DNA of 47,882 nucleotides from an uncultured Lachnospiraceae bacterium (lineage in GTDB: Bacteria > Bacillota > Clostridia > Lachnospirales > Lachnospiraceae), in the NCBI GenBank assembly GCA_947625755.1, contig CANQPJ010000015.1, forward strand, positions 1 through 47,882, written 5' to 3'. This document shows positions 1 to 47,882 of the stretch, piece by piece. How positions within the stretch are numbered: position 1 is the stretch's first letter; each line of letters opens with the position of its first letter. The translations under genes were made by a program, and so were the position numbers. A model generated the notes under the pieces. That model ran no database searches and was not told the DNA's origin. It was given only the letters and a program-made list of their open reading frames with translations.

Positions 1-113
1 TTAGAAATTTCAACTGTTTTTTTAACGTAAGTGGAATTTAATCTTTCACACGGAATTTACTTTTACAAGTCAGCATTTTTTGCCATTATATTCCATAGGA
101 ATCAATTTTTTCT

Positions 114-158
114 CATAAAAAGAGCGGAATTTACCTGTTTCGGCAAACTCCGCTCTTA
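114..158 (-). terminator. Terminator of the cotJ operon
   Basis: Hairpin with a ~12-bp stem (AGAGCGGA pairs with TCCGCTCT, one G-U pair further in) directly after the cotJC stop codon. On the minus strand it is followed by CTTTTT, so it would stop cotJ transcription. Confidence 0.75.
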
Positions 159-164
159 AGTTAC

Positions 165-575
165 CTAGTTACATTTGCATCCGCTAGGGTTAAATGCATA
201 GAAGTTCTTTTTATTTAATTCTTCGGTCAGAAGTCTGAGCGCTTCACCAAATCTCTGGAAATGAACGATTTCTCTTTCCCTGAGGAATCTGATAGGGTCA
301 CAAACTTCATTATCTTTTACTAATGTCAAAATATTATCATATGTTTTTCTTGCTTTTTGCTCTGCTGCCATGTCTTCAAATAAGTCCGCAATCGGATCGC
401 CTGACGATTGAAATTCCGTAGCCTGGAACGGTACTCCGCCGGCAGCCTGCGGCCACACGCCCAGAGTATGGTCAACGTAATATTTTTCAAATCCTGCAAT
501 GTCCGTGTCATCACATGGAAGATCTTTGACAAGTTGATGAACAATGGTTCCAACAATCTCAAGGTGACTCAGCTC
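165..575 (-). CDS. cotJC: 3' part of interrupted cotJC (spore coat protein, Mn-catalase-like)
   Basis: Open frame from the attL core to TAG, about 136 codons including the core codons, with no start of its own. It carries the CotJC C-terminal half: SHLEIVGTIVHQL, the WPQAAGGVPF stretch, the REREIVHFQRFGEAL helix and the FYAFNPSGC tail. CotJC belongs to the manganese-catalase/ferritin-like superfamily and is an inner-coat component. The 5' half lies beyond the prophage at 33791-33988. The break falls within the TEEL|SHLE stretch, separating the Glu and His of an ExxH metal-ligand motif, so neither half should bind the dimetal site. Excision would give a ~200-residue protein, near the usual family size. 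Confidence 0.93.
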   Translation of the reverse strand, partial: ELSHLEIVGTIVHQLVKDLPCDDTDIAGFEKYYVDHTLGVWPQAAGGVPFQATEFQSSGDPIADLFEDMAAEQKARKTYDNILTLVKDNEVCDPIRFLREREIVHFQRFGEALRLLTEELNKKNFYAFNPSGCKCN

Positions 576-599
576 ATTCGGTGTTTGACTATATCATTT
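561..599. other. attL: left prophage-host junction
   Basis: Host cotJC runs to the core CAGCTC (570-575); phage sequence follows. The phage arm carries TGACTATATCATTT (586-599), the exact reverse complement of AAATGATATAGTCA at 33771-33784 beside the right core. The core is only 6 bp, as expected for a large serine recombinase, which needs just a central dinucleotide of identity. Confidence 0.85.
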
Positions 600-655
600 G
601 TTAACATTTTAATAGGTAGAAAGTAATAATAAACTGCTTTTTTACTATTTTTATC

Positions 656-702
656 ACACATATGCCTTCCGAGGATTAATCCTGAAGACATATGTGTTTT
701 TT
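656..702 (+). terminator. Plus-strand terminator near attL
   Basis: Stem ACACATATG / CATATGTGT with an inner CTTC/GAAG pairing, followed by six T on the plus strand. No plus-strand gene precedes it in the integrated state. In the excised circle it lies about 130 bp downstream of the integrase, so it is probably the integrase terminator of the circular form. Confidence 0.7.
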
Positions 703-709
703 CTCTTTT

Positions 710-895
710 TTAAGGTTTGCCACAGTCCAAACACTTGTCTAAAATATATTGATTAACACTTTTGCCTTCTGCATCTGCTTTTTTATTTAATATATTTTTT
801 TCTTCCGCTGTCATTCGAACCGTAACCATCACTTTATTTTTCATATACTTTTTATACCTTTTCGCTTGTTTTTCATCATAATATTTGCCACTCAT
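710..895 (-). CDS. Ribbon-helix-helix (Arc/MetJ-like) small protein
   Basis: 61 residues from the ATG at 895, which has GGAGG 11 bases upstream; an in-frame TTG at 913 is less likely. The N-terminal part is rich in Lys/Tyr (DEKQAKRYKKYMKNK). Then comes VMVTVRMTAEEKNIL, a typical RHH beta strand and helix, and GKSVNQYILDKCL, the second helix. Such proteins bind DNA as dimers. It is the first phage gene next to attL and would sit next to the integrase in the circular form. Repressor, accessory and recombination-directionality roles are all possible; the sequence does not decide between them. Confidence 0.75.
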   Translation of the reverse strand: MSGKYYDEKQAKRYKKYMKNKVMVTVRMTAEEKNILNKKADAEGKSVNQYILDKCLDCGKP

Positions 896-936
896 TGGCT
901 GCTGCACCTCCAAATTTATAAATCTTTTTTACATTT

Positions 937-1026
937 TTATCTTTTAAATAACTGGCAAATCAAAACTAAAGTAATAATACTTAACACTATGCTAATTATA
1001 GATAAACTTATATTTAATATCTCCAT
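937..1026 (-). CDS. 29-residue hydrophobic peptide
   Basis: Short ORF with a strong ribosome site (TGGAGG, 6 bases before the ATG at 1026) and stop TAA at 937. Nearly the whole peptide is one hydrophobic helix (Ile/Leu/Val/Ser) ending in a basic FKR. This fits a single membrane-spanning peptide of the kind seen in type I toxins or small phage membrane proteins. No family recognised; the call rests on the ribosome site and composition. Confidence 0.5.
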   Translation of the reverse strand: MEILNISLSIISIVLSIITLVLICQLFKR

Positions 1027-1088
1027 AATAAACCTCCAAAATAAATAATATAATTGCTCTTTATATTTTAATATGTTATACTTGTACC

Positions 1089-1111
1089 AGCAAGGGGATT
1101 TCTCCCCTGCT
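1089..1111 (-). terminator. Hairpin after the 41-residue peptide gene
   Basis: Stem AGCAGGGGA / TCCCCTTGCT around a GAAA tetraloop, 2 bases after the stop at 1113. The T-run is missing, so it may be a weak terminator, an mRNA-stabilising hairpin or part of an antisense-regulated transcript. Confidence 0.5.
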
Positions 1112-1112
1112 G

Positions 1113-1238
1113 TCACATCAGCGATTTAAGTAAGTTGACAAGGGCATTTATCATATTTACAATCGCTGTACAGAGAAGAATTGACTTTATTTTTTTATCG
1201 TCGTTCTTCTCTTTTTTTGTATGTCTGTCCCTGTTCAT
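1113..1238 (-). CDS. 41-residue peptide, charged N-terminus and hydrophobic C-terminus
   Basis: ORF from the ATG at 1238 (AAAGGAG ribosome site) to TGA. Residues 1-18 are almost all charged (KKEKNDDKKIK). Residues 19-41 form a hydrophobic or amphipathic helix (SILLCTAIVNMINALVNLL). It has its own near-perfect promoter with palindromic sites just upstream and a hairpin directly after it, so it is a self-contained transcription unit between the RHH gene and the endolysin. Toxin-like or lysis-accessory roles are possible; no family recognised. Confidence 0.55.
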   Translation of the reverse strand: MNRDRHTKKEKNDDKKIKSILLCTAIVNMINALVNLLKSLM

Positions 1239-1264
1239 TTATCTGTACTCCTTTCTTTAGATTT

Positions 1265-1319
1265 GTTAAAGTATTTCTTTAACTATCTTTATTATACACT
1301 ATATGCTAGCATATGTCAA
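1265..1319 (-). promoter_or_regulatory. Consensus sigma-A promoter with two palindromes
   Basis: On the minus strand TTGACA (1314-1319), a 17-base spacer and TATAAT (1291-1296) match the vegetative consensus exactly. The spacer contains the perfect palindrome ATATGCTAGCATAT. GTTAAAG-n5-CTTTAAC (1265-1283) lies at the transcription start region. Both look like operators, or the second like a 5' mRNA hairpin. It drives the 41-residue peptide gene. Confidence 0.8.
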
Positions 1320-1327
1320 CACTTTTT

Positions 1328-2050
1328 TTAAATTTTTTTTGTGTTTTTTAGAACAATCCAACGATTGTTACCCTTATATTTAATCTGCCCATATTTATAT
1401 TTTGTTCCTTTGTAAGTTTTGTAAATTCCTATTTTTGTTCCTTTCGGTAATTTAGCTTTAATTTTGGATTTTTTCCCAATTTTATGATAAACCCTTACTT
1501 TTACTTGTTTTTTCGTTGTCTTAACCATATACAATTTTTTAGGAATGAGGAATAAATATTTTACATATTTCTCCCATGCAGCCTTTGTAGTGTTGCCGCA
1601 GCTGCTTTTTGTATTATATGGATCCAGTATTGTTATCTTCTTGCCATCATATTTTTCAATAAAAACAAAATGACCCGACTGTGTCCAAATGGATTTGCCC
1701 ATACAGGCAATTCCAACATATTCACCACTCTTAATCTTTGACAGAAAGTCTTTTACTACTGCTGCATTGGACTTACCATAAAGGCTTGTCCAATTAAGCT
1801 GTGTGGCTCCTTCATATCCATAGTGCTTAAGTGCTTTAATTATCCCGCTGTAATATGTTCCACTACCGTTACAAGCACAACCATTAGCCTGCATCCATTT
1901 TGCTGTCTTTGCTGGAGTTATAGAACTGTCTAAATGATACACAGCATCCGCTACTGCTGTCGGTCCACATCCTGCTGCTGCGATTGTTTCTCCGGAATAG
2001 TCCTGTCTTGCCCATTTGCTGTTGGTTTGCTTAAAATTCTTATAATCCAT
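1328..2050 (-). CDS. Endolysin: C39-like cysteine peptidase with SH3-like tail
   Basis: 240 residues. The N-terminal domain has the papain-like C39-type motif AAAGCGPTAVADAV around residues 25-38 (catalytic Cys). SGHFVFIEKY near residue 128 supplies the His, and ILDPYNT the Asp/Asn. Residues ~175-240 are basic and resemble an SH3b-type cell-wall-binding domain (VKVRVYHKIGKKSKIKAKLPKGTKIGIY). It cleaves host peptidoglycan at lysis. It follows the holin gene by 2 bases, the usual lysis cassette order. Bond specificity (amidase or endopeptidase) cannot be read from the sequence. Confidence 0.85.
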   Translation of the reverse strand: MDYKNFKQTNSKWARQDYSGETIAAAGCGPTAVADAVYHLDSSITPAKTAKWMQANGCACNGSGTYYSGIIKALKHYGYEGATQLNWTSLYGKSNAAVVKDFLSKIKSGEYVGIACMGKSIWTQSGHFVFIEKYDGKKITILDPYNTKSSCGNTTKAAWEKYVKYLFLIPKKLYMVKTTKKQVKVRVYHKIGKKSKIKAKLPKGTKIGIYKTYKGTKYKYGQIKYKGNNRWIVLKNTKKI

Positions 2051-2052
2051 AT

Positions 2053-2406
2053 CTACACCTCACTTTCTTTCTTTTCAGATTGAAGAACATTTATTATTTT
2101 TTTTGGTAATAATCCGGGATGTATTACTTCCAGATTTTCAATGATACTTCCGATTTCATTTAGTATAATGTAGCACATTACCGGCTTGAGTATTGGCATT
2201 GTAAAACCTAAATCTATGTATTTACAGCTGTATTCAATTAATGCGCTCAACATTATCGCTAGAATGTACCCAATCTTGTGATACAGTCCCTCTCTCATTT
2301 TTTGAGATTTATAATTTCCGTTTTTAATGGCTCCAATCAAGCCAGATACTATATCCAAAACCATAAAAATTAAAACTAATGTTGCAATAATGACTAATAA
2401 TTTCAT
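2053..2406 (-). CDS. Phage holin (TcdE/phi29-like holin family)
   Basis: 117 residues with hydrophobic segments at about 4-24, 45-65 and 70-90: a first helix containing DIVSGLIGA, a second after GLYHKIGYILAIMLSALIEY, and a third around CYIILNEIGSIIENLE. The DIVSG and YxxNExxSIxEN patterns mark the phage_holin_4 (TcdE-like) family. It makes the membrane lesion that releases the endolysin. The ATG overlaps the stop of the glycosyltransferase gene (ATGA), so the two are translationally coupled. Confidence 0.9.
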   Translation of the reverse strand: MKLLVIIATLVLIFMVLDIVSGLIGAIKNGNYKSQKMREGLYHKIGYILAIMLSALIEYSCKYIDLGFTMPILKPVMCYIILNEIGSIIENLEVIHPGLLPKKIINVLQSEKKESEV

Positions 2407-3398
2407 TCTGTTTCTCCTTCCTTTCCTGTAATTCTGTTTAACCAGTCGCTAAAAGTTAACTTTTCTAGAAACAACCCCTCTTTATACATCCTATTTTTAA
2501 TTGACATGATTATCTGATTTTTAACATCATAAGGAGTTGATTCATACACTTCTCGAAAGGCGGTCAAGTACTCCTTAAACCTCTTTTCTACATTTTTTTT
2601 ATAGTCCTTGTTTTCATCCTGCCACCATTCATCTTTATTCAATGTATAATAAGCATCAAATATCATTGTTGTGACACAGATTTGTGCCTGATCTAATCGT
2701 CCTCTTTTTAGCAACTCTTTAATTAATGCTGTATTACTTTCCAGCATATTGTTATATGTTTTTAACATATATTTTTCATCGTGCCGGCATACCGATGTAT
2801 CTCTCCATTTCCATAAATAAAATGCTTGTGGAAGATATTTATATCGTTCCCCTGCCATGACTTTGCAAAGAATATTAAAGTAGCTGTCCTCGTGAATTGT
2901 CAATTTATCATTCCACCGTATATTGTTATCTATAAGGAACTGTCTTCTGTGTATTTTGCCATGTACAAATGTAACATCCATATCTCTGTTTATATAGATT
3001 ACTTCTCTTGTAGATGGATATCTCGTTTCCTCGATAAATAAACTTGACATGCTGTCAAATCCACCATTTCGGAGCTCTCTGAATATAATCCAAAGCCCAC
3101 ACGCATTAAAAAACATATCGTCAGCATCGCAGTACATTACATATTCAGCTGTGGCGGAATCCAGGCATTTATTCCGTGCTGCTGAAACTCCTTTGTGTTC
3201 CTGCTCTATGTATTTAATTGCAAAATCGTAATTTTTTAGAAATTCTTCAGACAATTTAATTTCTGACCCATCATTGCAAATAATTACTCCTATATCATTA
3301 AAATCAATGTTTTGCTGAATAGATATACTGTCCAGTAAAGGTTTTATCGTTTCCTCTTTTTCATCGTATTGCGGTATTAGTATTTCTAATTTTTTCAT
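2403..3398 (-). CDS. Family 2 glycosyltransferase carried by the phage
   Basis: 331 residues from the ATG at 3398 (AGGAGG ribosome site). The GT-A fold is clear: LEILIPQYDEKEETI at the start, VIICNDGS, the KGVSAARNKCLDSA motif and the metal-binding CDADDMF. Then follow an acceptor-side HEDSYFN motif and a helical C-terminus. It transfers a sugar from a nucleotide donor. It lies between the repeat-built tail fibre gene and the holin, in the late operon, which suggests modification of the virion (the fibre) or of the host surface. No signal peptide or membrane segment is seen, so the enzyme should be cytoplasmic. Confidence 0.88.
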   Translation of the reverse strand: MKKLEILIPQYDEKEETIKPLLDSISIQQNIDFNDIGVIICNDGSEIKLSEEFLKNYDFAIKYIEQEHKGVSAARNKCLDSATAEYVMYCDADDMFFNACGLWIIFRELRNGGFDSMSSLFIEETRYPSTREVIYINRDMDVTFVHGKIHRRQFLIDNNIRWNDKLTIHEDSYFNILCKVMAGERYKYLPQAFYLWKWRDTSVCRHDEKYMLKTYNNMLESNTALIKELLKRGRLDQAQICVTTMIFDAYYTLNKDEWWQDENKDYKKNVEKRFKEYLTAFREVYESTPYDVKNQIIMSIKNRMYKEGLFLEKLTFSDWLNRITGKEGETE

Positions 3399-3418
3399 TT
3401 TCTGCCTCCTATTGCTTC

Positions 3419-4393
3419 CTATTGAGCTAAAACCCATGATACACTGCCATATCCATTTGCAACTAATATTTTTCCTGCATCTTCTCTGCTCGGAGTTGGA
3501 ATAAGCATTCCGCCATGTGAAGGCATATATGAGTTGAATGTTTGGGAAAATGTGCTATTGAATACAATTTGCGATGCTAAATTACTGATAAAACTGCTGT
3601 TAAACGCTAATGCGTGTGTGAATGTGCTGTTGCCAGCAAAGGCACTAGCAAATGCAGAGCTGTTTAACAACATATTTGCATTTTCAGATATAAAATATGA
3701 ATTAGATGCCAATCTGGCATAATTACTATTGCTTGCCATTGCATCTCCAAGTCCTTTGGAAAACATGCTATTAAATGTAATTTGTGATGCTAAATCCCTT
3801 ATGAAATTGCTGTTAAACGCTAATGCGTGTGTGAATGTGCTGTTGCCAGCAAAGGCACTAGCAAATGCAGAGCTTTGTACCAGCATATTTGCATTTTCAG
3901 ACATGAAATATGAATTAGATGCCAATCTGGCATAATTACTATTGCTTGCCATTGCACTTCCAAGTTCCCGAGAAAATATGCTATTAAATGTAATTTGCGA
4001 AGCTAAATCATTGATAAAACTGTTGTTAAACGCTAATGCGTTTATGAATGTGCTATTGCCGGCAAAGGCACTAGTAAATGCCGAATTGGATGCCAATGCT
4101 GAATATTTGCTATTGTGTGACATATCATATGTTAATATTGAGGTAAAATCGGGGGTTGAAGCTATTTTTGAACCTAATTGATTGACAAAAGTTGTATTCT
4201 GTACAAGTTCTTTTGGTAATGTTTCAATTTTTTCTTCAACAGCTTCGCTTTTCTCTTTTGCATTATCTGCAATATTCTTTGCATCTGATGTGATATTATC
4301 TATTTTGCATAGTCCATCTACAATAGCTCCTCGTACTTCTCTTCCATACTTTGCTTCTTTTATAATTTCAATTTCACTATCTATAATGCTCAT
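3419..4393 (-). CDS. Repeat-built tail fibre / receptor-binding protein
   Basis: 324 residues from the ATG at 4393 (AAAGGAG ribosome site). Residues ~1-75 resemble baseplate-attachment ends (IIDSEIEIIKEAKYGREVRGAIVDGL) followed by coiled coil. Residues ~90-285 contain nearly three copies of a 71-residue unit rich in Asn, Ser, Ala and Phe, with an internal ~10-residue rhythm (AFAGNSTF, ALAFNSNF, LASNSYF), likely a beta-helix or solenoid shaft. The end (REDAGKILVANGYGSVSWVLAQ) matches the short C-terminal module common on Firmicute phage fibres. It lies directly downstream of the tail hub gene. Receptor unknown. Confidence 0.82.
   Translation of the reverse strand: MSIIDSEIEIIKEAKYGREVRGAIVDGLCKIDNITSDAKNIADNAKEKSEAVEEKIETLPKELVQNTTFVNQLGSKIASTPDFTSILTYDMSHNSKYSALASNSAFTSAFAGNSTFINALAFNNSFINDLASQITFNSIFSRELGSAMASNSNYARLASNSYFMSENANMLVQSSAFASAFAGNSTFTHALAFNSNFIRDLASQITFNSMFSKGLGDAMASNSNYARLASNSYFISENANMLLNSSAFASAFAGNSTFTHALAFNSSFISNLASQIVFNSTFSQTFNSYMPSHGGMLIPTPSREDAGKILVANGYGSVSWVLAQ
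3540..4117. repeat. 213-bp tandem repeat inside the tail fibre gene
   Basis: Period 213 bp (71 codons): the string taaacgctaatgcg recurs at 3601, 3814 and 4027. The first two units are nearly identical, while the third has diverged more. The frame is kept, so unit number can change by recombination without breaking the protein. Confidence 0.9.
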
Positions 4394-4412
4394 TTTTATT
4401 AGCTCCTTTCTT

Positions 4413-5498
4413 TTATCTCTTTTGCCTTGCAGAATAATATATCTCTCCAAAAGTCAGCTGTGTATTCCAGACATCATTAATATCACAAGTCAATTGAGTC
4501 AGTTCCAAACGTTCGCTAATCCCAAAGTGAGGGCACGAGATAAGATAAGTGTGATAAATGTCAAATTCTTCCGGAGTTATTCCTAATCCTTTTAAGTCAA
4601 TCGCACTAATTGTGATTGTTTGTTTTATTTTGGAATTATTTTTAAGCCAATTTTGTGCAGCAGATTTTAGTGCACTTGTTGATTTAATGGATTCAAATTT
4701 ATGGACCTTAACTATGCATCCATAGTTTGATATTGCTTCTGCATCATCAACATACATTTCCTCTGTCCCAAGAGTTCCCATTGGCTTATCATCATCTGTC
4801 AGAGGAATACACCTTGTGCACAACTCATCGAAATTGTTTGTGACTGATAGGCTCTGCATATTTGATCCTAATATGATTTCTGTATCTGAATCGCGATTTT
4901 GTAATCCATTCGGATTACATTCAAGGGCTCGATGGGGAATATTCCTTTCATCAAATGTCTCGATTATTTCGTACCTTAAATGATTTGTTAATTGCTCATC
5001 ACATAGTGCTTCTAATGTGGTGCGCTCCCATGATGGTTGATAATCCTTAATTTCCGTTTGAGATGTAAAACTATTCATTGTCAGATATCCATCCTCGTCT
5101 ACCTGATGATTGTGATTTTTTATTAATGTATCGACAATTTTTTGCAATGTATTGTTTATCATGACTGTGTTCATGTAGTTTATTGTATCATTTAGTACAC
5201 CTAACCAGCCCTCACATGTCACTGCTTTGTACATTTTTCCTGAACTGTCAACGTTTAGTGTGATTAGAATTATCCGCCCACTAAATTTCTGTTTTCCATC
5301 CATAGGGTTATTAATTCTTACAGATGTCTTAAATTCATGAAGTAAATCATACCCAATGTTATCCGGATATATGTTAAAAGTAAAACTCGGAGTTTTATTT
5401 TTTTCTTTTGTAAACTTTCCTGTAATTCTGTTTTTGCTTCTCTTACTATTAATGACGATATAATTCAGATCACCATTGTTTATGGTCACGTTATACAT
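4413..5498 (-). CDS. Tail hub / tail-associated protein (baseplate)
   Basis: 361 residues, placed between Dit and the fibre, the usual position of the Tal/hub protein. The N-terminus (MYNVTINNGDLNYIVINSKRSKNRITGKFTKEKNKTPSF) and the central WERTTLEALCDEQLTNHLRYEIIET segment resemble the hub fold of siphovirus baseplates. The short length means no large peptidase domain, so the exact family is uncertain. Its start overlaps the Dit stop. The C-terminus runs into the upstream region of the fibre gene. Confidence 0.75.
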   Translation of the reverse strand: MYNVTINNGDLNYIVINSKRSKNRITGKFTKEKNKTPSFTFNIYPDNIGYDLLHEFKTSVRINNPMDGKQKFSGRIILITLNVDSSGKMYKAVTCEGWLGVLNDTINYMNTVMINNTLQKIVDTLIKNHNHQVDEDGYLTMNSFTSQTEIKDYQPSWERTTLEALCDEQLTNHLRYEIIETFDERNIPHRALECNPNGLQNRDSDTEIILGSNMQSLSVTNNFDELCTRCIPLTDDDKPMGTLGTEEMYVDDAEAISNYGCIVKVHKFESIKSTSALKSAAQNWLKNNSKIKQTITISAIDLKGLGITPEEFDIYHTYLISCPHFGISERLELTQLTCDINDVWNTQLTFGEIYYSARQKR

Positions 5499-6223
5499 TA
5501 CAACTCCTCTCTTATCATCGATATTGTCATTATATTTTTTTTCATACCTCCTTCAATATTTGTTATGTTGATAATATTACTTCCGGGATATAGTAAAAAT
5601 GATGCTTCTGTTCCTGATGTTAATGTGTATCTCACATTATCAACCATAACTAGTACCCGGTATGCTTCAAATGTGGGAGTAAAAGGTATTGGAACAACTG
5701 AATGGTTATAGATTTCAATATTTTTTCCTACCACAAGTTCAAATTCTGTAGTAGGTACTATTCCATGTTCCAAATCAAAATTATCCCATAACCAATCATT
5801 TGTGTCAGCTGTATTCCATATTTTAAAAGGATAGCATTTAAATGTTATGGTTATCTCGCAAAATCCTCTTTCATTTTCAGCCGGAATGACATTTATACAT
5901 TCTCCGAGAAAGTGATATTCTGGTGTTGCTGTGTCTTGGAGTTCTGCCTTCACTGGCATTAGCAACCAGTTGTTTATTTCTGTAAGCGTAAGCTCCAAAT
6001 CTCGTGTATCGTCCTCAATCAATTGACACGTATATGTTATTTCTCGTTCTTCAAACGTTGGAAATCCTATTACTTCGTCAAAATTGTAAGCTCCACTTTT
6101 ATATGGCAAACTCTGTCTATTATTAATTTTAGCGGGAGGTGATATAGCATACTGATCTATAAATATCTTAAACTGTTCTAAAGCATTAATTTTATTGAAT
6201 ATAAATGTTCTATGTTCATCCAA
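5498..6223 (-). CDS. Distal tail protein (Dit)
   Basis: 241 residues. The pattern near the N-terminus (PPAKINNRQSLPYKSGAYNFDE), EREITYTCQLI, the ITITFKCYPFKIW strand and the C-terminal galectin-like part (YPGSNIINITNIEG) are typical of the sipho_tail/Dit family. Dit forms the ring joining the tail tube to the baseplate. It overlaps the tape measure gene by 8 bases. Confidence 0.9.
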   Translation of the reverse strand: MDEHRTFIFNKINALEQFKIFIDQYAISPPAKINNRQSLPYKSGAYNFDEVIGFPTFEEREITYTCQLIEDDTRDLELTLTEINNWLLMPVKAELQDTATPEYHFLGECINVIPAENERGFCEITITFKCYPFKIWNTADTNDWLWDNFDLEHGIVPTTEFELVVGKNIEIYNHSVVPIPFTPTFEAYRVLVMVDNVRYTLTSGTEASFLLYPGSNIINITNIEGGMKKNIMTISMIREEL

Positions 6224-9200
6224 TTGTCATTCCTCTTCCTTCTAAAGCTACATTAATTCCATCGACATAGTCTCTGCTGGAAGCTGTAGCTTGTGATACC
6301 TTCATTCCATTAACATATAGATTACTATCTTTTTTTACAATCAATGCAAGAAGTGCATTGGTTTGAGCTAATTGGGAATCTTTTTCTATCTTTTGGTTCC
6401 CAATTCTTGAGTTAATCATTCCCATCATTTCACCTGTCTTTAGCCATAAGGCTTTAGATCTAAAACTTTTGTCGATTGGGATAGCAGCTTCGGGACCATT
6501 TTCCGCAAATGTTGTTAAAATCGGACTTTTAACTATATTTCCTTTTGCGTTATGAAATACTATATTTTGTAAATCTGTAAGATTTTTATTTTTTGATTTA
6601 ATTTTAGCATTAAGCTGAACATCTAAATTGAAAGGATTTTTTTTGAAGTAATTTTTCAATCCGACATTTATTCCTTTTGCTACTGTATTCCCTGCATTAA
6701 TACCCTTTAAACCAGTAAATGAGTTTGTGAATGTGCTAACTGCCTTTTTCCCTGCAAGGCTAAAATTCGCTGAACCAAATTTTTGGTTAATACCACCAAG
6801 TATATTTTTACCTGCTTTTTTCCCTTTGCTATCTGTGAACCTTTCCGTAAACGTTCTAACACCTTTCTCACCTTCATTACCAAAATTTGCTAATTTAAGC
6901 ATACTTTTTACTGCATCAACCGTTCTTTTCGCATTTCCTTTCGCTGCATTTGGAACATTATCCTTTTTATATTCATCTGCCTCTTTCTTTTGTTCTCCTT
7001 TTATTTCCTGTAGCTTTATTTTCAATTGTTCCTTCGCGAATTTGTTGGCTCTTTTATGCTCATCCAACACTTCTTTCGAAACATTTCCCTTTTTGTATTC
7101 TCCTCTAATCTTTTCCAATCCTATCTTGGTTGTTTCTACTTGCTGTTCAATCTCTACTAATGTTGCACTCTTTGCATTTTTCATATTATTTATATAGCCC
7201 GTGAGTGCTGTTTTTAATTCTTTAGTCGATTTACTCGTTGAAGCGGCAAGTAAAGTTTCATATCTTCCTATTACATCACCACTTTCCTCATAGGTTTTCA
7301 TTGTATTATTATAAGTTTTTGTTGCCTCATTATATTTATTTAATGCCTCATCTAAATTCTTTTTCGTTGAACTTCCAAGCCCTGTGGTTAACTCTTGTTG
7401 CAGCCTTTTGAATGGATTTTGGTTAAGATATACATTTCTACTGGTTTGTGCAGTATCTAGCTCTCTTTTTGCTTTGTCTACTTCTTTTTTTTGAGTGTCG
7501 ACCTTGCCTTTATATTCGCTTCTAGTCTGAATTGCAGTTGCCCAATCTTCTTTTCCAGCCTCAAGCAATGCCTCGATCTTTTTTTGCTCAATAGTTTTCT
7601 TGATTTGTTTTTCAAGCTTTTTATATCCTTTAACTTGTCCGTCTATCACATCTATCTCAACGCCTAATGCTTCTGATAATTCTCCAGTAATTATCTTAAC
7701 TTGCTCTTCCTTTCCCTTTTTTATTTTTCCATCTTTATCAACCATTTCATCTAGCAATCTCAATTGATGTTCATAAGAACCATAAGTTTTTTGAACTTCT
7801 CTATCATGATTTTCAAGACTATTTGTTAAATCATCTATTGCTTTTTTTGCTTCCTCTGATTTTGTCCTTTGTTCTTCTATGTATGCCTTTGTTTCCTCGC
7901 TAGCTTCTTTTGACTTTTCATTTAAGATTACAATTCCTGCTGCAAGTGCTGCCACTCCAGCTACAGTTAAACTTATCGGTGATGCCAACATAGATGCATT
8001 TAGTCCTTTTTGTGCTACAGCCTGTGCTTCTGTTGCTACCTTCTCTGCTGTTCTTGCTGTTACTGCATTATATATCCCTTTTACTACTAAAGATGTACCT
8101 TTGCTTATATCTGCAATACTTCTCCCAAATTTGGCAACCTTATTTACTGCAAAAACAGTACCTGCAACAGTACCTATTGTTTTCATTGTAGTTACAATTT
8201 TATCCCCATTTTCTGTGGACCATTTAACAGCAGCTTTTGTTGAATTAACAAACTTGTCAATATTAGGCTCAATCTCTTCAAGAATCGTTTCACCTATTTC
8301 TGCCACTCCAATCTGAATATTTTGCATTGCGAGTTCTACTTTATCTTCACCATCTAAAGTTTGCTCAAATGTTTTCTCTACTGTTCCACTATACTTTTTT
8401 GTACTCTTTATAAAGCCATCAAGAGTTAGTCGACCTTCTCTGATTGCTTTTGCCATTTCAGGGGCATTTTTATTTCCGAACGTAGCTGTTGCTATACTCA
8501 ATGCTTCTGTTTCAGATTTAGCACCTTTAATTTTTTCAACATTTTTAGTTAGAAACGAATTTAAGTCTGTTCCCTCATTAGTCGCATTTTTAATGGCAAA
8601 TTTCATAGCCTTAAATCCATCTGATGCATTGATTCCACTAACCTCTAAATCAGCAAGAAACTCTACAGACTGATTTACATTAAATTTCATTTCTTTTAAA
8701 ATTGCTGAATTATCATCAATTCCTTGAAATATACTATCTATAGATATTCCTGTATTTTGGCTTCGTTTTGTTATTTGATCCAGTAATAACATAGTCTCAT
8801 CATTTGATAAGTTCCATTTCTGCTGTGCCTGATATGCTTTATCAATGCTTGACACAACATCTGTTTCATTAACATTCGCAAATTTTAAATATTTCTCGGT
8901 AGTCTCTTGAAGTTCTTGTCTTTCCAAATGAAATTTTGTATTAACTTCACCTATGGCATTACCTATATTTGCATAATCTCCAACTATATTTTTTGCGACA
9001 TCTTTATATATTTGTTCGAGCTTCTCTGCTTGCTTTCCAGTTGTCCCAGTTTTCTTTATGACCTGATCTGCCCCATCATCAACCGCATTAAATGCTGCTA
9101 CAGCACCTATTCCTGTTGCTACAATTCCACCAGTAACTACTTTGGATGCATTTCCAACTTTATTTAATCCACTTTTTAATTTTTCTGCTGATTCAGCGGA

Positions 9201-9590
9201 TAGCCCCATCTGTTTCTTTTGTTGCTTTATTTCATCATTTGTATTCCTTAACTGCTTGTCAAGATTAGATTCTGCAATTTTTGACGCATTAAGTTTTTGA
9301 GTTAATTTTGCAACCTCTTCTGAATCTTCTCCATAGATTCTTTTTGCACTATCTAACTGTTTTTCTAAAGCTTGTGTTTTGTTTTTTGTAACGACTTGCT
9401 GTTTTTGTAACAATTCCTGCTTTTTAACAAGTCCTTCAACGCTAATGCCATTATTTTTCATTTCCACTGCGTTAACTCTTAATTCACTTTTCATCGTGCT
9501 TATATCTTTATTTGCGTGTGTAATAGCATCAGAAAATTCTTTTGTTTCTGCCGTGAATTTTATTTTTGCTTCATTTTTTGCATTAGCCAT
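6216..9590 (-). CDS. Tape measure protein
   Basis: 1124 residues, the largest gene, in the standard place after the tail chaperones. The N-terminal ~140 residues are coiled coil (Lys/Gln/Glu heptads). Hydrophobic stretches occur near residues 150-170 (GGIVATGIGAVAAF) and 545-560 (VAGVAALAAGIVIL), as in tape measures that insert in the membrane during DNA injection. The TMP core motif region (NVNETDVVSSIDKAYQAQQ, ALSIATATFGNKNAPEM) is seen. It sets tail length and forms the DNA channel. In phage TP-J34 a tape measure protein is the target of the Ltp exclusion lipoprotein, a homologue of which is encoded at 31289. Confidence 0.95.
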   Translation of the reverse strand: MANAKNEAKIKFTAETKEFSDAITHANKDISTMKSELRVNAVEMKNNGISVEGLVKKQELLQKQQVVTKNKTQALEKQLDSAKRIYGEDSEEVAKLTQKLNASKIAESNLDKQLRNTNDEIKQQKKQMGLSAESAEKLKSGLNKVGNASKVVTGGIVATGIGAVAAFNAVDDGADQVIKKTGTTGKQAEKLEQIYKDVAKNIVGDYANIGNAIGEVNTKFHLERQELQETTEKYLKFANVNETDVVSSIDKAYQAQQKWNLSNDETMLLLDQITKRSQNTGISIDSIFQGIDDNSAILKEMKFNVNQSVEFLADLEVSGINASDGFKAMKFAIKNATNEGTDLNSFLTKNVEKIKGAKSETEALSIATATFGNKNAPEMAKAIREGRLTLDGFIKSTKKYSGTVEKTFEQTLDGEDKVELAMQNIQIGVAEIGETILEEIEPNIDKFVNSTKAAVKWSTENGDKIVTTMKTIGTVAGTVFAVNKVAKFGRSIADISKGTSLVVKGIYNAVTARTAEKVATEAQAVAQKGLNASMLASPISLTVAGVAALAAGIVILNEKSKEASEETKAYIEEQRTKSEEAKKAIDDLTNSLENHDREVQKTYGSYEHQLRLLDEMVDKDGKIKKGKEEQVKIITGELSEALGVEIDVIDGQVKGYKKLEKQIKKTIEQKKIEALLEAGKEDWATAIQTRSEYKGKVDTQKKEVDKAKRELDTAQTSRNVYLNQNPFKRLQQELTTGLGSSTKKNLDEALNKYNEATKTYNNTMKTYEESGDVIGRYETLLAASTSKSTKELKTALTGYINNMKNAKSATLVEIEQQVETTKIGLEKIRGEYKKGNVSKEVLDEHKRANKFAKEQLKIKLQEIKGEQKKEADEYKKDNVPNAAKGNAKRTVDAVKSMLKLANFGNEGEKGVRTFTERFTDSKGKKAGKNILGGINQKFGSANFSLAGKKAVSTFTNSFTGLKGINAGNTVAKGINVGLKNYFKKNPFNLDVQLNAKIKSKNKNLTDLQNIVFHNAKGNIVKSPILTTFAENGPEAAIPIDKSFRSKALWLKTGEMMGMINSRIGNQKIEKDSQLAQTNALLALIVKKDSNLYVNGMKVSQATASSRDYVDGINVALEGRGMTIG

Positions 9591-9834
9591 GTCGTTTTCT
9601 CTCTTTCTCCATCTGATACGAGAGCCATTCTTCGTATACGGTTTCGTTAAATAGAAGTCCTTCTATAAATGCAATGTCTTTGTCCCAAAATATGCTATCT
9701 GGTATCGGTCCTTTTACAACATACCAGTAGTAATAATCTTTTACATCATATAGTTGGAATCCTTTTGGTAATTTTATTTTTGCATTTCCTGCTATCTTAA
9801 ATGTCCCCTTCTGGAATGGCTCGAGGAACTTTAG
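9583..9834 (-). CDS. T-domain extension of the tail chaperone (-1 frameshift product)
   Basis: Open frame of 83 residues with no start codon. It is entered by a -1 shift at the slippery AAAAAAC (read A AAA AAC in the zero frame) immediately before the TAA of the G gene. It reads LKFLEPFQKG and ends in EWLSYQMEKERKRHG. It overlaps the tape measure ATG by 8 bases. Lambda gpG/gpGT and most siphoviruses use the same arrangement to make a small amount of a chaperone that recruits the tape measure protein. The fusion would be about 176 residues. Seen: heptamer, phase and open frame. Inferred: the shift itself. Confidence 0.85.
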   Translation of the reverse strand, partial: LKFLEPFQKGTFKIAGNAKIKLPKGFQLYDVKDYYYWYVVKGPIPDSIFWDKDIAFIEGLLFNETVYEEWLSYQMEKERKRHG

Positions 9835-10112
9835 TTTTTTGGATAAAGTAATTCATAATATACGCTTATTACCGTATTTCTGTTTGTCGGTAATTTTTCC
9901 AGAAAATCCTCAAATGAAATATTTGGATTTCCTGCACATATATATCCAACATATATTACTTTAACCATGTCTAACTCATTTAACTCTTTTTTGTGAGTTG
10001 CTTCAAAATACTCTTTTGCAAGTTCTGGTTTATTTTTTTCTAAATCATACAAATTTCGATACGTCAGACTAACTGGTATCTTTGTTCCATCTTTCAATAA
10101 TAATTTTGCCAT
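9831..10112 (-). CDS. Tail assembly chaperone (G protein)
   Basis: 93 residues starting MAKLLLKDGTKIPVSLTYRNLYDLEK, largely helical, directly upstream of the tape measure gene. The last codons are CCA AAA AAC TAA, so the heptamer AAAAAAC lies in the X XXY YYZ phase needed for -1 frameshifting into the T extension. It keeps the tape measure soluble during tail assembly. Confidence 0.85.
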   Translation of the reverse strand: MAKLLLKDGTKIPVSLTYRNLYDLEKNKPELAKEYFEATHKKELNELDMVKVIYVGYICAGNPNISFEDFLEKLPTNRNTVISVYYELLYPKN

Positions 10113-10163
10113 CTTTTCCTCCTAATAGTGCAAAAGGGGCAACAACTGCTACCCCCTTTATAA

Positions 10164-10508
10164 TTATTTAATCGCTTCTGCTTTTTTAGAATCATCCTTT
10201 TTATCTTTTGTCTTTTTAGACTGATTCCCTTTTTTTGTTTTTGCTGCCTCTTTAGAATCATCCTTTTTATCTTTTGTCTTTTTAGACTGATTCCCTTTTT
10301 TTGTTTTTGCTGCCTCTTTAGAATCATCCTGCTGCTCGATTTGTTCAACTAACACAGTTCCTTTTTTAATTTTTTTATCCATTATCAACTTCGTTGTATT
10401 ATCCTTTATTTCTTTCACTCTTTCTGCCGATAACTCAATCTCTTCTCCTGCGCGATGTACAACTCCTGTTTTTTTATCTTTAAAACTGGTTATTACTTTG
10501 ACCTTCAT
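10164..10508 (-). CDS. Small phage protein with Lys-rich repeats
   Basis: 114 residues between the major tail protein and the tail chaperone. Residues ~1-60 form a compact domain (MKVKVITSFKDKKTGVVHRAGEEIELS), as in small virion-associated proteins often found next to head-tail genes. Residues ~62-110 are two copies of a 22-residue Lys-rich segment (DDSKEAAKTKKGNQSKKTKDKK approximately). The repeat tail is probably disordered and strongly basic. Function unknown. Confidence 0.75.
   Translation of the reverse strand: MKVKVITSFKDKKTGVVHRAGEEIELSAERVKEIKDNTTKLIMDKKIKKGTVLVEQIEQQDDSKEAAKTKKGNQSKKTKDKKDDSKEAAKTKKGNQSKKTKDKKDDSKKAEAIK
10188..10319. repeat. 66-bp perfect tandem repeat, two copies
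   Basis: Copies at 10188-10253 and 10254-10319 encode the Lys-rich 22-residue unit. The DNA identity points to a recent slippage duplication that kept the frame. Confidence 0.9.
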
Positions 10509-10525
10509 CTCTAACTCCTTTCATC

Positions 10526-11101
10526 TTATGCGCTTGGTGTATATAATCCTTCCGCATTAAAATTCTCATTCCACTGCTTTTGAAGTTCTTCTGAATCCTC
10601 TATTTCTGAAAGCATAGCCTCATATGTCCCCATTCCGTATTCATCTGGCATAAATTTAGCTGTTAGTTCCATTTCTGCAACTTCCTCTTCTCCGTTTGTA
10701 ACCTTCATTGCTTTCCCATCTGTTACCATCATTCTCGGATATGCCTTTAACAATTTCTGATCATATTCATTGTTGACCTCTCCTGTCAGACAAAATTCCT
10801 CATGCCTTGAATTTTTACCATATGCATATATTCCCGGCTTTAACTCCTCAAATTTCATTCCAAAAATTCTTACATAATGTTCCCATCTAATGTGAAGTGC
10901 CATTTTGACCTCTCCTGTTCCTGTAGGTCTACTCGATACTGTTTCCTCAATGCCTTCGCACTTTTTTGTTACTGTTTTCATATCTGCTGCTTCCTCTATT
11001 GATCCCATACACCCGATTCTGTCGGCTTTGTTTTTTTCATCTTTCTTAAATTTAATTGCACAATTATGTATCTCAAACGGTGAATATACTTTTTCGTCCA
11101 T
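10526..11101 (-). CDS. Major tail protein
   Basis: 191 residues. Position (after the tail completion genes, before the chaperones), length and the beta-rich pattern (HIRWEHYVRIFGMKFEELKPGIYAYGKNS, FCLTGEVNN, AEMELTAKFMPDEYGMGTYEA) fit the tube-forming protein of clostridial siphoviruses. It polymerises into the tail tube. A canonical ribosome site precedes the ATG. Confidence 0.85.
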   Translation of the reverse strand: MDEKVYSPFEIHNCAIKFKKDEKNKADRIGCMGSIEEAADMKTVTKKCEGIEETVSSRPTGTGEVKMALHIRWEHYVRIFGMKFEELKPGIYAYGKNSRHEEFCLTGEVNNEYDQKLLKAYPRMMVTDGKAMKVTNGEEEVAEMELTAKFMPDEYGMGTYEAMLSEIEDSEELQKQWNENFNAEGLYTPSA

Positions 11102-11112
11102 TTCTCTCCTCC

Positions 11113-11526
11113 TTATTTACTAATCTTTTCAGTTAATTGTTCTAAACATATATCCAATATTTTGCCAGCCTTACTCTCCGCACCTTTCTTCATGAATTGT
11201 TTATTTCCATAATGATTTTTGGTGTTAGATCCATCATCTGGAAAATAAAGGTAGTGATAACTGTTTTTCGTTCCTACAACTACATTGAGATTTCCAGATT
11301 CACCCTTTCTTTTTCCAAATGATTTTACTTTTTTTGCAGCTTGTTTTTTCTTTTTCCATTTTCTTCCTGATTCTGGAATTAATGGTTGAATACCACTCTC
11401 TATCTCGTCTGCCCCTTCATTATGAAGAACATTTGTTACAATTTTTTCTCCCTCATTAGAAAGTTGTGACAGCATCTGCTGCAATTCCGGTAAATTATCT
11501 TCTAGACTGAATTTTGCTATTGCCAT
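11113..11526 (-). CDS. HK97 gp10-like tail completion protein
   Basis: 137 residues with an N-terminal helix pair (LPELQQMLSQLSNEGEKIVTNVLHNEGADEI), a central RKWKKKKQAAKKVKSFGKRKGESGNLNVVVGTKNSYHYLYFPDDGS stretch, and a C-terminal helix. This is the pattern of gp10-like proteins that finish the head-tail interface. It overlaps the preceding gene. Confidence 0.78.
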   Translation of the reverse strand: MAIAKFSLEDNLPELQQMLSQLSNEGEKIVTNVLHNEGADEIESGIQPLIPESGRKWKKKKQAAKKVKSFGKRKGESGNLNVVVGTKNSYHYLYFPDDGSNTKNHYGNKQFMKKGAESKAGKILDICLEQLTEKISK

Positions 11527-11867
11527 TTTGCTCTCCCTACTGTATCAAAGAATTTAATGCTTGCTATCTCATAGCTACTATCATTTTTTACTGTGTAAGT
11601 AAAATCAACATCATTTGTTGCTTGATTTAATCCGATTTTTTTCAGAGTTTTGATGACTTCATCAATAAATCCTTCAGCTATCCAATTTTCACTGATGATA
11701 ACTACCTCATAGTAATCTGTCGTAGACATTTTTGAATTATTGAGTTGAATTTTGTCTCTTCCAAAGACAATATATTCGTTCAAATCTTTTGATTCTTTTT
11801 CAGCAGATCCGTAATATACTTTGATATTCAATTCCTCTAATTGCTTTTTGATTTTACTTAATTCCAA
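11517..11867 (-). CDS. Tail terminator-like protein
   Basis: 116 residues (ELSKIKKQLEELNIKVYYGSAEKESKDLNEYIVFGRD, then YYEVVIISENWIAEGFIDEVIKTLKK). The pattern of an N-terminal helix, a strand with a Tyr, and a helix near the C-terminus fits the short tail terminator / minor tail proteins in the fourth slot after the capsid. Overlaps both neighbours, so it is probably translated by coupling. Confidence 0.65.
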   Translation of the reverse strand: MELSKIKKQLEELNIKVYYGSAEKESKDLNEYIVFGRDKIQLNNSKMSTTDYYEVVIISENWIAEGFIDEVIKTLKKIGLNQATNDVDFTYTVKNDSSYEIASIKFFDTVGRAKWQ

Positions 11868-12207
11868 GTTCTCTTTCTCCTTGTAAATACAAATACAAAT
11901 TTTTTTTGTCGCTATCTATATACTTAATGGAATGCATCTGATTTCCTATGACAACAACATTCTGTGATGTTATATTCTTGACTTTTCTGACTTTGATTTT
12001 CATGGAAAGTTCGAACTGTTCCTGCTGGGCAAAAGTTATATCCTGTACTCTTTTTAACATTTCCTGATAATTTAGCTTTTTTATCACTTCCAAATCTTCC
12101 ATGGTTCCAATATTCTGCCTTGCGCCAAAATCTGATAATTTATCTTTTTTGCGACATATCTTAACGACTCCATCGATGTAGTTATCAAAGTCACTCTTCA
12201 CTAACAT
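11854..12207 (-). CDS. Head closure (head-tail joining) protein
   Basis: 117 residues; position two genes after the capsid. Its beta-rich sequence (QFELSMKIKVRKVKNITSQNVVVIGNQMHSIKYIDSDKKNLYLYLQG) fits the head closure family (SPP1 gp16-like) that stops DNA leaking from the filled head. Overlaps the connector gene by 17 bases. Confidence 0.7.
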   Translation of the reverse strand: MLVKSDFDNYIDGVVKICRKKDKLSDFGARQNIGTMEDLEVIKKLNYQEMLKRVQDITFAQQEQFELSMKIKVRKVKNITSQNVVVIGNQMHSIKYIDSDKKNLYLYLQGERELGIK

Positions 12208-12490
12208 TATTCACCTCATATTTTATTCGCATTTGAATTAAGTCATTTTGGTAATTTTCTTTAAATCGCTCTGTTACATTATTAAGAGCATACAAACAGT
12301 AATTTTTAAGCAACATTCTTTCTTGTCCTGGTTCTGTCCAGTCAAAATCAAGTTCATCTGGCATTCCGAATAATGAGCGAAGAACTGGTATTGCATCTTC
12401 GATAATTCCAATAATCTTACGTTCATAGTCATCATCATTGAACGTAATATCTAGTGCATCTTTAATTTTTTTTATCAATTCTTCACTCAT
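12191..12490 (-). CDS. Head-tail connector / adaptor protein
   Basis: 99 residues, helical: ELIKKIKDALDITFNDDDYERKIIGIIEDAIPVLRSLFGM followed by LLKNYCLYALNNVTERFKENYQNDLIQMRIKYEV. This four-helix pattern directly after the capsid gene is typical of gp6/gp15-like connectors that dock on the portal. Confidence 0.78.
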   Translation of the reverse strand: MSEELIKKIKDALDITFNDDDYERKIIGIIEDAIPVLRSLFGMPDELDFDWTEPGQERMLLKNYCLYALNNVTERFKENYQNDLIQMRIKYEVNNVSEE

Positions 12491-12501
12491 TCTCTAATCT
12501 C

Positions 12502-13695
12502 CTATGCTGATGGAATTTCTTCTACAGTTTTAACTGTTGGATAATACTCTTCTAATTCGCTAATGTCTACCAGGATAAAACAATTATTATCATATGCCCT
12601 TCCGGCTGCATATAACTTCATTAAGTATGCTCTCATATCTTCCAAGAATTTAGTACTATCGTCATATGTAAAGTTACCCTCTTTATTTCCTCCCAAAAAT
12701 AAATTGTATTCTTTCGCTATTCCGAGTACTGCTTTGCCTTCTGGGATAGCTTCTGATACTACTACATCTGTTGGAAATGGAAATATATTGTTTCTGTATG
12801 TTCCGTCACTCTGTTTTGCAGTAGTGGCTGGCATTATTTTCGATAAATAGTCAGACATATTACAAATTAGCAGCACCTCTTCAAATTTTCTGGATTTTCC
12901 CTTTTCTGTTTTTGCAATATTAGAAAGAACATTACCGTATTCTTTAGGAGAAAAAGATGTCAGCTTGACTGCTTTTTTTTCAGGATAACCATTGACCTCA
13001 TCATGTGCTGTTTCCTGTTTAATCTCTCTTGTCATTCCGATTGGACTCTTTACTCCATTACCAGATACTACTCCCTCTTCTAAACCTAACTGAATCGTCT
13101 CTGTGAGAATCTCTCTTGCATATGCATCTAAAAATGTGACTCCCATCTCAATCAATCCCTTTGGAATTAAAATATAGGCACTCAATTTATTCTGGGTAAT
13201 ATCAATCTCTTTTAATCCACCCTTGATTTCTGCTGTAATTTCATCTGTCACTTCTCCCCATACCGCCTTGTTAGATGTTGAATCCGACAAAATCCACTTT
13301 GTAATGAATCCAACAAATCTAAAATTAATTTTTTCCAGAAGCGGATGTTCACTTTTTATTTCTTTGTAAATGTCATCAACTATTGTAGTTGGGAACGCTC
13401 CATCTGGAATATCATCCATAAGAACCTGCTGTGGATTAGAAGATTTCACAGATTTTATAATCGCATTGTAGAATTTTTTTTCATCTTTTGTGAGTTGTCT
13501 GTAACCTCTGCTAGCAAGTACCTTCTCATCCTGTATTTCCTTGTAGTCTTCAAAATCTACTTTGATTTTTTCGAAAATACATTCATACATTCCTCCCAAC
13601 GCTGCACTTACATCTTCATCTTTTCCACTTTCAATGGCAGTAAGTACCGCTTCGACAGCTTCTTTTTTTCTCTGTTCATAATTCAATAATTCCAT
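12502..13695 (-). CDS. HK97-fold major capsid protein
   Basis: 397 residues after the protease gene. The N-terminal ~95 residues are helical and charged (delta/scaffold-like). The HK97 fold follows from about residue 100 (DDIPDGAFPTTIVDDIYKEIKSEHPLLEKINF, then ILIPKGLIEMGVTFLDAYAREILTETIQLGLEEGVVSGNG, a spine-helix region). The upstream Clp-type protease would remove the N-terminal part during maturation. No long unusual segment is seen. Confidence 0.93.
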   Translation of the reverse strand: MELLNYEQRKKEAVEAVLTAIESGKDEDVSAALGGMYECIFEKIKVDFEDYKEIQDEKVLASRGYRQLTKDEKKFYNAIIKSVKSSNPQQVLMDDIPDGAFPTTIVDDIYKEIKSEHPLLEKINFRFVGFITKWILSDSTSNKAVWGEVTDEITAEIKGGLKEIDITQNKLSAYILIPKGLIEMGVTFLDAYAREILTETIQLGLEEGVVSGNGVKSPIGMTREIKQETAHDEVNGYPEKKAVKLTSFSPKEYGNVLSNIAKTEKGKSRKFEEVLLICNMSDYLSKIMPATTAKQSDGTYRNNIFPFPTDVVVSEAIPEGKAVLGIAKEYNLFLGGNKEGNFTYDDSTKFLEDMRAYLMKLYAAGRAYDNNCFILVDISELEEYYPTVKTVEEIPSA

Positions 13696-13707
13696 TTTTT
13701 ATCTCCT

Positions 13708-14415
13708 TCATATATTTTTTATAATTTTCAACATTGGATTTTCTCCATGTTTTTCTTTACTTTTTTCGCTCGGTTTTTTTTGATCCAGAGCATTTTTTTG
13801 TTTACTTTTTTTTGATAATTTTTCAAAAACTATCTTTCTTGCACTTTGTGAAGTTTTAGCTTGGTTTGGTCCTTCAATAATGGTACAAAATCCCATATCT
13901 AAACATTCAGTTGGATTTAACCATGTTTCTTCATCCATCATCTGCTTCAATTCATCTTCTCCAATTGTAAGATGTTCCATATAAGCATTAATTGACTGCT
14001 CTGTGAACTTGTCTAAATCGTCAGCTTGCTTTCTAAATTCATTTGCATTCCCTGAACTATAAGTCCATGCATTGTGAATAAAAAGAAGTGACGCATTTGA
14101 CATTATTCTCTCATTGCCTGCCATGAATACTGTAACTGCTGCGCTTGCTGCAATTCCATCACAAAAAGTCTTAACTTTTGCAGGATGTCGCTTTAATTGG
14201 CTTCTAATTGCTAATGCTTCTGACAATTCTCCACCACAAGAATTAATATAAACATTAATCACATTAATATTGTCCGGCAACATCTCTAACTCTTTGGATA
14301 GGGTGTAACTTGATACATCGCTTTCTCTCCATTTCCAGGATGTAATGTCACCGAATATATATACATCAGCTTCTCCATTTTCCTTATCCACACACAAGTT
14401 ATAATATTTTTTCAC
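13708..14415 (-). CDS. Prohead protease, ClpP-like (S14)
   Basis: 235 residues. The ClpP fold is seen from VYIFGDITSW, the oxyanion-loop NSCGGELSEALAI, the active Ser in GIAASAAVTVFMAG and the active His in LLFIHNAWTYSSG. The last ~45 residues are basic and low in complexity (KKSKQKNALDQKKPSEKSKEK). ClpP-type proteases replace the S78/U35 type in many phages and cleave the capsid delta domain. Sits between portal and capsid. Confidence 0.93.
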   Translation of the reverse strand: MKKYYNLCVDKENGEADVYIFGDITSWKWRESDVSSYTLSKELEMLPDNINVINVYINSCGGELSEALAIRSQLKRHPAKVKTFCDGIAASAAVTVFMAGNERIMSNASLLFIHNAWTYSSGNANEFRKQADDLDKFTEQSINAYMEHLTIGEDELKQMMDEETWLNPTECLDMGFCTIIEGPNQAKTSQSARKIVFEKLSKKSKQKNALDQKKPSEKSKEKHGENPMLKIIKNI

Positions 14416-14417
14416 TT

Positions 14418-15587
14418 TTACTCCTTTCCACTCTCACTTTTTCCGTCAATCAATCCATTCATGACATCTTCAGCTTTTGAGTTATTTTTTGTTATGAAAT
14501 ATTGTTCCATAAAGTCTTTATTTATATAATCAAGTCCCAATATCTTTCTAGCTTCATTTGGATTTACAACGGTATTTGCTATTAGTTTACTGATACTGTC
14601 AGCTGCATCCAAAATTGACTGAAATGGTATTGTGCTTGTATCGACCACTGCTCTATAACCCTTTTTCCACTCATCAAACGTATACAAATCTTTGGTAATC
14701 ACATCTCCAATGAGGGTGGCTATCGGTGTAACTGCAAAAGTGATGAATGTATTTACTACCTCTTTCACATTGTTGATATTACCTTCCATCATAGATTTAG
14801 GAATTTTATAAGCACTTCCTGTGATTTCGAAAATATCTTTTCTTAACTCAATCAAGCTGTTCGTGGATGATTGACTGTTTCCATTTTTAAAATTAATAAG
14901 TTCATAACCTTTGTATTCCGGAAATACTCCACCATCTGCACTAACAAATTCCTTAATCTGCTTTGATAATATTTCTTTATATGCCTTTTCTACATCCTTA
15001 CCAAAAATCTTATCAGCACTGATTTTCATTTTGTATTTTTCACTATTGTTGTTTAAAAAAGCAGATAAAGCACTATCTATTGCTTTTCCGTAATCTTGAT
15101 ACATAGAATCAACTAAACTCTTCACATTTTCATCTTCTAGTTTGAAATACATCACTTCATTTCTTGTGTATGTTCTGTGTAAACTCAAATTTTCAAGCTC
15201 TACTGAAGTAAATACATCACCAGTTATTGGATATTCCTGCCTTTGAAAACTCTCTGCAATGTATAACTTTCCGTTTGACGTGATAACCAATACACCATCC
15301 GGATCAGTTAATATTTTGTATACCAACTTGTTTAGAAACTGACTGCTACACTCATTTATATTCGGTGCAATATTAAATAAATAATACTCCAAACTTTTGT
15401 TGTTTTCCCCAGAATCAGTATAGAATTTTACTTCACATTTGCTGATTGCCTGTGATATGTATGTTGCAGCTATATGTATTGCGAGAGATTTATATGTTGC
15501 TTTTGTAGCAATATCTGATACTGAAACTGCAACACTTAAATCTATTTTCTTTTCAAAAAAGTTTTTTAGTTTTCTTTTAACTCCCAT
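14418..15587 (-). CDS. Portal protein (HK97-type)
   Basis: 389 residues, between terminase and protease. Typical portal stretches: YKSLAIHIAATYISQAISKCEVKFYTD near the N-terminus, KLVYKILTDPDGVLVI, and the SAYKIPKSMMEGNINNVKEVVNTFITFAVTPIATLIGDVI helix. It forms the dodecameric DNA entry ring. The stop is 2 bases before the protease start. Confidence 0.93.
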   Translation of the reverse strand: MGVKRKLKNFFEKKIDLSVAVSVSDIATKATYKSLAIHIAATYISQAISKCEVKFYTDSGENNKSLEYYLFNIAPNINECSSQFLNKLVYKILTDPDGVLVITSNGKLYIAESFQRQEYPITGDVFTSVELENLSLHRTYTRNEVMYFKLEDENVKSLVDSMYQDYGKAIDSALSAFLNNNSEKYKMKISADKIFGKDVEKAYKEILSKQIKEFVSADGGVFPEYKGYELINFKNGNSQSSTNSLIELRKDIFEITGSAYKIPKSMMEGNINNVKEVVNTFITFAVTPIATLIGDVITKDLYTFDEWKKGYRAVVDTSTIPFQSILDAADSISKLIANTVVNPNEARKILGLDYINKDFMEQYFITKNNSKAEDVMNGLIDGKSESGKE

Positions 15588-15595
15588 TATTTCTC

Positions 15596-17284
15596 CTAAA
15601 ATCTGATAATCTCTAATGGCTTATAATCATAACTTGTCATATCATCTAATAAATCCTGCTTTGTAGCTGCTGCTGCAAATGCCATGAACGTATCATTTTT
15701 TCGGTAATGTGGCTCAATTTTGTCATAAATCGTATTATTTTTTGTATGAACTTTTTTGGTGTTGTTCATCATCCATCTAAATATCGGTACATCACCAACT
15801 ACCAATGTATGATTTATAATCCAAGAATTTATTACCGGAATAATTTCCATGATATTAGATGGTCGCACAGTAAACAATTGTTTAGTGCTGTTTCCAAAGT
15901 CAAATCCTAATCTTTTTAATGCTTTTGCTAAAAGCGTATATCTATATTTATCTATTGCCATTGCGATGATGTTATATATTGTCTCTTGTTCAGCAAACCA
16001 TTGGGTTACTAACTCTGGAGATATTTCAACATCATTAACAAACTCTACATCTCCTCTTTCTTCCCATTCCTTTAAAGGTACTTTTATTCCTGGAAGATCT
16101 CTTGATTTTTTGCATATAAAAGTTTTTTGTTTAATGTAGATTTTTCCATTGTACTTAAATAGTAAAACACATCCAACAAAATCATTTGTGTTTGCATAAT
16201 CAATTCCACCTATACACTTCATTCCAGCTAGGTTTGGTACTTCCTGATTCGTTGCCTTTATATCTTCCCAGGTGGCTATCTCAACATCTTTATCTCCTAC
16301 TGGATAATTCATTCTTTTTGCCATAAATTCTGAAAAATAATCCATATTGTTGGGCATTTCCTTTACTTCATAAGCTATCCTATCTTTCAATTCACGAAAT
16401 TGTGGATGTCTCAATGAGGGTATTGCCTTTATCCACATTTGAGGATCTTTCCATTCCTCTTGCTTTTCAATCCTGCACCAAAATATAAAAATTCTATTCT
16501 CTGAATCATATTTTGATAAAATTTCTTGCCCTGCTTCTTGCTCTCTATCTAGAACTCCATCTCTTTCGTGTCCACAAGTCGATATTGTGATATTCCGCCA
16601 ATTGCGAACCTTCCCTAGTCCAGATGACAACGTATCAATATTTTTTTTATCTTTAAGAGTGTATTCGTGCTTTTCGTCAAATAAATTACAGCCAATTCTT
16701 TTACTATCTTTTCCTCTGTTTGATGAAGTGTTATATTTGATTGTTGATTTTGTGGTCTTGCAAGTTATCACTTCTAATGTAGCACTGTAGTGAGCTTTTA
16801 TTGCTATCTCATTTTCTGGTTTTGGCTCACGAATTACTTTAAACACATCCATAAATGACATCTTCGCTTGCTCTTCTGAATTTGCCATAATTTCCACGTT
16901 ATATCCTTCAACTCCGTGATACGGAGATATAAAGTAAAAAATCCAGAAACTTGCCAATCCGTTCTTTCCTGATCCACGCCCCAAATATATCCTTATGTCT
17001 CGAAAATATGGACTTCGATCTTCTATCCACACAATTCCAACAACTACCGCTGTAAGAAAAATTTCCCACTCCACCAAATCAAAATCAAAATATTTCATCA
17101 GGCTTAATGCCTTTTCAATTTTCTCATCATCTACTATTACATCATCTCTTTTCAGCACTGGAATCAGTAGGTTAGTTATCATCAATTCCTGTTCTTCACA
17201 GTGTTTAACTTTGTTATTCATGATGCTGTCTATGTATGGATCTAAATACTTGCTATAGTTCTGGCACTCCATTTCCTGTGTCAT
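15596..17284 (-). CDS. terL: Terminase large subunit
   Basis: About 562 residues if the ATG at 17284 is used; a TTG at 17302 and an ATG at 17272 are alternatives. ATPase motifs: Walker A YLGRGSGKNGLAS, an IMANSEEQAKMSF region, and Walker B NLFDEKHEY. Nuclease domain: GGIDYANTNDFVG and later IIAMAIDKYRYTLLAKAL. Terminase_1 family. It cuts concatemeric DNA and drives it into the prohead. It overlaps the small subunit gene. Confidence 0.95.
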   Translation of the reverse strand: MTQEMECQNYSKYLDPYIDSIMNNKVKHCEEQELMITNLLIPVLKRDDVIVDDEKIEKALSLMKYFDFDLVEWEIFLTAVVVGIVWIEDRSPYFRDIRIYLGRGSGKNGLASFWIFYFISPYHGVEGYNVEIMANSEEQAKMSFMDVFKVIREPKPENEIAIKAHYSATLEVITCKTTKSTIKYNTSSNRGKDSKRIGCNLFDEKHEYTLKDKKNIDTLSSGLGKVRNWRNITISTCGHERDGVLDREQEAGQEILSKYDSENRIFIFWCRIEKQEEWKDPQMWIKAIPSLRHPQFRELKDRIAYEVKEMPNNMDYFSEFMAKRMNYPVGDKDVEIATWEDIKATNQEVPNLAGMKCIGGIDYANTNDFVGCVLLFKYNGKIYIKQKTFICKKSRDLPGIKVPLKEWEERGDVEFVNDVEISPELVTQWFAEQETIYNIIAMAIDKYRYTLLAKALKRLGFDFGNSTKQLFTVRPSNIMEIIPVINSWIINHTLVVGDVPIFRWMMNNTKKVHTKNNTIYDKIEPHYRKNDTFMAFAAAATKQDLLDDMTSYDYKPLEIIRF

Positions 17285-17543
17285 TCCTCTTTTCTGGTGC
17301 AAAACCTAAATGCTCTGAAATGTTAATCATTGATTTTAATATTTGTCTTCTCTCCTGTGACAATGTGACTGAAAATTTTTCGGCTAATTTTACATTTATC
17401 AATTCTAAATCACCGTATAATTTCATATATTGGTCGACCATGTATAAATTAGGCTTTGTATCCTTTCCATTTTCCTCCAATACTGAAAGTATTGATTTTT
17501 TTGTTTCACGTTTTTTTCGTTCTGTCTTTGTTATATTCGCCAT
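17253..17543 (-). CDS. terS: Terminase small subunit (P27-like)
   Basis: 96 residues from the ATG at 17543, preceded by AAGGTGG. A longer frame to 17651 exists but its extra N-terminus is low complexity and crosses a C-rich tract. Helical pattern (PNLYMVDQYMKLYGDLELINVKLAEKFSVTLSQERRQILKSMINISEHLGF) fits the P27-type DNA-recognition subunit. It ends inside the large subunit gene. Confidence 0.85.
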   Translation of the reverse strand: MANITKTERKKRETKKSILSVLEENGKDTKPNLYMVDQYMKLYGDLELINVKLAEKFSVTLSQERRQILKSMINISEHLGFAPEKRNDTGNGVPEL

Positions 17544-17644
17544 TAAAAAAACCACCTTTTTTTGATTTTTAAAAAATCTCTCTACGCTTGGCTCTTCCCC
17601 GTTGCTTGGTTTCTCATTTTTTTTGGGGGTTTGGGGAGTGGGGG
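17544..17644. other. Strand-biased C-rich tract between HNH and terS; cos/pac candidate
   Basis: 101 bases between the two genes. Seen: on the minus strand a run of C-blocks (CCCCCACTCCCCAAACCCCC) next to A-runs, in an otherwise AT-rich phage. Known: in phages with an HNH gene beside terS the cos site commonly lies here. Inferred: this may be the packaging start. No hairpin or repeat proves it. Confidence 0.35.
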
Positions 17645-17989
17645 CTACCACCTTTCTTCTGTCAAAGGTTTTTCAATCTTTTTTTCTTTTTTTTTAAATC
17701 TATCATGCTCTTCATTGTGGCAATTATTGCAAAGTGGAATTAAATTTCTTTTTTTTTCGCCATTAATCCCAATAAAGTATTTGCTATATGCAAGATGTGG
17801 ATAATCTTTTACGTGCTTCACATGATGTACTGTCTGTGCCATTGTGATGATTCCTTTTGATTTGCAGTTAGCACATTCAAAGTGGAATTCTTTCATCACT
17901 TCTCTTTTCAGCTGTGACCACTCTTTAGTTTTATATATCTTGTATGTATTTCCCGAGTTGATACAATCAATAATTTCATGTACTGTCAT
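17645..17989 (-). CDS. HNH endonuclease
   Basis: 114 residues from the ATG at 17989 (AAAGAGG ribosome site). CANCKSKG and LCNNCHNEEHDR supply four Zn Cys; the HNH core is TVHHVKHVKDYP with N and H in NLIPLCNNCHNEEH. Phage HNH proteins beside terminase take part in cos cleavage and packaging. Confidence 0.92.
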   Translation of the reverse strand: MTVHEIIDCINSGNTYKIYKTKEWSQLKREVMKEFHFECANCKSKGIITMAQTVHHVKHVKDYPHLAYSKYFIGINGEKKRNLIPLCNNCHNEEHDRFKKKEKKIEKPLTEERW

Positions 17990-18001
17990 TAACACCTCTT
18001 T

Positions 18002-18039
18002 AAAAGGGCAGAAATTTGTCTAATAATTACTGCCCTTTT
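18002..18039. terminator. Hairpin between early and packaging genes
   Basis: Perfect 10-bp stem AAAAGGGCAG / CTGCCCTTTT with an 18-base loop, upstream of HNH. Short U/A runs lie on both sides, so it could be a weak terminator in either direction, separating replication from late genes. Confidence 0.5.
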
Positions 18040-18113
18040 ACATAAATCTAGGAGGGCATGTTATTCCCATACAACTGATATAACATAAATGTTGATGCCA
18101 TTTGTGACCCTTT

Positions 18114-18404
18114 TTATTTTCTTTCAGATATCTTTTCATAAAATTCTCTGCGTAAATTGTAAAACTGTCTGCGCCCACATGGACAATTCAAATGTTCCCA
18201 GGCTAATCCTTTAGATACTGACTTCAACACATACTCACTCAATTCATTTGATATTTCTTTTGCGGTAGTCTCCATAAGCTCTACGTCACCCTTTGCCTTT
18301 TTACCCTCTGCTGTATTTAAATTCATAATTTTTTTCTTTGTATCATACTGTCTGCAAAAATATTTAATTTCTAAATACTTGTTTTTTTCTAACTGCTGCT
18401 TCAT
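18114..18404 (-). CDS. Small phage protein before the packaging genes (function unknown)
   Basis: 96 residues, overlapping the Rep gene by 41 bases. The C-terminus LAWEHLNCPCGRRQFYNLRREFYEKISERK is a basic segment seen in small Firmicute phage proteins encoded just upstream of terminase, where late-transcription regulators are often found. A helix-turn-helix is possible but not clear. Role not assigned. Confidence 0.7.
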   Translation of the reverse strand: MKQQLEKNKYLEIKYFCRQYDTKKKIMNLNTAEGKKAKGDVELMETTAKEISNELSEYVLKSVSKGLAWEHLNCPCGRRQFYNLRREFYEKISERK

Positions 18405-19389
18405 TTTTTTTCACCATCCTCGCATATATGTAATTACCTTGGTTATATTTGTTAAACATTACTTTTGCATCTATGAACTCATAACCCGGATATTTTTTTT
18501 CCAGTTGCTCTTTAACTTCGTCATATTGCTTTACCATTTTTTCTACTGTTCTCTTTTTGAACTTGCTATACGATTTTGTTACCTTTGGCTTTTTCAAGTT
18601 TCTTGAACCAGACCAGTGTTTCGCTCCTTTTGGATCTTTGCTGGTATAAAGAGCCACTCCAGTCAAATGTGTTTTAACATCCGGATGTAACCTTTGTGAA
18701 TCATTACGATTACCTAACTTCCACATCTCTTCTAGTAAATCTCTGTCCATATCTCCTGTGCAAAAAAAATGATGATGCGTTCTAGTTTGTTTTTTCCCGA
18801 TTTTTGTGCTTTCCTCAATATCATATTCCGTAGTATAGGCAAACTTAAACTGCTCTGGTAATCCTAATTTTTTACGCATCCGCTTTATTCTTCTCACATA
18901 ATTTTCCACATTTCTTTTTGCTTTTTTCCAATCGCTTGGTAGGTTCTCATCTGTGTAGGTTAGGGATATCCATAGATCACCTTTTCCAAAGTTCTCGTTA
19001 ATCAGATTTACAAATTGTCGTCTTGACCTGTTATCGTTGCATATTTTTTGGGATTTACTTGTTCCCTTATTCTTTTTCTCTTTTGGAACATCTGTGGCAA
19101 ACTGAAAACTAGGATATATGTCAACCTCTAACTGATTACCAGCTTTTATTGTTCTTGTACGATATATTCCATTGACTCTTTTTTCGTAGATGAATCTTTC
19201 CATTTCTAACTCTTCTAGTCTCTGTGCCTGCTTCTTGTATTCTTTTTCAATATCTACATAGTCTACTAGTGGATTTGAGATTTTATATGACTTAATAAAA
19301 TTATCCAGACTTTTCTTTTTTATCTGTTTATATAACTCATCCTGGTATATGTTTTCAGGATTATAGTTATCCTTATATATTTTTTTCAT
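18364..19389 (-). CDS. HUH-type replication initiator (ORF2/G2P/microvirus VP4-like)
   Basis: 341 residues. Motif I ISLTYTDENLP (near residue 143), the metal-binding HUH motif THHHFFCTG (near 205), and a later ALYTSKDPKG segment with candidate nucleophile Tyr and Lys follow the order of rolling-circle Rep proteins of filamentous and micro-phages. The N-terminal ~110 residues and the C-terminal helix are basic. It would nick one strand and start replication. No DnaA/DnaC/helicase replication module is seen in this prophage, so this may be its initiator. Ribosome site AAGGA before the ATG. Calling the exact nucleophile is uncertain. Confidence 0.75.
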   Translation of the reverse strand: MKKIYKDNYNPENIYQDELYKQIKKKSLDNFIKSYKISNPLVDYVDIEKEYKKQAQRLEELEMERFIYEKRVNGIYRTRTIKAGNQLEVDIYPSFQFATDVPKEKKNKGTSKSQKICNDNRSRRQFVNLINENFGKGDLWISLTYTDENLPSDWKKAKRNVENYVRRIKRMRKKLGLPEQFKFAYTTEYDIEESTKIGKKQTRTHHHFFCTGDMDRDLLEEMWKLGNRNDSQRLHPDVKTHLTGVALYTSKDPKGAKHWSGSRNLKKPKVTKSYSKFKKRTVEKMVKQYDEVKEQLEKKYPGYEFIDAKVMFNKYNQGNYIYARMVKKNEAAVRKKQVFRN

Positions 19390-19467
19390 AATTTTTATCC
19401 TTTATTTTTTTAATGGTTGAATTGTTACTATTTCATTACTAGGTCGAAAAAGATACAAAAATCATCT

Positions 19468-19502
19468 ATATAGAAGAAACTTTTAACGTGTTTCTTCTAT
19501 AT
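19468..19502 (-). other. Perfect 13-bp hairpin upstream of rep; origin or terminator candidate
   Basis: ATATAGAAGAAAC / GTTTCTTCTATAT around a 9-base loop, 79 bases before the rep start. On the minus strand the nearest T-run (GATGATTTTT) is 5 bases away, so termination is possible but weak. Double-strand origins of HUH replicons often sit at such hairpins beside rep. Confidence 0.45.
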
Positions 19503-19527
19503 GAATGTGTAATATTCTTTTTTCAAA

Positions 19528-19686
19528 TTAATAATAAATTTCTATCTGCTCGTGTGTATCTTTATGTATGATTACGAACCTATCTTCTTTGACACCATTG
19601 CGCATTACCTTGTAATCATCTGGATTATATCCGCACTTTACTATTGCTACCTTCTGTTCCCTCGTTGGTCTGTATAATTGTCTCAT
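19528..19686 (-). CDS. Small phage protein, DUF6906-like
   Basis: 52 residues from the ATG at 19686 (GAAAGGAAG ribosome site). Pattern RPTREQKVAIVKCGYNPDDYKVMRNGVKEDRFVIIHKDT matches the small family found beside replication genes in Firmicute phages (PTRxQKxxIxxxGxxPDxxxVxxxxxxxxxxIHxxT). Function unknown; probably DNA-associated. Confidence 0.75.
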   Translation of the reverse strand: MRQLYRPTREQKVAIVKCGYNPDDYKVMRNGVKEDRFVIIHKDTHEQIEIYY

Positions 19687-19712
19687 TTTTTTCTTCCTTT
19701 CAATTTTTTATA

Positions 19713-19747
19713 CAAAAAAAACCAGCTACTGAATATTAGTAGCTGGT
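19713..19747 (-). terminator. Rho-independent terminator
   Basis: Stem ACCAGCTACT / AGTAGCTGGT with a 7-base loop and an 8-base T-run on the minus strand. It follows the membrane protein gene at 19772 by about 25 bases. Confidence 0.9.
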
Positions 19748-19771
19748 TAGTATAATTTGATTGATTTTCAG

Positions 19772-20221
19772 TTATCCTTTTATTTTTGCAAATAACTTAT
19801 ATATTTTTCTGTCCTGCCTTAAAGATATTCCTGATTCTATTTTAGAACGTGTCCACATATGAGTAAGTACTTTTTGACACTCTTCTATCAGCACATTATA
19901 ATGCTCTACATTAAATTTATCCTCTATGCATAAAAGCAATGCCATGTTTAAAGATTTGTATTCTTCACTATCTCTTCTTGTATACAGTTCTATTTTTGTC
20001 TTGCATATCCGTAATCTTTTAATTCCCTTTTCTTCACAATAGGATTCAAGGAATTCAGCCATTAAGTTTCGAACATCTTTTATCCATTCCGAGCGATTAT
20101 TTACTATTGATTCAGTAATAATCTTTCTCTTTTGAAGAATTAAATTATATATCGATAATCCAAATGCTGATATTGATAAAACTATACTTATGATAGCTGT
20201 AATCACTGAAATATTTTCCAT
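19772..20221 (-). CDS. Membrane-anchored protein of unknown function
   Basis: 149 residues from the ATG at 20221. Residues ~4-27 form one membrane helix (VITAIISIVLSISAFGLSIYNL). The cytoplasmic part begins NNRSEWIKDVRNLMAEFLESYCEE and stays helical to the end. Proteins of this plan (N-terminal helix, then RxEWIxxVRxL) are widespread in bacteria and phages without assigned function. It has its own promoter and terminator, unlike its neighbours, so it may be expressed in the lysogen as a cargo gene. Confidence 0.75.
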   Translation of the reverse strand: MENISVITAIISIVLSISAFGLSIYNLILQKRKIITESIVNNRSEWIKDVRNLMAEFLESYCEEKGIKRLRICKTKIELYTRRDSEEYKSLNMALLLCIEDKFNVEHYNVLIEECQKVLTHMWTRSKIESGISLRQDRKIYKLFAKIKG

Positions 20222-20252
20222 TTTATATTTCCTTCCTTTTTTTGATATAATA

Positions 20253-20281
20253 ATTGTACCATCCCAACTACTAATATTCAA
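20253..20281 (-). promoter_or_regulatory. Promoter of the membrane protein gene
   Basis: TTGAAT (20276-20281), 17-base spacer, TACAAT (20253-20258), 32 bases before the ATG. With the terminator at 19713 it makes this a single-gene unit. Confidence 0.6.
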
Positions 20282-20333
20282 TTATCATTGTGCTTTTTTG
20301 TCCTATTTTGTTTTTTTAATTTCTTCCTGTCTG

Positions 20334-20498
20334 TTAAACTCCAACATCATGATTATCAGCCAGGGGACTTTTTTGACCATATCTTCTATTAAGTGCATCA
20401 AGTCTGCCTTTGGCATAAACTTTACATCTTACTTTTTCAACTTCTTTTTGCTTTTCTAACTTCTTTATTACTTCTTGTCTGCTGATTAATTCGCTCAT
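20334..20498 (-). CDS. 54-residue phage protein
   Basis: Starts MSELISRQEVIKKLEKQKEVEK with GAGG before the ATG at 20498; ends QKSPLADNHDVGV. The N-terminus resembles small phage proteins of the type ISRQxVIxxLEKxKxxE. Overall basic and helical. No function assigned. Confidence 0.65.
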   Translation of the reverse strand: MSELISRQEVIKKLEKQKEVEKVRCKVYAKGRLDALNRRYGQKSPLADNHDVGV

Positions 20499-20548
20499 TT
20501 CGATACCTCGATATTATGCTAATTCTTTTAATGGTTTTTTCATTCCAT

Positions 20549-20887
20549 TTAATCCTCCTCAATAATTTTATTTAATAAATTTTGTCCGCAAAAAGGGCAA
20601 TGACTAATATCTACAGGGTGCGACCATGTTCGATTATCTTTCATTTGAATTACGTGTGTTATAAAAGCGTATCTTTCTCCATTGTCAGTATGATTTACTT
20701 CAATAAAAGTTTTATCGTAATTAGTAAATTCGCTTTCATACTCATTTAAAATTACTGTTGATTTTTTATTTTTTGGTGTATTAACTAATTGGCTACAAAT
20801 CTTACACATTATATTAGCGTTTACTTTTCTTGCTGCATTCCTTTTTTCTAAATCTTCTTGTTCATAATTTACTTTTTTCTCTGCCAT
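20549..20887 (-). CDS. Small zinc-binding phage protein
   Basis: 112 residues with CKICSQL near residue 28 and CPFCGQNLL near residue 96: two CxxC pairs that would bind one Zn across a beta domain (FIEVNHTDNGERYAFITHVIQM). Function unknown. A perfect 54-bp tandem duplication covers its ribosome site and first codons. Confidence 0.75.
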   Translation of the reverse strand: MAEKKVNYEQEDLEKRNAARKVNANIMCKICSQLVNTPKNKKSTVILNEYESEFTNYDKTFIEVNHTDNGERYAFITHVIQMKDNRTWSHPVDISHCPFCGQNLLNKIIEED

Positions 20888-20951
20888 TTTTTACCTCTTT
20901 TCTAAATCTTCTTGTTCATAATTTACTTTTTTCTCTGCCATTTTTTACCTC
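20844..20951. repeat. 54-bp perfect tandem duplication creating a leader ORF
   Basis: Copies at 20844-20897 and 20898-20951. The upstream copy has its own AGGAGG and ATG (20941) and encodes 16 residues (MAEKKVNYEQEDLEKR), the same start as the main protein. Its TAA lies inside the second copy's ribosome site, so the leader may couple to the main gene or simply be a duplication scar. Confidence 0.9.
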
Positions 20952-21020
20952 CTATCTCATCCGCTGGCGATACAGGATAGTGCTAGTCAATGGGTCATAT
21001 ACTTTTATTTTTTTTATCAT
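20952..21020 (-). CDS. 22-residue phage ORF, translationally coupled
   Basis: MIKKIKVYDPLTSTILYRQR-type peptide starting at the ATG that overlaps the TGA of the 21017 gene (ATGA), with GGAAGG 6 bases upstream. Short and without known family, but the coupling and ribosome site favour translation. Confidence 0.4.
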   Translation of the reverse strand: MIKKIKVYDPLTSTILYRQRMR

Positions 21021-21496
21021 TTTTTACCTTCCTCCATTTCTTTTAATTTCTGCTCTGCTTCTTTACGTGTAAGAAATACTGTATCTCCAATATCATTAAA
21101 CATATCAATAGTAAAACATGTAGGAGTTACTTCTCTTTTATTGTTAGGACAGAAGTTACAATCATTTCCGCAATCGTTAGGAAAGCTACAATTATCTTCG
21201 ATTACATACACAGCATCTCCAACTTTACATGGTAACTTGATAAGCAGCCCCTGTTCCTCTGCGTCCTCGTAATTGGCAAGTTTTCTAATCATTTTTTGTA
21301 TCATCTTGCAATCTGCTTTTCTACAATTATCACAGTAATTGCTACAACTAATTTCCTGTATTTCGCTATCACCTCTCAACATTTTCAATACTTCTGTCAA
21401 GACAATATATCTCTGATAGTCTCTGTTATTATCTATCCATTTATATTCATCTCTTATTTGTTCAACAATACAAATTAAATCCCTTTTCTCAATCAT
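21017..21496 (-). CDS. Cys-rich phage protein
   Basis: 159 residues. N-terminal helical half, then CSNYCDNCRKADCK, then a beta module (LPCKVGDAVYVIEDNC) with a second cluster CGNDCNFCPNN, then DTVFLTRKEAEQKLKEME. The KxGDxVYxI and FLTxEEAExxL segments are common in small early proteins of clostridial phages. Zn binding is likely, function unknown. Confidence 0.75.
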   Translation of the reverse strand: MIEKRDLICIVEQIRDEYKWIDNNRDYQRYIVLTEVLKMLRGDSEIQEISCSNYCDNCRKADCKMIQKMIRKLANYEDAEEQGLLIKLPCKVGDAVYVIEDNCSFPNDCGNDCNFCPNNKREVTPTCFTIDMFNDIGDTVFLTRKEAEQKLKEMEEGKK

Positions 21497-21511
21497 CTCT
21501 TATTCCTCATC

Positions 21512-22411
21512 CTAATAGTTATCAATAAGCCTGTCGGTAACAGTTTCATTTTCGTAATCAAAACTCAACTGTCCTTCCACGTTATCGTCCTCAATCCACC
21601 ACAAAAACACTTCTTCGCCAGTTTTCCATTCTGTCTTTAATCCTGCTGCTTTTCTTACTTCCAACATTTTGTTAAATGCAGCAACATACATATCTTTATA
21701 TTTTGGGAAATCTGAAAATTCTTTTCTTCGCTTGTATTTACCGGCGAGAGGACAGCCAATACATCCTACTCTTTTATATCCCATACTGTATAATGGATTA
21801 ACTTCAACTTTGTGTGTGTGCAAAATGTCCCACACTTCATGTTCTTTGAGTGCGATAATTGGATTACATATTGCACTTCCCATTAATCTGCAATGCTCAA
21901 TCATTTTTCTCTTTTCGTTATTGTCGTTCATCAACATTATTTCTTTTGTAGCTTGAATTCTTGTGTCCTTGTTTTTATCGTCACTTTCAAACTCTGTTCT
22001 TTTGCTTCGTTTTGTACTTTCCTGCCAGCGCACTCCAGTGGCTATCATTCTGTTTTCTAAACTACGCTCTTTTAATTCAACGCAGCAATATCTCATTCTT
22101 CTTGTGGGTGGAACTCCATTTTTTACAATTAACTCCCACATTGTCATGTCCGGTCTTAATATTTTGCATTTAATTCCCAATAATTCCATTTCTCTGAATT
22201 TCTTTCTGATATGATACACTGTCTGCGGTGCATCTACCGTTGTATGATTATTGATAACTTCAAACGGCTCACCGCTTGCTTTTGCAACTTCCAGCAAGAC
22301 ATCACTATCTTTTCCTCCAGAGTAGGTAACAACCATTGGTTTTCCGTAATTTCTTTGCGATATTCTGCTGCCCATTTTAAATAATTCGATTGCATTGTTA
22401 AAACTATCCAT
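21512..22411 (-). CDS. PAPS-reductase-family (PP-loop) protein
   Basis: 299 residues. PP-loop VVTYSGGKDSDVLLEVAK near residue 27; RRMRYCCVELKER and GCIGCPLAGKYKRR provide Cys clusters that could hold an Fe-S site or Zn; DPE-like WWIEDDN near the end. PP-loop enzymes adenylate a substrate (sulfur transfer, phosphorothioation, RNA thiolation). It is next to three DNA methylases, so a role in DNA or nucleotide modification is possible. Too short for a complete DndC and there is no dndA/B/D, so phosphorothioation is not supported. Confidence 0.85.
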   Translation of the reverse strand: MDSFNNAIELFKMGSRISQRNYGKPMVVTYSGGKDSDVLLEVAKASGEPFEVINNHTTVDAPQTVYHIRKKFREMELLGIKCKILRPDMTMWELIVKNGVPPTRRMRYCCVELKERSLENRMIATGVRWQESTKRSKRTEFESDDKNKDTRIQATKEIMLMNDNNEKRKMIEHCRLMGSAICNPIIALKEHEVWDILHTHKVEVNPLYSMGYKRVGCIGCPLAGKYKRRKEFSDFPKYKDMYVAAFNKMLEVRKAAGLKTEWKTGEEVFLWWIEDDNVEGQLSFDYENETVTDRLIDNY

Positions 22412-22419
22412 GATTTCTC

Positions 22420-22494
22420 CTATCTAACTAACGTTCCAATCACAATCATTATCACTATCAGCCCAAACAGGGCTATATCTGTTTTATAGTTCAT
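22420..22494 (-). CDS. 24-residue membrane peptide
   Basis: MNYKTDIALFGLIVIMIVIG-type peptide with an AGGAG site before the ATG at 22494 and stop TAG at 22420. One membrane helix, short basic ends. Such peptides are frequent in phage early operons; no function known. Confidence 0.45.
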   Translation of the reverse strand: MNYKTDIALFGLIVIMIVIGTLVR

Positions 22495-22521
22495 TTTTCT
22501 CCTATTCCTCCTCTTCTTTCA

Positions 22522-24162
22522 TCACATAAAACTCAACTGTGGATAATCCATATTGATATACAGATGAGGTATTCTTTCTCCGATTTTCAGGTACATACAG
22601 TTTGCCTCAACCAATTTCTGTGCCATAATAGGAACGACACTATTTCCAATCCTTGCAACCTGTTTTGTTTTTGAATACGGTTTTCCATCTTTTGTAAAGT
22701 TAATGATGTAATCCTTTGGAAATCCCTGTGCAAGTTTTAATTCTTCCGGGGTCAGCATACGGAGAAATATATCAACAATGACATATTCATTTCCAAGCAC
22801 TGTAATCAGTGCAAATCTGTCTTTGGTTACAATAGTATGCAGCGGTTCCTTGATACTCTGTCCCGTCCCTTGACCGTAATACTCAATTATGAACTGGCTT
22901 ACCCATGTGCATTTCTGTATTGTTTCTTTATCAATTCCATTTTTCAACAATTCTTCCTTTTTAACTGCAAGAACGCTTACCATTCCGAAATGTCCTGATG
23001 ATGTCGTTATTGTATGTATCGGTTCCAATATGCTCTGACCTGTCCCGGTCTTGTAAAACTTTGACAAGAACGCAGCCACCAGAGCATATCTGTTACTTGT
23101 ATCAAGAGTCATAATCGGCTCGTCTGCCGACTGTCCTCTCACTTCGTTCTTGCTTGTTTCGGAATGGTACTGAATAAGATAGGGGCTAATCAGTCTATTA
23201 TGATCTACCGTTGTTATTGTATGTATTGGGTTATCCGCTTTACTTCCGACTCCTGCATAATTTCCGCCATATGCTTTATCAATTATCGGTGTGATTACTG
23301 GAGTTACTTTCCCAAATCCATGTTTTGCTGTTATGGTCGATATTGGCTCATCAATGCTTTGTCCGCGGAAATTGTCACCGCCATGATTAACCTGTATAAT
23401 AAAAGGATTTTCACATTCAAAAACAAACTTTTTCATGCCACTTCCTATCCGATACATTGTTTTTTCCGCCAGCGGTTTTTTTCTTCCAAATATCGATTTG
23501 CCCAAGTCTTTAAAATCAAGGACCGTAGATACCGGCACCCATTTTTTTAATCCTCCTGTGCCTTCCCTGTTATGTGTCGGCTGTGGCCAGATTATCGGCT
23601 TTCCATCTCGCCGGAATATTGCATACCATCTCTTCCGGGTGGTCGGCGCACCGTAATCAGCGGCTATAAGTTCTCTGCAATCAAAAATATAGCCAAGACT
23701 TTTCATTGCAGAGATAAATTTGTTGTAGTCTTCTCCCCTGCGCTCTTTTATCGGATATCCGTTCATATCCAATGGTCCCCACTGCTGTATTTCTTCGACA
23801 TTTTCCATGATTATTACATCTGGTAATATTTCTCTTGCGTGTTTAAAGACTGCCCAGGGAAGAATCCTTAATCCTTTTTCTCTTGGTTTTCCCCCTTTTG
23901 CTTTGCTGTGGCTTGTGCAATCAGGTGAAGCCCACACTAAAGCAACATGTCTGTTTTTAATATATTTTTGCAGATCTACCTTAAATATATCTTCGGTTAA
24001 ATGTAATGTATGAGGGTGATTTTCCTTGTGCATTGCAATAGCATCCGGATCATGATTTACAGCGATATCTACCTGTCTTCCTAAAGCCATTTCTATACCA
24101 ACGCTTGCACCGCCTCCTCCTGCAAAGCAGTCAATAATTAGATTTTCCTTTTTATTTTTCAT
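22522..24162 (-). CDS. dcm: DNA (cytosine-5) methyltransferase
   Basis: 546 residues. SAM motif CFAGGGGASVGIEMA near the N-terminus, catalytic Cys in WASPDCTSHS, motif VI IMENVEEI, motif VIII ADYGAPTTRKRWYAIF, and C-terminal LTPEELKLAQGFP plus RIGNSVVP. Between motifs VIII and IX, where the target-recognition domain lies, residues ~255-450 hold five degenerate copies of a unit ending GQSxxEPxxTITTxxR. Methylates C in a specific site, probably to evade restriction. Overlaps no neighbour. Confidence 0.95.
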   Translation of the reverse strand: MKNKKENLIIDCFAGGGGASVGIEMALGRQVDIAVNHDPDAIAMHKENHPHTLHLTEDIFKVDLQKYIKNRHVALVWASPDCTSHSKAKGGKPREKGLRILPWAVFKHAREILPDVIIMENVEEIQQWGPLDMNGYPIKERRGEDYNKFISAMKSLGYIFDCRELIAADYGAPTTRKRWYAIFRRDGKPIIWPQPTHNREGTGGLKKWVPVSTVLDFKDLGKSIFGRKKPLAEKTMYRIGSGMKKFVFECENPFIIQVNHGGDNFRGQSIDEPISTITAKHGFGKVTPVITPIIDKAYGGNYAGVGSKADNPIHTITTVDHNRLISPYLIQYHSETSKNEVRGQSADEPIMTLDTSNRYALVAAFLSKFYKTGTGQSILEPIHTITTSSGHFGMVSVLAVKKEELLKNGIDKETIQKCTWVSQFIIEYYGQGTGQSIKEPLHTIVTKDRFALITVLGNEYVIVDIFLRMLTPEELKLAQGFPKDYIINFTKDGKPYSKTKQVARIGNSVVPIMAQKLVEANCMYLKIGERIPHLYINMDYPQLSFM

Positions 24163-24179
24163 TTTCTAATTCCTCGTTT

Positions 24180-24989
24180 TTAATTTAAGTAATTGTAAAT
24201 ATCCATCTGTTGATTAATTTCGTAATTAACCCAAATAACTTCTTGTCTTGGTTTCCCATGTTCAGCGCAGCTTTGAAAATAATATTTATTCCAATCTATT
24301 AAATAACTGTTGTACATTTCTGATTCATAGCCGGAAATCATAATCATTGCTTTACTCTGCAGTATCGTTTTCAACAATTCTTCATGGTCACTGTCTGTCA
24401 TCTCATGGGCATACTGCTTTCCCTGTCTGGTCTTCAGAAGATATGGCGGATCTAAATACATAAACACATTCTCATAATTAAACCGATTGATTACTTCTAA
24501 TGCCGGCCGGCATTCTATCTGTACTTTCCTCAACCGTTCTGCAATGTCAACAATCCATTCCGGCAGACGGTACCAATTCCAGAGCGCATACATTCTTTCC
24601 CTTCCCTGCACATCATTTTTCCAGCCGACCTTATATCCATTGGTACGAAAACCATGCCCTTGCCAACAACGAATAAGGAATCCTGCTGCTCTTTGAAAAG
24701 AATCAATACATATGGCTCCTTCAAACTGTTTGTCGTATTCTTCCCGACTGAATGGTATGGTCATGACAGTTCTTCCCAGTCTTTCTGCATCTTTTTGGAT
24801 GCAACGAAATAAATTGACCACTTCCGAATCCCTATCATTAATAGTTTCAATATCAGAAGGTTCCTTGTTAAAAAACACTGCACCACTTCCAAAAAAAGGT
24901 TCCACGTAGCTGTGATGCTTTGGAATTAATTTTGCGATTTCGCCTGCTATATTCCATTTGCTTCCTGGATATTTTAAAATCGATTTCAT
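24180..24989 (-). CDS. dam: DNA adenine methylase (D12 class)
   Basis: 269 residues. Motif I KYPGSKWNIAGEIAKLIPKHHSYVEPFFGSGAVFFNKEPSD, motif IV MYLDPPYLLKTRQGKQYAHEM, and a Dam-type helical recognition part. Transfers methyl to N6 of adenine, probably in a palindromic site such as GATC, which is not read from the sequence. Its ATG overlaps the preceding 55-residue ORF (ATGA). Confidence 0.95.
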   Translation of the reverse strand: MKSILKYPGSKWNIAGEIAKLIPKHHSYVEPFFGSGAVFFNKEPSDIETINDRDSEVVNLFRCIQKDAERLGRTVMTIPFSREEYDKQFEGAICIDSFQRAAGFLIRCWQGHGFRTNGYKVGWKNDVQGRERMYALWNWYRLPEWIVDIAERLRKVQIECRPALEVINRFNYENVFMYLDPPYLLKTRQGKQYAHEMTDSDHEELLKTILQSKAMIMISGYESEMYNSYLIDWNKYYFQSCAEHGKPRQEVIWVNYEINQQMDIYNYLN

Positions 24990-25153
24990 TCTTTGTTCCC
25001 ATTTTTCTTTAATTCTTCAACCTTGTCCATTGTCAAAAAATTAGCCTTTATTAAAGCCTCTGCTGCTGTCTCGTCAACCTCTAACGTTTGAAAAAGCGTT
25101 GTCATAATTACCACTTGATTTAATAAAATTTGCTTTAAATATTCATTATTCAT
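24986..25153 (-). CDS. 55-residue phage protein, coupled to dam
   Basis: Starts MNNEYLKQILLNQVVIMTTL; helical (TLEVDETAAEALIKANFLTMDKVEEL). AAGGAG before the ATG at 25153; its TGA overlaps the dam ATG. Such small helical proteins often precede phage methylases. Function unknown. Confidence 0.65.
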   Translation of the reverse strand: MNNEYLKQILLNQVVIMTTLFQTLEVDETAAEALIKANFLTMDKVEELKKNGNKE

Positions 25154-25168
25154 TCTTAATTCTTCTCC

Positions 25169-25321
25169 TTAAACTTCCCTTGACATTGAATTTATTTTAT
25201 CCGTATTTCTTATCCTATATATTTTTCTTATCCTATATAATGGGATATATATATCTTCACCAATCACCGCCACTGGATTTTCAGCCGGCATATATTTTTT
25301 TTTAATCTTCAAACATGCCAT
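25169..25321 (-). CDS. 50-residue ORF, possibly the tail of a broken ASCH gene
   Basis: MACLKIKKKYMPAENPVAVI-type ORF starting 1 base after an AAAGG, with no separate good ribosome site. It lies in the -1/+1 frame right after the stop of the ASCH-like ORF, and contains the direct repeat TATAGGATAAGAAA twice within 35 bases. Probably a remnant rather than an independent gene. Confidence 0.35.
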   Translation of the reverse strand: MACLKIKKKYMPAENPVAVIGEDIYIPLYRIRKIYRIRNTDKINSMSREV

Positions 25322-25325
25322 GCCT

Positions 25326-25433
25326 TTATATATCACTGCTTTTCCAATACGGTTTCAAATCCCGATACTCCTCTTTCTTTTCTCCGGAAAGAATCTTATC
25401 AAACCACATTTTTTTGATTGGTAACACCAACAT
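25326..25433 (-). pseudogene. ASCH-domain N-terminal remnant
   Basis: 35 residues: MLVLPIKKMWFDKILSGEKK then EEYRDLKPYWKSSDI and a stop. The SGEKKEEYR motif is the hallmark of ASCH-domain proteins (usually ~110-150 residues, RNA/nucleotide binding). Everything after the first helix-strand is missing, so a deletion or frameshift has removed the domain. Confidence 0.65.
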
Positions 25434-25557
25434 TTCTATACTCCTCCAGTTCATTCCAAATTGACTTTGCATCATATTCGCCATATTGAGCAAAACAACA
25501 AATGGCTTCTTCTAAATTATCGGCACACTCTACCTTTGATTTGTTGCTTCTTTCTTT
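25399..25557 (-). other. Open frame without start codon (possible phage gene by frameshift)
   Basis: 52 codons open from after a TAA at 25558 to TGA at 25399, with no ATG, GTG or TTG. The reading ADNLEEAICCFAQYGEYDAK-SIWNELEEYRN looks like a real folded segment (amphipathic helices). Entry would need a -1 shift from the gene at 25530, or an AUU/other start. Could also be a decayed gene. Confidence 0.35.
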
Positions 25558-25799
25558 TTAAATACAGTTTTACAGCAATCCACCCAAACAGGCGGCTGCG
25601 TATCTCCACTCAAAACAGAAAGCCAAACTTTTCCATGTATCAACGCTTTTATTCGCTGTTTCCATGTCATTTTCCAGCAGCTTATACACTGGCTTCCGTC
25701 TGTATATACAAACAATGACCCGCATTCTTTATTTGTCATATTTTGTGGTTTTAATAGATTTTTGTTTGCCTCGTCAAATTTAATTGGTTTCATATCCAT
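25530..25799 (-). CDS. Phage protein of unknown function
   Basis: 89 residues: MDMKPIKFDEANKNLLKPQN near the N-terminus, then ECGSLFVYTDGSQCISCWKMTWKQRIKALIHGKVWLSVLSGDTQPPVWVDC. The segment CISCWKMTWKQRIKxLxxGKVWLxVxSGxTQPPV is a recurrent one in small phage proteins. Function unknown; overlaps its upstream neighbour. Confidence 0.75.
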   Translation of the reverse strand: MDMKPIKFDEANKNLLKPQNMTNKECGSLFVYTDGSQCISCWKMTWKQRIKALIHGKVWLSVLSGDTQPPVWVDCCKTVFKKKEATNQR

Positions 25800-25995
25800 T
25801 TACTACCTCCTTACATTTTTCATCTTCTATCTCTGATTTCCTCTTTGTCATTAAGATTTCTATTGTGTGTTCACCATTCACTTGATGCGCTACTGCCAAC
25901 TTCATAAACTTACAAGCTGCGTCAATTGATTTAAATTCAAAATTTGCATCACGATAAGCTATACTTATTTTTACTATGTAAATCATTTCTTCCAT
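25780..25995 (-). CDS. 71-residue phage protein
   Basis: MEEMIYIVKISIAYRDANFE followed by an amphipathic helix (SIDAACKFMKLAVAH) and a strand (EHTIEILMTKR). Small alpha/beta fold. Overlaps the next gene by 20 bases. No family assigned. Confidence 0.6.
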   Translation of the reverse strand: MEEMIYIVKISIAYRDANFEFKSIDAACKFMKLAVAHQVNGEHTIEILMTKRKSEIEDEKCKEVVNGYETN

Positions 25996-26067
25996 ATATT
26001 TATTCCTTTCTAATCTAAATAATTGTAAATATTTGCTGATTAATTATGTATTTTTTTATGGCAATCT

Positions 26068-26667
26068 CTAATTAATCCATCTTATAATTGTATTATCATG
26101 AAACCCTTTCTCCCAAACAAACCAGGCATATGCTACTGCACTTGATTTGTACTTTTCAAATTCTCCATTTTTCGCACAATTTAATCTTGAAGAGCTAACA
26201 TATACTACTTTAGGTGGATTCTTTTCAAAAAACTCTTTTCGTTTCTTTCCTTCCAAAAATTGAAGTTTTAAAAACAATGCAACCTTTCCACCTTGTCTGA
26301 TATATTCTAATGCTTTTTGTGCAAATTCAAGGGCATAGCGATATGGCGGATTTGTTATTATATCTCCATCAAAATTAGTAATATTTTGCTTTAAAAAATC
26401 AATAGATTTTTTATTTCCATATCCTCTATATACCAAATCTGTACTAATAACTTCATATCCATGCTCTAATAGAACTTTTGATAAATGCCCTTCTCCACAG
26501 GCACACTCCCAAATTTTGTTTGAAAATTTTTCTTCATTTATTAATAATTCCAAGGCTTTAGGATCTGTAGCATAATAATCATGCTCTTCTCGTTCACCCA
26601 TAGAGTGATTAGATGCTGCCAAAGTTACAAATGTTGCTACTTTATTTCCTGTCCAATCTTTTTTTAT
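26068..26667 (-). CDS. Adenine-N6-type DNA methyltransferase; start codon unclear
   Basis: Class I SAM fold: EERE...DYYATDPKALELLI, WECACGEGHLSKVLLEHGYEVISTDL (SAM motif) and DIITNPPYRYALEFAQKAL (catalytic NPPY), then YVSSSRLNCAKNGEFEKYKSSAVAYAWFVW. The only standard start is TTG at 26622, which has no ribosome site and drops KKDWTGNKVATFVTL. That N-terminal segment (DWTGN...FxTLAASNHS) is characteristic of the family, so translation probably begins upstream; the frame has only near-cognate codons there (ATA 26665-26667, ATT 26689-26691) with AAGGAAGGAG in front. Coordinates use the ATA codon and are uncertain. Confidence 0.8.
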   Translation of the reverse strand: MKKDWTGNKVATFVTLAASNHSMGEREEHDYYATDPKALELLINEEKFSNKIWECACGEGHLSKVLLEHGYEVISTDLVYRGYGNKKSIDFLKQNITNFDGDIITNPPYRYALEFAQKALEYIRQGGKVALFLKLQFLEGKKRKEFFEKNPPKVVYVSSSRLNCAKNGEFEKYKSSAVAYAWFVWEKGFHDNTIIRWIN

Positions 26668-26718
26668 CTTTCTCTGTTCTCCTTCCTTAATTTTTCTTTA
26701 ATAAGGTTTGTCCCTTAT

Positions 26719-28035
26719 CTATTTTCTTAATAATTCATGTGTCCCATTTATCAGCTGCTGTTCCTCATTTGTCACACTAAATCCAAATCTAATCAGGATA
26801 TCTACTAAAATCTTTACTCTTTGAGCGGCACTTTCTTGGTAGGACAAGTGATATGAATACATGTCCGGTATTCTTTCTATATTGATTACTGCCAGCATCT
26901 GATATTCTAAAGAATACTTTTCAAATTTTTCCTTTAACTCTTTTTTAGCTTCCTCTGTCATGCTATACCAACTTTTATCTGTATCTGACATTAGGATATA
27001 TATTTCTGAATTATCAAGCCTTCTGCAATCTGCTATCAGATATTTCCATGCCAAAGAGCAAATATTATTATTCTCCGGTTTTTGCTTCAAAATATCATTA
27101 ATAAATTTCTGTATTTTATCTGCTAAATTCTCCTGTATTAATTTGATTTTTTTTCTGTCCCTTCTAAGTTGCTTTTCCTCCTCCGACACCCCTTTAGATA
27201 TTTCTTCACTTTTTTCCAATTTCCGCATAATATATAGACGCGAATAATATGATACAAAATATAACTGTTCTTTTGACTTTTTTAATGTGACTTTTTCATT
27301 AACATTATCATCTAAATTAAACGATTTGATTTGTTCCCATCCATTTGTCCATGGGCTCACTCCTTCCGGACAGGGTTTTAAATTTCTATCTTTTAATTTC
27401 TTTAAAATTGTTTTCTTATTTTTTTCTCTTTTCTCCTCTGTTACAGCTTCCCTTGCACGAAAAGCAAGATTCTTGGAATCTCTTGCTTCCTTCAGGACTT
27501 TATTTCTGGTTCGTACACTTTCAATCTTTTCCAGCTCGATTAGATCCTTAAACGACAATTGAAAATCGCTATCATTTTCTTTCTTTTGTAGTTCTTTCTG
27601 ATTTAGTTTTGCAATATTTAATCTGTGATAAACTGTGGTCTTGCTAAATCCGGTCTTTTCTGCAATCTCATCCACACTCTTTCCAAAATCCAGCATCATC
27701 TGAAACCCCTGCGCCTGTTCATATATCGTCAGATTATTTCTCTGCATATTTTCAAGCATCATTACTTCGAATTGTTCCTCTTCTGACATTTCCGTAATAA
27801 TACATGGTACTTTTTCAACTCCGGCTTTTTCAGCCGCGGCACGTCTCCTGTGTCCTATGACTGCCATATATTCTCCCGGATGTTCCTTGCTTTCAACTAC
27901 AGTCAGATTCTGCATTACACCTTTCACTTTAATCGACTCTGATAATTCTTCTATATCTCCCAGATCCTTTCTTGGGTTGTTTGGATTTGGATGTATTTTT
28001 TTCACTTCAATATATTTCAATTCTTTATTTTCCAT
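26719..28035 (-). CDS. ParB-like DNA-binding protein
   Basis: 438 residues. ParB N-domain: YIEVKKIHPNPNNPRKDLGDIEELSESIKVKGVMQNLTV, VIGHRRRAAAEKAGV, and helix-turn-helix NLTIYEQAQGFQMMLDFGKSVDEIAEKTGFSKTTVYHRL. The C-terminal ~200 residues are helical and charged. Phages use ParB-like proteins as CTP-dependent clamps, methylase partners or nucleases. No ParA gene is present, so plasmid-style partition is unlikely. The protein lies in the modification/replication region. Confidence 0.85.
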   Translation of the reverse strand: MENKELKYIEVKKIHPNPNNPRKDLGDIEELSESIKVKGVMQNLTVVESKEHPGEYMAVIGHRRRAAAEKAGVEKVPCIITEMSEEEQFEVMMLENMQRNNLTIYEQAQGFQMMLDFGKSVDEIAEKTGFSKTTVYHRLNIAKLNQKELQKKENDSDFQLSFKDLIELEKIESVRTRNKVLKEARDSKNLAFRAREAVTEEKREKNKKTILKKLKDRNLKPCPEGVSPWTNGWEQIKSFNLDDNVNEKVTLKKSKEQLYFVSYYSRLYIMRKLEKSEEISKGVSEEEKQLRRDRKKIKLIQENLADKIQKFINDILKQKPENNNICSLAWKYLIADCRRLDNSEIYILMSDTDKSWYSMTEEAKKELKEKFEKYSLEYQMLAVINIERIPDMYSYHLSYQESAAQRVKILVDILIRFGFSVTNEEQQLINGTHELLRK

Positions 28036-28047
28036 TTTTATTCTCCT

Positions 28048-28413
28048 TTACACCGAAATTACATTACTACGACTTTCTGTGCTTACCACGGATATTTCAC
28101 CTTTACTATTTGCACTAACCTTAATTTTCACACACGCTCCAGTATTAATATTGATAGATTGAATCGTGCCCTTCGCGATAAATGCTATTGCCTGTTTTGC
28201 TAAAACTGCTGCCTCCGGCATATTATTTCCCCATGCTTCATCTATCTGGTTTGACGCTTCCTGAATATTCCGGTAATGCACAGCATCCTCACAATCACAC
28301 TGCATTGTTGCAATATGATTCAGCTTCTCTTGGGATGCATCACACGCAGGATCTAACTGCTGGGTTTGTCCGCAAAATATACAAACCCCTGTTTTCATTT
28401 CATTATCTGCCAT
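28048..28413 (-). CDS. Small zinc-binding phage protein
   Basis: 121 residues. CIFCGQTQQLD near residue 11 and CDCEDAVHYRNIQEA near residue 38 suggest a Zn ribbon; the C-terminal part (GTIQSININTGACVKIKVSANSKGEISVVST) is beta-rich. Its stop lies 12 bases before the parB-like start. Function unknown. Confidence 0.7.
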   Translation of the reverse strand: MADNEMKTGVCIFCGQTQQLDPACDASQEKLNHIATMQCDCEDAVHYRNIQEASNQIDEAWGNNMPEAAVLAKQAIAFIAKGTIQSININTGACVKIKVSANSKGEISVVSTESRSNVISV

Positions 28414-28888
28414 CTTCTTTCTCCATCCTTTCTAAAATCTTAATCACTTTTGATATTGTTGCTGTTCCTTCGTTGGCAATTGTATTATTCAGTGTCTCTT
28501 TTGCTTCCTGTATGACTTTCTTTAGATGATTATTTTCTTCACACAATTCCCGGTACAGCTTGTCCATCTCAATTATCTGTTTTACTGTCATGTCTGCTGC
28601 CATCAGTTGATGTATATCTTCATTATCCAATCCAACGATTTGCATGTTTTCATTTTTTGCTACAAAGAAATTGCCCTTGATGATGATTCCGTTATATATT
28701 TCTTTGTTGGGTTTCAACTTGGATGGTAACTCATACATCTTGTCGTTTACTAAATATACAAACCCCCGAATCTTATCATGGCTAATTATGCTGATAGATT
28801 CACCTACTAATTCCTTAATAGAATTTGGACCGTCTATTTCTTTAATTACCATGTTTTTTCCGACTTCATAATATGCTACTTTCATCAT
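28403..28888 (-). CDS. DUF3846-like protein with a coiled-coil tail
   Basis: 161 residues. Residues 1-95 follow the DUF3846 pattern (KEIDG...ELVGESISI...VYLVNDK...LPSKLKPN...IKGNFFVA). Residues ~105-160 form an amphipathic helix (TVKQIIEMDKLYRELCEENNHLKKVIQEAKETLN). DUF3846 proteins are common in phages and mobile elements, role unknown. Confidence 0.75.
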   Translation of the reverse strand: MMKVAYYEVGKNMVIKEIDGPNSIKELVGESISIISHDKIRGFVYLVNDKMYELPSKLKPNKEIYNGIIIKGNFFVAKNENMQIVGLDNEDIHQLMAADMTVKQIIEMDKLYRELCEENNHLKKVIQEAKETLNNTIANEGTATISKVIKILERMEKEDGR

Positions 28889-28986
28889 TTATCCTTTCCA
28901 TTGACTATACACAGGCACAGCAGAAAAATCCCTGCTGCAAGACCAACTACAAATCCTATCATTCCACTTATTAAATATCCCATCAT
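28885..28986 (-). CDS. 33-residue membrane peptide (DUF3789-like)
   Basis: MMGYLISGMIGFVVGLAAGI then FLLCLCIVNGKDK: a Gly-rich membrane helix and a short basic end, as in DUF3789 proteins of Firmicute phages. Its start overlaps the stop of the preceding gene, and its TGA overlaps the next start (ATGATG), so it is embedded by coupling on both sides. Confidence 0.6.
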   Translation of the reverse strand: MMGYLISGMIGFVVGLAAGIFLLCLCIVNGKDK

Positions 28987-29261
28987 ACATCTATTCCTAA
29001 CGCTTTTAAGCTCTCAAAATCCTTATCCTCTTTTAATTTGAGGATTAACTTTTTTTTATGTTCCCTGTCAGAAACACATCTTTCACACATGCAGTGTTTT
29101 TTCATAAATTCATAGTTTAACTGTTCCTGCTGTTTTTCTGTAATATTTTTCCATATGCTATATACAGGACCAGTGTTGCCAGAATATATGCAACAAGCCT
29201 GATGCAGATATTTCCATGCATGAGCTTCTGTTGAAGCTCCCATATGGTTACTGTTACTCAT
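28983..29261 (-). CDS. 92-residue phage protein
   Basis: MSNSNHMGASTEAHAWKYLHQACCIYSGNTGPVYSIWKNI..., a helical protein with CMCERC near residue 56 and a Lys-rich C-terminus. Probably binds Zn. Overlaps both neighbours. Confidence 0.6.
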   Translation of the reverse strand: MSNSNHMGASTEAHAWKYLHQACCIYSGNTGPVYSIWKNITEKQQEQLNYEFMKKHCMCERCVSDREHKKKLILKLKEDKDFESLKALGIDV

Positions 29262-29553
29262 AACTACCTCCTAAAATATAATTTAGCATCTTATCAATTT
29301 GAGTCATGATATATGCAATCAATCCTATAGTAGTCATATAATAGGCTGCACATTGATACCAATTATTAATGGATAACTCTACTCTTATCCGTACTATCAA
29401 TGCGACCATTACTCCTATTACAATGTTTTTAAAAATATTTAGCCACTTGTAATTTCTGCTGGTTTTCTGGTATAATTGTATTAGTGATACCCTTTTGGGT
29501 GTTGGAGTGGTGTTTAGTGGAGTGAACACCACTTCTTTTTTTTCGTTATTCAT
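29254..29553 (-). CDS. Two-helix membrane protein
   Basis: 99 residues. The N-terminal ~35 are soluble and polar; two hydrophobic segments follow at about 40-60 (WLNIFKNIVIGVMVALIV) and 70-90 (YYMTTIGLIAYIMTQI). Its start overlaps the preceding ORF. Unknown role. Confidence 0.65.
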   Translation of the reverse strand: MNNEKKEVVFTPLNTTPTPKRVSLIQLYQKTSRNYKWLNIFKNIVIGVMVALIVRIRVELSINNWYQCAAYYMTTIGLIAYIMTQIDKMLNYILGGSYE

Positions 29554-29692
29554 TATTTCCTCCTAAGTCCTTCTGATAAGGCTTATGCCTAAAATGTTTT
29601 ACTGCTGCCTTTCTGTTTAAATCTGATATTCTCTCTTTTTTTTCAAATTCCATGAGTTTAAACAGTTCATCCATTTTGTTTTGTTCTTCCAT
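29546..29692 (-). CDS. 48-residue helical phage protein
   Basis: MEEQNKMDELFKLMEFEKKE followed by RISDLNRKAAVKHFRHKPYQKDLGGNNE. GAGGAGG 2-6 bases before the ATG at 29692. Charged, helical. Not assigned. Confidence 0.55.
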   Translation of the reverse strand: MEEQNKMDELFKLMEFEKKERISDLNRKAAVKHFRHKPYQKDLGGNNE

Positions 29693-29707
29693 CTTCCTCC
29701 TCTACTC

Positions 29708-29872
29708 TTATCTGCTCTTATTCTTCATTCTTGTTTTGGTTTCATTTGATTGTAGGCTAATTAATACTCCAATTTGATGAAGAATTGCATCTACTTTCCT
29801 TTTATCCGACACAATATAGTCGTCATGGATTGTTACCTTTGCATTTCCTATTTTTATTTCTTCGACAACCAT
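29708..29872 (-). CDS. 54-residue phage protein
   Basis: MVVEEIKIGNAKVTIHDDYI then VSDKRKVDAILHQIGVLIS and a basic end. AAAGGAG before the ATG at 29872. A short beta hairpin then a helix; no family known. Confidence 0.6.
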   Translation of the reverse strand: MVVEEIKIGNAKVTIHDDYIVSDKRKVDAILHQIGVLISLQSNETKTRMKNKSR

Positions 29873-29905
29873 TGTGTCTCCTTTCTATCTCTTTGTTACA
29901 TCTTA

Positions 29906-30007
29906 TTAGTGACTTGCTTGTCTGTTTGCAATAAAATCATTGATCTTTAACTTTTCAATATTAAAAAGACCACATTCTGAACAATTACTTTCACTATATT
30001 TGTAGTT
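29906..30007 (-). other. In-frame extension after the cro stop (readthrough or decayed gene)
   Basis: 33 codons open immediately after the TAA of the 30008 gene, in the same frame: NYKYSESNCSECGLFNIEKL-KINDFIANRQASH. It has a CxxC motif and reads like a real small protein but lacks ATG/GTG/TTG. An ATG-TAA pair directly precedes it, as if codon 2 of a former ORF became a stop. Confidence 0.3.
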
Positions 30008-30268
30008 TTACATTTCATTTACTTCCTCCCTTTTGTTAGTTGATTTAAAATCAACTTTTCTGGCAAAAAAAATTTTATCTCGTATTAAATTAGATAAATT
30101 CAATACTTCTTGCAGAATAAGAATTTCGGACGCCTTAAATTCAGCTTCATTTTTTAACTTTTTATAAAACCCTGCTCTTGTTATTCCCAATTTCTTTGCA
30201 ATAAACGAAATTTTCAAACCAGATTTTTCAATTACCTCATTTAAAAGTTCTACATCGGTCATTTGCAT
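30008..30268 (-). CDS. Cro-like helix-turn-helix regulator
   Basis: 86 residues. Helix-turn-helix: SGLKISFIAKKLGITRAGFYKKLKNEAEF at residues ~16-44. The first early lytic gene, divergent from the XRE repressor, with operator palindromes in its promoter. One operator copy (GTTGATTTAAAATCAAC) lies inside its own C-terminal codons. Probably the Cro equivalent that turns off the repressor. Confidence 0.85.
   Translation of the reverse strand: MQMTDVELLNEVIEKSGLKISFIAKKLGITRAGFYKKLKNEAEFKASEILILQEVLNLSNLIRDKIFFARKVDFKSTNKREEVNEM
30039..30055. promoter_or_regulatory. Fourth operator copy inside the cro coding sequence
   Basis: GTTGATTTAAAATCAAC, the reverse complement of O1, lies in the last third of the Cro-like gene, ~240 bp from O1. 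Coding for VDFKST there, yet a perfect operator, so looping or a roadblock role is conceivable. Confidence 0.7.
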
Positions 30269-30277
30269 CTCCTTTCT

Positions 30278-30378
30278 GTTGATTTTAAATCAACTTTTCT
30301 TTATATTACATCTTTGTTGATTATATGTCAACTCTTTTTTACAAAAATGTTGAATTTAATTCCATGTTATGCTATTAT
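30278..30378. promoter_or_regulatory. Divergent cI/cro promoter region with operators
   Basis: O1 GTTGATTTTAAATCAAC (30278-30294) and O2 GTTGATTATATGTCAAC (30316-30332) share the same half-sites; O3 (30349-30365, GTTGAATTTAATTCC...) is a partial copy. Minus-strand early promoter: TTGACA (within O2), 17 bases, TAATAT; O1 lies between it and the cro ribosome site. Plus-strand repressor promoter: TTGAAT (30350-30355, within O3), 17 bases, TATTAT (30373-30378). So each promoter has an operator over its -35 box, the classic switch layout. Confidence 0.85.
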
Positions 30379-30400
30379 TTTCACATAGAGGTGATTCGTT

Positions 30401-30745
30401 ATGACAATTCAACAAAAAATCGGATTAAAAATAAAGAATTTAAGATTATCATTAGATTATTCACAAACAGAACTTGCACATATGGTTGGATATAAAGACA
30501 AAACTTCAATTGCCAAAATCGAAGCTGGTAAAATTGATTTGCCCCAAAGCAAAATTATAGCTTTAGCAGATGCATTGCGAACTACGCCATCTTATTTAAT
30601 TGATGCTAAAGTGCAAGTAAAAAATAATAATATAGAACCACAGATCGACACTCTTGCTGCCCACTTTGAAGGTGAAGAATTTACGGACGATGAACTAAAT
30701 GAAATCAAACAGTTTGTAGAATTTGTTAAGAATAAAAGAAACTAA
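30401..30745 (+). CDS. XRE-family phage repressor (cI-like)
   Basis: 114 residues. Helix-turn-helix near the N-terminus: IKNLRLSLDYSQTELAHMVGYKDKTSIAKIEAGKIDLPQSKIIALADAL. C-terminal ~40 residues are acidic helices for oligomerisation. GAGGTG ribosome site. It maintains lysogeny from the operators on both sides; its neighbour is an ImmA-type protease, as in ICEBs1-like and Firmicute prophage switches where the repressor is cleaved. Confidence 0.92.
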   Translation: MTIQQKIGLKIKNLRLSLDYSQTELAHMVGYKDKTSIAKIEAGKIDLPQSKIIALADALRTTPSYLIDAKVQVKNNNIEPQIDTLAAHFEGEEFTDDELNEIKQFVEFVKNKRN

Positions 30746-30805
30746 AACCCAATAAATAGATATCGTATATGAGTATGATGAACATATGATAAGGGGGTGA
30801 TAAAA

Positions 30806-31264
30806 TTGACTTATGAACAATTATTATCTGAAAATTCTGATGTTGATGTAGGATACAGGCATTTTGACAGTGATAATATAAAAGGTCTGTATTTCAACGG
30901 AAATATAGCAATAAACGAAAATATAGATACATATAATGAGCGTATATGTATTCTGGCAGAAGAATTAGGACATCACCACACATCAAGTGGCAATATTATT
31001 GACATGAATAATGCTTCAAACAGAAGACAGGAACAAATCGCCCGGATGTGGGCTTATAAAAAATTAGTATCAATAGATTCATTAATTGATGCATTTGAAC
31101 ATCACTGTCAGGGAAGATATGAAACCGCTGAATATTTAGGAGTCACAGAACAATTTTTAATTGAATGTATCAACGCATATATGCATAAATATGGTTGTTA
31201 TGTAAGATACAAAAAATACATTCTGAAATTTAACTACAATTCGATTTGTGTGATAAAGAATTAG
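30806..31264 (+). CDS. ImmA/IrrE-type metallopeptidase
   Basis: 152 residues from the TTG at 30806 (AAGGGGGTGAT ribosome site); a GTG at 30797 would overlap that site. Gluzincin-like motif LAEELGHHHTSSGNI, which is the ImmA variant of HExxH, followed by R(E)QEQIARMWAYKKLV with the third ligand Glu. In ICEBs1 such a protease inactivates the repressor ImmR. Sits directly after the repressor. Confidence 0.85.
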   Translation: MTYEQLLSENSDVDVGYRHFDSDNIKGLYFNGNIAINENIDTYNERICILAEELGHHHTSSGNIIDMNNASNRRQEQIARMWAYKKLVSIDSLIDAFEHHCQGRYETAEYLGVTEQFLIECINAYMHKYGCYVRYKKYILKFNYNSICVIKN

Positions 31265-31288
31265 AATTTTTAAGCAGGAGGACGATTT

Positions 31289-32011
31289 ATGAAAAAACTA
31301 ATATGTAATTTATTAATTATTACGATTTTGCTATGTGGTTGTAATAATAATAAAACTCATGAACATTTATGGAATGGGTGGTATCCATCTGATAATGAAG
31401 CTTACATGGAAAGAAACTGTGCTTATTGTGATGAAATCCAGACCAGAAATAAAACAGAGGCAGATACAACACAATCTACAGAATGTAATCACGAATATGG
31501 CCAGTGGAAAATAATAAAGAAACCTACTTGTGATGCTGACGGTGAAAAGGTAAAAACTTGCAAAAAATGTAATCAAAAATACACCTACTATACAGAAGCG
31601 AGAGGACATAAATGGAGTTCATGGAAAATTACCAAACCTGCAACATATAGCAGGAAAGGTATAAAAGAAAAAATATGTAGTAGATGTAAAAAAATTAAAA
31701 CTAAAAAATATTCTCTCCCAGTAACATTAGGAATGGAGAATGCTTTAGAAAGTGCTTTTTCCTATTTAGATTCTTCTAGTTTTTCGAAAAGTGGCTTGAT
31801 TAAACAATTACAATTTGAAGGATATTCTCAAAGTGAGGCTGAATATGCGGTTAATCAGTGTGGTGCCAACTGGAACGAACAGGCTGCAGAAACAGCACAG
31901 TCCTATTTAGATTCTTCTAGCTTTTCGAAAAGCGGCTTGATTAAACAATTACAGTTTGAAGGCTTTTCTTACTCTCAAGCACTTTATGGAGTTAAAGCTG
32001 TGGGATATTAG
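31289..32011 (+). CDS. Ltp-type superinfection-exclusion lipoprotein with zinc-ribbon-like repeats
   Basis: 240 residues. Lipobox LLCGC at residues ~14-18 gives a lipid-anchored exported protein. Residues ~22-140 contain three copies of a module H-x-W/Y...W...P-T/A...G...C-x-x-C (CAYC, CKKC, CSRC). Residues ~152-240 contain two copies of the Ltp repeat (SYLDSSSFSKSGLIKQLQFE then SEAEYAV or SQALYGV). In streptococcal phage TP-J34 the lipoprotein Ltp, also encoded between integrase and repressor, has two such repeats and blocks injection by related phages by targeting the tape measure protein. The middle Cys modules are extra here. Start preceded by AGGAGGACG. Confidence 0.85.
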   Translation: MKKLICNLLIITILLCGCNNNKTHEHLWNGWYPSDNEAYMERNCAYCDEIQTRNKTEADTTQSTECNHEYGQWKIIKKPTCDADGEKVKTCKKCNQKYTYYTEARGHKWSSWKITKPATYSRKGIKEKICSRCKKIKTKKYSLPVTLGMENALESAFSYLDSSSFSKSGLIKQLQFEGYSQSEAEYAVNQCGANWNEQAAETAQSYLDSSSFSKSGLIKQLQFEGFSYSQALYGVKAVGY

Positions 32012-32050
32012 AGCATGACTTAAATATAAAAAGTTATAAAATAAAAAAGA

Positions 32051-32130
32051 GACCAGCCAATAGCAACCAGCCTCAAAGTGATAAAATCACTACTCACAAC
32101 AGTATTTTATCATTTTTGAGACATCTGGTC
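32051..32130 (+). terminator. Large hairpin between the exclusion gene and the integrase
   Basis: Outer GACCAG / CTGGTC, inner stem CTCAAA-GTGATAAAAT / ATTTTATCAT-TTTTGAG (32072-32120) with a 16-base loop. It could terminate the lipoprotein transcript so that integrase expression is separate, or be a structured RNA. Confidence 0.6.
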
Positions 32131-32189
32131 AAATGCTGGGTGTTATTTTTATACTCAAAAATCATAAAATTAACAGAGGAGATGATAAT

Positions 32190-33776
32190 ATGGCATACTG
32201 TATTTATTTGAGAAAATCAAGAAAAGATGTAGCATTAGAAAAAGGTAGTGACTGTGATACCTTAACCCGACATAAGAACACTTTAATTGAATTAGCGCAT
32301 AAGCAATTACTGCCTATAGAGGAGATTTACGAAGAAGTTGTGTCTGGTGACAGCATTGCAGCACGTCCACAAATGCAAAGATTGTTAAACGATGTAGCCG
32401 AAGGAAAATGGAACGGTGTTCTTGTTATGGAAATAGAACGTCTTGCCAGAGGTGATACTTCCGATCAAGGGATTGTAGCAAAGACATTTACATACTCTAA
32501 CACACTCATCATCACGCCTATGAAAACATTTAATCCGGCTGATGAGTTCGATCAGGAATACTTTGAATTTGGACTCTATATGTCAAGACGTGAATACCAA
32601 ACCATCAAAAGACGTATGCATAACGGAATGATTGCCAGTTGTAAGGAAGGGAATTATATTCATAATACACCACCATTCGGTTATGACAGAATTAGAAACC
32701 AAGGTAGTAAAGGTTTTCGATTAGTGCCTAAACCAGGCGAATCTGAAATAGTAAAGTTAATATTTGAGTGGTACACAAAAGGTGTACTACAGGATAACGG
32801 AATGTATAAGCCGATTGGAACCAGTCTCATTGCCCACAAATTAAATACAGAGTATACTATCAAGCCTAAAAATGGTGTTTGGACTGTAGCAACAATTTCA
32901 AGTCTACTTCGGAACGAACATTATCTTGGTTATATTGTGTATGGAAAAAGAAAAAGAGAGAAAGTATTACAAAACGGTGTTCTTGTCGACAAATGGAAAC
33001 GCTATGATAAAGGAGAATATGAACTATATCCTGGCAAACACACTGCACTTATTACACAAGAAGTATTCGATTTAGCCCAAGAAAAACTAGCAAAAAATCC
33101 ACGCAGACCTAGTAAAGGTATTACCAATCCTCTGGCTGGAGTTATTAAATGTGGTCTCTGTGGTCGTTCCATGTATCGCAGACCATACCAAAAACGTGGT
33201 CAAGCGGCGTCGCTTATTTGTTCTGAAAAGACCTGCCATAATGTATCGGCAAAGTTTGAACTTGTAGAAAATGCTCTTCTAAATGCAATTGAGCACTGGA
33301 TAAGTGGATATGAGATTCAAGTAAATGCCAACATTATTGACACATCAACACTGGATGCAAAAATCAGTCTATTAAAGGAATCCGAAAAACAGCTTGACAA
33401 TTTAAGAAATCAGTTGGAAAGAATATATGACGCATATGAAAATGGAATATATGATACTACTGCATTTCTTACAAGGCAAAAAATGACACAAAATAAAATT
33501 TATGAAACAGAACACTCAATTGCTAACTTGAATGATGAAATAAAAAAAGAAAGGGAATTTATTGACAAACAGGAACAACTCATACCAAAAGCAAAGAAAT
33601 TACTGGATATCTACAAAAAAACTGACGATGTTCAACTTAAAAATGACTTGCTAAAGTCTATCTTTGAAAAAGTGGTTTACACAAAAAATGCTAATGGTCA
33701 TTACAAGAATCAGAGGCAAGATGACTTTGAACTTGCCTTGTTTCCTAGGATTCCAAAAAATTTTAAATATAAATGA
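32190..33776 (+). CDS. int: Large serine integrase
   Basis: 528 residues from the ATG at 32190 (GAGGAGATGAT site). Resolvase domain: CIYLRKSRKDVALE with the catalytic Ser, EEVVSGDSIAARPQMQRLLNDVAEGKWNGVLVMEIERLARG. The recombinase domain follows (IVKLIFEWYTKG... ISSLLRNEHYLGYIVYGKRKR), then a zinc ribbon (IKCGLCGRSMYRR...LICSEKTC) and a coiled coil (EKQLDNLRNQLERIYDAYENG). The gene ends inside the attP arm. It integrates by attP x attB crossover; excision needs a directionality factor. In skin and SPbeta elements such enzymes rebuild a sporulation gene. Confidence 0.97.
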   Translation: MAYCIYLRKSRKDVALEKGSDCDTLTRHKNTLIELAHKQLLPIEEIYEEVVSGDSIAARPQMQRLLNDVAEGKWNGVLVMEIERLARGDTSDQGIVAKTFTYSNTLIITPMKTFNPADEFDQEYFEFGLYMSRREYQTIKRRMHNGMIASCKEGNYIHNTPPFGYDRIRNQGSKGFRLVPKPGESEIVKLIFEWYTKGVLQDNGMYKPIGTSLIAHKLNTEYTIKPKNGVWTVATISSLLRNEHYLGYIVYGKRKREKVLQNGVLVDKWKRYDKGEYELYPGKHTALITQEVFDLAQEKLAKNPRRPSKGITNPLAGVIKCGLCGRSMYRRPYQKRGQAASLICSEKTCHNVSAKFELVENALLNAIEHWISGYEIQVNANIIDTSTLDAKISLLKESEKQLDNLRNQLERIYDAYENGIYDTTAFLTRQKMTQNKIYETEHSIANLNDEIKKEREFIDKQEQLIPKAKKLLDIYKKTDDVQLKNDLLKSIFEKVVYTKNANGHYKNQRQDDFELALFPRIPKNFKYK

Positions 33777-33796
33777 TATAGTCAGAGTTCCAGCTC
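33771..33796. other. attR: right prophage-host junction
   Basis: Phage arm AAATGATATAGTCA (33771-33784) and GAGTTC precede the core CAGCTC (33791-33796), then host cotJC. The arm is the exact inverse of 586-599. Joined as a circle, attP would be the two arms 22 bp apart around the core; the dyad centre falls between T and C of the core, predicting TC as the exchanged dinucleotide. Confidence 0.85.
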
Positions 33797-33988
33797 TTCT
33801 GTTCCAATGTCGTTGAGCAGTCCGGCAATTCTTGGATTTTTAAAAGTAAATTTCTGTGACAGATAACGCATTGATGCTCCCATTTCTCCGTCCGGTCCGC
33901 CATACTGGCTGATAATTACCTGCGCAATCTTTGGGTTTCTTATTTTGATATTTACCGGATACTGTAATCTTTTTTCATATACAAACAT
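33782..33988 (-). CDS. cotJC: 5' part of interrupted cotJC
   Basis: ATG at 33988 (AAGGAGG site) overlaps the cotJB stop (TAATG). The host part runs to the core and reads MFVYEKRLQYPVNIK... SQYGGPDGEMGASMRYLSQKFTF... LLNDIGTEEL, the standard CotJC N-terminal half with its first metal-ligand helices. After the core the phage adds Glu-Leu and a stop, giving a truncated 68-residue product. With the fragment at 165-575 it forms a ~200-residue protein. Confidence 0.93.
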   Translation of the reverse strand: MFVYEKRLQYPVNIKIRNPKIAQVIISQYGGPDGEMGASMRYLSQKFTFKNPRIAGLLNDIGTEELEL

Positions 33989-34248
33989 TAGCAATTTCCT
34001 CCTTCCCAAGGCATTGGTCCTTTATTCCATTCCCAGTAATCTTCGTTGCTTACTTCATAAAAAGTAAGCGGACCATACTTGCAAGTATATTCGTCCCACG
34101 CTTCCTGCCTAACCGCCTGCGTCTCGTTATAGTATTCGATAGCTTCCTTACAGTTGGGATGGGTATCTAAAAACAATCTGGTGTCGTCTAAGGCAAAACT
34201 TGCCTGCGTTATAACTTTCATTAAGCCTTTCTTATCCATATTCATCAT
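33988..34248 (-). CDS. cotJB: Spore coat protein CotJB
   Basis: Up to 86 residues; ATG at 34248 or the in-frame ATGs just after it. KKGLMKVITQASFALDDTRLFLDTHPNCKEAIEYYNE... and YGPLTFYEVSNEDYWEWNKGPMPWEGG match the CotJB family. The start overlaps the cotJA stop (ATGA) and the stop overlaps the cotJC start, so the three are translated as a coupled set in the mother cell. Confidence 0.93.
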   Translation of the reverse strand: MMNMDKKGLMKVITQASFALDDTRLFLDTHPNCKEAIEYYNETQAVRQEAWDEYTCKYGPLTFYEVSNEDYWEWNKGPMPWEGGNC

Positions 34249-34730
34249 TTTCCTCTACCTCCTATAAACGGTTTATCCAACTGCTCAAATATGGTTCCCC
34301 GTTCGAGGGCTTTTTCCATGCAGTAAATGTCTTCCCATTTTTGCCATGGTACATAAGCCATACCCGGTGCCATACGGTCTACAGGTGCCGTTTCAATATC
34401 GCAGTCATGCACATTATTACAATTATCCTGTTTTGCATTACTGCATCCACAGCCTTGTCTGTTTTGTGCCATATTATTTCTCATCTGGTATCCATTCATG
34501 TTTCTTCCATTCGTATTTCTGTTCATATTACAGTTGGTATTCCCAGTCATATTTTGATTCATGTTGCAGTTAACATTTCTTCCCATATTTCGATTCATAT
34601 TGTAATTCATATTTCTGCCCATGTTTCTGTTCATGCATCCATTCATACTTCTGTCTGCGTTTTTATTCATACAGCCATTCATGCTTCTGTCTGCGTTTCT
34701 GTTCATACCATCATTCATGTTGCAGCTCAT
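34245..34730 (-). CDS. cotJA: CotJA-like coat protein with Met/Asn-rich extension
   Basis: 161 residues. The C-terminal ~45 residues (MAYVPWQKWEDIYCMEKALERGTIFEQLDKPFIGG) are CotJA. Before it, residues 1-~85 are a Met-Asn-Arg-Cys repeat (NRNMGRN, NCNMN, MNGCMN), with a few Cys (CGCSNAKQDNC). Bacillus CotJA is about 80 residues, so this extension nearly doubles the protein. Met- and Asn-rich coat segments could self-assemble or scavenge oxidants; this is inference. AAGGAAG ribosome site. Confidence 0.85.
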   Translation of the reverse strand: MSCNMNDGMNRNADRSMNGCMNKNADRSMNGCMNRNMGRNMNYNMNRNMGRNVNCNMNQNMTGNTNCNMNRNTNGRNMNGYQMRNNMAQNRQGCGCSNAKQDNCNNVHDCDIETAPVDRMAPGMAYVPWQKWEDIYCMEKALERGTIFEQLDKPFIGGRGK

Positions 34731-34765
34731 TTCATACTTCCTTTTCTTTTTTGTCTTACATTATT

Positions 34766-34773
34766 AATGTATG
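34766..34773 (-). promoter_or_regulatory. Possible sigma-E -10 box of the cotJ operon
   Basis: CATACATT on the minus strand matches the sigma-E -10 consensus (CATACAmT). A -35-like GAATATT exists but the 22-base gap is too long, so this is only a partial match. cotJ is known to be a sigma-E operon in Bacillus. Confidence 0.3.
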
Positions 34774-34898
34774 CCACTATTCTTTAGTTGTTCAAAATAT
34801 TCATATTGGTTTTTGTCATAATCTGGGGTATACTTGTAGTAAATTTGATTTTACAAATTATAATAATGTCACGGACATGTGACAGAACGGAGATTCAT

Positions 34899-36143
34899 AT
34901 GAGAAATTGTTTAGTTGCCCAGTCAGGCGGACCAACAGTAGCTATCAATTCCAGTCTTGCGGGAGTGATTCAGGGAGCTGTCGACAGCAGACAGTTTGAT
35001 ACCATTTACGGTTCTCTGAACGGTGTGCAGGGATTATTAAACGGGAAATTGATGAACTTATCAAAAAAGCTGGAAGAGATACCTATGTTTATTGAGCTTT
35101 TAAAGAAATCGCCTTCCATGTATTTAGGTTCCTGCCGCTATCAGTTACCGGACTACAATGAAGATGATGCACCTTATGCATATATTTTTAATAAATTTGA
35201 AAAATATGAGATTGATGCTTTTTTCTATATTGGCGGAAATGATTCTATGGACACGGTAGACAAGTTAAGTACTTATGCCAAAGCCATTGGAAACGATATT
35301 AAAATTATCGGTATTCCAAAGACAATCGATAACGACCTGTGTGTCACGGACCACACGCCGGGATATGGTTCTGCTGCCAAATATATCGCCTCTACCTTGC
35401 TTGAAATCGGACACGATACTTCTATTTATCCGATTAACAGTGTAACGATTGTTGAAATCATGGGGCGTGATGCCGGCTGGCTGACCGGTGCTTCTGTTCT
35501 GGCAAGAAATAAATATAACTTTGCCCCGCATCTTATTTATCTGCCGGAAGTCCCTTTTGTGGAAAAAGAATTTATTGATGATGTTAAGGCGGCGATGAAC
35601 CGGTATAACAATGTGGTGATTGCTGTCTCGGAAGGCATAAAAAATGAAAACGGTAAATATATCAGCGCTACAACTGCTGTGGAAGATACCTTTGGGCACA
35701 GTCAGTTGAGTGGTACGGGAAAATGTCTTGAATATATTATTAAGCAAAATATTCAAGTCAAGGTGCGTTCCGTAGAAATTAATATTTTACAGCGGAGTGC
35801 GGCACATATGTCTTCTGTTACTGATATTGGTGAGGCATTCAGACTGGGGCGCCATGCTGTGAATCTTTCTTTGGAGGGTAAATCCGGAGTAATGGTTACT
35901 GCCATCCGCAGAAGCAACAATCCTTATGTTGTGGATATGGGTGATACCGATGTACGCAATGTCGCAGGGCTGGTAAAACATGTTCCCCGCGAATGGATTA
36001 ATGAGCGTGGAAATGATGTGACACAGCAATTTATTGATTATGTATATCCATTGATTTTAGGCGAACCGGTTATTAAATTTGAAAATGGGATTCCTGATTA
36101 TCTGGACGTGTCTCATTTATTCCCAGATAAATTTGATGATTGA
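34899..36143 (+). CDS. pfp: PPi-type 6-phosphofructokinase
   Basis: 414 residues from the ATG at 34899 (CGGAG site, TATAAT at 34859-34864); an upstream in-frame ATG at 34788 would add an unlikely hydrophobic tail. AQSGGPTVAINSS, GGNDSMDTVDK and IPKTIDNDL; in this family Asp after GGN/GGD and Lys in PKTIDND mark pyrophosphate rather than ATP as donor. EIMGRDAGWLTG and RSVEINILQRSAAHMSS complete the fold. Reversible phosphorylation of fructose 6-phosphate in glycolysis. Divergent from cotJ. Confidence 0.88.
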   Translation: MRNCLVAQSGGPTVAINSSLAGVIQGAVDSRQFDTIYGSLNGVQGLLNGKLMNLSKKLEEIPMFIELLKKSPSMYLGSCRYQLPDYNEDDAPYAYIFNKFEKYEIDAFFYIGGNDSMDTVDKLSTYAKAIGNDIKIIGIPKTIDNDLCVTDHTPGYGSAAKYIASTLLEIGHDTSIYPINSVTIVEIMGRDAGWLTGASVLARNKYNFAPHLIYLPEVPFVEKEFIDDVKAAMNRYNNVVIAVSEGIKNENGKYISATTAVEDTFGHSQLSGTGKCLEYIIKQNIQVKVRSVEINILQRSAAHMSSVTDIGEAFRLGRHAVNLSLEGKSGVMVTAIRRSNNPYVVDMGDTDVRNVAGLVKHVPREWINERGNDVTQQFIDYVYPLILGEPVIKFENGIPDYLDVSHLFPDKFDD

Positions 36144-36187
36144 TGATATTTGTTTTTCATTTTGTAAAATCTTTTTGGGGATTAGAC

Positions 36188-36235
36188 TTCCATCTTATAA
36201 AAGAGTTCGCTTGCGAACTCTTTTATAAGATGGAA
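36188..36235. terminator. Perfect 22-bp hairpin after pfp
   Basis: TTCCATCTTATAAAAGAGTT/CG stem repeats as its exact inverse with a CTTG loop. No T-run follows, unlike a classical terminator, but its position 45 bases after the pfp stop fits transcript end or processing. Confidence 0.6.
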
Positions 36236-36305
36236 ATCCGTAAAAATAACTACTTTCCCACACACCTATGCAATTCTTGCAGAGCATTTTTCCAGTTAAT
36301 CATGC

Positions 36306-36555
36306 GAATTTACATATATTAGTTTTATAATTGGTAATATAAATATGTAATATGTTCTTACTTGCGGACGATTTTACATAGATTTTGGGTCGTTTGGGCA
36401 AAAAATATATGTAGTTTGTTGTTGTTTGGAAGGAATTTCCGAAGATTTTACATATGTATTTTGGTAGTTTGATAAGGGAATATATGTAACATGTTTTTGC
36501 TTGGCATGTATTTCGAAAGATTTACATGTATATTTTGGTAATTTGATACCCCGGG
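36306..36555. repeat. 74-bp repeat array A (about four degenerate copies)
   Basis: GATTTTACAT-type anchors near 36306, 36370, 36444 and 36518, spacing 64 then about 74. Each unit holds TTTACATA...TATATGTAA facing boxes and TTTTGGTAGTTTGA-like middles, the reverse complement of the array at 38345-38867. Together with the hairpin at 36188 it fills the 550-base gene-free stretch before the tRNA. Confidence 0.8.
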
Positions 36556-36657
36556 ACTCTTTTTCTTACTTAATGTTTATTATAAATCTTTGTGTGTCCA
36601 AAAAACCATTCTTGCAAACAGAATTTTTGTTAAAATTTTTAATATTTGATATGGCAT

Positions 36658-36690
36658 AAAAAAACAGCAATGAGAAATCATTGCTGTTTT
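36658..36690 (-). terminator. Terminator of tRNA-Gln
   Basis: Stem AAAACAGCAATGA / TCATTGCTGTTTT around a GAAA loop (13 bp), with a 7-base T-run on the minus strand, directly after the tRNA. Confidence 0.92.
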
Positions 36691-36692
36691 TA

Positions 36693-36764
36693 CTGGCCCA
36701 CAAGGATTCGAACCTTGAAATGCTGGAGTCAGAGTCCAGTGCCTTACCATTTGGCGATGGGCCA
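36693..36764 (-). tRNA. tRNA-Gln (anticodon CTG)
   Basis: 72 nt, minus strand. Acceptor TGGCCCA / TGGGCCA plus discriminator G; D arm GCCAAATGGTAAGGC; anticodon stem CTGGA / TCCAG with loop CTCTGAC; T arm CAAGG-TTCGAAT-CCTTG. CCA is not encoded. CUG reads CAG codons; a second gene elsewhere would read CAA. Confidence 0.95.
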
Positions 36765-36838
36765 TTGTCTCGCGACAGTGACCATTCTATCATACCAATT
36801 CATATAATGCAAGCACTTTTTTATTTCATTTCTGCCAT

Positions 36839-38212
36839 TCATTTTCCTCTACTGCTGTCATTCATTCCTGCCAGATAATTTGCAAACTGCTGCGCTGTTC
36901 TTCCCGAAATTCCACCATGGCTTAATTCCCATTTATTTGCCTCTGCCTTAATCTCTTCTTCGGGCATATCCACGCCTGCACGCCTGCACAGTTCGACAGC
37001 AATTTGAAAATATTCTTTCTGGGTAGGTTTTGAGAAATTAATGGTCACACCGAATCTGTTTACCAATGACAGTTTTTCTTCCATCGTATCAGACTGGTGC
37101 ATACCGTTTTGTACCTTCACATCACTTCTGTCACTCCAGTTTTCTTTAATCAGATGTCTTCTGTTAGATGTAGCATAAATCAAAATATTTTCCGGCTTTG
37201 TCTCAACACCACCTTCTATCACCGCTTTCAAAAACTTATACTCTACTTCAAAATCTTCAAAAGATAAATCATCCATATAAATAATAAATTTATAGTTTCT
37301 GTTTTTGATGGCTGAAATAACATTCGATAAGTCCTTAAACTGATGTTTATATATCTCAATCATCCTAAGCCCCTTATCATAATACTGGTTCACGATTGCC
37401 TTGATGCTGGTAGATTTACCTGTTCCACTATCTCCAAACAGAAGACAGTTGTTGGCTTTTCTTCCTTCCACAAACGCCTCGGTATTATCAATCAGTTTCT
37501 TTTTCTGTATTTCATATCCAATGAGGTCATCCAGTGTAACCTTGTCCATATTATTGATGGCTTTAAATCGAAACGGCGTATCGTCCGTAATTCTAAATGC
37601 CTTGTTGAGTCCAAACATTCCTACGCCATAATCTTTATAAAACTGCGTTACATAATGGAAAAATTCTGTTTCATCTTTTGCGCTCTCCAAATTTTTGCTT
37701 AAAGAACGAACCTTTTCACTGACATTTTTATTATACATCAGTTCAGGCTTTCTAATCGCCCTATAATTTTCAAGCTGGCTGAAACAATCAATTCCTAATG
37801 TTTTTTCCATCGCAGAAAAATCATAGTCAAACAATTCTTTAAATCGTTTAAAATCATTCTTTGCAAAGTGATTTACGCTTCCGTCACTGGCTCCTATCTT
37901 TTCACAAGTCAGGGTAAACGGATTCTCGTCAGTAATTAACAGATAAGTCAGATAATTGTGCCATAAATTGTCATCAAATCCATAATCTGTAGCCACTTCC
38001 AAAATTCTCTTTACCTGCTGATACAGGCGGGTGATAATCTCACCTTTTTTATTTTCAATCGCTGCATTGTTTTCAGTCTGCTTTAAATCCTTCAGCGATG
38101 CAATGATGTCCTCTTTCTCCTTATATTCTCTAATGATATTGCTCAACTCCATCAATATACTGTCTTTTGGCATATTTCCATAAATAATTAATTTTGATAC
38201 AATATTATACAT
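36839..38212 (-). CDS. DUF815 AAA ATPase
   Basis: 457 residues from the ATG at 38212 (GAGGG site; a GTG at 38224 is possible). Walker A LLFGDSGTGKSTSIKAI near residue 240, Walker B FIIYMDDLSFEDFEVEYKFL, sensor ATSNRRHLIKENW, and the C-terminal GISGRTAQQFANYLAGM. N-terminal ~200 residues are helical. DUF815 is a common uncharacterised AAA family in bacteria; partners are unknown. A promoter (TTGCGA, 16 bases, TATAAT) lies about 70 bases upstream. Flanked by repeat arrays A and B. Confidence 0.93.
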   Translation of the reverse strand: MYNIVSKLIIYGNMPKDSILMELSNIIREYKEKEDIIASLKDLKQTENNAAIENKKGEIITRLYQQVKRILEVATDYGFDDNLWHNYLTYLLITDENPFTLTCEKIGASDGSVNHFAKNDFKRFKELFDYDFSAMEKTLGIDCFSQLENYRAIRKPELMYNKNVSEKVRSLSKNLESAKDETEFFHYVTQFYKDYGVGMFGLNKAFRITDDTPFRFKAINNMDKVTLDDLIGYEIQKKKLIDNTEAFVEGRKANNCLLFGDSGTGKSTSIKAIVNQYYDKGLRMIEIYKHQFKDLSNVISAIKNRNYKFIIYMDDLSFEDFEVEYKFLKAVIEGGVETKPENILIYATSNRRHLIKENWSDRSDVKVQNGMHQSDTMEEKLSLVNRFGVTINFSKPTQKEYFQIAVELCRRAGVDMPEEEIKAEANKWELSHGGISGRTAQQFANYLAGMNDSSRGK

Positions 38213-38344
38213 CTTATCCCTCACATTATGTAAACTGATTCTATGGTTTTATCTTCTTTTATTATAACCTTATTTTACAATATCGCAAGTTAATAACACA
38301 GTCGATATGGACCGCTATGGCAAAACATAAAAATTCTATGGAAA

Positions 38345-38867
38345 ATTCATAATTGTGAGAATCAATTACATATATTTTTGGGGAAGACAAGACAAATATA
38401 TGTAAATTCTTGACAAATTCATAGCAAGTAAGAATCGATTACATATATCTTTTACAAAACTAGCCAAATTTATATGTAAATTCTTAGAATATTCATAACT
38501 GGTGAAAATCAATTACATATATTCTTTACAAAACTAGTCAAATATATATGTAAAATCTTGAGGAATCCATGATGGGCTAGAATGAATTACATATATTTTT
38601 TGTAAAACTAGCAAAATATATATGTAAATTCTTGAGAAATTCATAGCAAGTAAGAATCGATTACATATATTTTTTTGCAAAACTAGCCAAATATATATGT
38701 AAAATCTTGAGGAATTCATAACCGGTGAGAATGAATTACATATATTTTTTGTAAAACAAGACAAATTTATATGTAAATTCTTAACAAATCCATAGCAAGT
38801 GAAAATTAATTACATATGTCTTTCGCAAAACAAACCAAGTCTATATGTAAATTCCTAGAATATTCAT
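38345..38867. repeat. 74-bp repeat array B (seven copies)
   Basis: ATTCAT/ATCCAT anchors at 38345, 38417, 38491, 38565, 38639, 38714, 38788 and 38862, spaced 72, 74, 74, 74, 75, 74, 74. Each unit contains GATTACATATAT, ~20 bases with AAAACTAGCC, then ATATATATGTAA, a dyad whose half-sites are ~32 bp apart. Copies differ by point changes, not by unique inserts, so it is not CRISPR. It fills most of the 840-base gap between DUF815 and the glycyl-radical gene; 38225-38344 holds the DUF815 promoter and 38868-39065 the terminator and little else. Confidence 0.93.
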
Positions 38868-38940
38868 AGCAAACGAAAATGAAAAGTATAATTTTATAAC
38901 TTGCACTGAAATTAACAACTATCCAATAAATATAGAAAGA

Positions 38941-38976
38941 CAGAACCTGCATCCGCGAATGCGGATGCAGGTTCTG
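38941..38976 (-). terminator. Terminator after the pfl operon
   Basis: Perfect 16-bp stem CAGAACCTGCATCCGC / GCGGATGCAGGTTCTG with a GAAT loop, followed on the minus strand by TCTTTCTA. About 90 bases after the glycyl-radical gene. Confidence 0.85.
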
Positions 38977-39065
38977 CTAATCGGGGACTTTTTACAGCCC
39001 CATTTCTTTTTATTTCTTCCGGACACTCTGTGTCCGTGTACTATTATGCTGTTCGTTCGTACACC

Positions 39066-39314
39066 TTATAGTCCTGTGCTTGCATGGAATGTTCTGTGAA
39101 TTACATCATCCTGCTGCTCTTTTGTTAATTTAATAAAGTTTACAGCATATCCTGAAACACGAACTGTCAACTGAGGATATTTCTCCGGATGCGCCTGAGC
39201 ATCTAATAACATATCCTTCTCTAACACATTTACATTAAGGTGATGTCCGCCTTCTGCTGCATAACCATCTAATAAAGCTACTAAATTATCAACCTGTTTT
39301 GCACTTGCTGCCAT
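39066..39314 (-). CDS. grcA: Separate glycyl-radical subunit of pyruvate formate-lyase (GrcA-like)
   Basis: 82 residues. [20 protein letters not shown] then [43 protein letters not shown]: the RVSGYA glycyl-radical loop and the C-terminal helices of PFL. E. coli GrcA (YfiD) is a spare copy of this domain that restores oxygen-cleaved PFL. Here the large protein at 40192 lacks the domain, so this is not a spare but the only copy in the operon. The activase would have to act on this polypeptide. AGGAGG ribosome site before the ATG. Confidence 0.93.
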
Positions 39315-39377
39315 TTTATTTTCCTCCTATATTATATTGTATTTGATTTCTTTAATTAGCGTGAAATCATTTTTGTA

Positions 39378-40133
39378 CTAACTTAATTTTGATCTAATAT
39401 CTCTGATTCCTTCTAATATAATGTTTTTGCAGGCTACCGCCATTTCTATGGTAGCCGGCTGTATATCAGGAATCGGATATTCAATACCTAATTCTTCATA
39501 TTTCATTTTTCCCATGTCATGATAGGGAAGAGCATCTACAGATTTCAGATTATGAAGTGTTCCAATAAACTGTCCCAATTCAAATAAATATTTTTTATTT
39601 ATTGTGATATGGGGAACACATACATGCCTAATCCATATATCGACACCTTTTGAATCAATATATCGGGCAAATTTTAAAATATTATCATTTGGGCGTTTAC
39701 ATAACTTCATATGCTCCTCTGGATTTATATGTTTTATGTCCAACATCACCAAATCTGTAGATGCTAATAATCTATCTACTTTCTTTAGGTATTCTTCATC
39801 ATCAGGTTGAAATGTTGTACCTGATGTATCTAAACAAGTATGAATTTTCCTTTTCTTACATTCCTCAAATAATTCCGTCAGGAAATCTATCTGAACCATA
39901 GGTTCGCCGCCGGTACATGTGATACCACCGGTTTGATAAAATGGTCGTTTCTTCTCAAATTCGTTCATGAGATCATCTACTGTCATTTTCTGGCCACCCT
40001 TCATTTCCCATGTGTCAGGGTTATGGCAGTACGCACATCTCATAGGACATCCTTTAAAGAAAACTACAAATCTTACTCCCGGTCCGTCTACTGTACCACA
40101 GCTTTCCAATGAATGAATAATACCTGTTCTCAT
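39378..40133 (-). CDS. pflA: Pyruvate formate-lyase activating enzyme
   Basis: 251 residues from the ATG at 40133 (AAGGAG site). Radical-SAM cluster motif FFKGCPMRCAYCHNPDTW, ITCTGGEPM, and YIDSKGVDIWIRHVCVPHIT. Starts MRTGIIHSLESCGTVDGPGVRFVVF, the standard PflA beginning. It makes the glycyl radical from SAM, acting on the RVSGYA Gly. It lies between the two PFL parts, 58 bases after the body. Confidence 0.95.
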   Translation of the reverse strand: MRTGIIHSLESCGTVDGPGVRFVVFFKGCPMRCAYCHNPDTWEMKGGQKMTVDDLMNEFEKKRPFYQTGGITCTGGEPMVQIDFLTELFEECKKRKIHTCLDTSGTTFQPDDEEYLKKVDRLLASTDLVMLDIKHINPEEHMKLCKRPNDNILKFARYIDSKGVDIWIRHVCVPHITINKKYLFELGQFIGTLHNLKSVDALPYHDMGKMKYEELGIEYPIPDIQPATIEMAVACKNIILEGIRDIRSKLS

Positions 40134-40191
40134 ATAAGAATACTCCTTACATCCAATGCTTTGTTTACACAATCGCATGGAACCAATTTTT

Positions 40192-42240
40192 CTACTGTTC
40201 CGGTTTGAATCCAGGAATATCAATGTCTCCGGCTATTACCTTGTCATCTTTACCAAGAGCGTCAGGAATAATCGTAAATGTATTTGAAATACCATCCTGT
40301 GCGTTCATAAATGGAATCTTGGCTACAGATGCCAGTGATGCAACAGCACCGCTCTTATCTCTTCCGTGAAGTGGATTTGCTCCCGGTGCAAATGGTTCTC
40401 CGGCTCTTCTTCCATCCGGTGTATTTCCTGTTGCTCTACCATAAACTACGTTTGATGTAATTGTCAGGATAGACTGTGTAGGAATACCATTTCTGTATGT
40501 GTGGTTCTGTCTTAAATATCCCATGAACTTGTTCACAATATCTACAGCGATTGAGTCAACTCTGTCATCATCATTTCCATATTTAGGGAAATCTCCTTCG
40601 ATTTCGTAATCTACTGCAAGACCGTCCTCATCTCTGATTACTTTAACTTTTGCATACTTCATAGCGGAGAATGAATCTGCAACAATAGATAAACCTGCAA
40701 CACCTGTAGCAAACCATCTCTTAACCTCTGCATCATGTAATGCCATCTGGATTGCTTCGTAGCAATACTTATCATGCATATAATGAATAATGTTCAGCGC
40801 ATTTACATAAACACCTGCCAACCATCTCATCATATCTTCGAATAATTCCATTACTTTATCATAGTCAAGATATTCACCTGTGAATGGTCTGTACTTCGGT
40901 CCTACCTGTTTCTTTGTCTTTTCATCAACACCACCATTAATAGCGTAAAGAAGACATTTTGCAAGATTTGCTCTTGCTCCGAAGAACTGCATTTCTTTAC
41001 CAATTCTCATTGATGATACACAGCAGGCAATACCATAATCGTCACCATGTGTAACTCTCATTAAGTCATCATTCTCATACTGCATAGAAGAATATTCGAT
41101 AGATAATTTAGCACAGTATCTCTTGAAGTTTTCCGGAAGTCTTGTTGACCAGAGTACCGTAAGGTTTGGTTCCGGAGCTGCACCTAAATTCTCTAATGTA
41201 TGCAGATATCTGTATGACATCTTTGATACCATGTGACGTCCGTCAATGCCGACACCACCGATTGACTCTGTTACCCAAACCGGGTCACCGGAGAATATAT
41301 CATTATAATCAGGTGTTCTTGAGAATTTAACACATCTTAACTTCATAATAAAGTGATCTACAAATTCCTGAATCTGCTCTTCTGTAAATGTTCCATTCTC
41401 TAAATCTCTCTGTGCATAAATGTCAAGGAATGTAGATGTTCTACCAAGTGACATTGCTGCACCGTTCTGATCCTTAACTACTGCCAGATATGCAAGATAT
41501 GTCCACTGGATTGCTTCCTGAACATTCTTCGCCGGCTTTGAAATATCGAAGCCATAAATCTTACCTAATTCTATTAACTGTTTCAAAGCCTTAATCTGCT
41601 CTGAAAATTCTTCTCTGTTTCTGATAACTTCTGCTGTCATAACAGTAGGAGTAGATGCCTTCTGTGCTTCCTTATCTTCAATCAGTCTGTCAACACCATA
41701 AAGTGCTACTCTTCTGTAGTCACCTATGATACGTCCACGACCATAAGCATCAGGAAGACCTGTAATGACATGGCTGGATCTGCAGGCTCTCATCTCCGGT
41801 GTGTATGCATCAAATACGCCTGCGTTATGTGTTTTTCTATAATTTGTGTAAAAATCTACAACTTCAGGATCTACTTCATAACCGTTGTCTGAACATGCCT
41901 GAATTGCCATACGAATACCACCGTTTACATGAAGCGCTCTCTTAAATGGAGCATCTGTCTGGAATCCTACGATTGTCTCTTTATCCTTATCAAGATAACC
42001 CGGACCATGAGCTGTAATTCCGGTAACAACTTTCGTGTCCATGTCTACAACTCCGCCTCTTTCTCTTTCCAGTTTCTGGAGATCAAGTACCTGATTCCAT
42101 AAATCTTTTGTGTTCTGTGTAGGTCCTGCCAGGAAACTTGCATCACCGTCATAAGGTGTGTAGTTTTTCTGGATGAAGTTTCTCACATTGACTTCTTTTT
42201 CCCAGGCACCACCATTAAATCCTGTCCATTCTTCTCTCAT
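40192..42240 (-). CDS. pflB: Pyruvate formate-lyase body, lacking the glycyl-radical domain
   Basis: 682 residues (full PFLs are ~740-760). The active-site Cys pair is present in [13 protein letters not shown], plus [14 protein letters not shown] and the C-terminal [45 protein letters not shown]. It ends DIPGFKPEQ at the point where E. coli PFL continues into the glycyl-radical domain. Converts pyruvate and CoA to acetyl-CoA and formate; activity should need the 82-residue subunit at 39066. AGGAGG site upstream. Confidence 0.95.
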
Positions 42241-42303
42241 CTCTGTTTTTCCTCCTAAAAAATAAATGTAAAGCTTAAAAAATTTTATTTATATAGTGAA
42301 TGA

Positions 42304-42840
42304 CTAACGAAACGTGAGTAAATCTTCCACGGTCTTTCTCTTTGGAGCAACCGGGTCCTGATTCGGGTATCCTACGGCAATCAGTGCCATAAGAATCTGT
42401 CCCTGAGGAATTTCTAAGATTTCTTCTGCTTTGTTAATGTCATACAAGCCCATTATAACTGTTCCCAAACCTTTGTCATTGGCTGCCAGACAAAATGTCT
42501 GTGTGGCAATACCGTTATCAAATGCCTGCCAGTTATCTTTTCTGCTGGTAGAATAACTGCCATCTCTCTCAAAACCGGAACGTTTATCCACAATCGTAGT
42601 AGCAACCAGCACGGGAGCGCTGTTGATGATTCCCTGATTATGTTCCGAGCAGCACTGCTCTGCGATTCTGCTTTTAATTGTCTGGTCCGTTATGGCAATA
42701 TAACGTGTCGTCTGGGTATTTTTCCAAGAAGGAGCAAATGATGCAGTCTCGACCAGCTCTTCGAGTATTTCTTTTGAAACTGCCTGATTGGTAAACTGCC
42801 TGATACTTCTTCTTGTTTTTATGCATGTCACAGTATCCAT
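42304..42840 (-). CDS. Nitroreductase-family protein
   Basis: 178 residues from the ATG at 42840 (GGAGG site 8 bases before; a GTG at 42846 is weaker). IKTRRSIRQFTNQAVSKEIL and APSWKNTQT are the FMN-binding parts; FDNGIATQTFCLAANDKGLGTVIMGL is the second. FMN-dependent NAD(P)H oxidoreductase; natural substrate unknown. Confidence 0.9.
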   Translation of the reverse strand: MDTVTCIKTRRSIRQFTNQAVSKEILEELVETASFAPSWKNTQTTRYIAITDQTIKSRIAEQCCSEHNQGIINSAPVLVATTIVDKRSGFERDGSYSTSRKDNWQAFDNGIATQTFCLAANDKGLGTVIMGLYDINKAEEILEIPQGQILMALIAVGYPNQDPVAPKRKTVEDLLTFR

Positions 42841-43029
42841 AAGCACACCTCCATCTGTTATTCGTTAGTTTTACTGCTAGGTTCTGTTGCTCTTTTATCA
42901 GCAGGACACACTCCCACACATAAAATGTCATTTTCACTAACTGTGATTAATATAACACTTTATCAACGGTTTTGCAATGATTAAGAGCGAATATTTTCTT
43001 TTGAAAATAAATCAATATTTGTACAATAA

Positions 43030-43518
43030 TCACCAATGCAGCCGGTGCAGTTTTCCTTCCATCTGCATTCCTGCAAAGTCATTCTGCCTTAATGCCTCAT
43101 ATAGTACAATCGCCACGGAATTTGCCAGATTGAGCGACCGTATGTTAGGATTCATGGGAATACGGATACATTTCTCTTTATTTTCAACGAGTATCTCTTC
43201 CGGTATTCCGGCGCTTTCTTTTCCAAACATAATATAGTCGTCCTGTCCGATTTTTACATCACTATACCGGTTTGTGGCTTTTGTTGTGGCATACCAAATT
43301 TTAACATTAGGATTTTTTTCAACAAAATCTCTGTAACTGTCATAAATAATCACATCCAGATCATCCCAGTAATCCATGCCGGCTCTCTTCAATGCTTTTT
43401 CGTTCATCCGAAATCCCATTGGCTCTATCAAATGAAGCGTTGTACCTGTCGCACAACAGGTTCTTCCAATATTTCCCGTGTTTTGTGGTATTTCCGGCTC
43501 TAAAAGTACGATATTCAT
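43030..43518 (-). CDS. trmL: tRNA (cytidine34/5-carboxymethylaminomethyl-uridine34-2'-O)-methyltransferase
   Basis: 162 residues. SPOUT fold: LLEPEIPQNTGNIGRTCCATGTTLHLIEPMGF, YIMFGKESAGIPEEIL, and CIRIPMNPNIRSLNLANSVAIVLYEALRQ. YibK/TrmL family. Methylates position 34 of tRNA-Leu species. Confidence 0.95.
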   Translation of the reverse strand: MNIVLLEPEIPQNTGNIGRTCCATGTTLHLIEPMGFRMNEKALKRAGMDYWDDLDVIIYDSYRDFVEKNPNVKIWYATTKATNRYSDVKIGQDDYIMFGKESAGIPEEILVENKEKCIRIPMNPNIRSLNLANSVAIVLYEALRQNDFAGMQMEGKLHRLHW

Positions 43519-43597
43519 ATTCTGCCTCTTTCTCTGGTTTTTATTACCCTGCTGTCATTTCTTTCTGATAAATTCTACGTGCAGACTGTATCTGTTT

Positions 43598-44755
43598 CTA
43601 AAGTCTTTCTACAAATTTTCTAACTCTCTGCAATGCAATTTTTAAATTTTCCAGCGAATATGCATAGGAGATTCTCAAAAATCCTTCTCCGCAATCTCCA
43701 AATGCCGTACCCGGCACAACTGCCACTTTTTCCTCTTCTAATAATCTATTGGCAAATTCCTCTGATGTCATGCCAAACTTTTTAATGCTTGGAAAAACAT
43801 AAAAGGCTCCATATGGCTCAAAACATTCCATGCCCATGTCTCTTAATTCATGCACTACAAATCTTCTGCGCTGATTATAAGACTCACACATTATCTGCAC
43901 GTCTTTATCTCCATTCCGCAATGCGTCCACTGCGGCATATTGGCTGTTGGTAGGCGCGCACATAATGGTAAATTGATGTATTTTCAGCATCTGTTCTAAT
44001 ATCATTTTCGGCGCTGCTGCATAACCTAATCTCCATCCTGTCATCGCATACGCTTTTGAGAAACCGTTAATTACTACCGTTCTGTCACGCATTCCCGGCA
44101 TAGATGCAATAGAAGTGTGTTTCCCTTTATATGTAAGTTCCGAATAAATCTCATCAGATAAAACAAAAATATCTTTTTCCACACAGACCTGTGCAATTTC
44201 CTTCAAATCCTCCATCTCCATAATTGCTCCCGTAGGATTATTAGGAAAAGGTAATACAAGCATTTTGGTTTTGTCTGTAATGGAGTCTAACAATTCCTGT
44301 TTTGTCAGGCGAAATTCATTTTCCTCTTTCAACTCTATAATAACGGGTACCGCATGTATCAACTGGGCGCATGGAACATAGGAAACATAACTGGGCTGCG
44401 GTATTAGTACTTCGTCTCCCGGATTCAGCATTGCTCTCATTGCAATATCAATCGCTTCACTTCCACCTACCGTAATGATAATTTCATCATTATAATCATA
44501 GTCGACATTTATCTTTCTTTTTAAATAATTACTTATTTCTATTTTCAGTTCTTTTAGTCCTGCATTGGAGGTATAAAAAGTACGTCCCCGCTCAAGAGAA
44601 TATATTCCTTCTTCTCTGATATGCCATGGGGTATCAAAATCCGGTTCGCCAACACCAAGAGAAATGGCATCTTTCATCTCGCTGACAATATCGAAAAATT
44701 TTCTGATACCTGATGGTTTTACTTCCTTTATAACTTCTGACAATGGTTCTTTCAT
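43598..44755 (-). CDS. Class I/II PLP aminotransferase
   Basis: 385 residues. GVGEPDFDTPWHIREE, PLP pocket LPFPNNPTGAIM, DEIYSELTY, and the PLP lysine in INGFSKAYAMTGWRLGYAA, then the final EGFLRISYAYS arginine. Its start overlaps the Lrp gene (TAATG), so both are co-translated; the partner suggests an amino-acid-responsive aromatic or branched-chain aminotransferase. Substrate not fixed. Confidence 0.93.
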   Translation of the reverse strand: MKEPLSEVIKEVKPSGIRKFFDIVSEMKDAISLGVGEPDFDTPWHIREEGIYSLERGRTFYTSNAGLKELKIEISNYLKRKINVDYDYNDEIIITVGGSEAIDIAMRAMLNPGDEVLIPQPSYVSYVPCAQLIHAVPVIIELKEENEFRLTKQELLDSITDKTKMLVLPFPNNPTGAIMEMEDLKEIAQVCVEKDIFVLSDEIYSELTYKGKHTSIASMPGMRDRTVVINGFSKAYAMTGWRLGYAAAPKMILEQMLKIHQFTIMCAPTNSQYAAVDALRNGDKDVQIMCESYNQRRRFVVHELRDMGMECFEPYGAFYVFPSIKKFGMTSEEFANRLLEEEKVAVVPGTAFGDCGEGFLRISYAYSLENLKIALQRVRKFVERL

Positions 44756-45231
44756 TATGGCGTCACCAATATCCTTTCTTCTGTATCTGCAAGGATTGTT
44801 CCATAATCCTTATATTTTTTAAGTACAAAATGGGTGGCTGTATTTAAAATTGTATCCAATGTCGACAGTTTACTTGTAACAAACTGTGCAATTTCCTTCA
44901 TTGATTTCTCTTCAATAATAACTGTAAAGTCGAAACCGCCTGACATCAGATATACAGCTTTTACCTCATCATATCTCATTATGCGCTCTGCAATCTCATC
45001 AAATCCCCTGCCTCTCTGCGGGGTAACTCTTACTTCGATTAAAGCTGTAACTCTTTCTTCACTGGTTTTATCCCAATCTATCATTGTGTAATAACCACAT
45101 ATAATATTTTCCTTTTCCATGTCGGCAATGGCATTGGCGACCTCCGCTTCCTCCATACCAAGCAGAATTGCCGCTTCTTTCAGGTTGATTCTGCTATTGT
45201 TTTCAATTAATCTTAATATTTCTTCTTTCAT
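44755..45231 (-). CDS. Lrp/AsnC-family regulator
   Basis: 158 residues. N-terminal helix-turn-helix (LIENNSRINLKEAAILLGMEEAEVANAIADMEKENIICGYY) and C-terminal RAM ligand domain (VTALIEVRVTPQRGRGFDEIAERI, VYLMSGGFDFTVIIEE). Likely regulates the adjacent aminotransferase operon in response to an amino acid. Confidence 0.93.
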   Translation of the reverse strand: MKEEILRLIENNSRINLKEAAILLGMEEAEVANAIADMEKENIICGYYTMIDWDKTSEERVTALIEVRVTPQRGRGFDEIAERIMRYDEVKAVYLMSGGFDFTVIIEEKSMKEIAQFVTSKLSTLDTILNTATHFVLKKYKDYGTILADTEERILVTP

Positions 45232-45250
45232 GGCGTTTCTCCTTCCCGTC

Positions 45251-46216
45251 TTAACAACGTATAAAATTATATATTACATCACCTCTTGGAGGTTCCAGAA
45301 ATCTTTTTTCATCCCCATTGACGGCGACTCTGTCTTTTCCGGATGTAATTTTTCCTATCACATCTGCATAAATTCCCTGACGATTCAGTTCTTCTGCCAG
45401 CTGTTTTCCATTTTTTGTGACAATCAGAACTGCCCCTGTTCCATCTGTCATATAGGGATTGTAATCAAACACCTCTGCAATTTCAATTACTTCCTGCCAA
45501 ACCGGTATTTTTTTAATATCTATCTCAATGCCCAGATTCACTGCCGAAGCCAGTTCCCATGCAGCTGCAAAGATACCTCCATCAGATACATTATGCATGT
45601 ATGCGCAATTATATTCTTTCGCGACTTCCGTAATTTTTCTAATATCTGTAAACTCTGAAATTTTCAAACAATCATCTACAAATGTATCATGAAACTGTTC
45701 CCGTAACTTTTCTTCATATAAATCTACCATGATGGATGCAGCACCAATCGCCACTGTTCCCGCCATCACTACGTCCATGCTTTTTCTGATAGCTTTTACA
45801 CTGAAAGTTTTTTCTGACTGCCCGATTGCCGCAACATGTATCATTGGTTTATGGACAGTCCCTGCATAGACATCGCATCTGTGGATAAGAACATCTTTCT
45901 TTTCTGCTGCTTCATCAAATTCTTTTATGATTTTTCCTAACTTCTTTTCTTCAAAATCTTCGGGAATATTTATTTGCAGCTGAATATACTTTGGGATTCC
46001 ACCGCCGGCATATATATCATTCAGTGATTTTTGAAGATAATATTTTTCACACCCTTCAAACCATTTTAATATACAATTAGAAGACATTACAAATGTAACA
46101 TCTCCTAATGTGATATGTGCCACATCTACGCCAACCTGTAAGTCTTGAGATTTCGTGCGGATTTTTTTCAAAACCGAGCGTTTGTATGCTGTTTCAGAAA
46201 TCTTTCCCGTATGCAT
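45251..46216 (-). CDS. AIR-synthase-related protein (HypE/PurM superfamily)
   Basis: 321 residues. N-terminal VGVDVAHITLGDVTFVMSSN and C-terminal NVSDGGIFAAAWELASAVNLGIEI plus DPN-like FDYNPYMTDGTGAVLIV are the ATP-binding domains of the PurM/HypE/ThiL superfamily. No hypABCD genes are near, so hydrogenase maturation is not supported. Specific reaction unknown. Confidence 0.8.
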   Translation of the reverse strand: MHTGKISETAYKRSVLKKIRTKSQDLQVGVDVAHITLGDVTFVMSSNCILKWFEGCEKYYLQKSLNDIYAGGGIPKYIQLQINIPEDFEEKKLGKIIKEFDEAAEKKDVLIHRCDVYAGTVHKPMIHVAAIGQSEKTFSVKAIRKSMDVVMAGTVAIGAASIMVDLYEEKLREQFHDTFVDDCLKISEFTDIRKITEVAKEYNCAYMHNVSDGGIFAAAWELASAVNLGIEIDIKKIPVWQEVIEIAEVFDYNPYMTDGTGAVLIVTKNGKQLAEELNRQGIYADVIGKITSGKDRVAVNGDEKRFLEPPRGDVIYNFIRC

Positions 46217-46232
46217 AGATACACCACCTTAT

Positions 46233-47669
46233 TTATTCAGATTTTTTCTTTTTGTCTTTACTGTCTGTTGGCTTTGTCGTATCTTTTGATGGTTTTGTAG
46301 GCTCCGGTTTCTGGGTCTGAGGCTGTTTTGTTCCTATAATCCGAGTCGTAGGAGCCATCTTGTACGTGCTGGTATGTACCAGTTCCTTGCTGACCTGTTT
46401 TCCATTTTCATAAGTAACTTTATATAATTCTGCCACATATCCTACATGACCGGCGGTTGTCTCTGTATATCCTACCGGTTTTGAAGAATCTTTTTTTGTG
46501 GTTGTTGTAATCGGAATGGTCTTAACCGTCTTGCTTACATATTCTACCTTATGTCCCGCTTTTCTAGTGTCATGTCCATATACATTAAACGTAATAGAAC
46601 CCTCGCTGTAATGTGCCTGAATATACAGCGGCGCATCTGTATTATTTTCAAATACCAAGTCTTTATAATCCCCTGCCAGTGCCGCATCTGCAGACAATGG
46701 AACATAGGAAACAGCCATGGAGTGCGGGTATCTCTCTACAATCTTTATTTCTGCCTTTAACAGGGCATTGTACAATGTGGTAGATACCTGACATATGCCT
46801 CCGCCCAGACTGTCTACCACCTCACCGTCAGCATATGTGCCTGCCGGATACCATCCGTTGTCTTCCGTCCAAGGTACCAGATGTTCATTGCAGGAGAACT
46901 GCTCTCCCGGATATACTACATTGTCACTTAATTTTTCAGCTCCGTTTTGTATATTCCGGTTTCTGTTGACAACTCCTGCCGAAAAATAAGTTGTGTACGC
47001 GCCCATAGGCTCGTTGGATACCTTTTTACAATCTTTCGTTGTATATTTTGGCTTTGCTATTTTGGCTGTCGTCTCAAATGCAATCTCTGATTTTTTATCC
47101 CAATCTTTTTTTATGTAGGACATCAGCTGCTGCGCTGTGCTGGTATAATCTACGACACAGCCCTCTACTTCCGGAATAATCCGGAATCCATGTCCGGTAG
47201 CTTTCAGGGATGCATTCTTTGCTTCTATATTGTATGGCTTACACAGTTTTTTCAACGCCTGTTTTAATTTTTTTTCATTCAAAGACATCTCTATATTGTA
47301 TGTCTTTCCTTTTTTCTTTAAATCTATACCGTCTTTATATCTTTTAATTACATTTCCCTGCTTGCCTGCGTTCATGGCTTCATCAAGAACTGATTTGTTT
47401 TCCCATGTGTATCCTAACTCTTTTAATGTAGTTTTCACATTATCCTTGTTGACCTTCAATGTTACAGCAGTGCCTGTCCGGGCAGATACAATCTCTTGAA
47501 CAGCTTTTTTCATCTCACTCTGTGTCATATTACTCACATCAATGCTGTCAATATGAATTCCTTCTTTCACGACATCTTCTGTATCTTTAGAAGCGGCAAA
47601 GGTATGGACAGTACCTAACAACATAACAATAGATGCTAATGTAATACCGATTCTGGTTATCCTTTTCAT
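46233..47669 (-). CDS. VanW-family cell-envelope protein
   Basis: 478 residues. Signal peptide MKRITRIGITLASIVMLLGT; residues ~30-200 contain two PG_binding_4 type segments (VKLK-like VSARTGTAVTLKVNKDNVKTTLKELGYTW, EAKNASLKATGHGF); VanW domain at ~225-350 (TTYFSAGVVNRNRNIQNGAEKLSDNVVYPGEQFSCNEHLVP, GGGICQVSTTLYNALLKAEI). The last ~35 residues are Lys/Thr/Pro rich, likely linking to the wall. Despite its name, VanW does not by itself give glycopeptide resistance; no van cluster is here. Confidence 0.92.
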   Translation of the reverse strand: MKRITRIGITLASIVMLLGTVHTFAASKDTEDVVKEGIHIDSIDVSNMTQSEMKKAVQEIVSARTGTAVTLKVNKDNVKTTLKELGYTWENKSVLDEAMNAGKQGNVIKRYKDGIDLKKKGKTYNIEMSLNEKKLKQALKKLCKPYNIEAKNASLKATGHGFRIIPEVEGCVVDYTSTAQQLMSYIKKDWDKKSEIAFETTAKIAKPKYTTKDCKKVSNEPMGAYTTYFSAGVVNRNRNIQNGAEKLSDNVVYPGEQFSCNEHLVPWTEDNGWYPAGTYADGEVVDSLGGGICQVSTTLYNALLKAEIKIVERYPHSMAVSYVPLSADAALAGDYKDLVFENNTDAPLYIQAHYSEGSITFNVYGHDTRKAGHKVEYVSKTVKTIPITTTTKKDSSKPVGYTETTAGHVGYVAELYKVTYENGKQVSKELVHTSTYKMAPTTRIIGTKQPQTQKPEPTKPSKDTTKPTDSKDKKKKSE

Positions 47670-47695
47670 TTTTCCCTCCTATTTTGCCTATATCA

Positions 47696-47797
47696 TTAAA
47701 TATATGCAACTGTGGTAACTACCAATGCTGCAACTAATATCAGGGCAATAACACCTGCAATAATTTTTTGATTCTTTTTGTTATAAAAAAAATTCAT
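47696..47797 (-). CDS. 33-residue membrane peptide
   Basis: MNFFYNKKNQKIIAGVIALI then LVAALVVTTVAYI: a short basic N-terminus and one membrane helix. GAGGAGGT ribosome site 6 bases before the ATG at 47797; it ends 27 bases before the VanW start. Possibly part of the VanW operon. Not assigned. Confidence 0.6.
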   Translation of the reverse strand: MNFFYNKKNQKIIAGVIALILVAALVVTTVAYI

Positions 47798-47882
47798 ATA
47801 TACCTCCTCGTATAATATCTTTTAGATACAGTAAATGTACCTTGATAACTTAATAAATCTTTGTTCAATAGGCTTAGTAAAG

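Follow-up and report, generated by a model that had tools for sequence, protein, structure and literature searches.

Skin elements, which interrupt sigK, are excised in the mother cell by a serine recombinase and gate a sigma factor, whereas the gene considered here, cotJC, encodes a late coat protein. The elements in sigK, spsM, gerE, spoVFB and yabG are of the same kind as those that we describe in cotJC. The SPbeta prophage sits in spsM of Bacillus subtilis, and its excision has been demonstrated experimentally (PMC4191935). SPbeta resembles the prophage analysed here in that the whole phage, with its serine recombinase, interrupts a mother-cell gene that is rejoined in frame upon excision; the gene and the phage are different, and excision is experimental for SPbeta, whereas for our phage we infer it (PMC4191935). 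In Bacillus cereus, gerE harbours gin, which like the small cotJC elements is a non-phage element that has serine recombinase genes and from which a sporulation gene is restored; it carries three recombinase genes and needs GirX (PMC5595907), whereas several cotJC elements consist of one large serine recombinase (LSR) plus cargo. In Clostridium botulinum, the sporulation gene yabG likewise contains a prophage-like element, yin, but this is reported as unique to one strain (PMC10747680), whereas cotJC elements recur widely. In Clostridioides difficile R20291, a gene adjoining the prophage phi027 is homologous to CotJC, but the passage that mentions it describes neither a split gene nor its restoration (PMC11222575). 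Among the open-access literature searched, no paper presented cotJC as an interrupted gene or as a hub with three insertion sites.

The window analysed here is a stretch of 47,882 nucleotides from an uncultured Lachnospiraceae bacterium, in which a complete prophage of ~33.2 kb interrupts the sole cotJC of the genome within the GTEEL–SHLE motif (Table 1). A profile search of the whole genome (completeness 99.5%) with PF05067 (Mn_catalase) matched the two cotJC pieces (E 2.5e-24 over profile positions 63–198; E 1.3e-18 over positions 1–67) and nothing else. Because these two halves are the only matches, the assembly contains no intact cotJC elsewhere; an intact copy is what a preliminary description of the locus had named as counting against its reading. 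The halves share the 6-base core CAGCTC in the same phase, and merging them across this core gives a 200-codon CotJC with an open frame and no stop, as that description had stated; an in-phase shared run of 6 is attained in ~2% of 120 other registers. The description had also pointed to the absence of any lost or gained base at the join as an argument for programmed excision. The seamless join was confirmed, but it is the outcome of any conservative site-specific recombination, which leaves no gain or loss; it is therefore evidence of integrase insertion only, does not separate an intervening element from a plain lysogen, and was rejected as proof of programmed excision.

Table 1. Features of the interrupted cotJC locus (positions refer to the window).
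Feature	Position	Strand	Basis
cotJC C-terminal half, SHLEIVG... through stop	165..575	-	Pfam and junction reading
Core CAGCTC, C-half side	570..575		sequence
Prophage between both cores, ~33.2 kb	576..33790		Pfam pieces and PHROGs
attP arm TGACTATATCATTT	586..599		sequence; inverted repeat scored
Holin	2053..2406	-	PHROGs
Distal tail protein Dit	5498..6223	-	PHROGs
Tape measure protein	6216..9590	-	PHROGs
Major head protein	12502..13695	-	PHROGs
Head maturation protease	13708..14415	-	PHROGs
Portal protein	14418..15587	-	PHROGs
Terminase large subunit	15596..17302	-	PHROGs
Transcriptional regulator, candidate lysogeny repressor	30401..30745	+	PHROGs
Metalloprotease	30797..31264	+	PHROGs
Possible sigma-E-like promoter TTATTTT-13-CATAAAAT, 5' of LSR	32143..32170	+	consensus motif; weak
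LSR (integrase), 528 aa, directed toward cotJC N-half	32190..33776	+	PHROGs, Pfam, tree
attP arm AAATGATATAGTCA, overlapping LSR gene end	33771..33784		sequence; inverted repeat scored
Core CAGCTC, N-half side	33791..33796		sequence
cotJC N-terminal half, ~66 codons, last residues ...DIGTEEL	33791..33988	-	Pfam and junction reading
cotJB, just upstream of cotJC	33988..34248	-	Pfam PF12652
cotJA, just upstream of cotJC	34245..34730	-	Pfam PF11007

Comparison of 20 prophage proteins with PHROGs left 2 without a match. Head, tail (including a further tail protein), lysis, lysogeny and integrase modules were all found, as in a temperate siphophage, which bears out the earlier impression that the rest of the phage is intact. 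The locus also has the make-up of an intervening element: the prophage divides a sporulation-gene reading frame, encodes a site-specific serine recombinase with Resolvase, Recombinase and Zn ribbon domains, and is bordered at both ends by a short core and att arms, with an open frame once joined. The attP arms form a perfect inverted repeat (12/12 scored positions, 14 on direct reading), and such inverted arms are a mark of a serine-integrase attP; the exact attP of the window had no match in viral contigs. A sigma-E-like motif occurred in 24 of 149 upstream regions, compared with 9.55 in shuffled sequence, a modest excess in which duplicates are counted. Matches to SpoIVA and Spo0A indicate, on these two markers, that the genome has kept its sporulation programme. 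Its second Spo0A-like gene was considered and set aside: it is a normal paralogue on the chromosome, and its neighbourhood lacks an LSR. Synonymous sites are saturated between the window's own cotJC and those of its genus.

Split cotJC genes recur across the family. PF05067 matched 184 of 299 family genomes, and cotJC lies in at least two pieces in 50 of the 184. These splits occupy three sites, all within conserved cotJC motifs: site A in 13 genomes, B in 23, probably B in 2 whose cotJC pieces are cut by contig ends, C in 8 and two sites in 4. Re-examination of the splits covered 59 of the 184 matching genomes, plus that of the window, whose prophage occupies site B, the TEEL-H motif. Ten species of the window's genus have a cotJC match, full length in 6 and split in 4; in the genus g265, the gene is split in 11/33, and within one genus the species use three different sites. 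SpoIVA was found in 49/50 split genomes versus 122/126 others. Most CotJC matches in viral contigs (57 of 65) start at one of these sites, 20 of them at A, 33 at B and 4 at C. Inverted att arms scoring at least 10/12 were present in 39 of 63 junction pairs, compared with 2.1 expected from mismatched pairs, and perfect arms in 15 pairs, compared with 0.0 expected; a search with a narrower offset, the range of which does not include the window's repeat, gave 12/63 at the same threshold, with 3.66 expected. Individual loci show irregularities: joins with odd or extra residues (G097, G131, G320 and G324), cores of only 2–3 bases (G155, G282, G036 and others) and, in G037, a frameshifted cotJC with no element.

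In a tree of 53 LSR sequences, the A, C and B groups segregate by cotJC site, and judged from this tree LSR groups largely match the site. The LSR of G173 groups with B, although this genome, whose piece adjoins both sites, was initially labelled A; G012 has a second, outlying recombinase, and the LSRs found at the site-C splits of G322 and G338 fall outside the main C group. Among the best 80 of at least 554 candidate loci for the window LSR group, a cotJC piece lies in the flank of 67, and cotJC-associated relatives in this set occur in other Bacillota too. The other 13 of these 80 comprise two at a LysM-GH18 gene (L214 and L224), one at an ATP-synthase alpha/beta family gene (L189), 3 that break off no more than 145 bases from the LSR and 7 with no identified gene. 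Free phages carry related LSRs with identities of up to 43.6% (42.0% in a Dorea phage from sewage), and the match to an SPbeta-like LSR is 30.0% identical to the window LSR. No cotJC piece was found beside three viral LSR relatives (37–39% identical).

Many of the elements are small, with 13 of the 27 that were sized below 10 kb; those of G256 and G259B, at 2.4–2.5 kb, hold one LSR and little else. Cultured strains also carry small elements, among them Alkaliphilus transvaalensis ATCC 700919 (L196). Cargo includes SulP, LrgAB and LD-carboxypeptidase, and several elements have one LSR. Some LSRs end early relative to a 502-position model (at 282 in G155, 287 in G358, 350 in G270, 352 in G360, 362 in G359 and 380 in G122), and therefore some of the shortened LSRs of small elements may be dead.

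In two genera, different species share a cargo-bearing element with the same gene order inside cotJC, which allows the divergence of element and host to be compared. G122 and G360 share LSR-HAD-LrgB-LrgA; these genes are 66–78% identical in amino acids with pS of 0.62–0.77, against 0.61–0.71 for host genes, and the cotJC C-half is 94% identical with an omega of 0.035. G030, G358 and G359 share Spo0A-like, HTH-S24 and LSR genes (57–82% identity, pS 0.69–0.79), and their cotJC N-half is 92–94% identical with an omega of 0.035–0.068; the C-half of G358 was looked for and not found. Shared-element genes in the two genera have thus diverged at least about as much as neighbouring host genes. The LSRs of G122 and G360 (0.989) and of G030 and G358 (1.000) are sisters, whereas the placement of the G359 LSR is not firm. 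Because of this loose placement, and because element pS exceeds host pS in the G030 genus (cotJB, 0.57–0.64), elements may have been acquired there repeatedly. By these comparisons the split cotJC of these relatives is under purifying selection in both genera; low omega on the halves despite diverged elements argues for a working gene and hence implies excision, most simply placed in the dead-end mother cell. The mean dN to a fixed panel was 0.224 for 54 joined split cotJC genes and 0.238 for 20 intact ones. In g265, species match one another more closely in their LSR DNA (for example, at 87.5 and 89.8%) than in the region of cotJC (at 81.5 and 80.9%), which indicates that elements moved recently, so that selection on cotJC in this genus need not date from the split state.

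These observations make it likely, in our judgement, that a class of LSR elements resides in cotJC and is precisely excised in the mother cell, with the window phage as a member. The preliminary description had left the choice between an intervening element and a plain lysogen open; for the class, the former is favoured by the repeated splitting of cotJC at three sites, by elements that carry a recombinase or cargo alone, by att arms that are still intact and by the low omega on cotJC halves, the frame argument being indecisive. Phage insertion can cause negative conversion, as in hlb of Staphylococcus, and it is conceivable, if rather improbable, that LSR phages and islands simply insert into the conserved coding sequence of a coat gene that the cell can do without, so that lysogens lose CotJC until the element is lost. 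The complete phage in the window, the patchiness within the two genera counted above, the recent movement in g265 and the related LSRs of free phages are all consistent with such lysogeny; however, it does not readily account for low omega on cotJC halves where species share an orthologous element, for the att arms retained by LSR-only and small cargo elements, or for the lack of excess dN in the 54 split genes.

We regard as unlikely a rapid turnover, with frequent entry and exit in vegetative lineages, selection acting in empty phases and no developmental control. The horizontal signal in g265 and the use of three different sites among species of one genus would suit it, whereas G122/G360 and the three species of the G030 genus keep the same cargo order with divergence near the host level. 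An assembly chimera or sequencing artefact is scarcely credible: no support for it was found, yet contig ends coincide with junctions in some other assemblies, whereas both window junctions lie inside one contig with a matching core and att arms, and the same arrangement appears across many independent genomes.

Under the preferred reading of mother-cell excision, a temperate siphophage would have integrated through its own LSR at an attB within cotJC, at site B, as part of a broad class of LSR elements that includes complete phages at one extreme and remnants of 2.4 kb at the other. The mother cell would excise the element precisely and could then make CotJC, and the forespore chromosome would retain the element; excision would be confined to the mother cell and might be triggered by a directionality factor or by LSR expression. 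Because related split copies are well preserved, the insertions are likely cut out at sporulation, and cotJC elements are probably removed at each spore formation. We infer that the window phage is excised like the rest of the class; since it appears complete, ordinary induction would excise it too. We also lean, with less assurance, towards a broader proposal taken in all its parts: that mobile DNA throughout the spore-forming Bacillota uses cotJC as a docking gene, that several lineages of recombinases have become specialists for three metal-ligand motifs of this gene, that phages and small cargo islands, sometimes two per gene, dwell there, and that the mother cell alone loses all of them from its genome, as a recurrent bacterial programmed DNA elimination.

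If true, mother-cell excision would go from a few model systems (sigK, spsM, gerE, spoVFB and yabG) to a common trait, with cotJC in pieces in about one quarter of the family's cotJC-bearing genomes sampled. It would explain the low-cost residence of phages and cargo islands in a coding gene, offer a natural gradation between full phages and elements with a single recombinase, and yield many LSRs whose attB sites are known. For annotation, a split cotJC should not simply be called a pseudogene.

The cotJ operon of the window reads leftward through cotJA, cotJB and approximately the first 66 codons of cotJC, followed by a prophage of ~33.2 kb and then the remainder of cotJC. As the preliminary description had proposed, CAGCTC is present in each half and in the same phase, their joining gives a 200-codon CotJC, and the phage otherwise looks intact, with head, tail, lysis and lysogeny modules. 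The attP arms form a perfect inverted repeat (12/12), and the large serine recombinase (LSR) gene, whose 3′ end lies within one arm, is oriented toward the cotJC N-half. By anatomy, this prophage is an intervening element. Strand exchange by a serine integrase between attP and attB is conservative, and an in-frame join is therefore expected of every insertion within a gene. The frame restoration that had been put forward stands as an open join, but it is insufficient as proof of programmed excision; what decides between such excision and a plain lysogen is whether cotJC functions while split.

Serine-recombinase elements that restore sporulation genes include skin in sigK. Others are SPbeta in spsM (PMC4191935), gin in gerE (PMC5595907) and yin in yabG (PMC10747680, which also cites vfbin in spoVFB), and a CotJC homologue adjoins prophage phi027 (PMC11222575). 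A term search for cotJC gave no match in PMC4191935 or PMC5595907, and no paper on a split cotJC was found in the open-access literature searched.

The PF05067 (Mn_catalase) profile was searched against 299 genomes of the family, probably Lachnospiraceae, and 59 with multiple or weak matches were re-examined. Matches were found in 184, and in 50 of these, including the window's genome, cotJC is in at least two pieces. Placed on the profile of intact CotJC, the breaks fall after approximately position 32 (site A, GGPDGE), 65 (site B, GTEELxH) or 136 (site C, AAEQKA), with 13 genomes split at A, 23 at B, 2 probably at B, 8 at C and 4 at two sites (A and C in G059; A and B in G111, G194 and G259, the middle piece of G194 being inferred). 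Five further genomes have a single partial piece only and three a weak paralogue or frameshift only; the remaining 126 scored near full length by E-value, although a few of the weakest may be partial. Split and intact genes both occur among the window's relatives: 10 of 23 genomes in its genus have a match, six full length and four split, at B (the window's genome), C (G282) and A (G312 and G313). In another genus, g265, 33 of 37 match and 11 are split, eight at C and three at B (one by its N-half only). Contig ends lie within tens of bases of cotJC junctions in G360 (C101 and C54), G172 (C27), G016 (C332) and G060 (C68), perhaps owing to a mixture of excised and integrated states, or merely to repeats.

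Nearly every cotJC junction has an LSR with its 3′ end toward a cotJC half, in either orientation (some loci are counted twice), and att arms are retained at ≥10/12 in 39 of 63 junction pairs (2.1 expected). In a tree of 53 LSRs, with some exceptions, A and C each group and B splits into separate groups; one of the B groups, B1, includes the window's LSR, and three viral LSRs fall between B groups. With the B1 alignment as query, bacterial and archaeal genomes yielded at least 554 relatives; the fetched flank contains a cotJC piece in 67 of the best 80, among them those of Paenibacillus lacisoli, Alkaliphilus transvaalensis, Caproiciproducens galactitolivorans, Sedimentibacter acidaminivorans, Tissierella sp. 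P1 and Clostridium carboxidivorans P7, the last with a second, intact cotJC. A CotJC relative is encoded in 65 viral contigs, starting at A, B or C in 57 (20, 33 and 4, respectively); the scan patterns sit in the C-terminal part, so this sample covers C-halves. The LysM and GH18 gene beside two window-group LSRs, of YaaH/SleL type, is likely to be another spore gene split by this LSR family. Elements in G264 look as if stacked, and the two recombinases ending after the Recombinase domain may be either dead or freed from directionality control.

Observations at LSR and cotJC loci (L, fetched loci with their own coordinates)
Locus	Coordinates	Feature
Window	710-913	Small protein near prophage left end; mobilization protein NikA-like family
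Window	22522-24989; 26068-26622	Three DNA methyltransferase genes
L012 (G161)	3025-9774	Site-A element: sulfate permease, DUF2935, 1,228-aa multicopper oxidase
L007; L229; L228	1062-1868; 2321-3115; 1639-2424	Second Spo0A-like response regulator in cotJC element (the three species of the G030 genus)
L214; L224	LSR ends 4177; 2960	Window-group LSR adjoining LysM + GH18 gene
L010 (G264)	857-2423	Intact LSR adjoining pieces of second, broken recombinase gene
L004; L229	1177-1998; 502-1362	Recombinases of 273 and 286 aa, ending right after Recombinase domain, without zinc ribbon
L021 (G060)	643-1137; 4183-4671	Two cotJC C-half copies, 3 kb apart on one contig
L113 (G337)	3256-3351	Additional cotJC fragment (profile 172-200) downstream of C-half

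Element size, taken as the distance between cotJC pieces on one contig (n = 27, a sampling that favours short elements), is below 10 kb in 13 and above 20 kb in 9; those in G256 and G259B are 2.4-2.5 kb with a single LSR. Cargo comprises sulfate permease (G155 and G161), HAD and LrgAB (G122), LD-carboxypeptidase (G284), a Spo0A-like regulator with an HTH-S24 protein (G030), a BspA-type repeat protein (G270), and DUF2935 with a multicopper oxidase (G161) that we take, by size only, to resemble spore manganese oxidases.

Two genomes of one genus, G122 and G360, carry LSR-HAD-LrgB-LrgA in the same order at site B. Their element proteins are 66-78% identical, with synonymous divergence (pS 0.62-0.77) beside that of neighbouring host genes (0.61-0.71), and over the cotJC C-half identity is 94% (dN 0.044, omega 0.035). 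In the G030 genus, Spo0A-like, HTH-S24 and LSR genes are common to the elements of all three species, each of which also has another Spo0A; identity between their cotJC N-halves is 92-94% (omega 0.035-0.068). The simplest reading of these comparisons is that the element was inherited from a common ancestor and that cotJC would have been strongly constrained throughout. In the G030 genus, element pS somewhat exceeds host pS, and the sister placement of the G359 LSR is not firm. The LSR is shortened in several of the small elements. Elements of g265 moved recently, as their LSRs resemble one another more closely than the host region does. Synonymous sites are saturated between the window's cotJC and its genus, and its functional state therefore rests on intact motifs and relatives.

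If the element is kept and CotJC is still needed, excision must occur in cells that leave no descendants, for which the mother cell would be the candidate; cotJ is a mother-cell operon in Bacillus subtilis. By one marker, SpoIVA, split genomes equal the others in sporulation competence (49/50 versus 122/126, and 16/115 without PF05067), the sole split genome lacking it being G030 (completeness 86%). A sigma-E-like motif upstream of the LSR is weak (24/149 upstream regions at ≥12 versus 9.55 in shuffles). The window's genome (2.25 Mb, completeness 99.5%) has matches to Spo0A and SpoIVA, and its element would probably be excised during sporulation. The split cotJC of the window is real and belongs to a far larger pattern.
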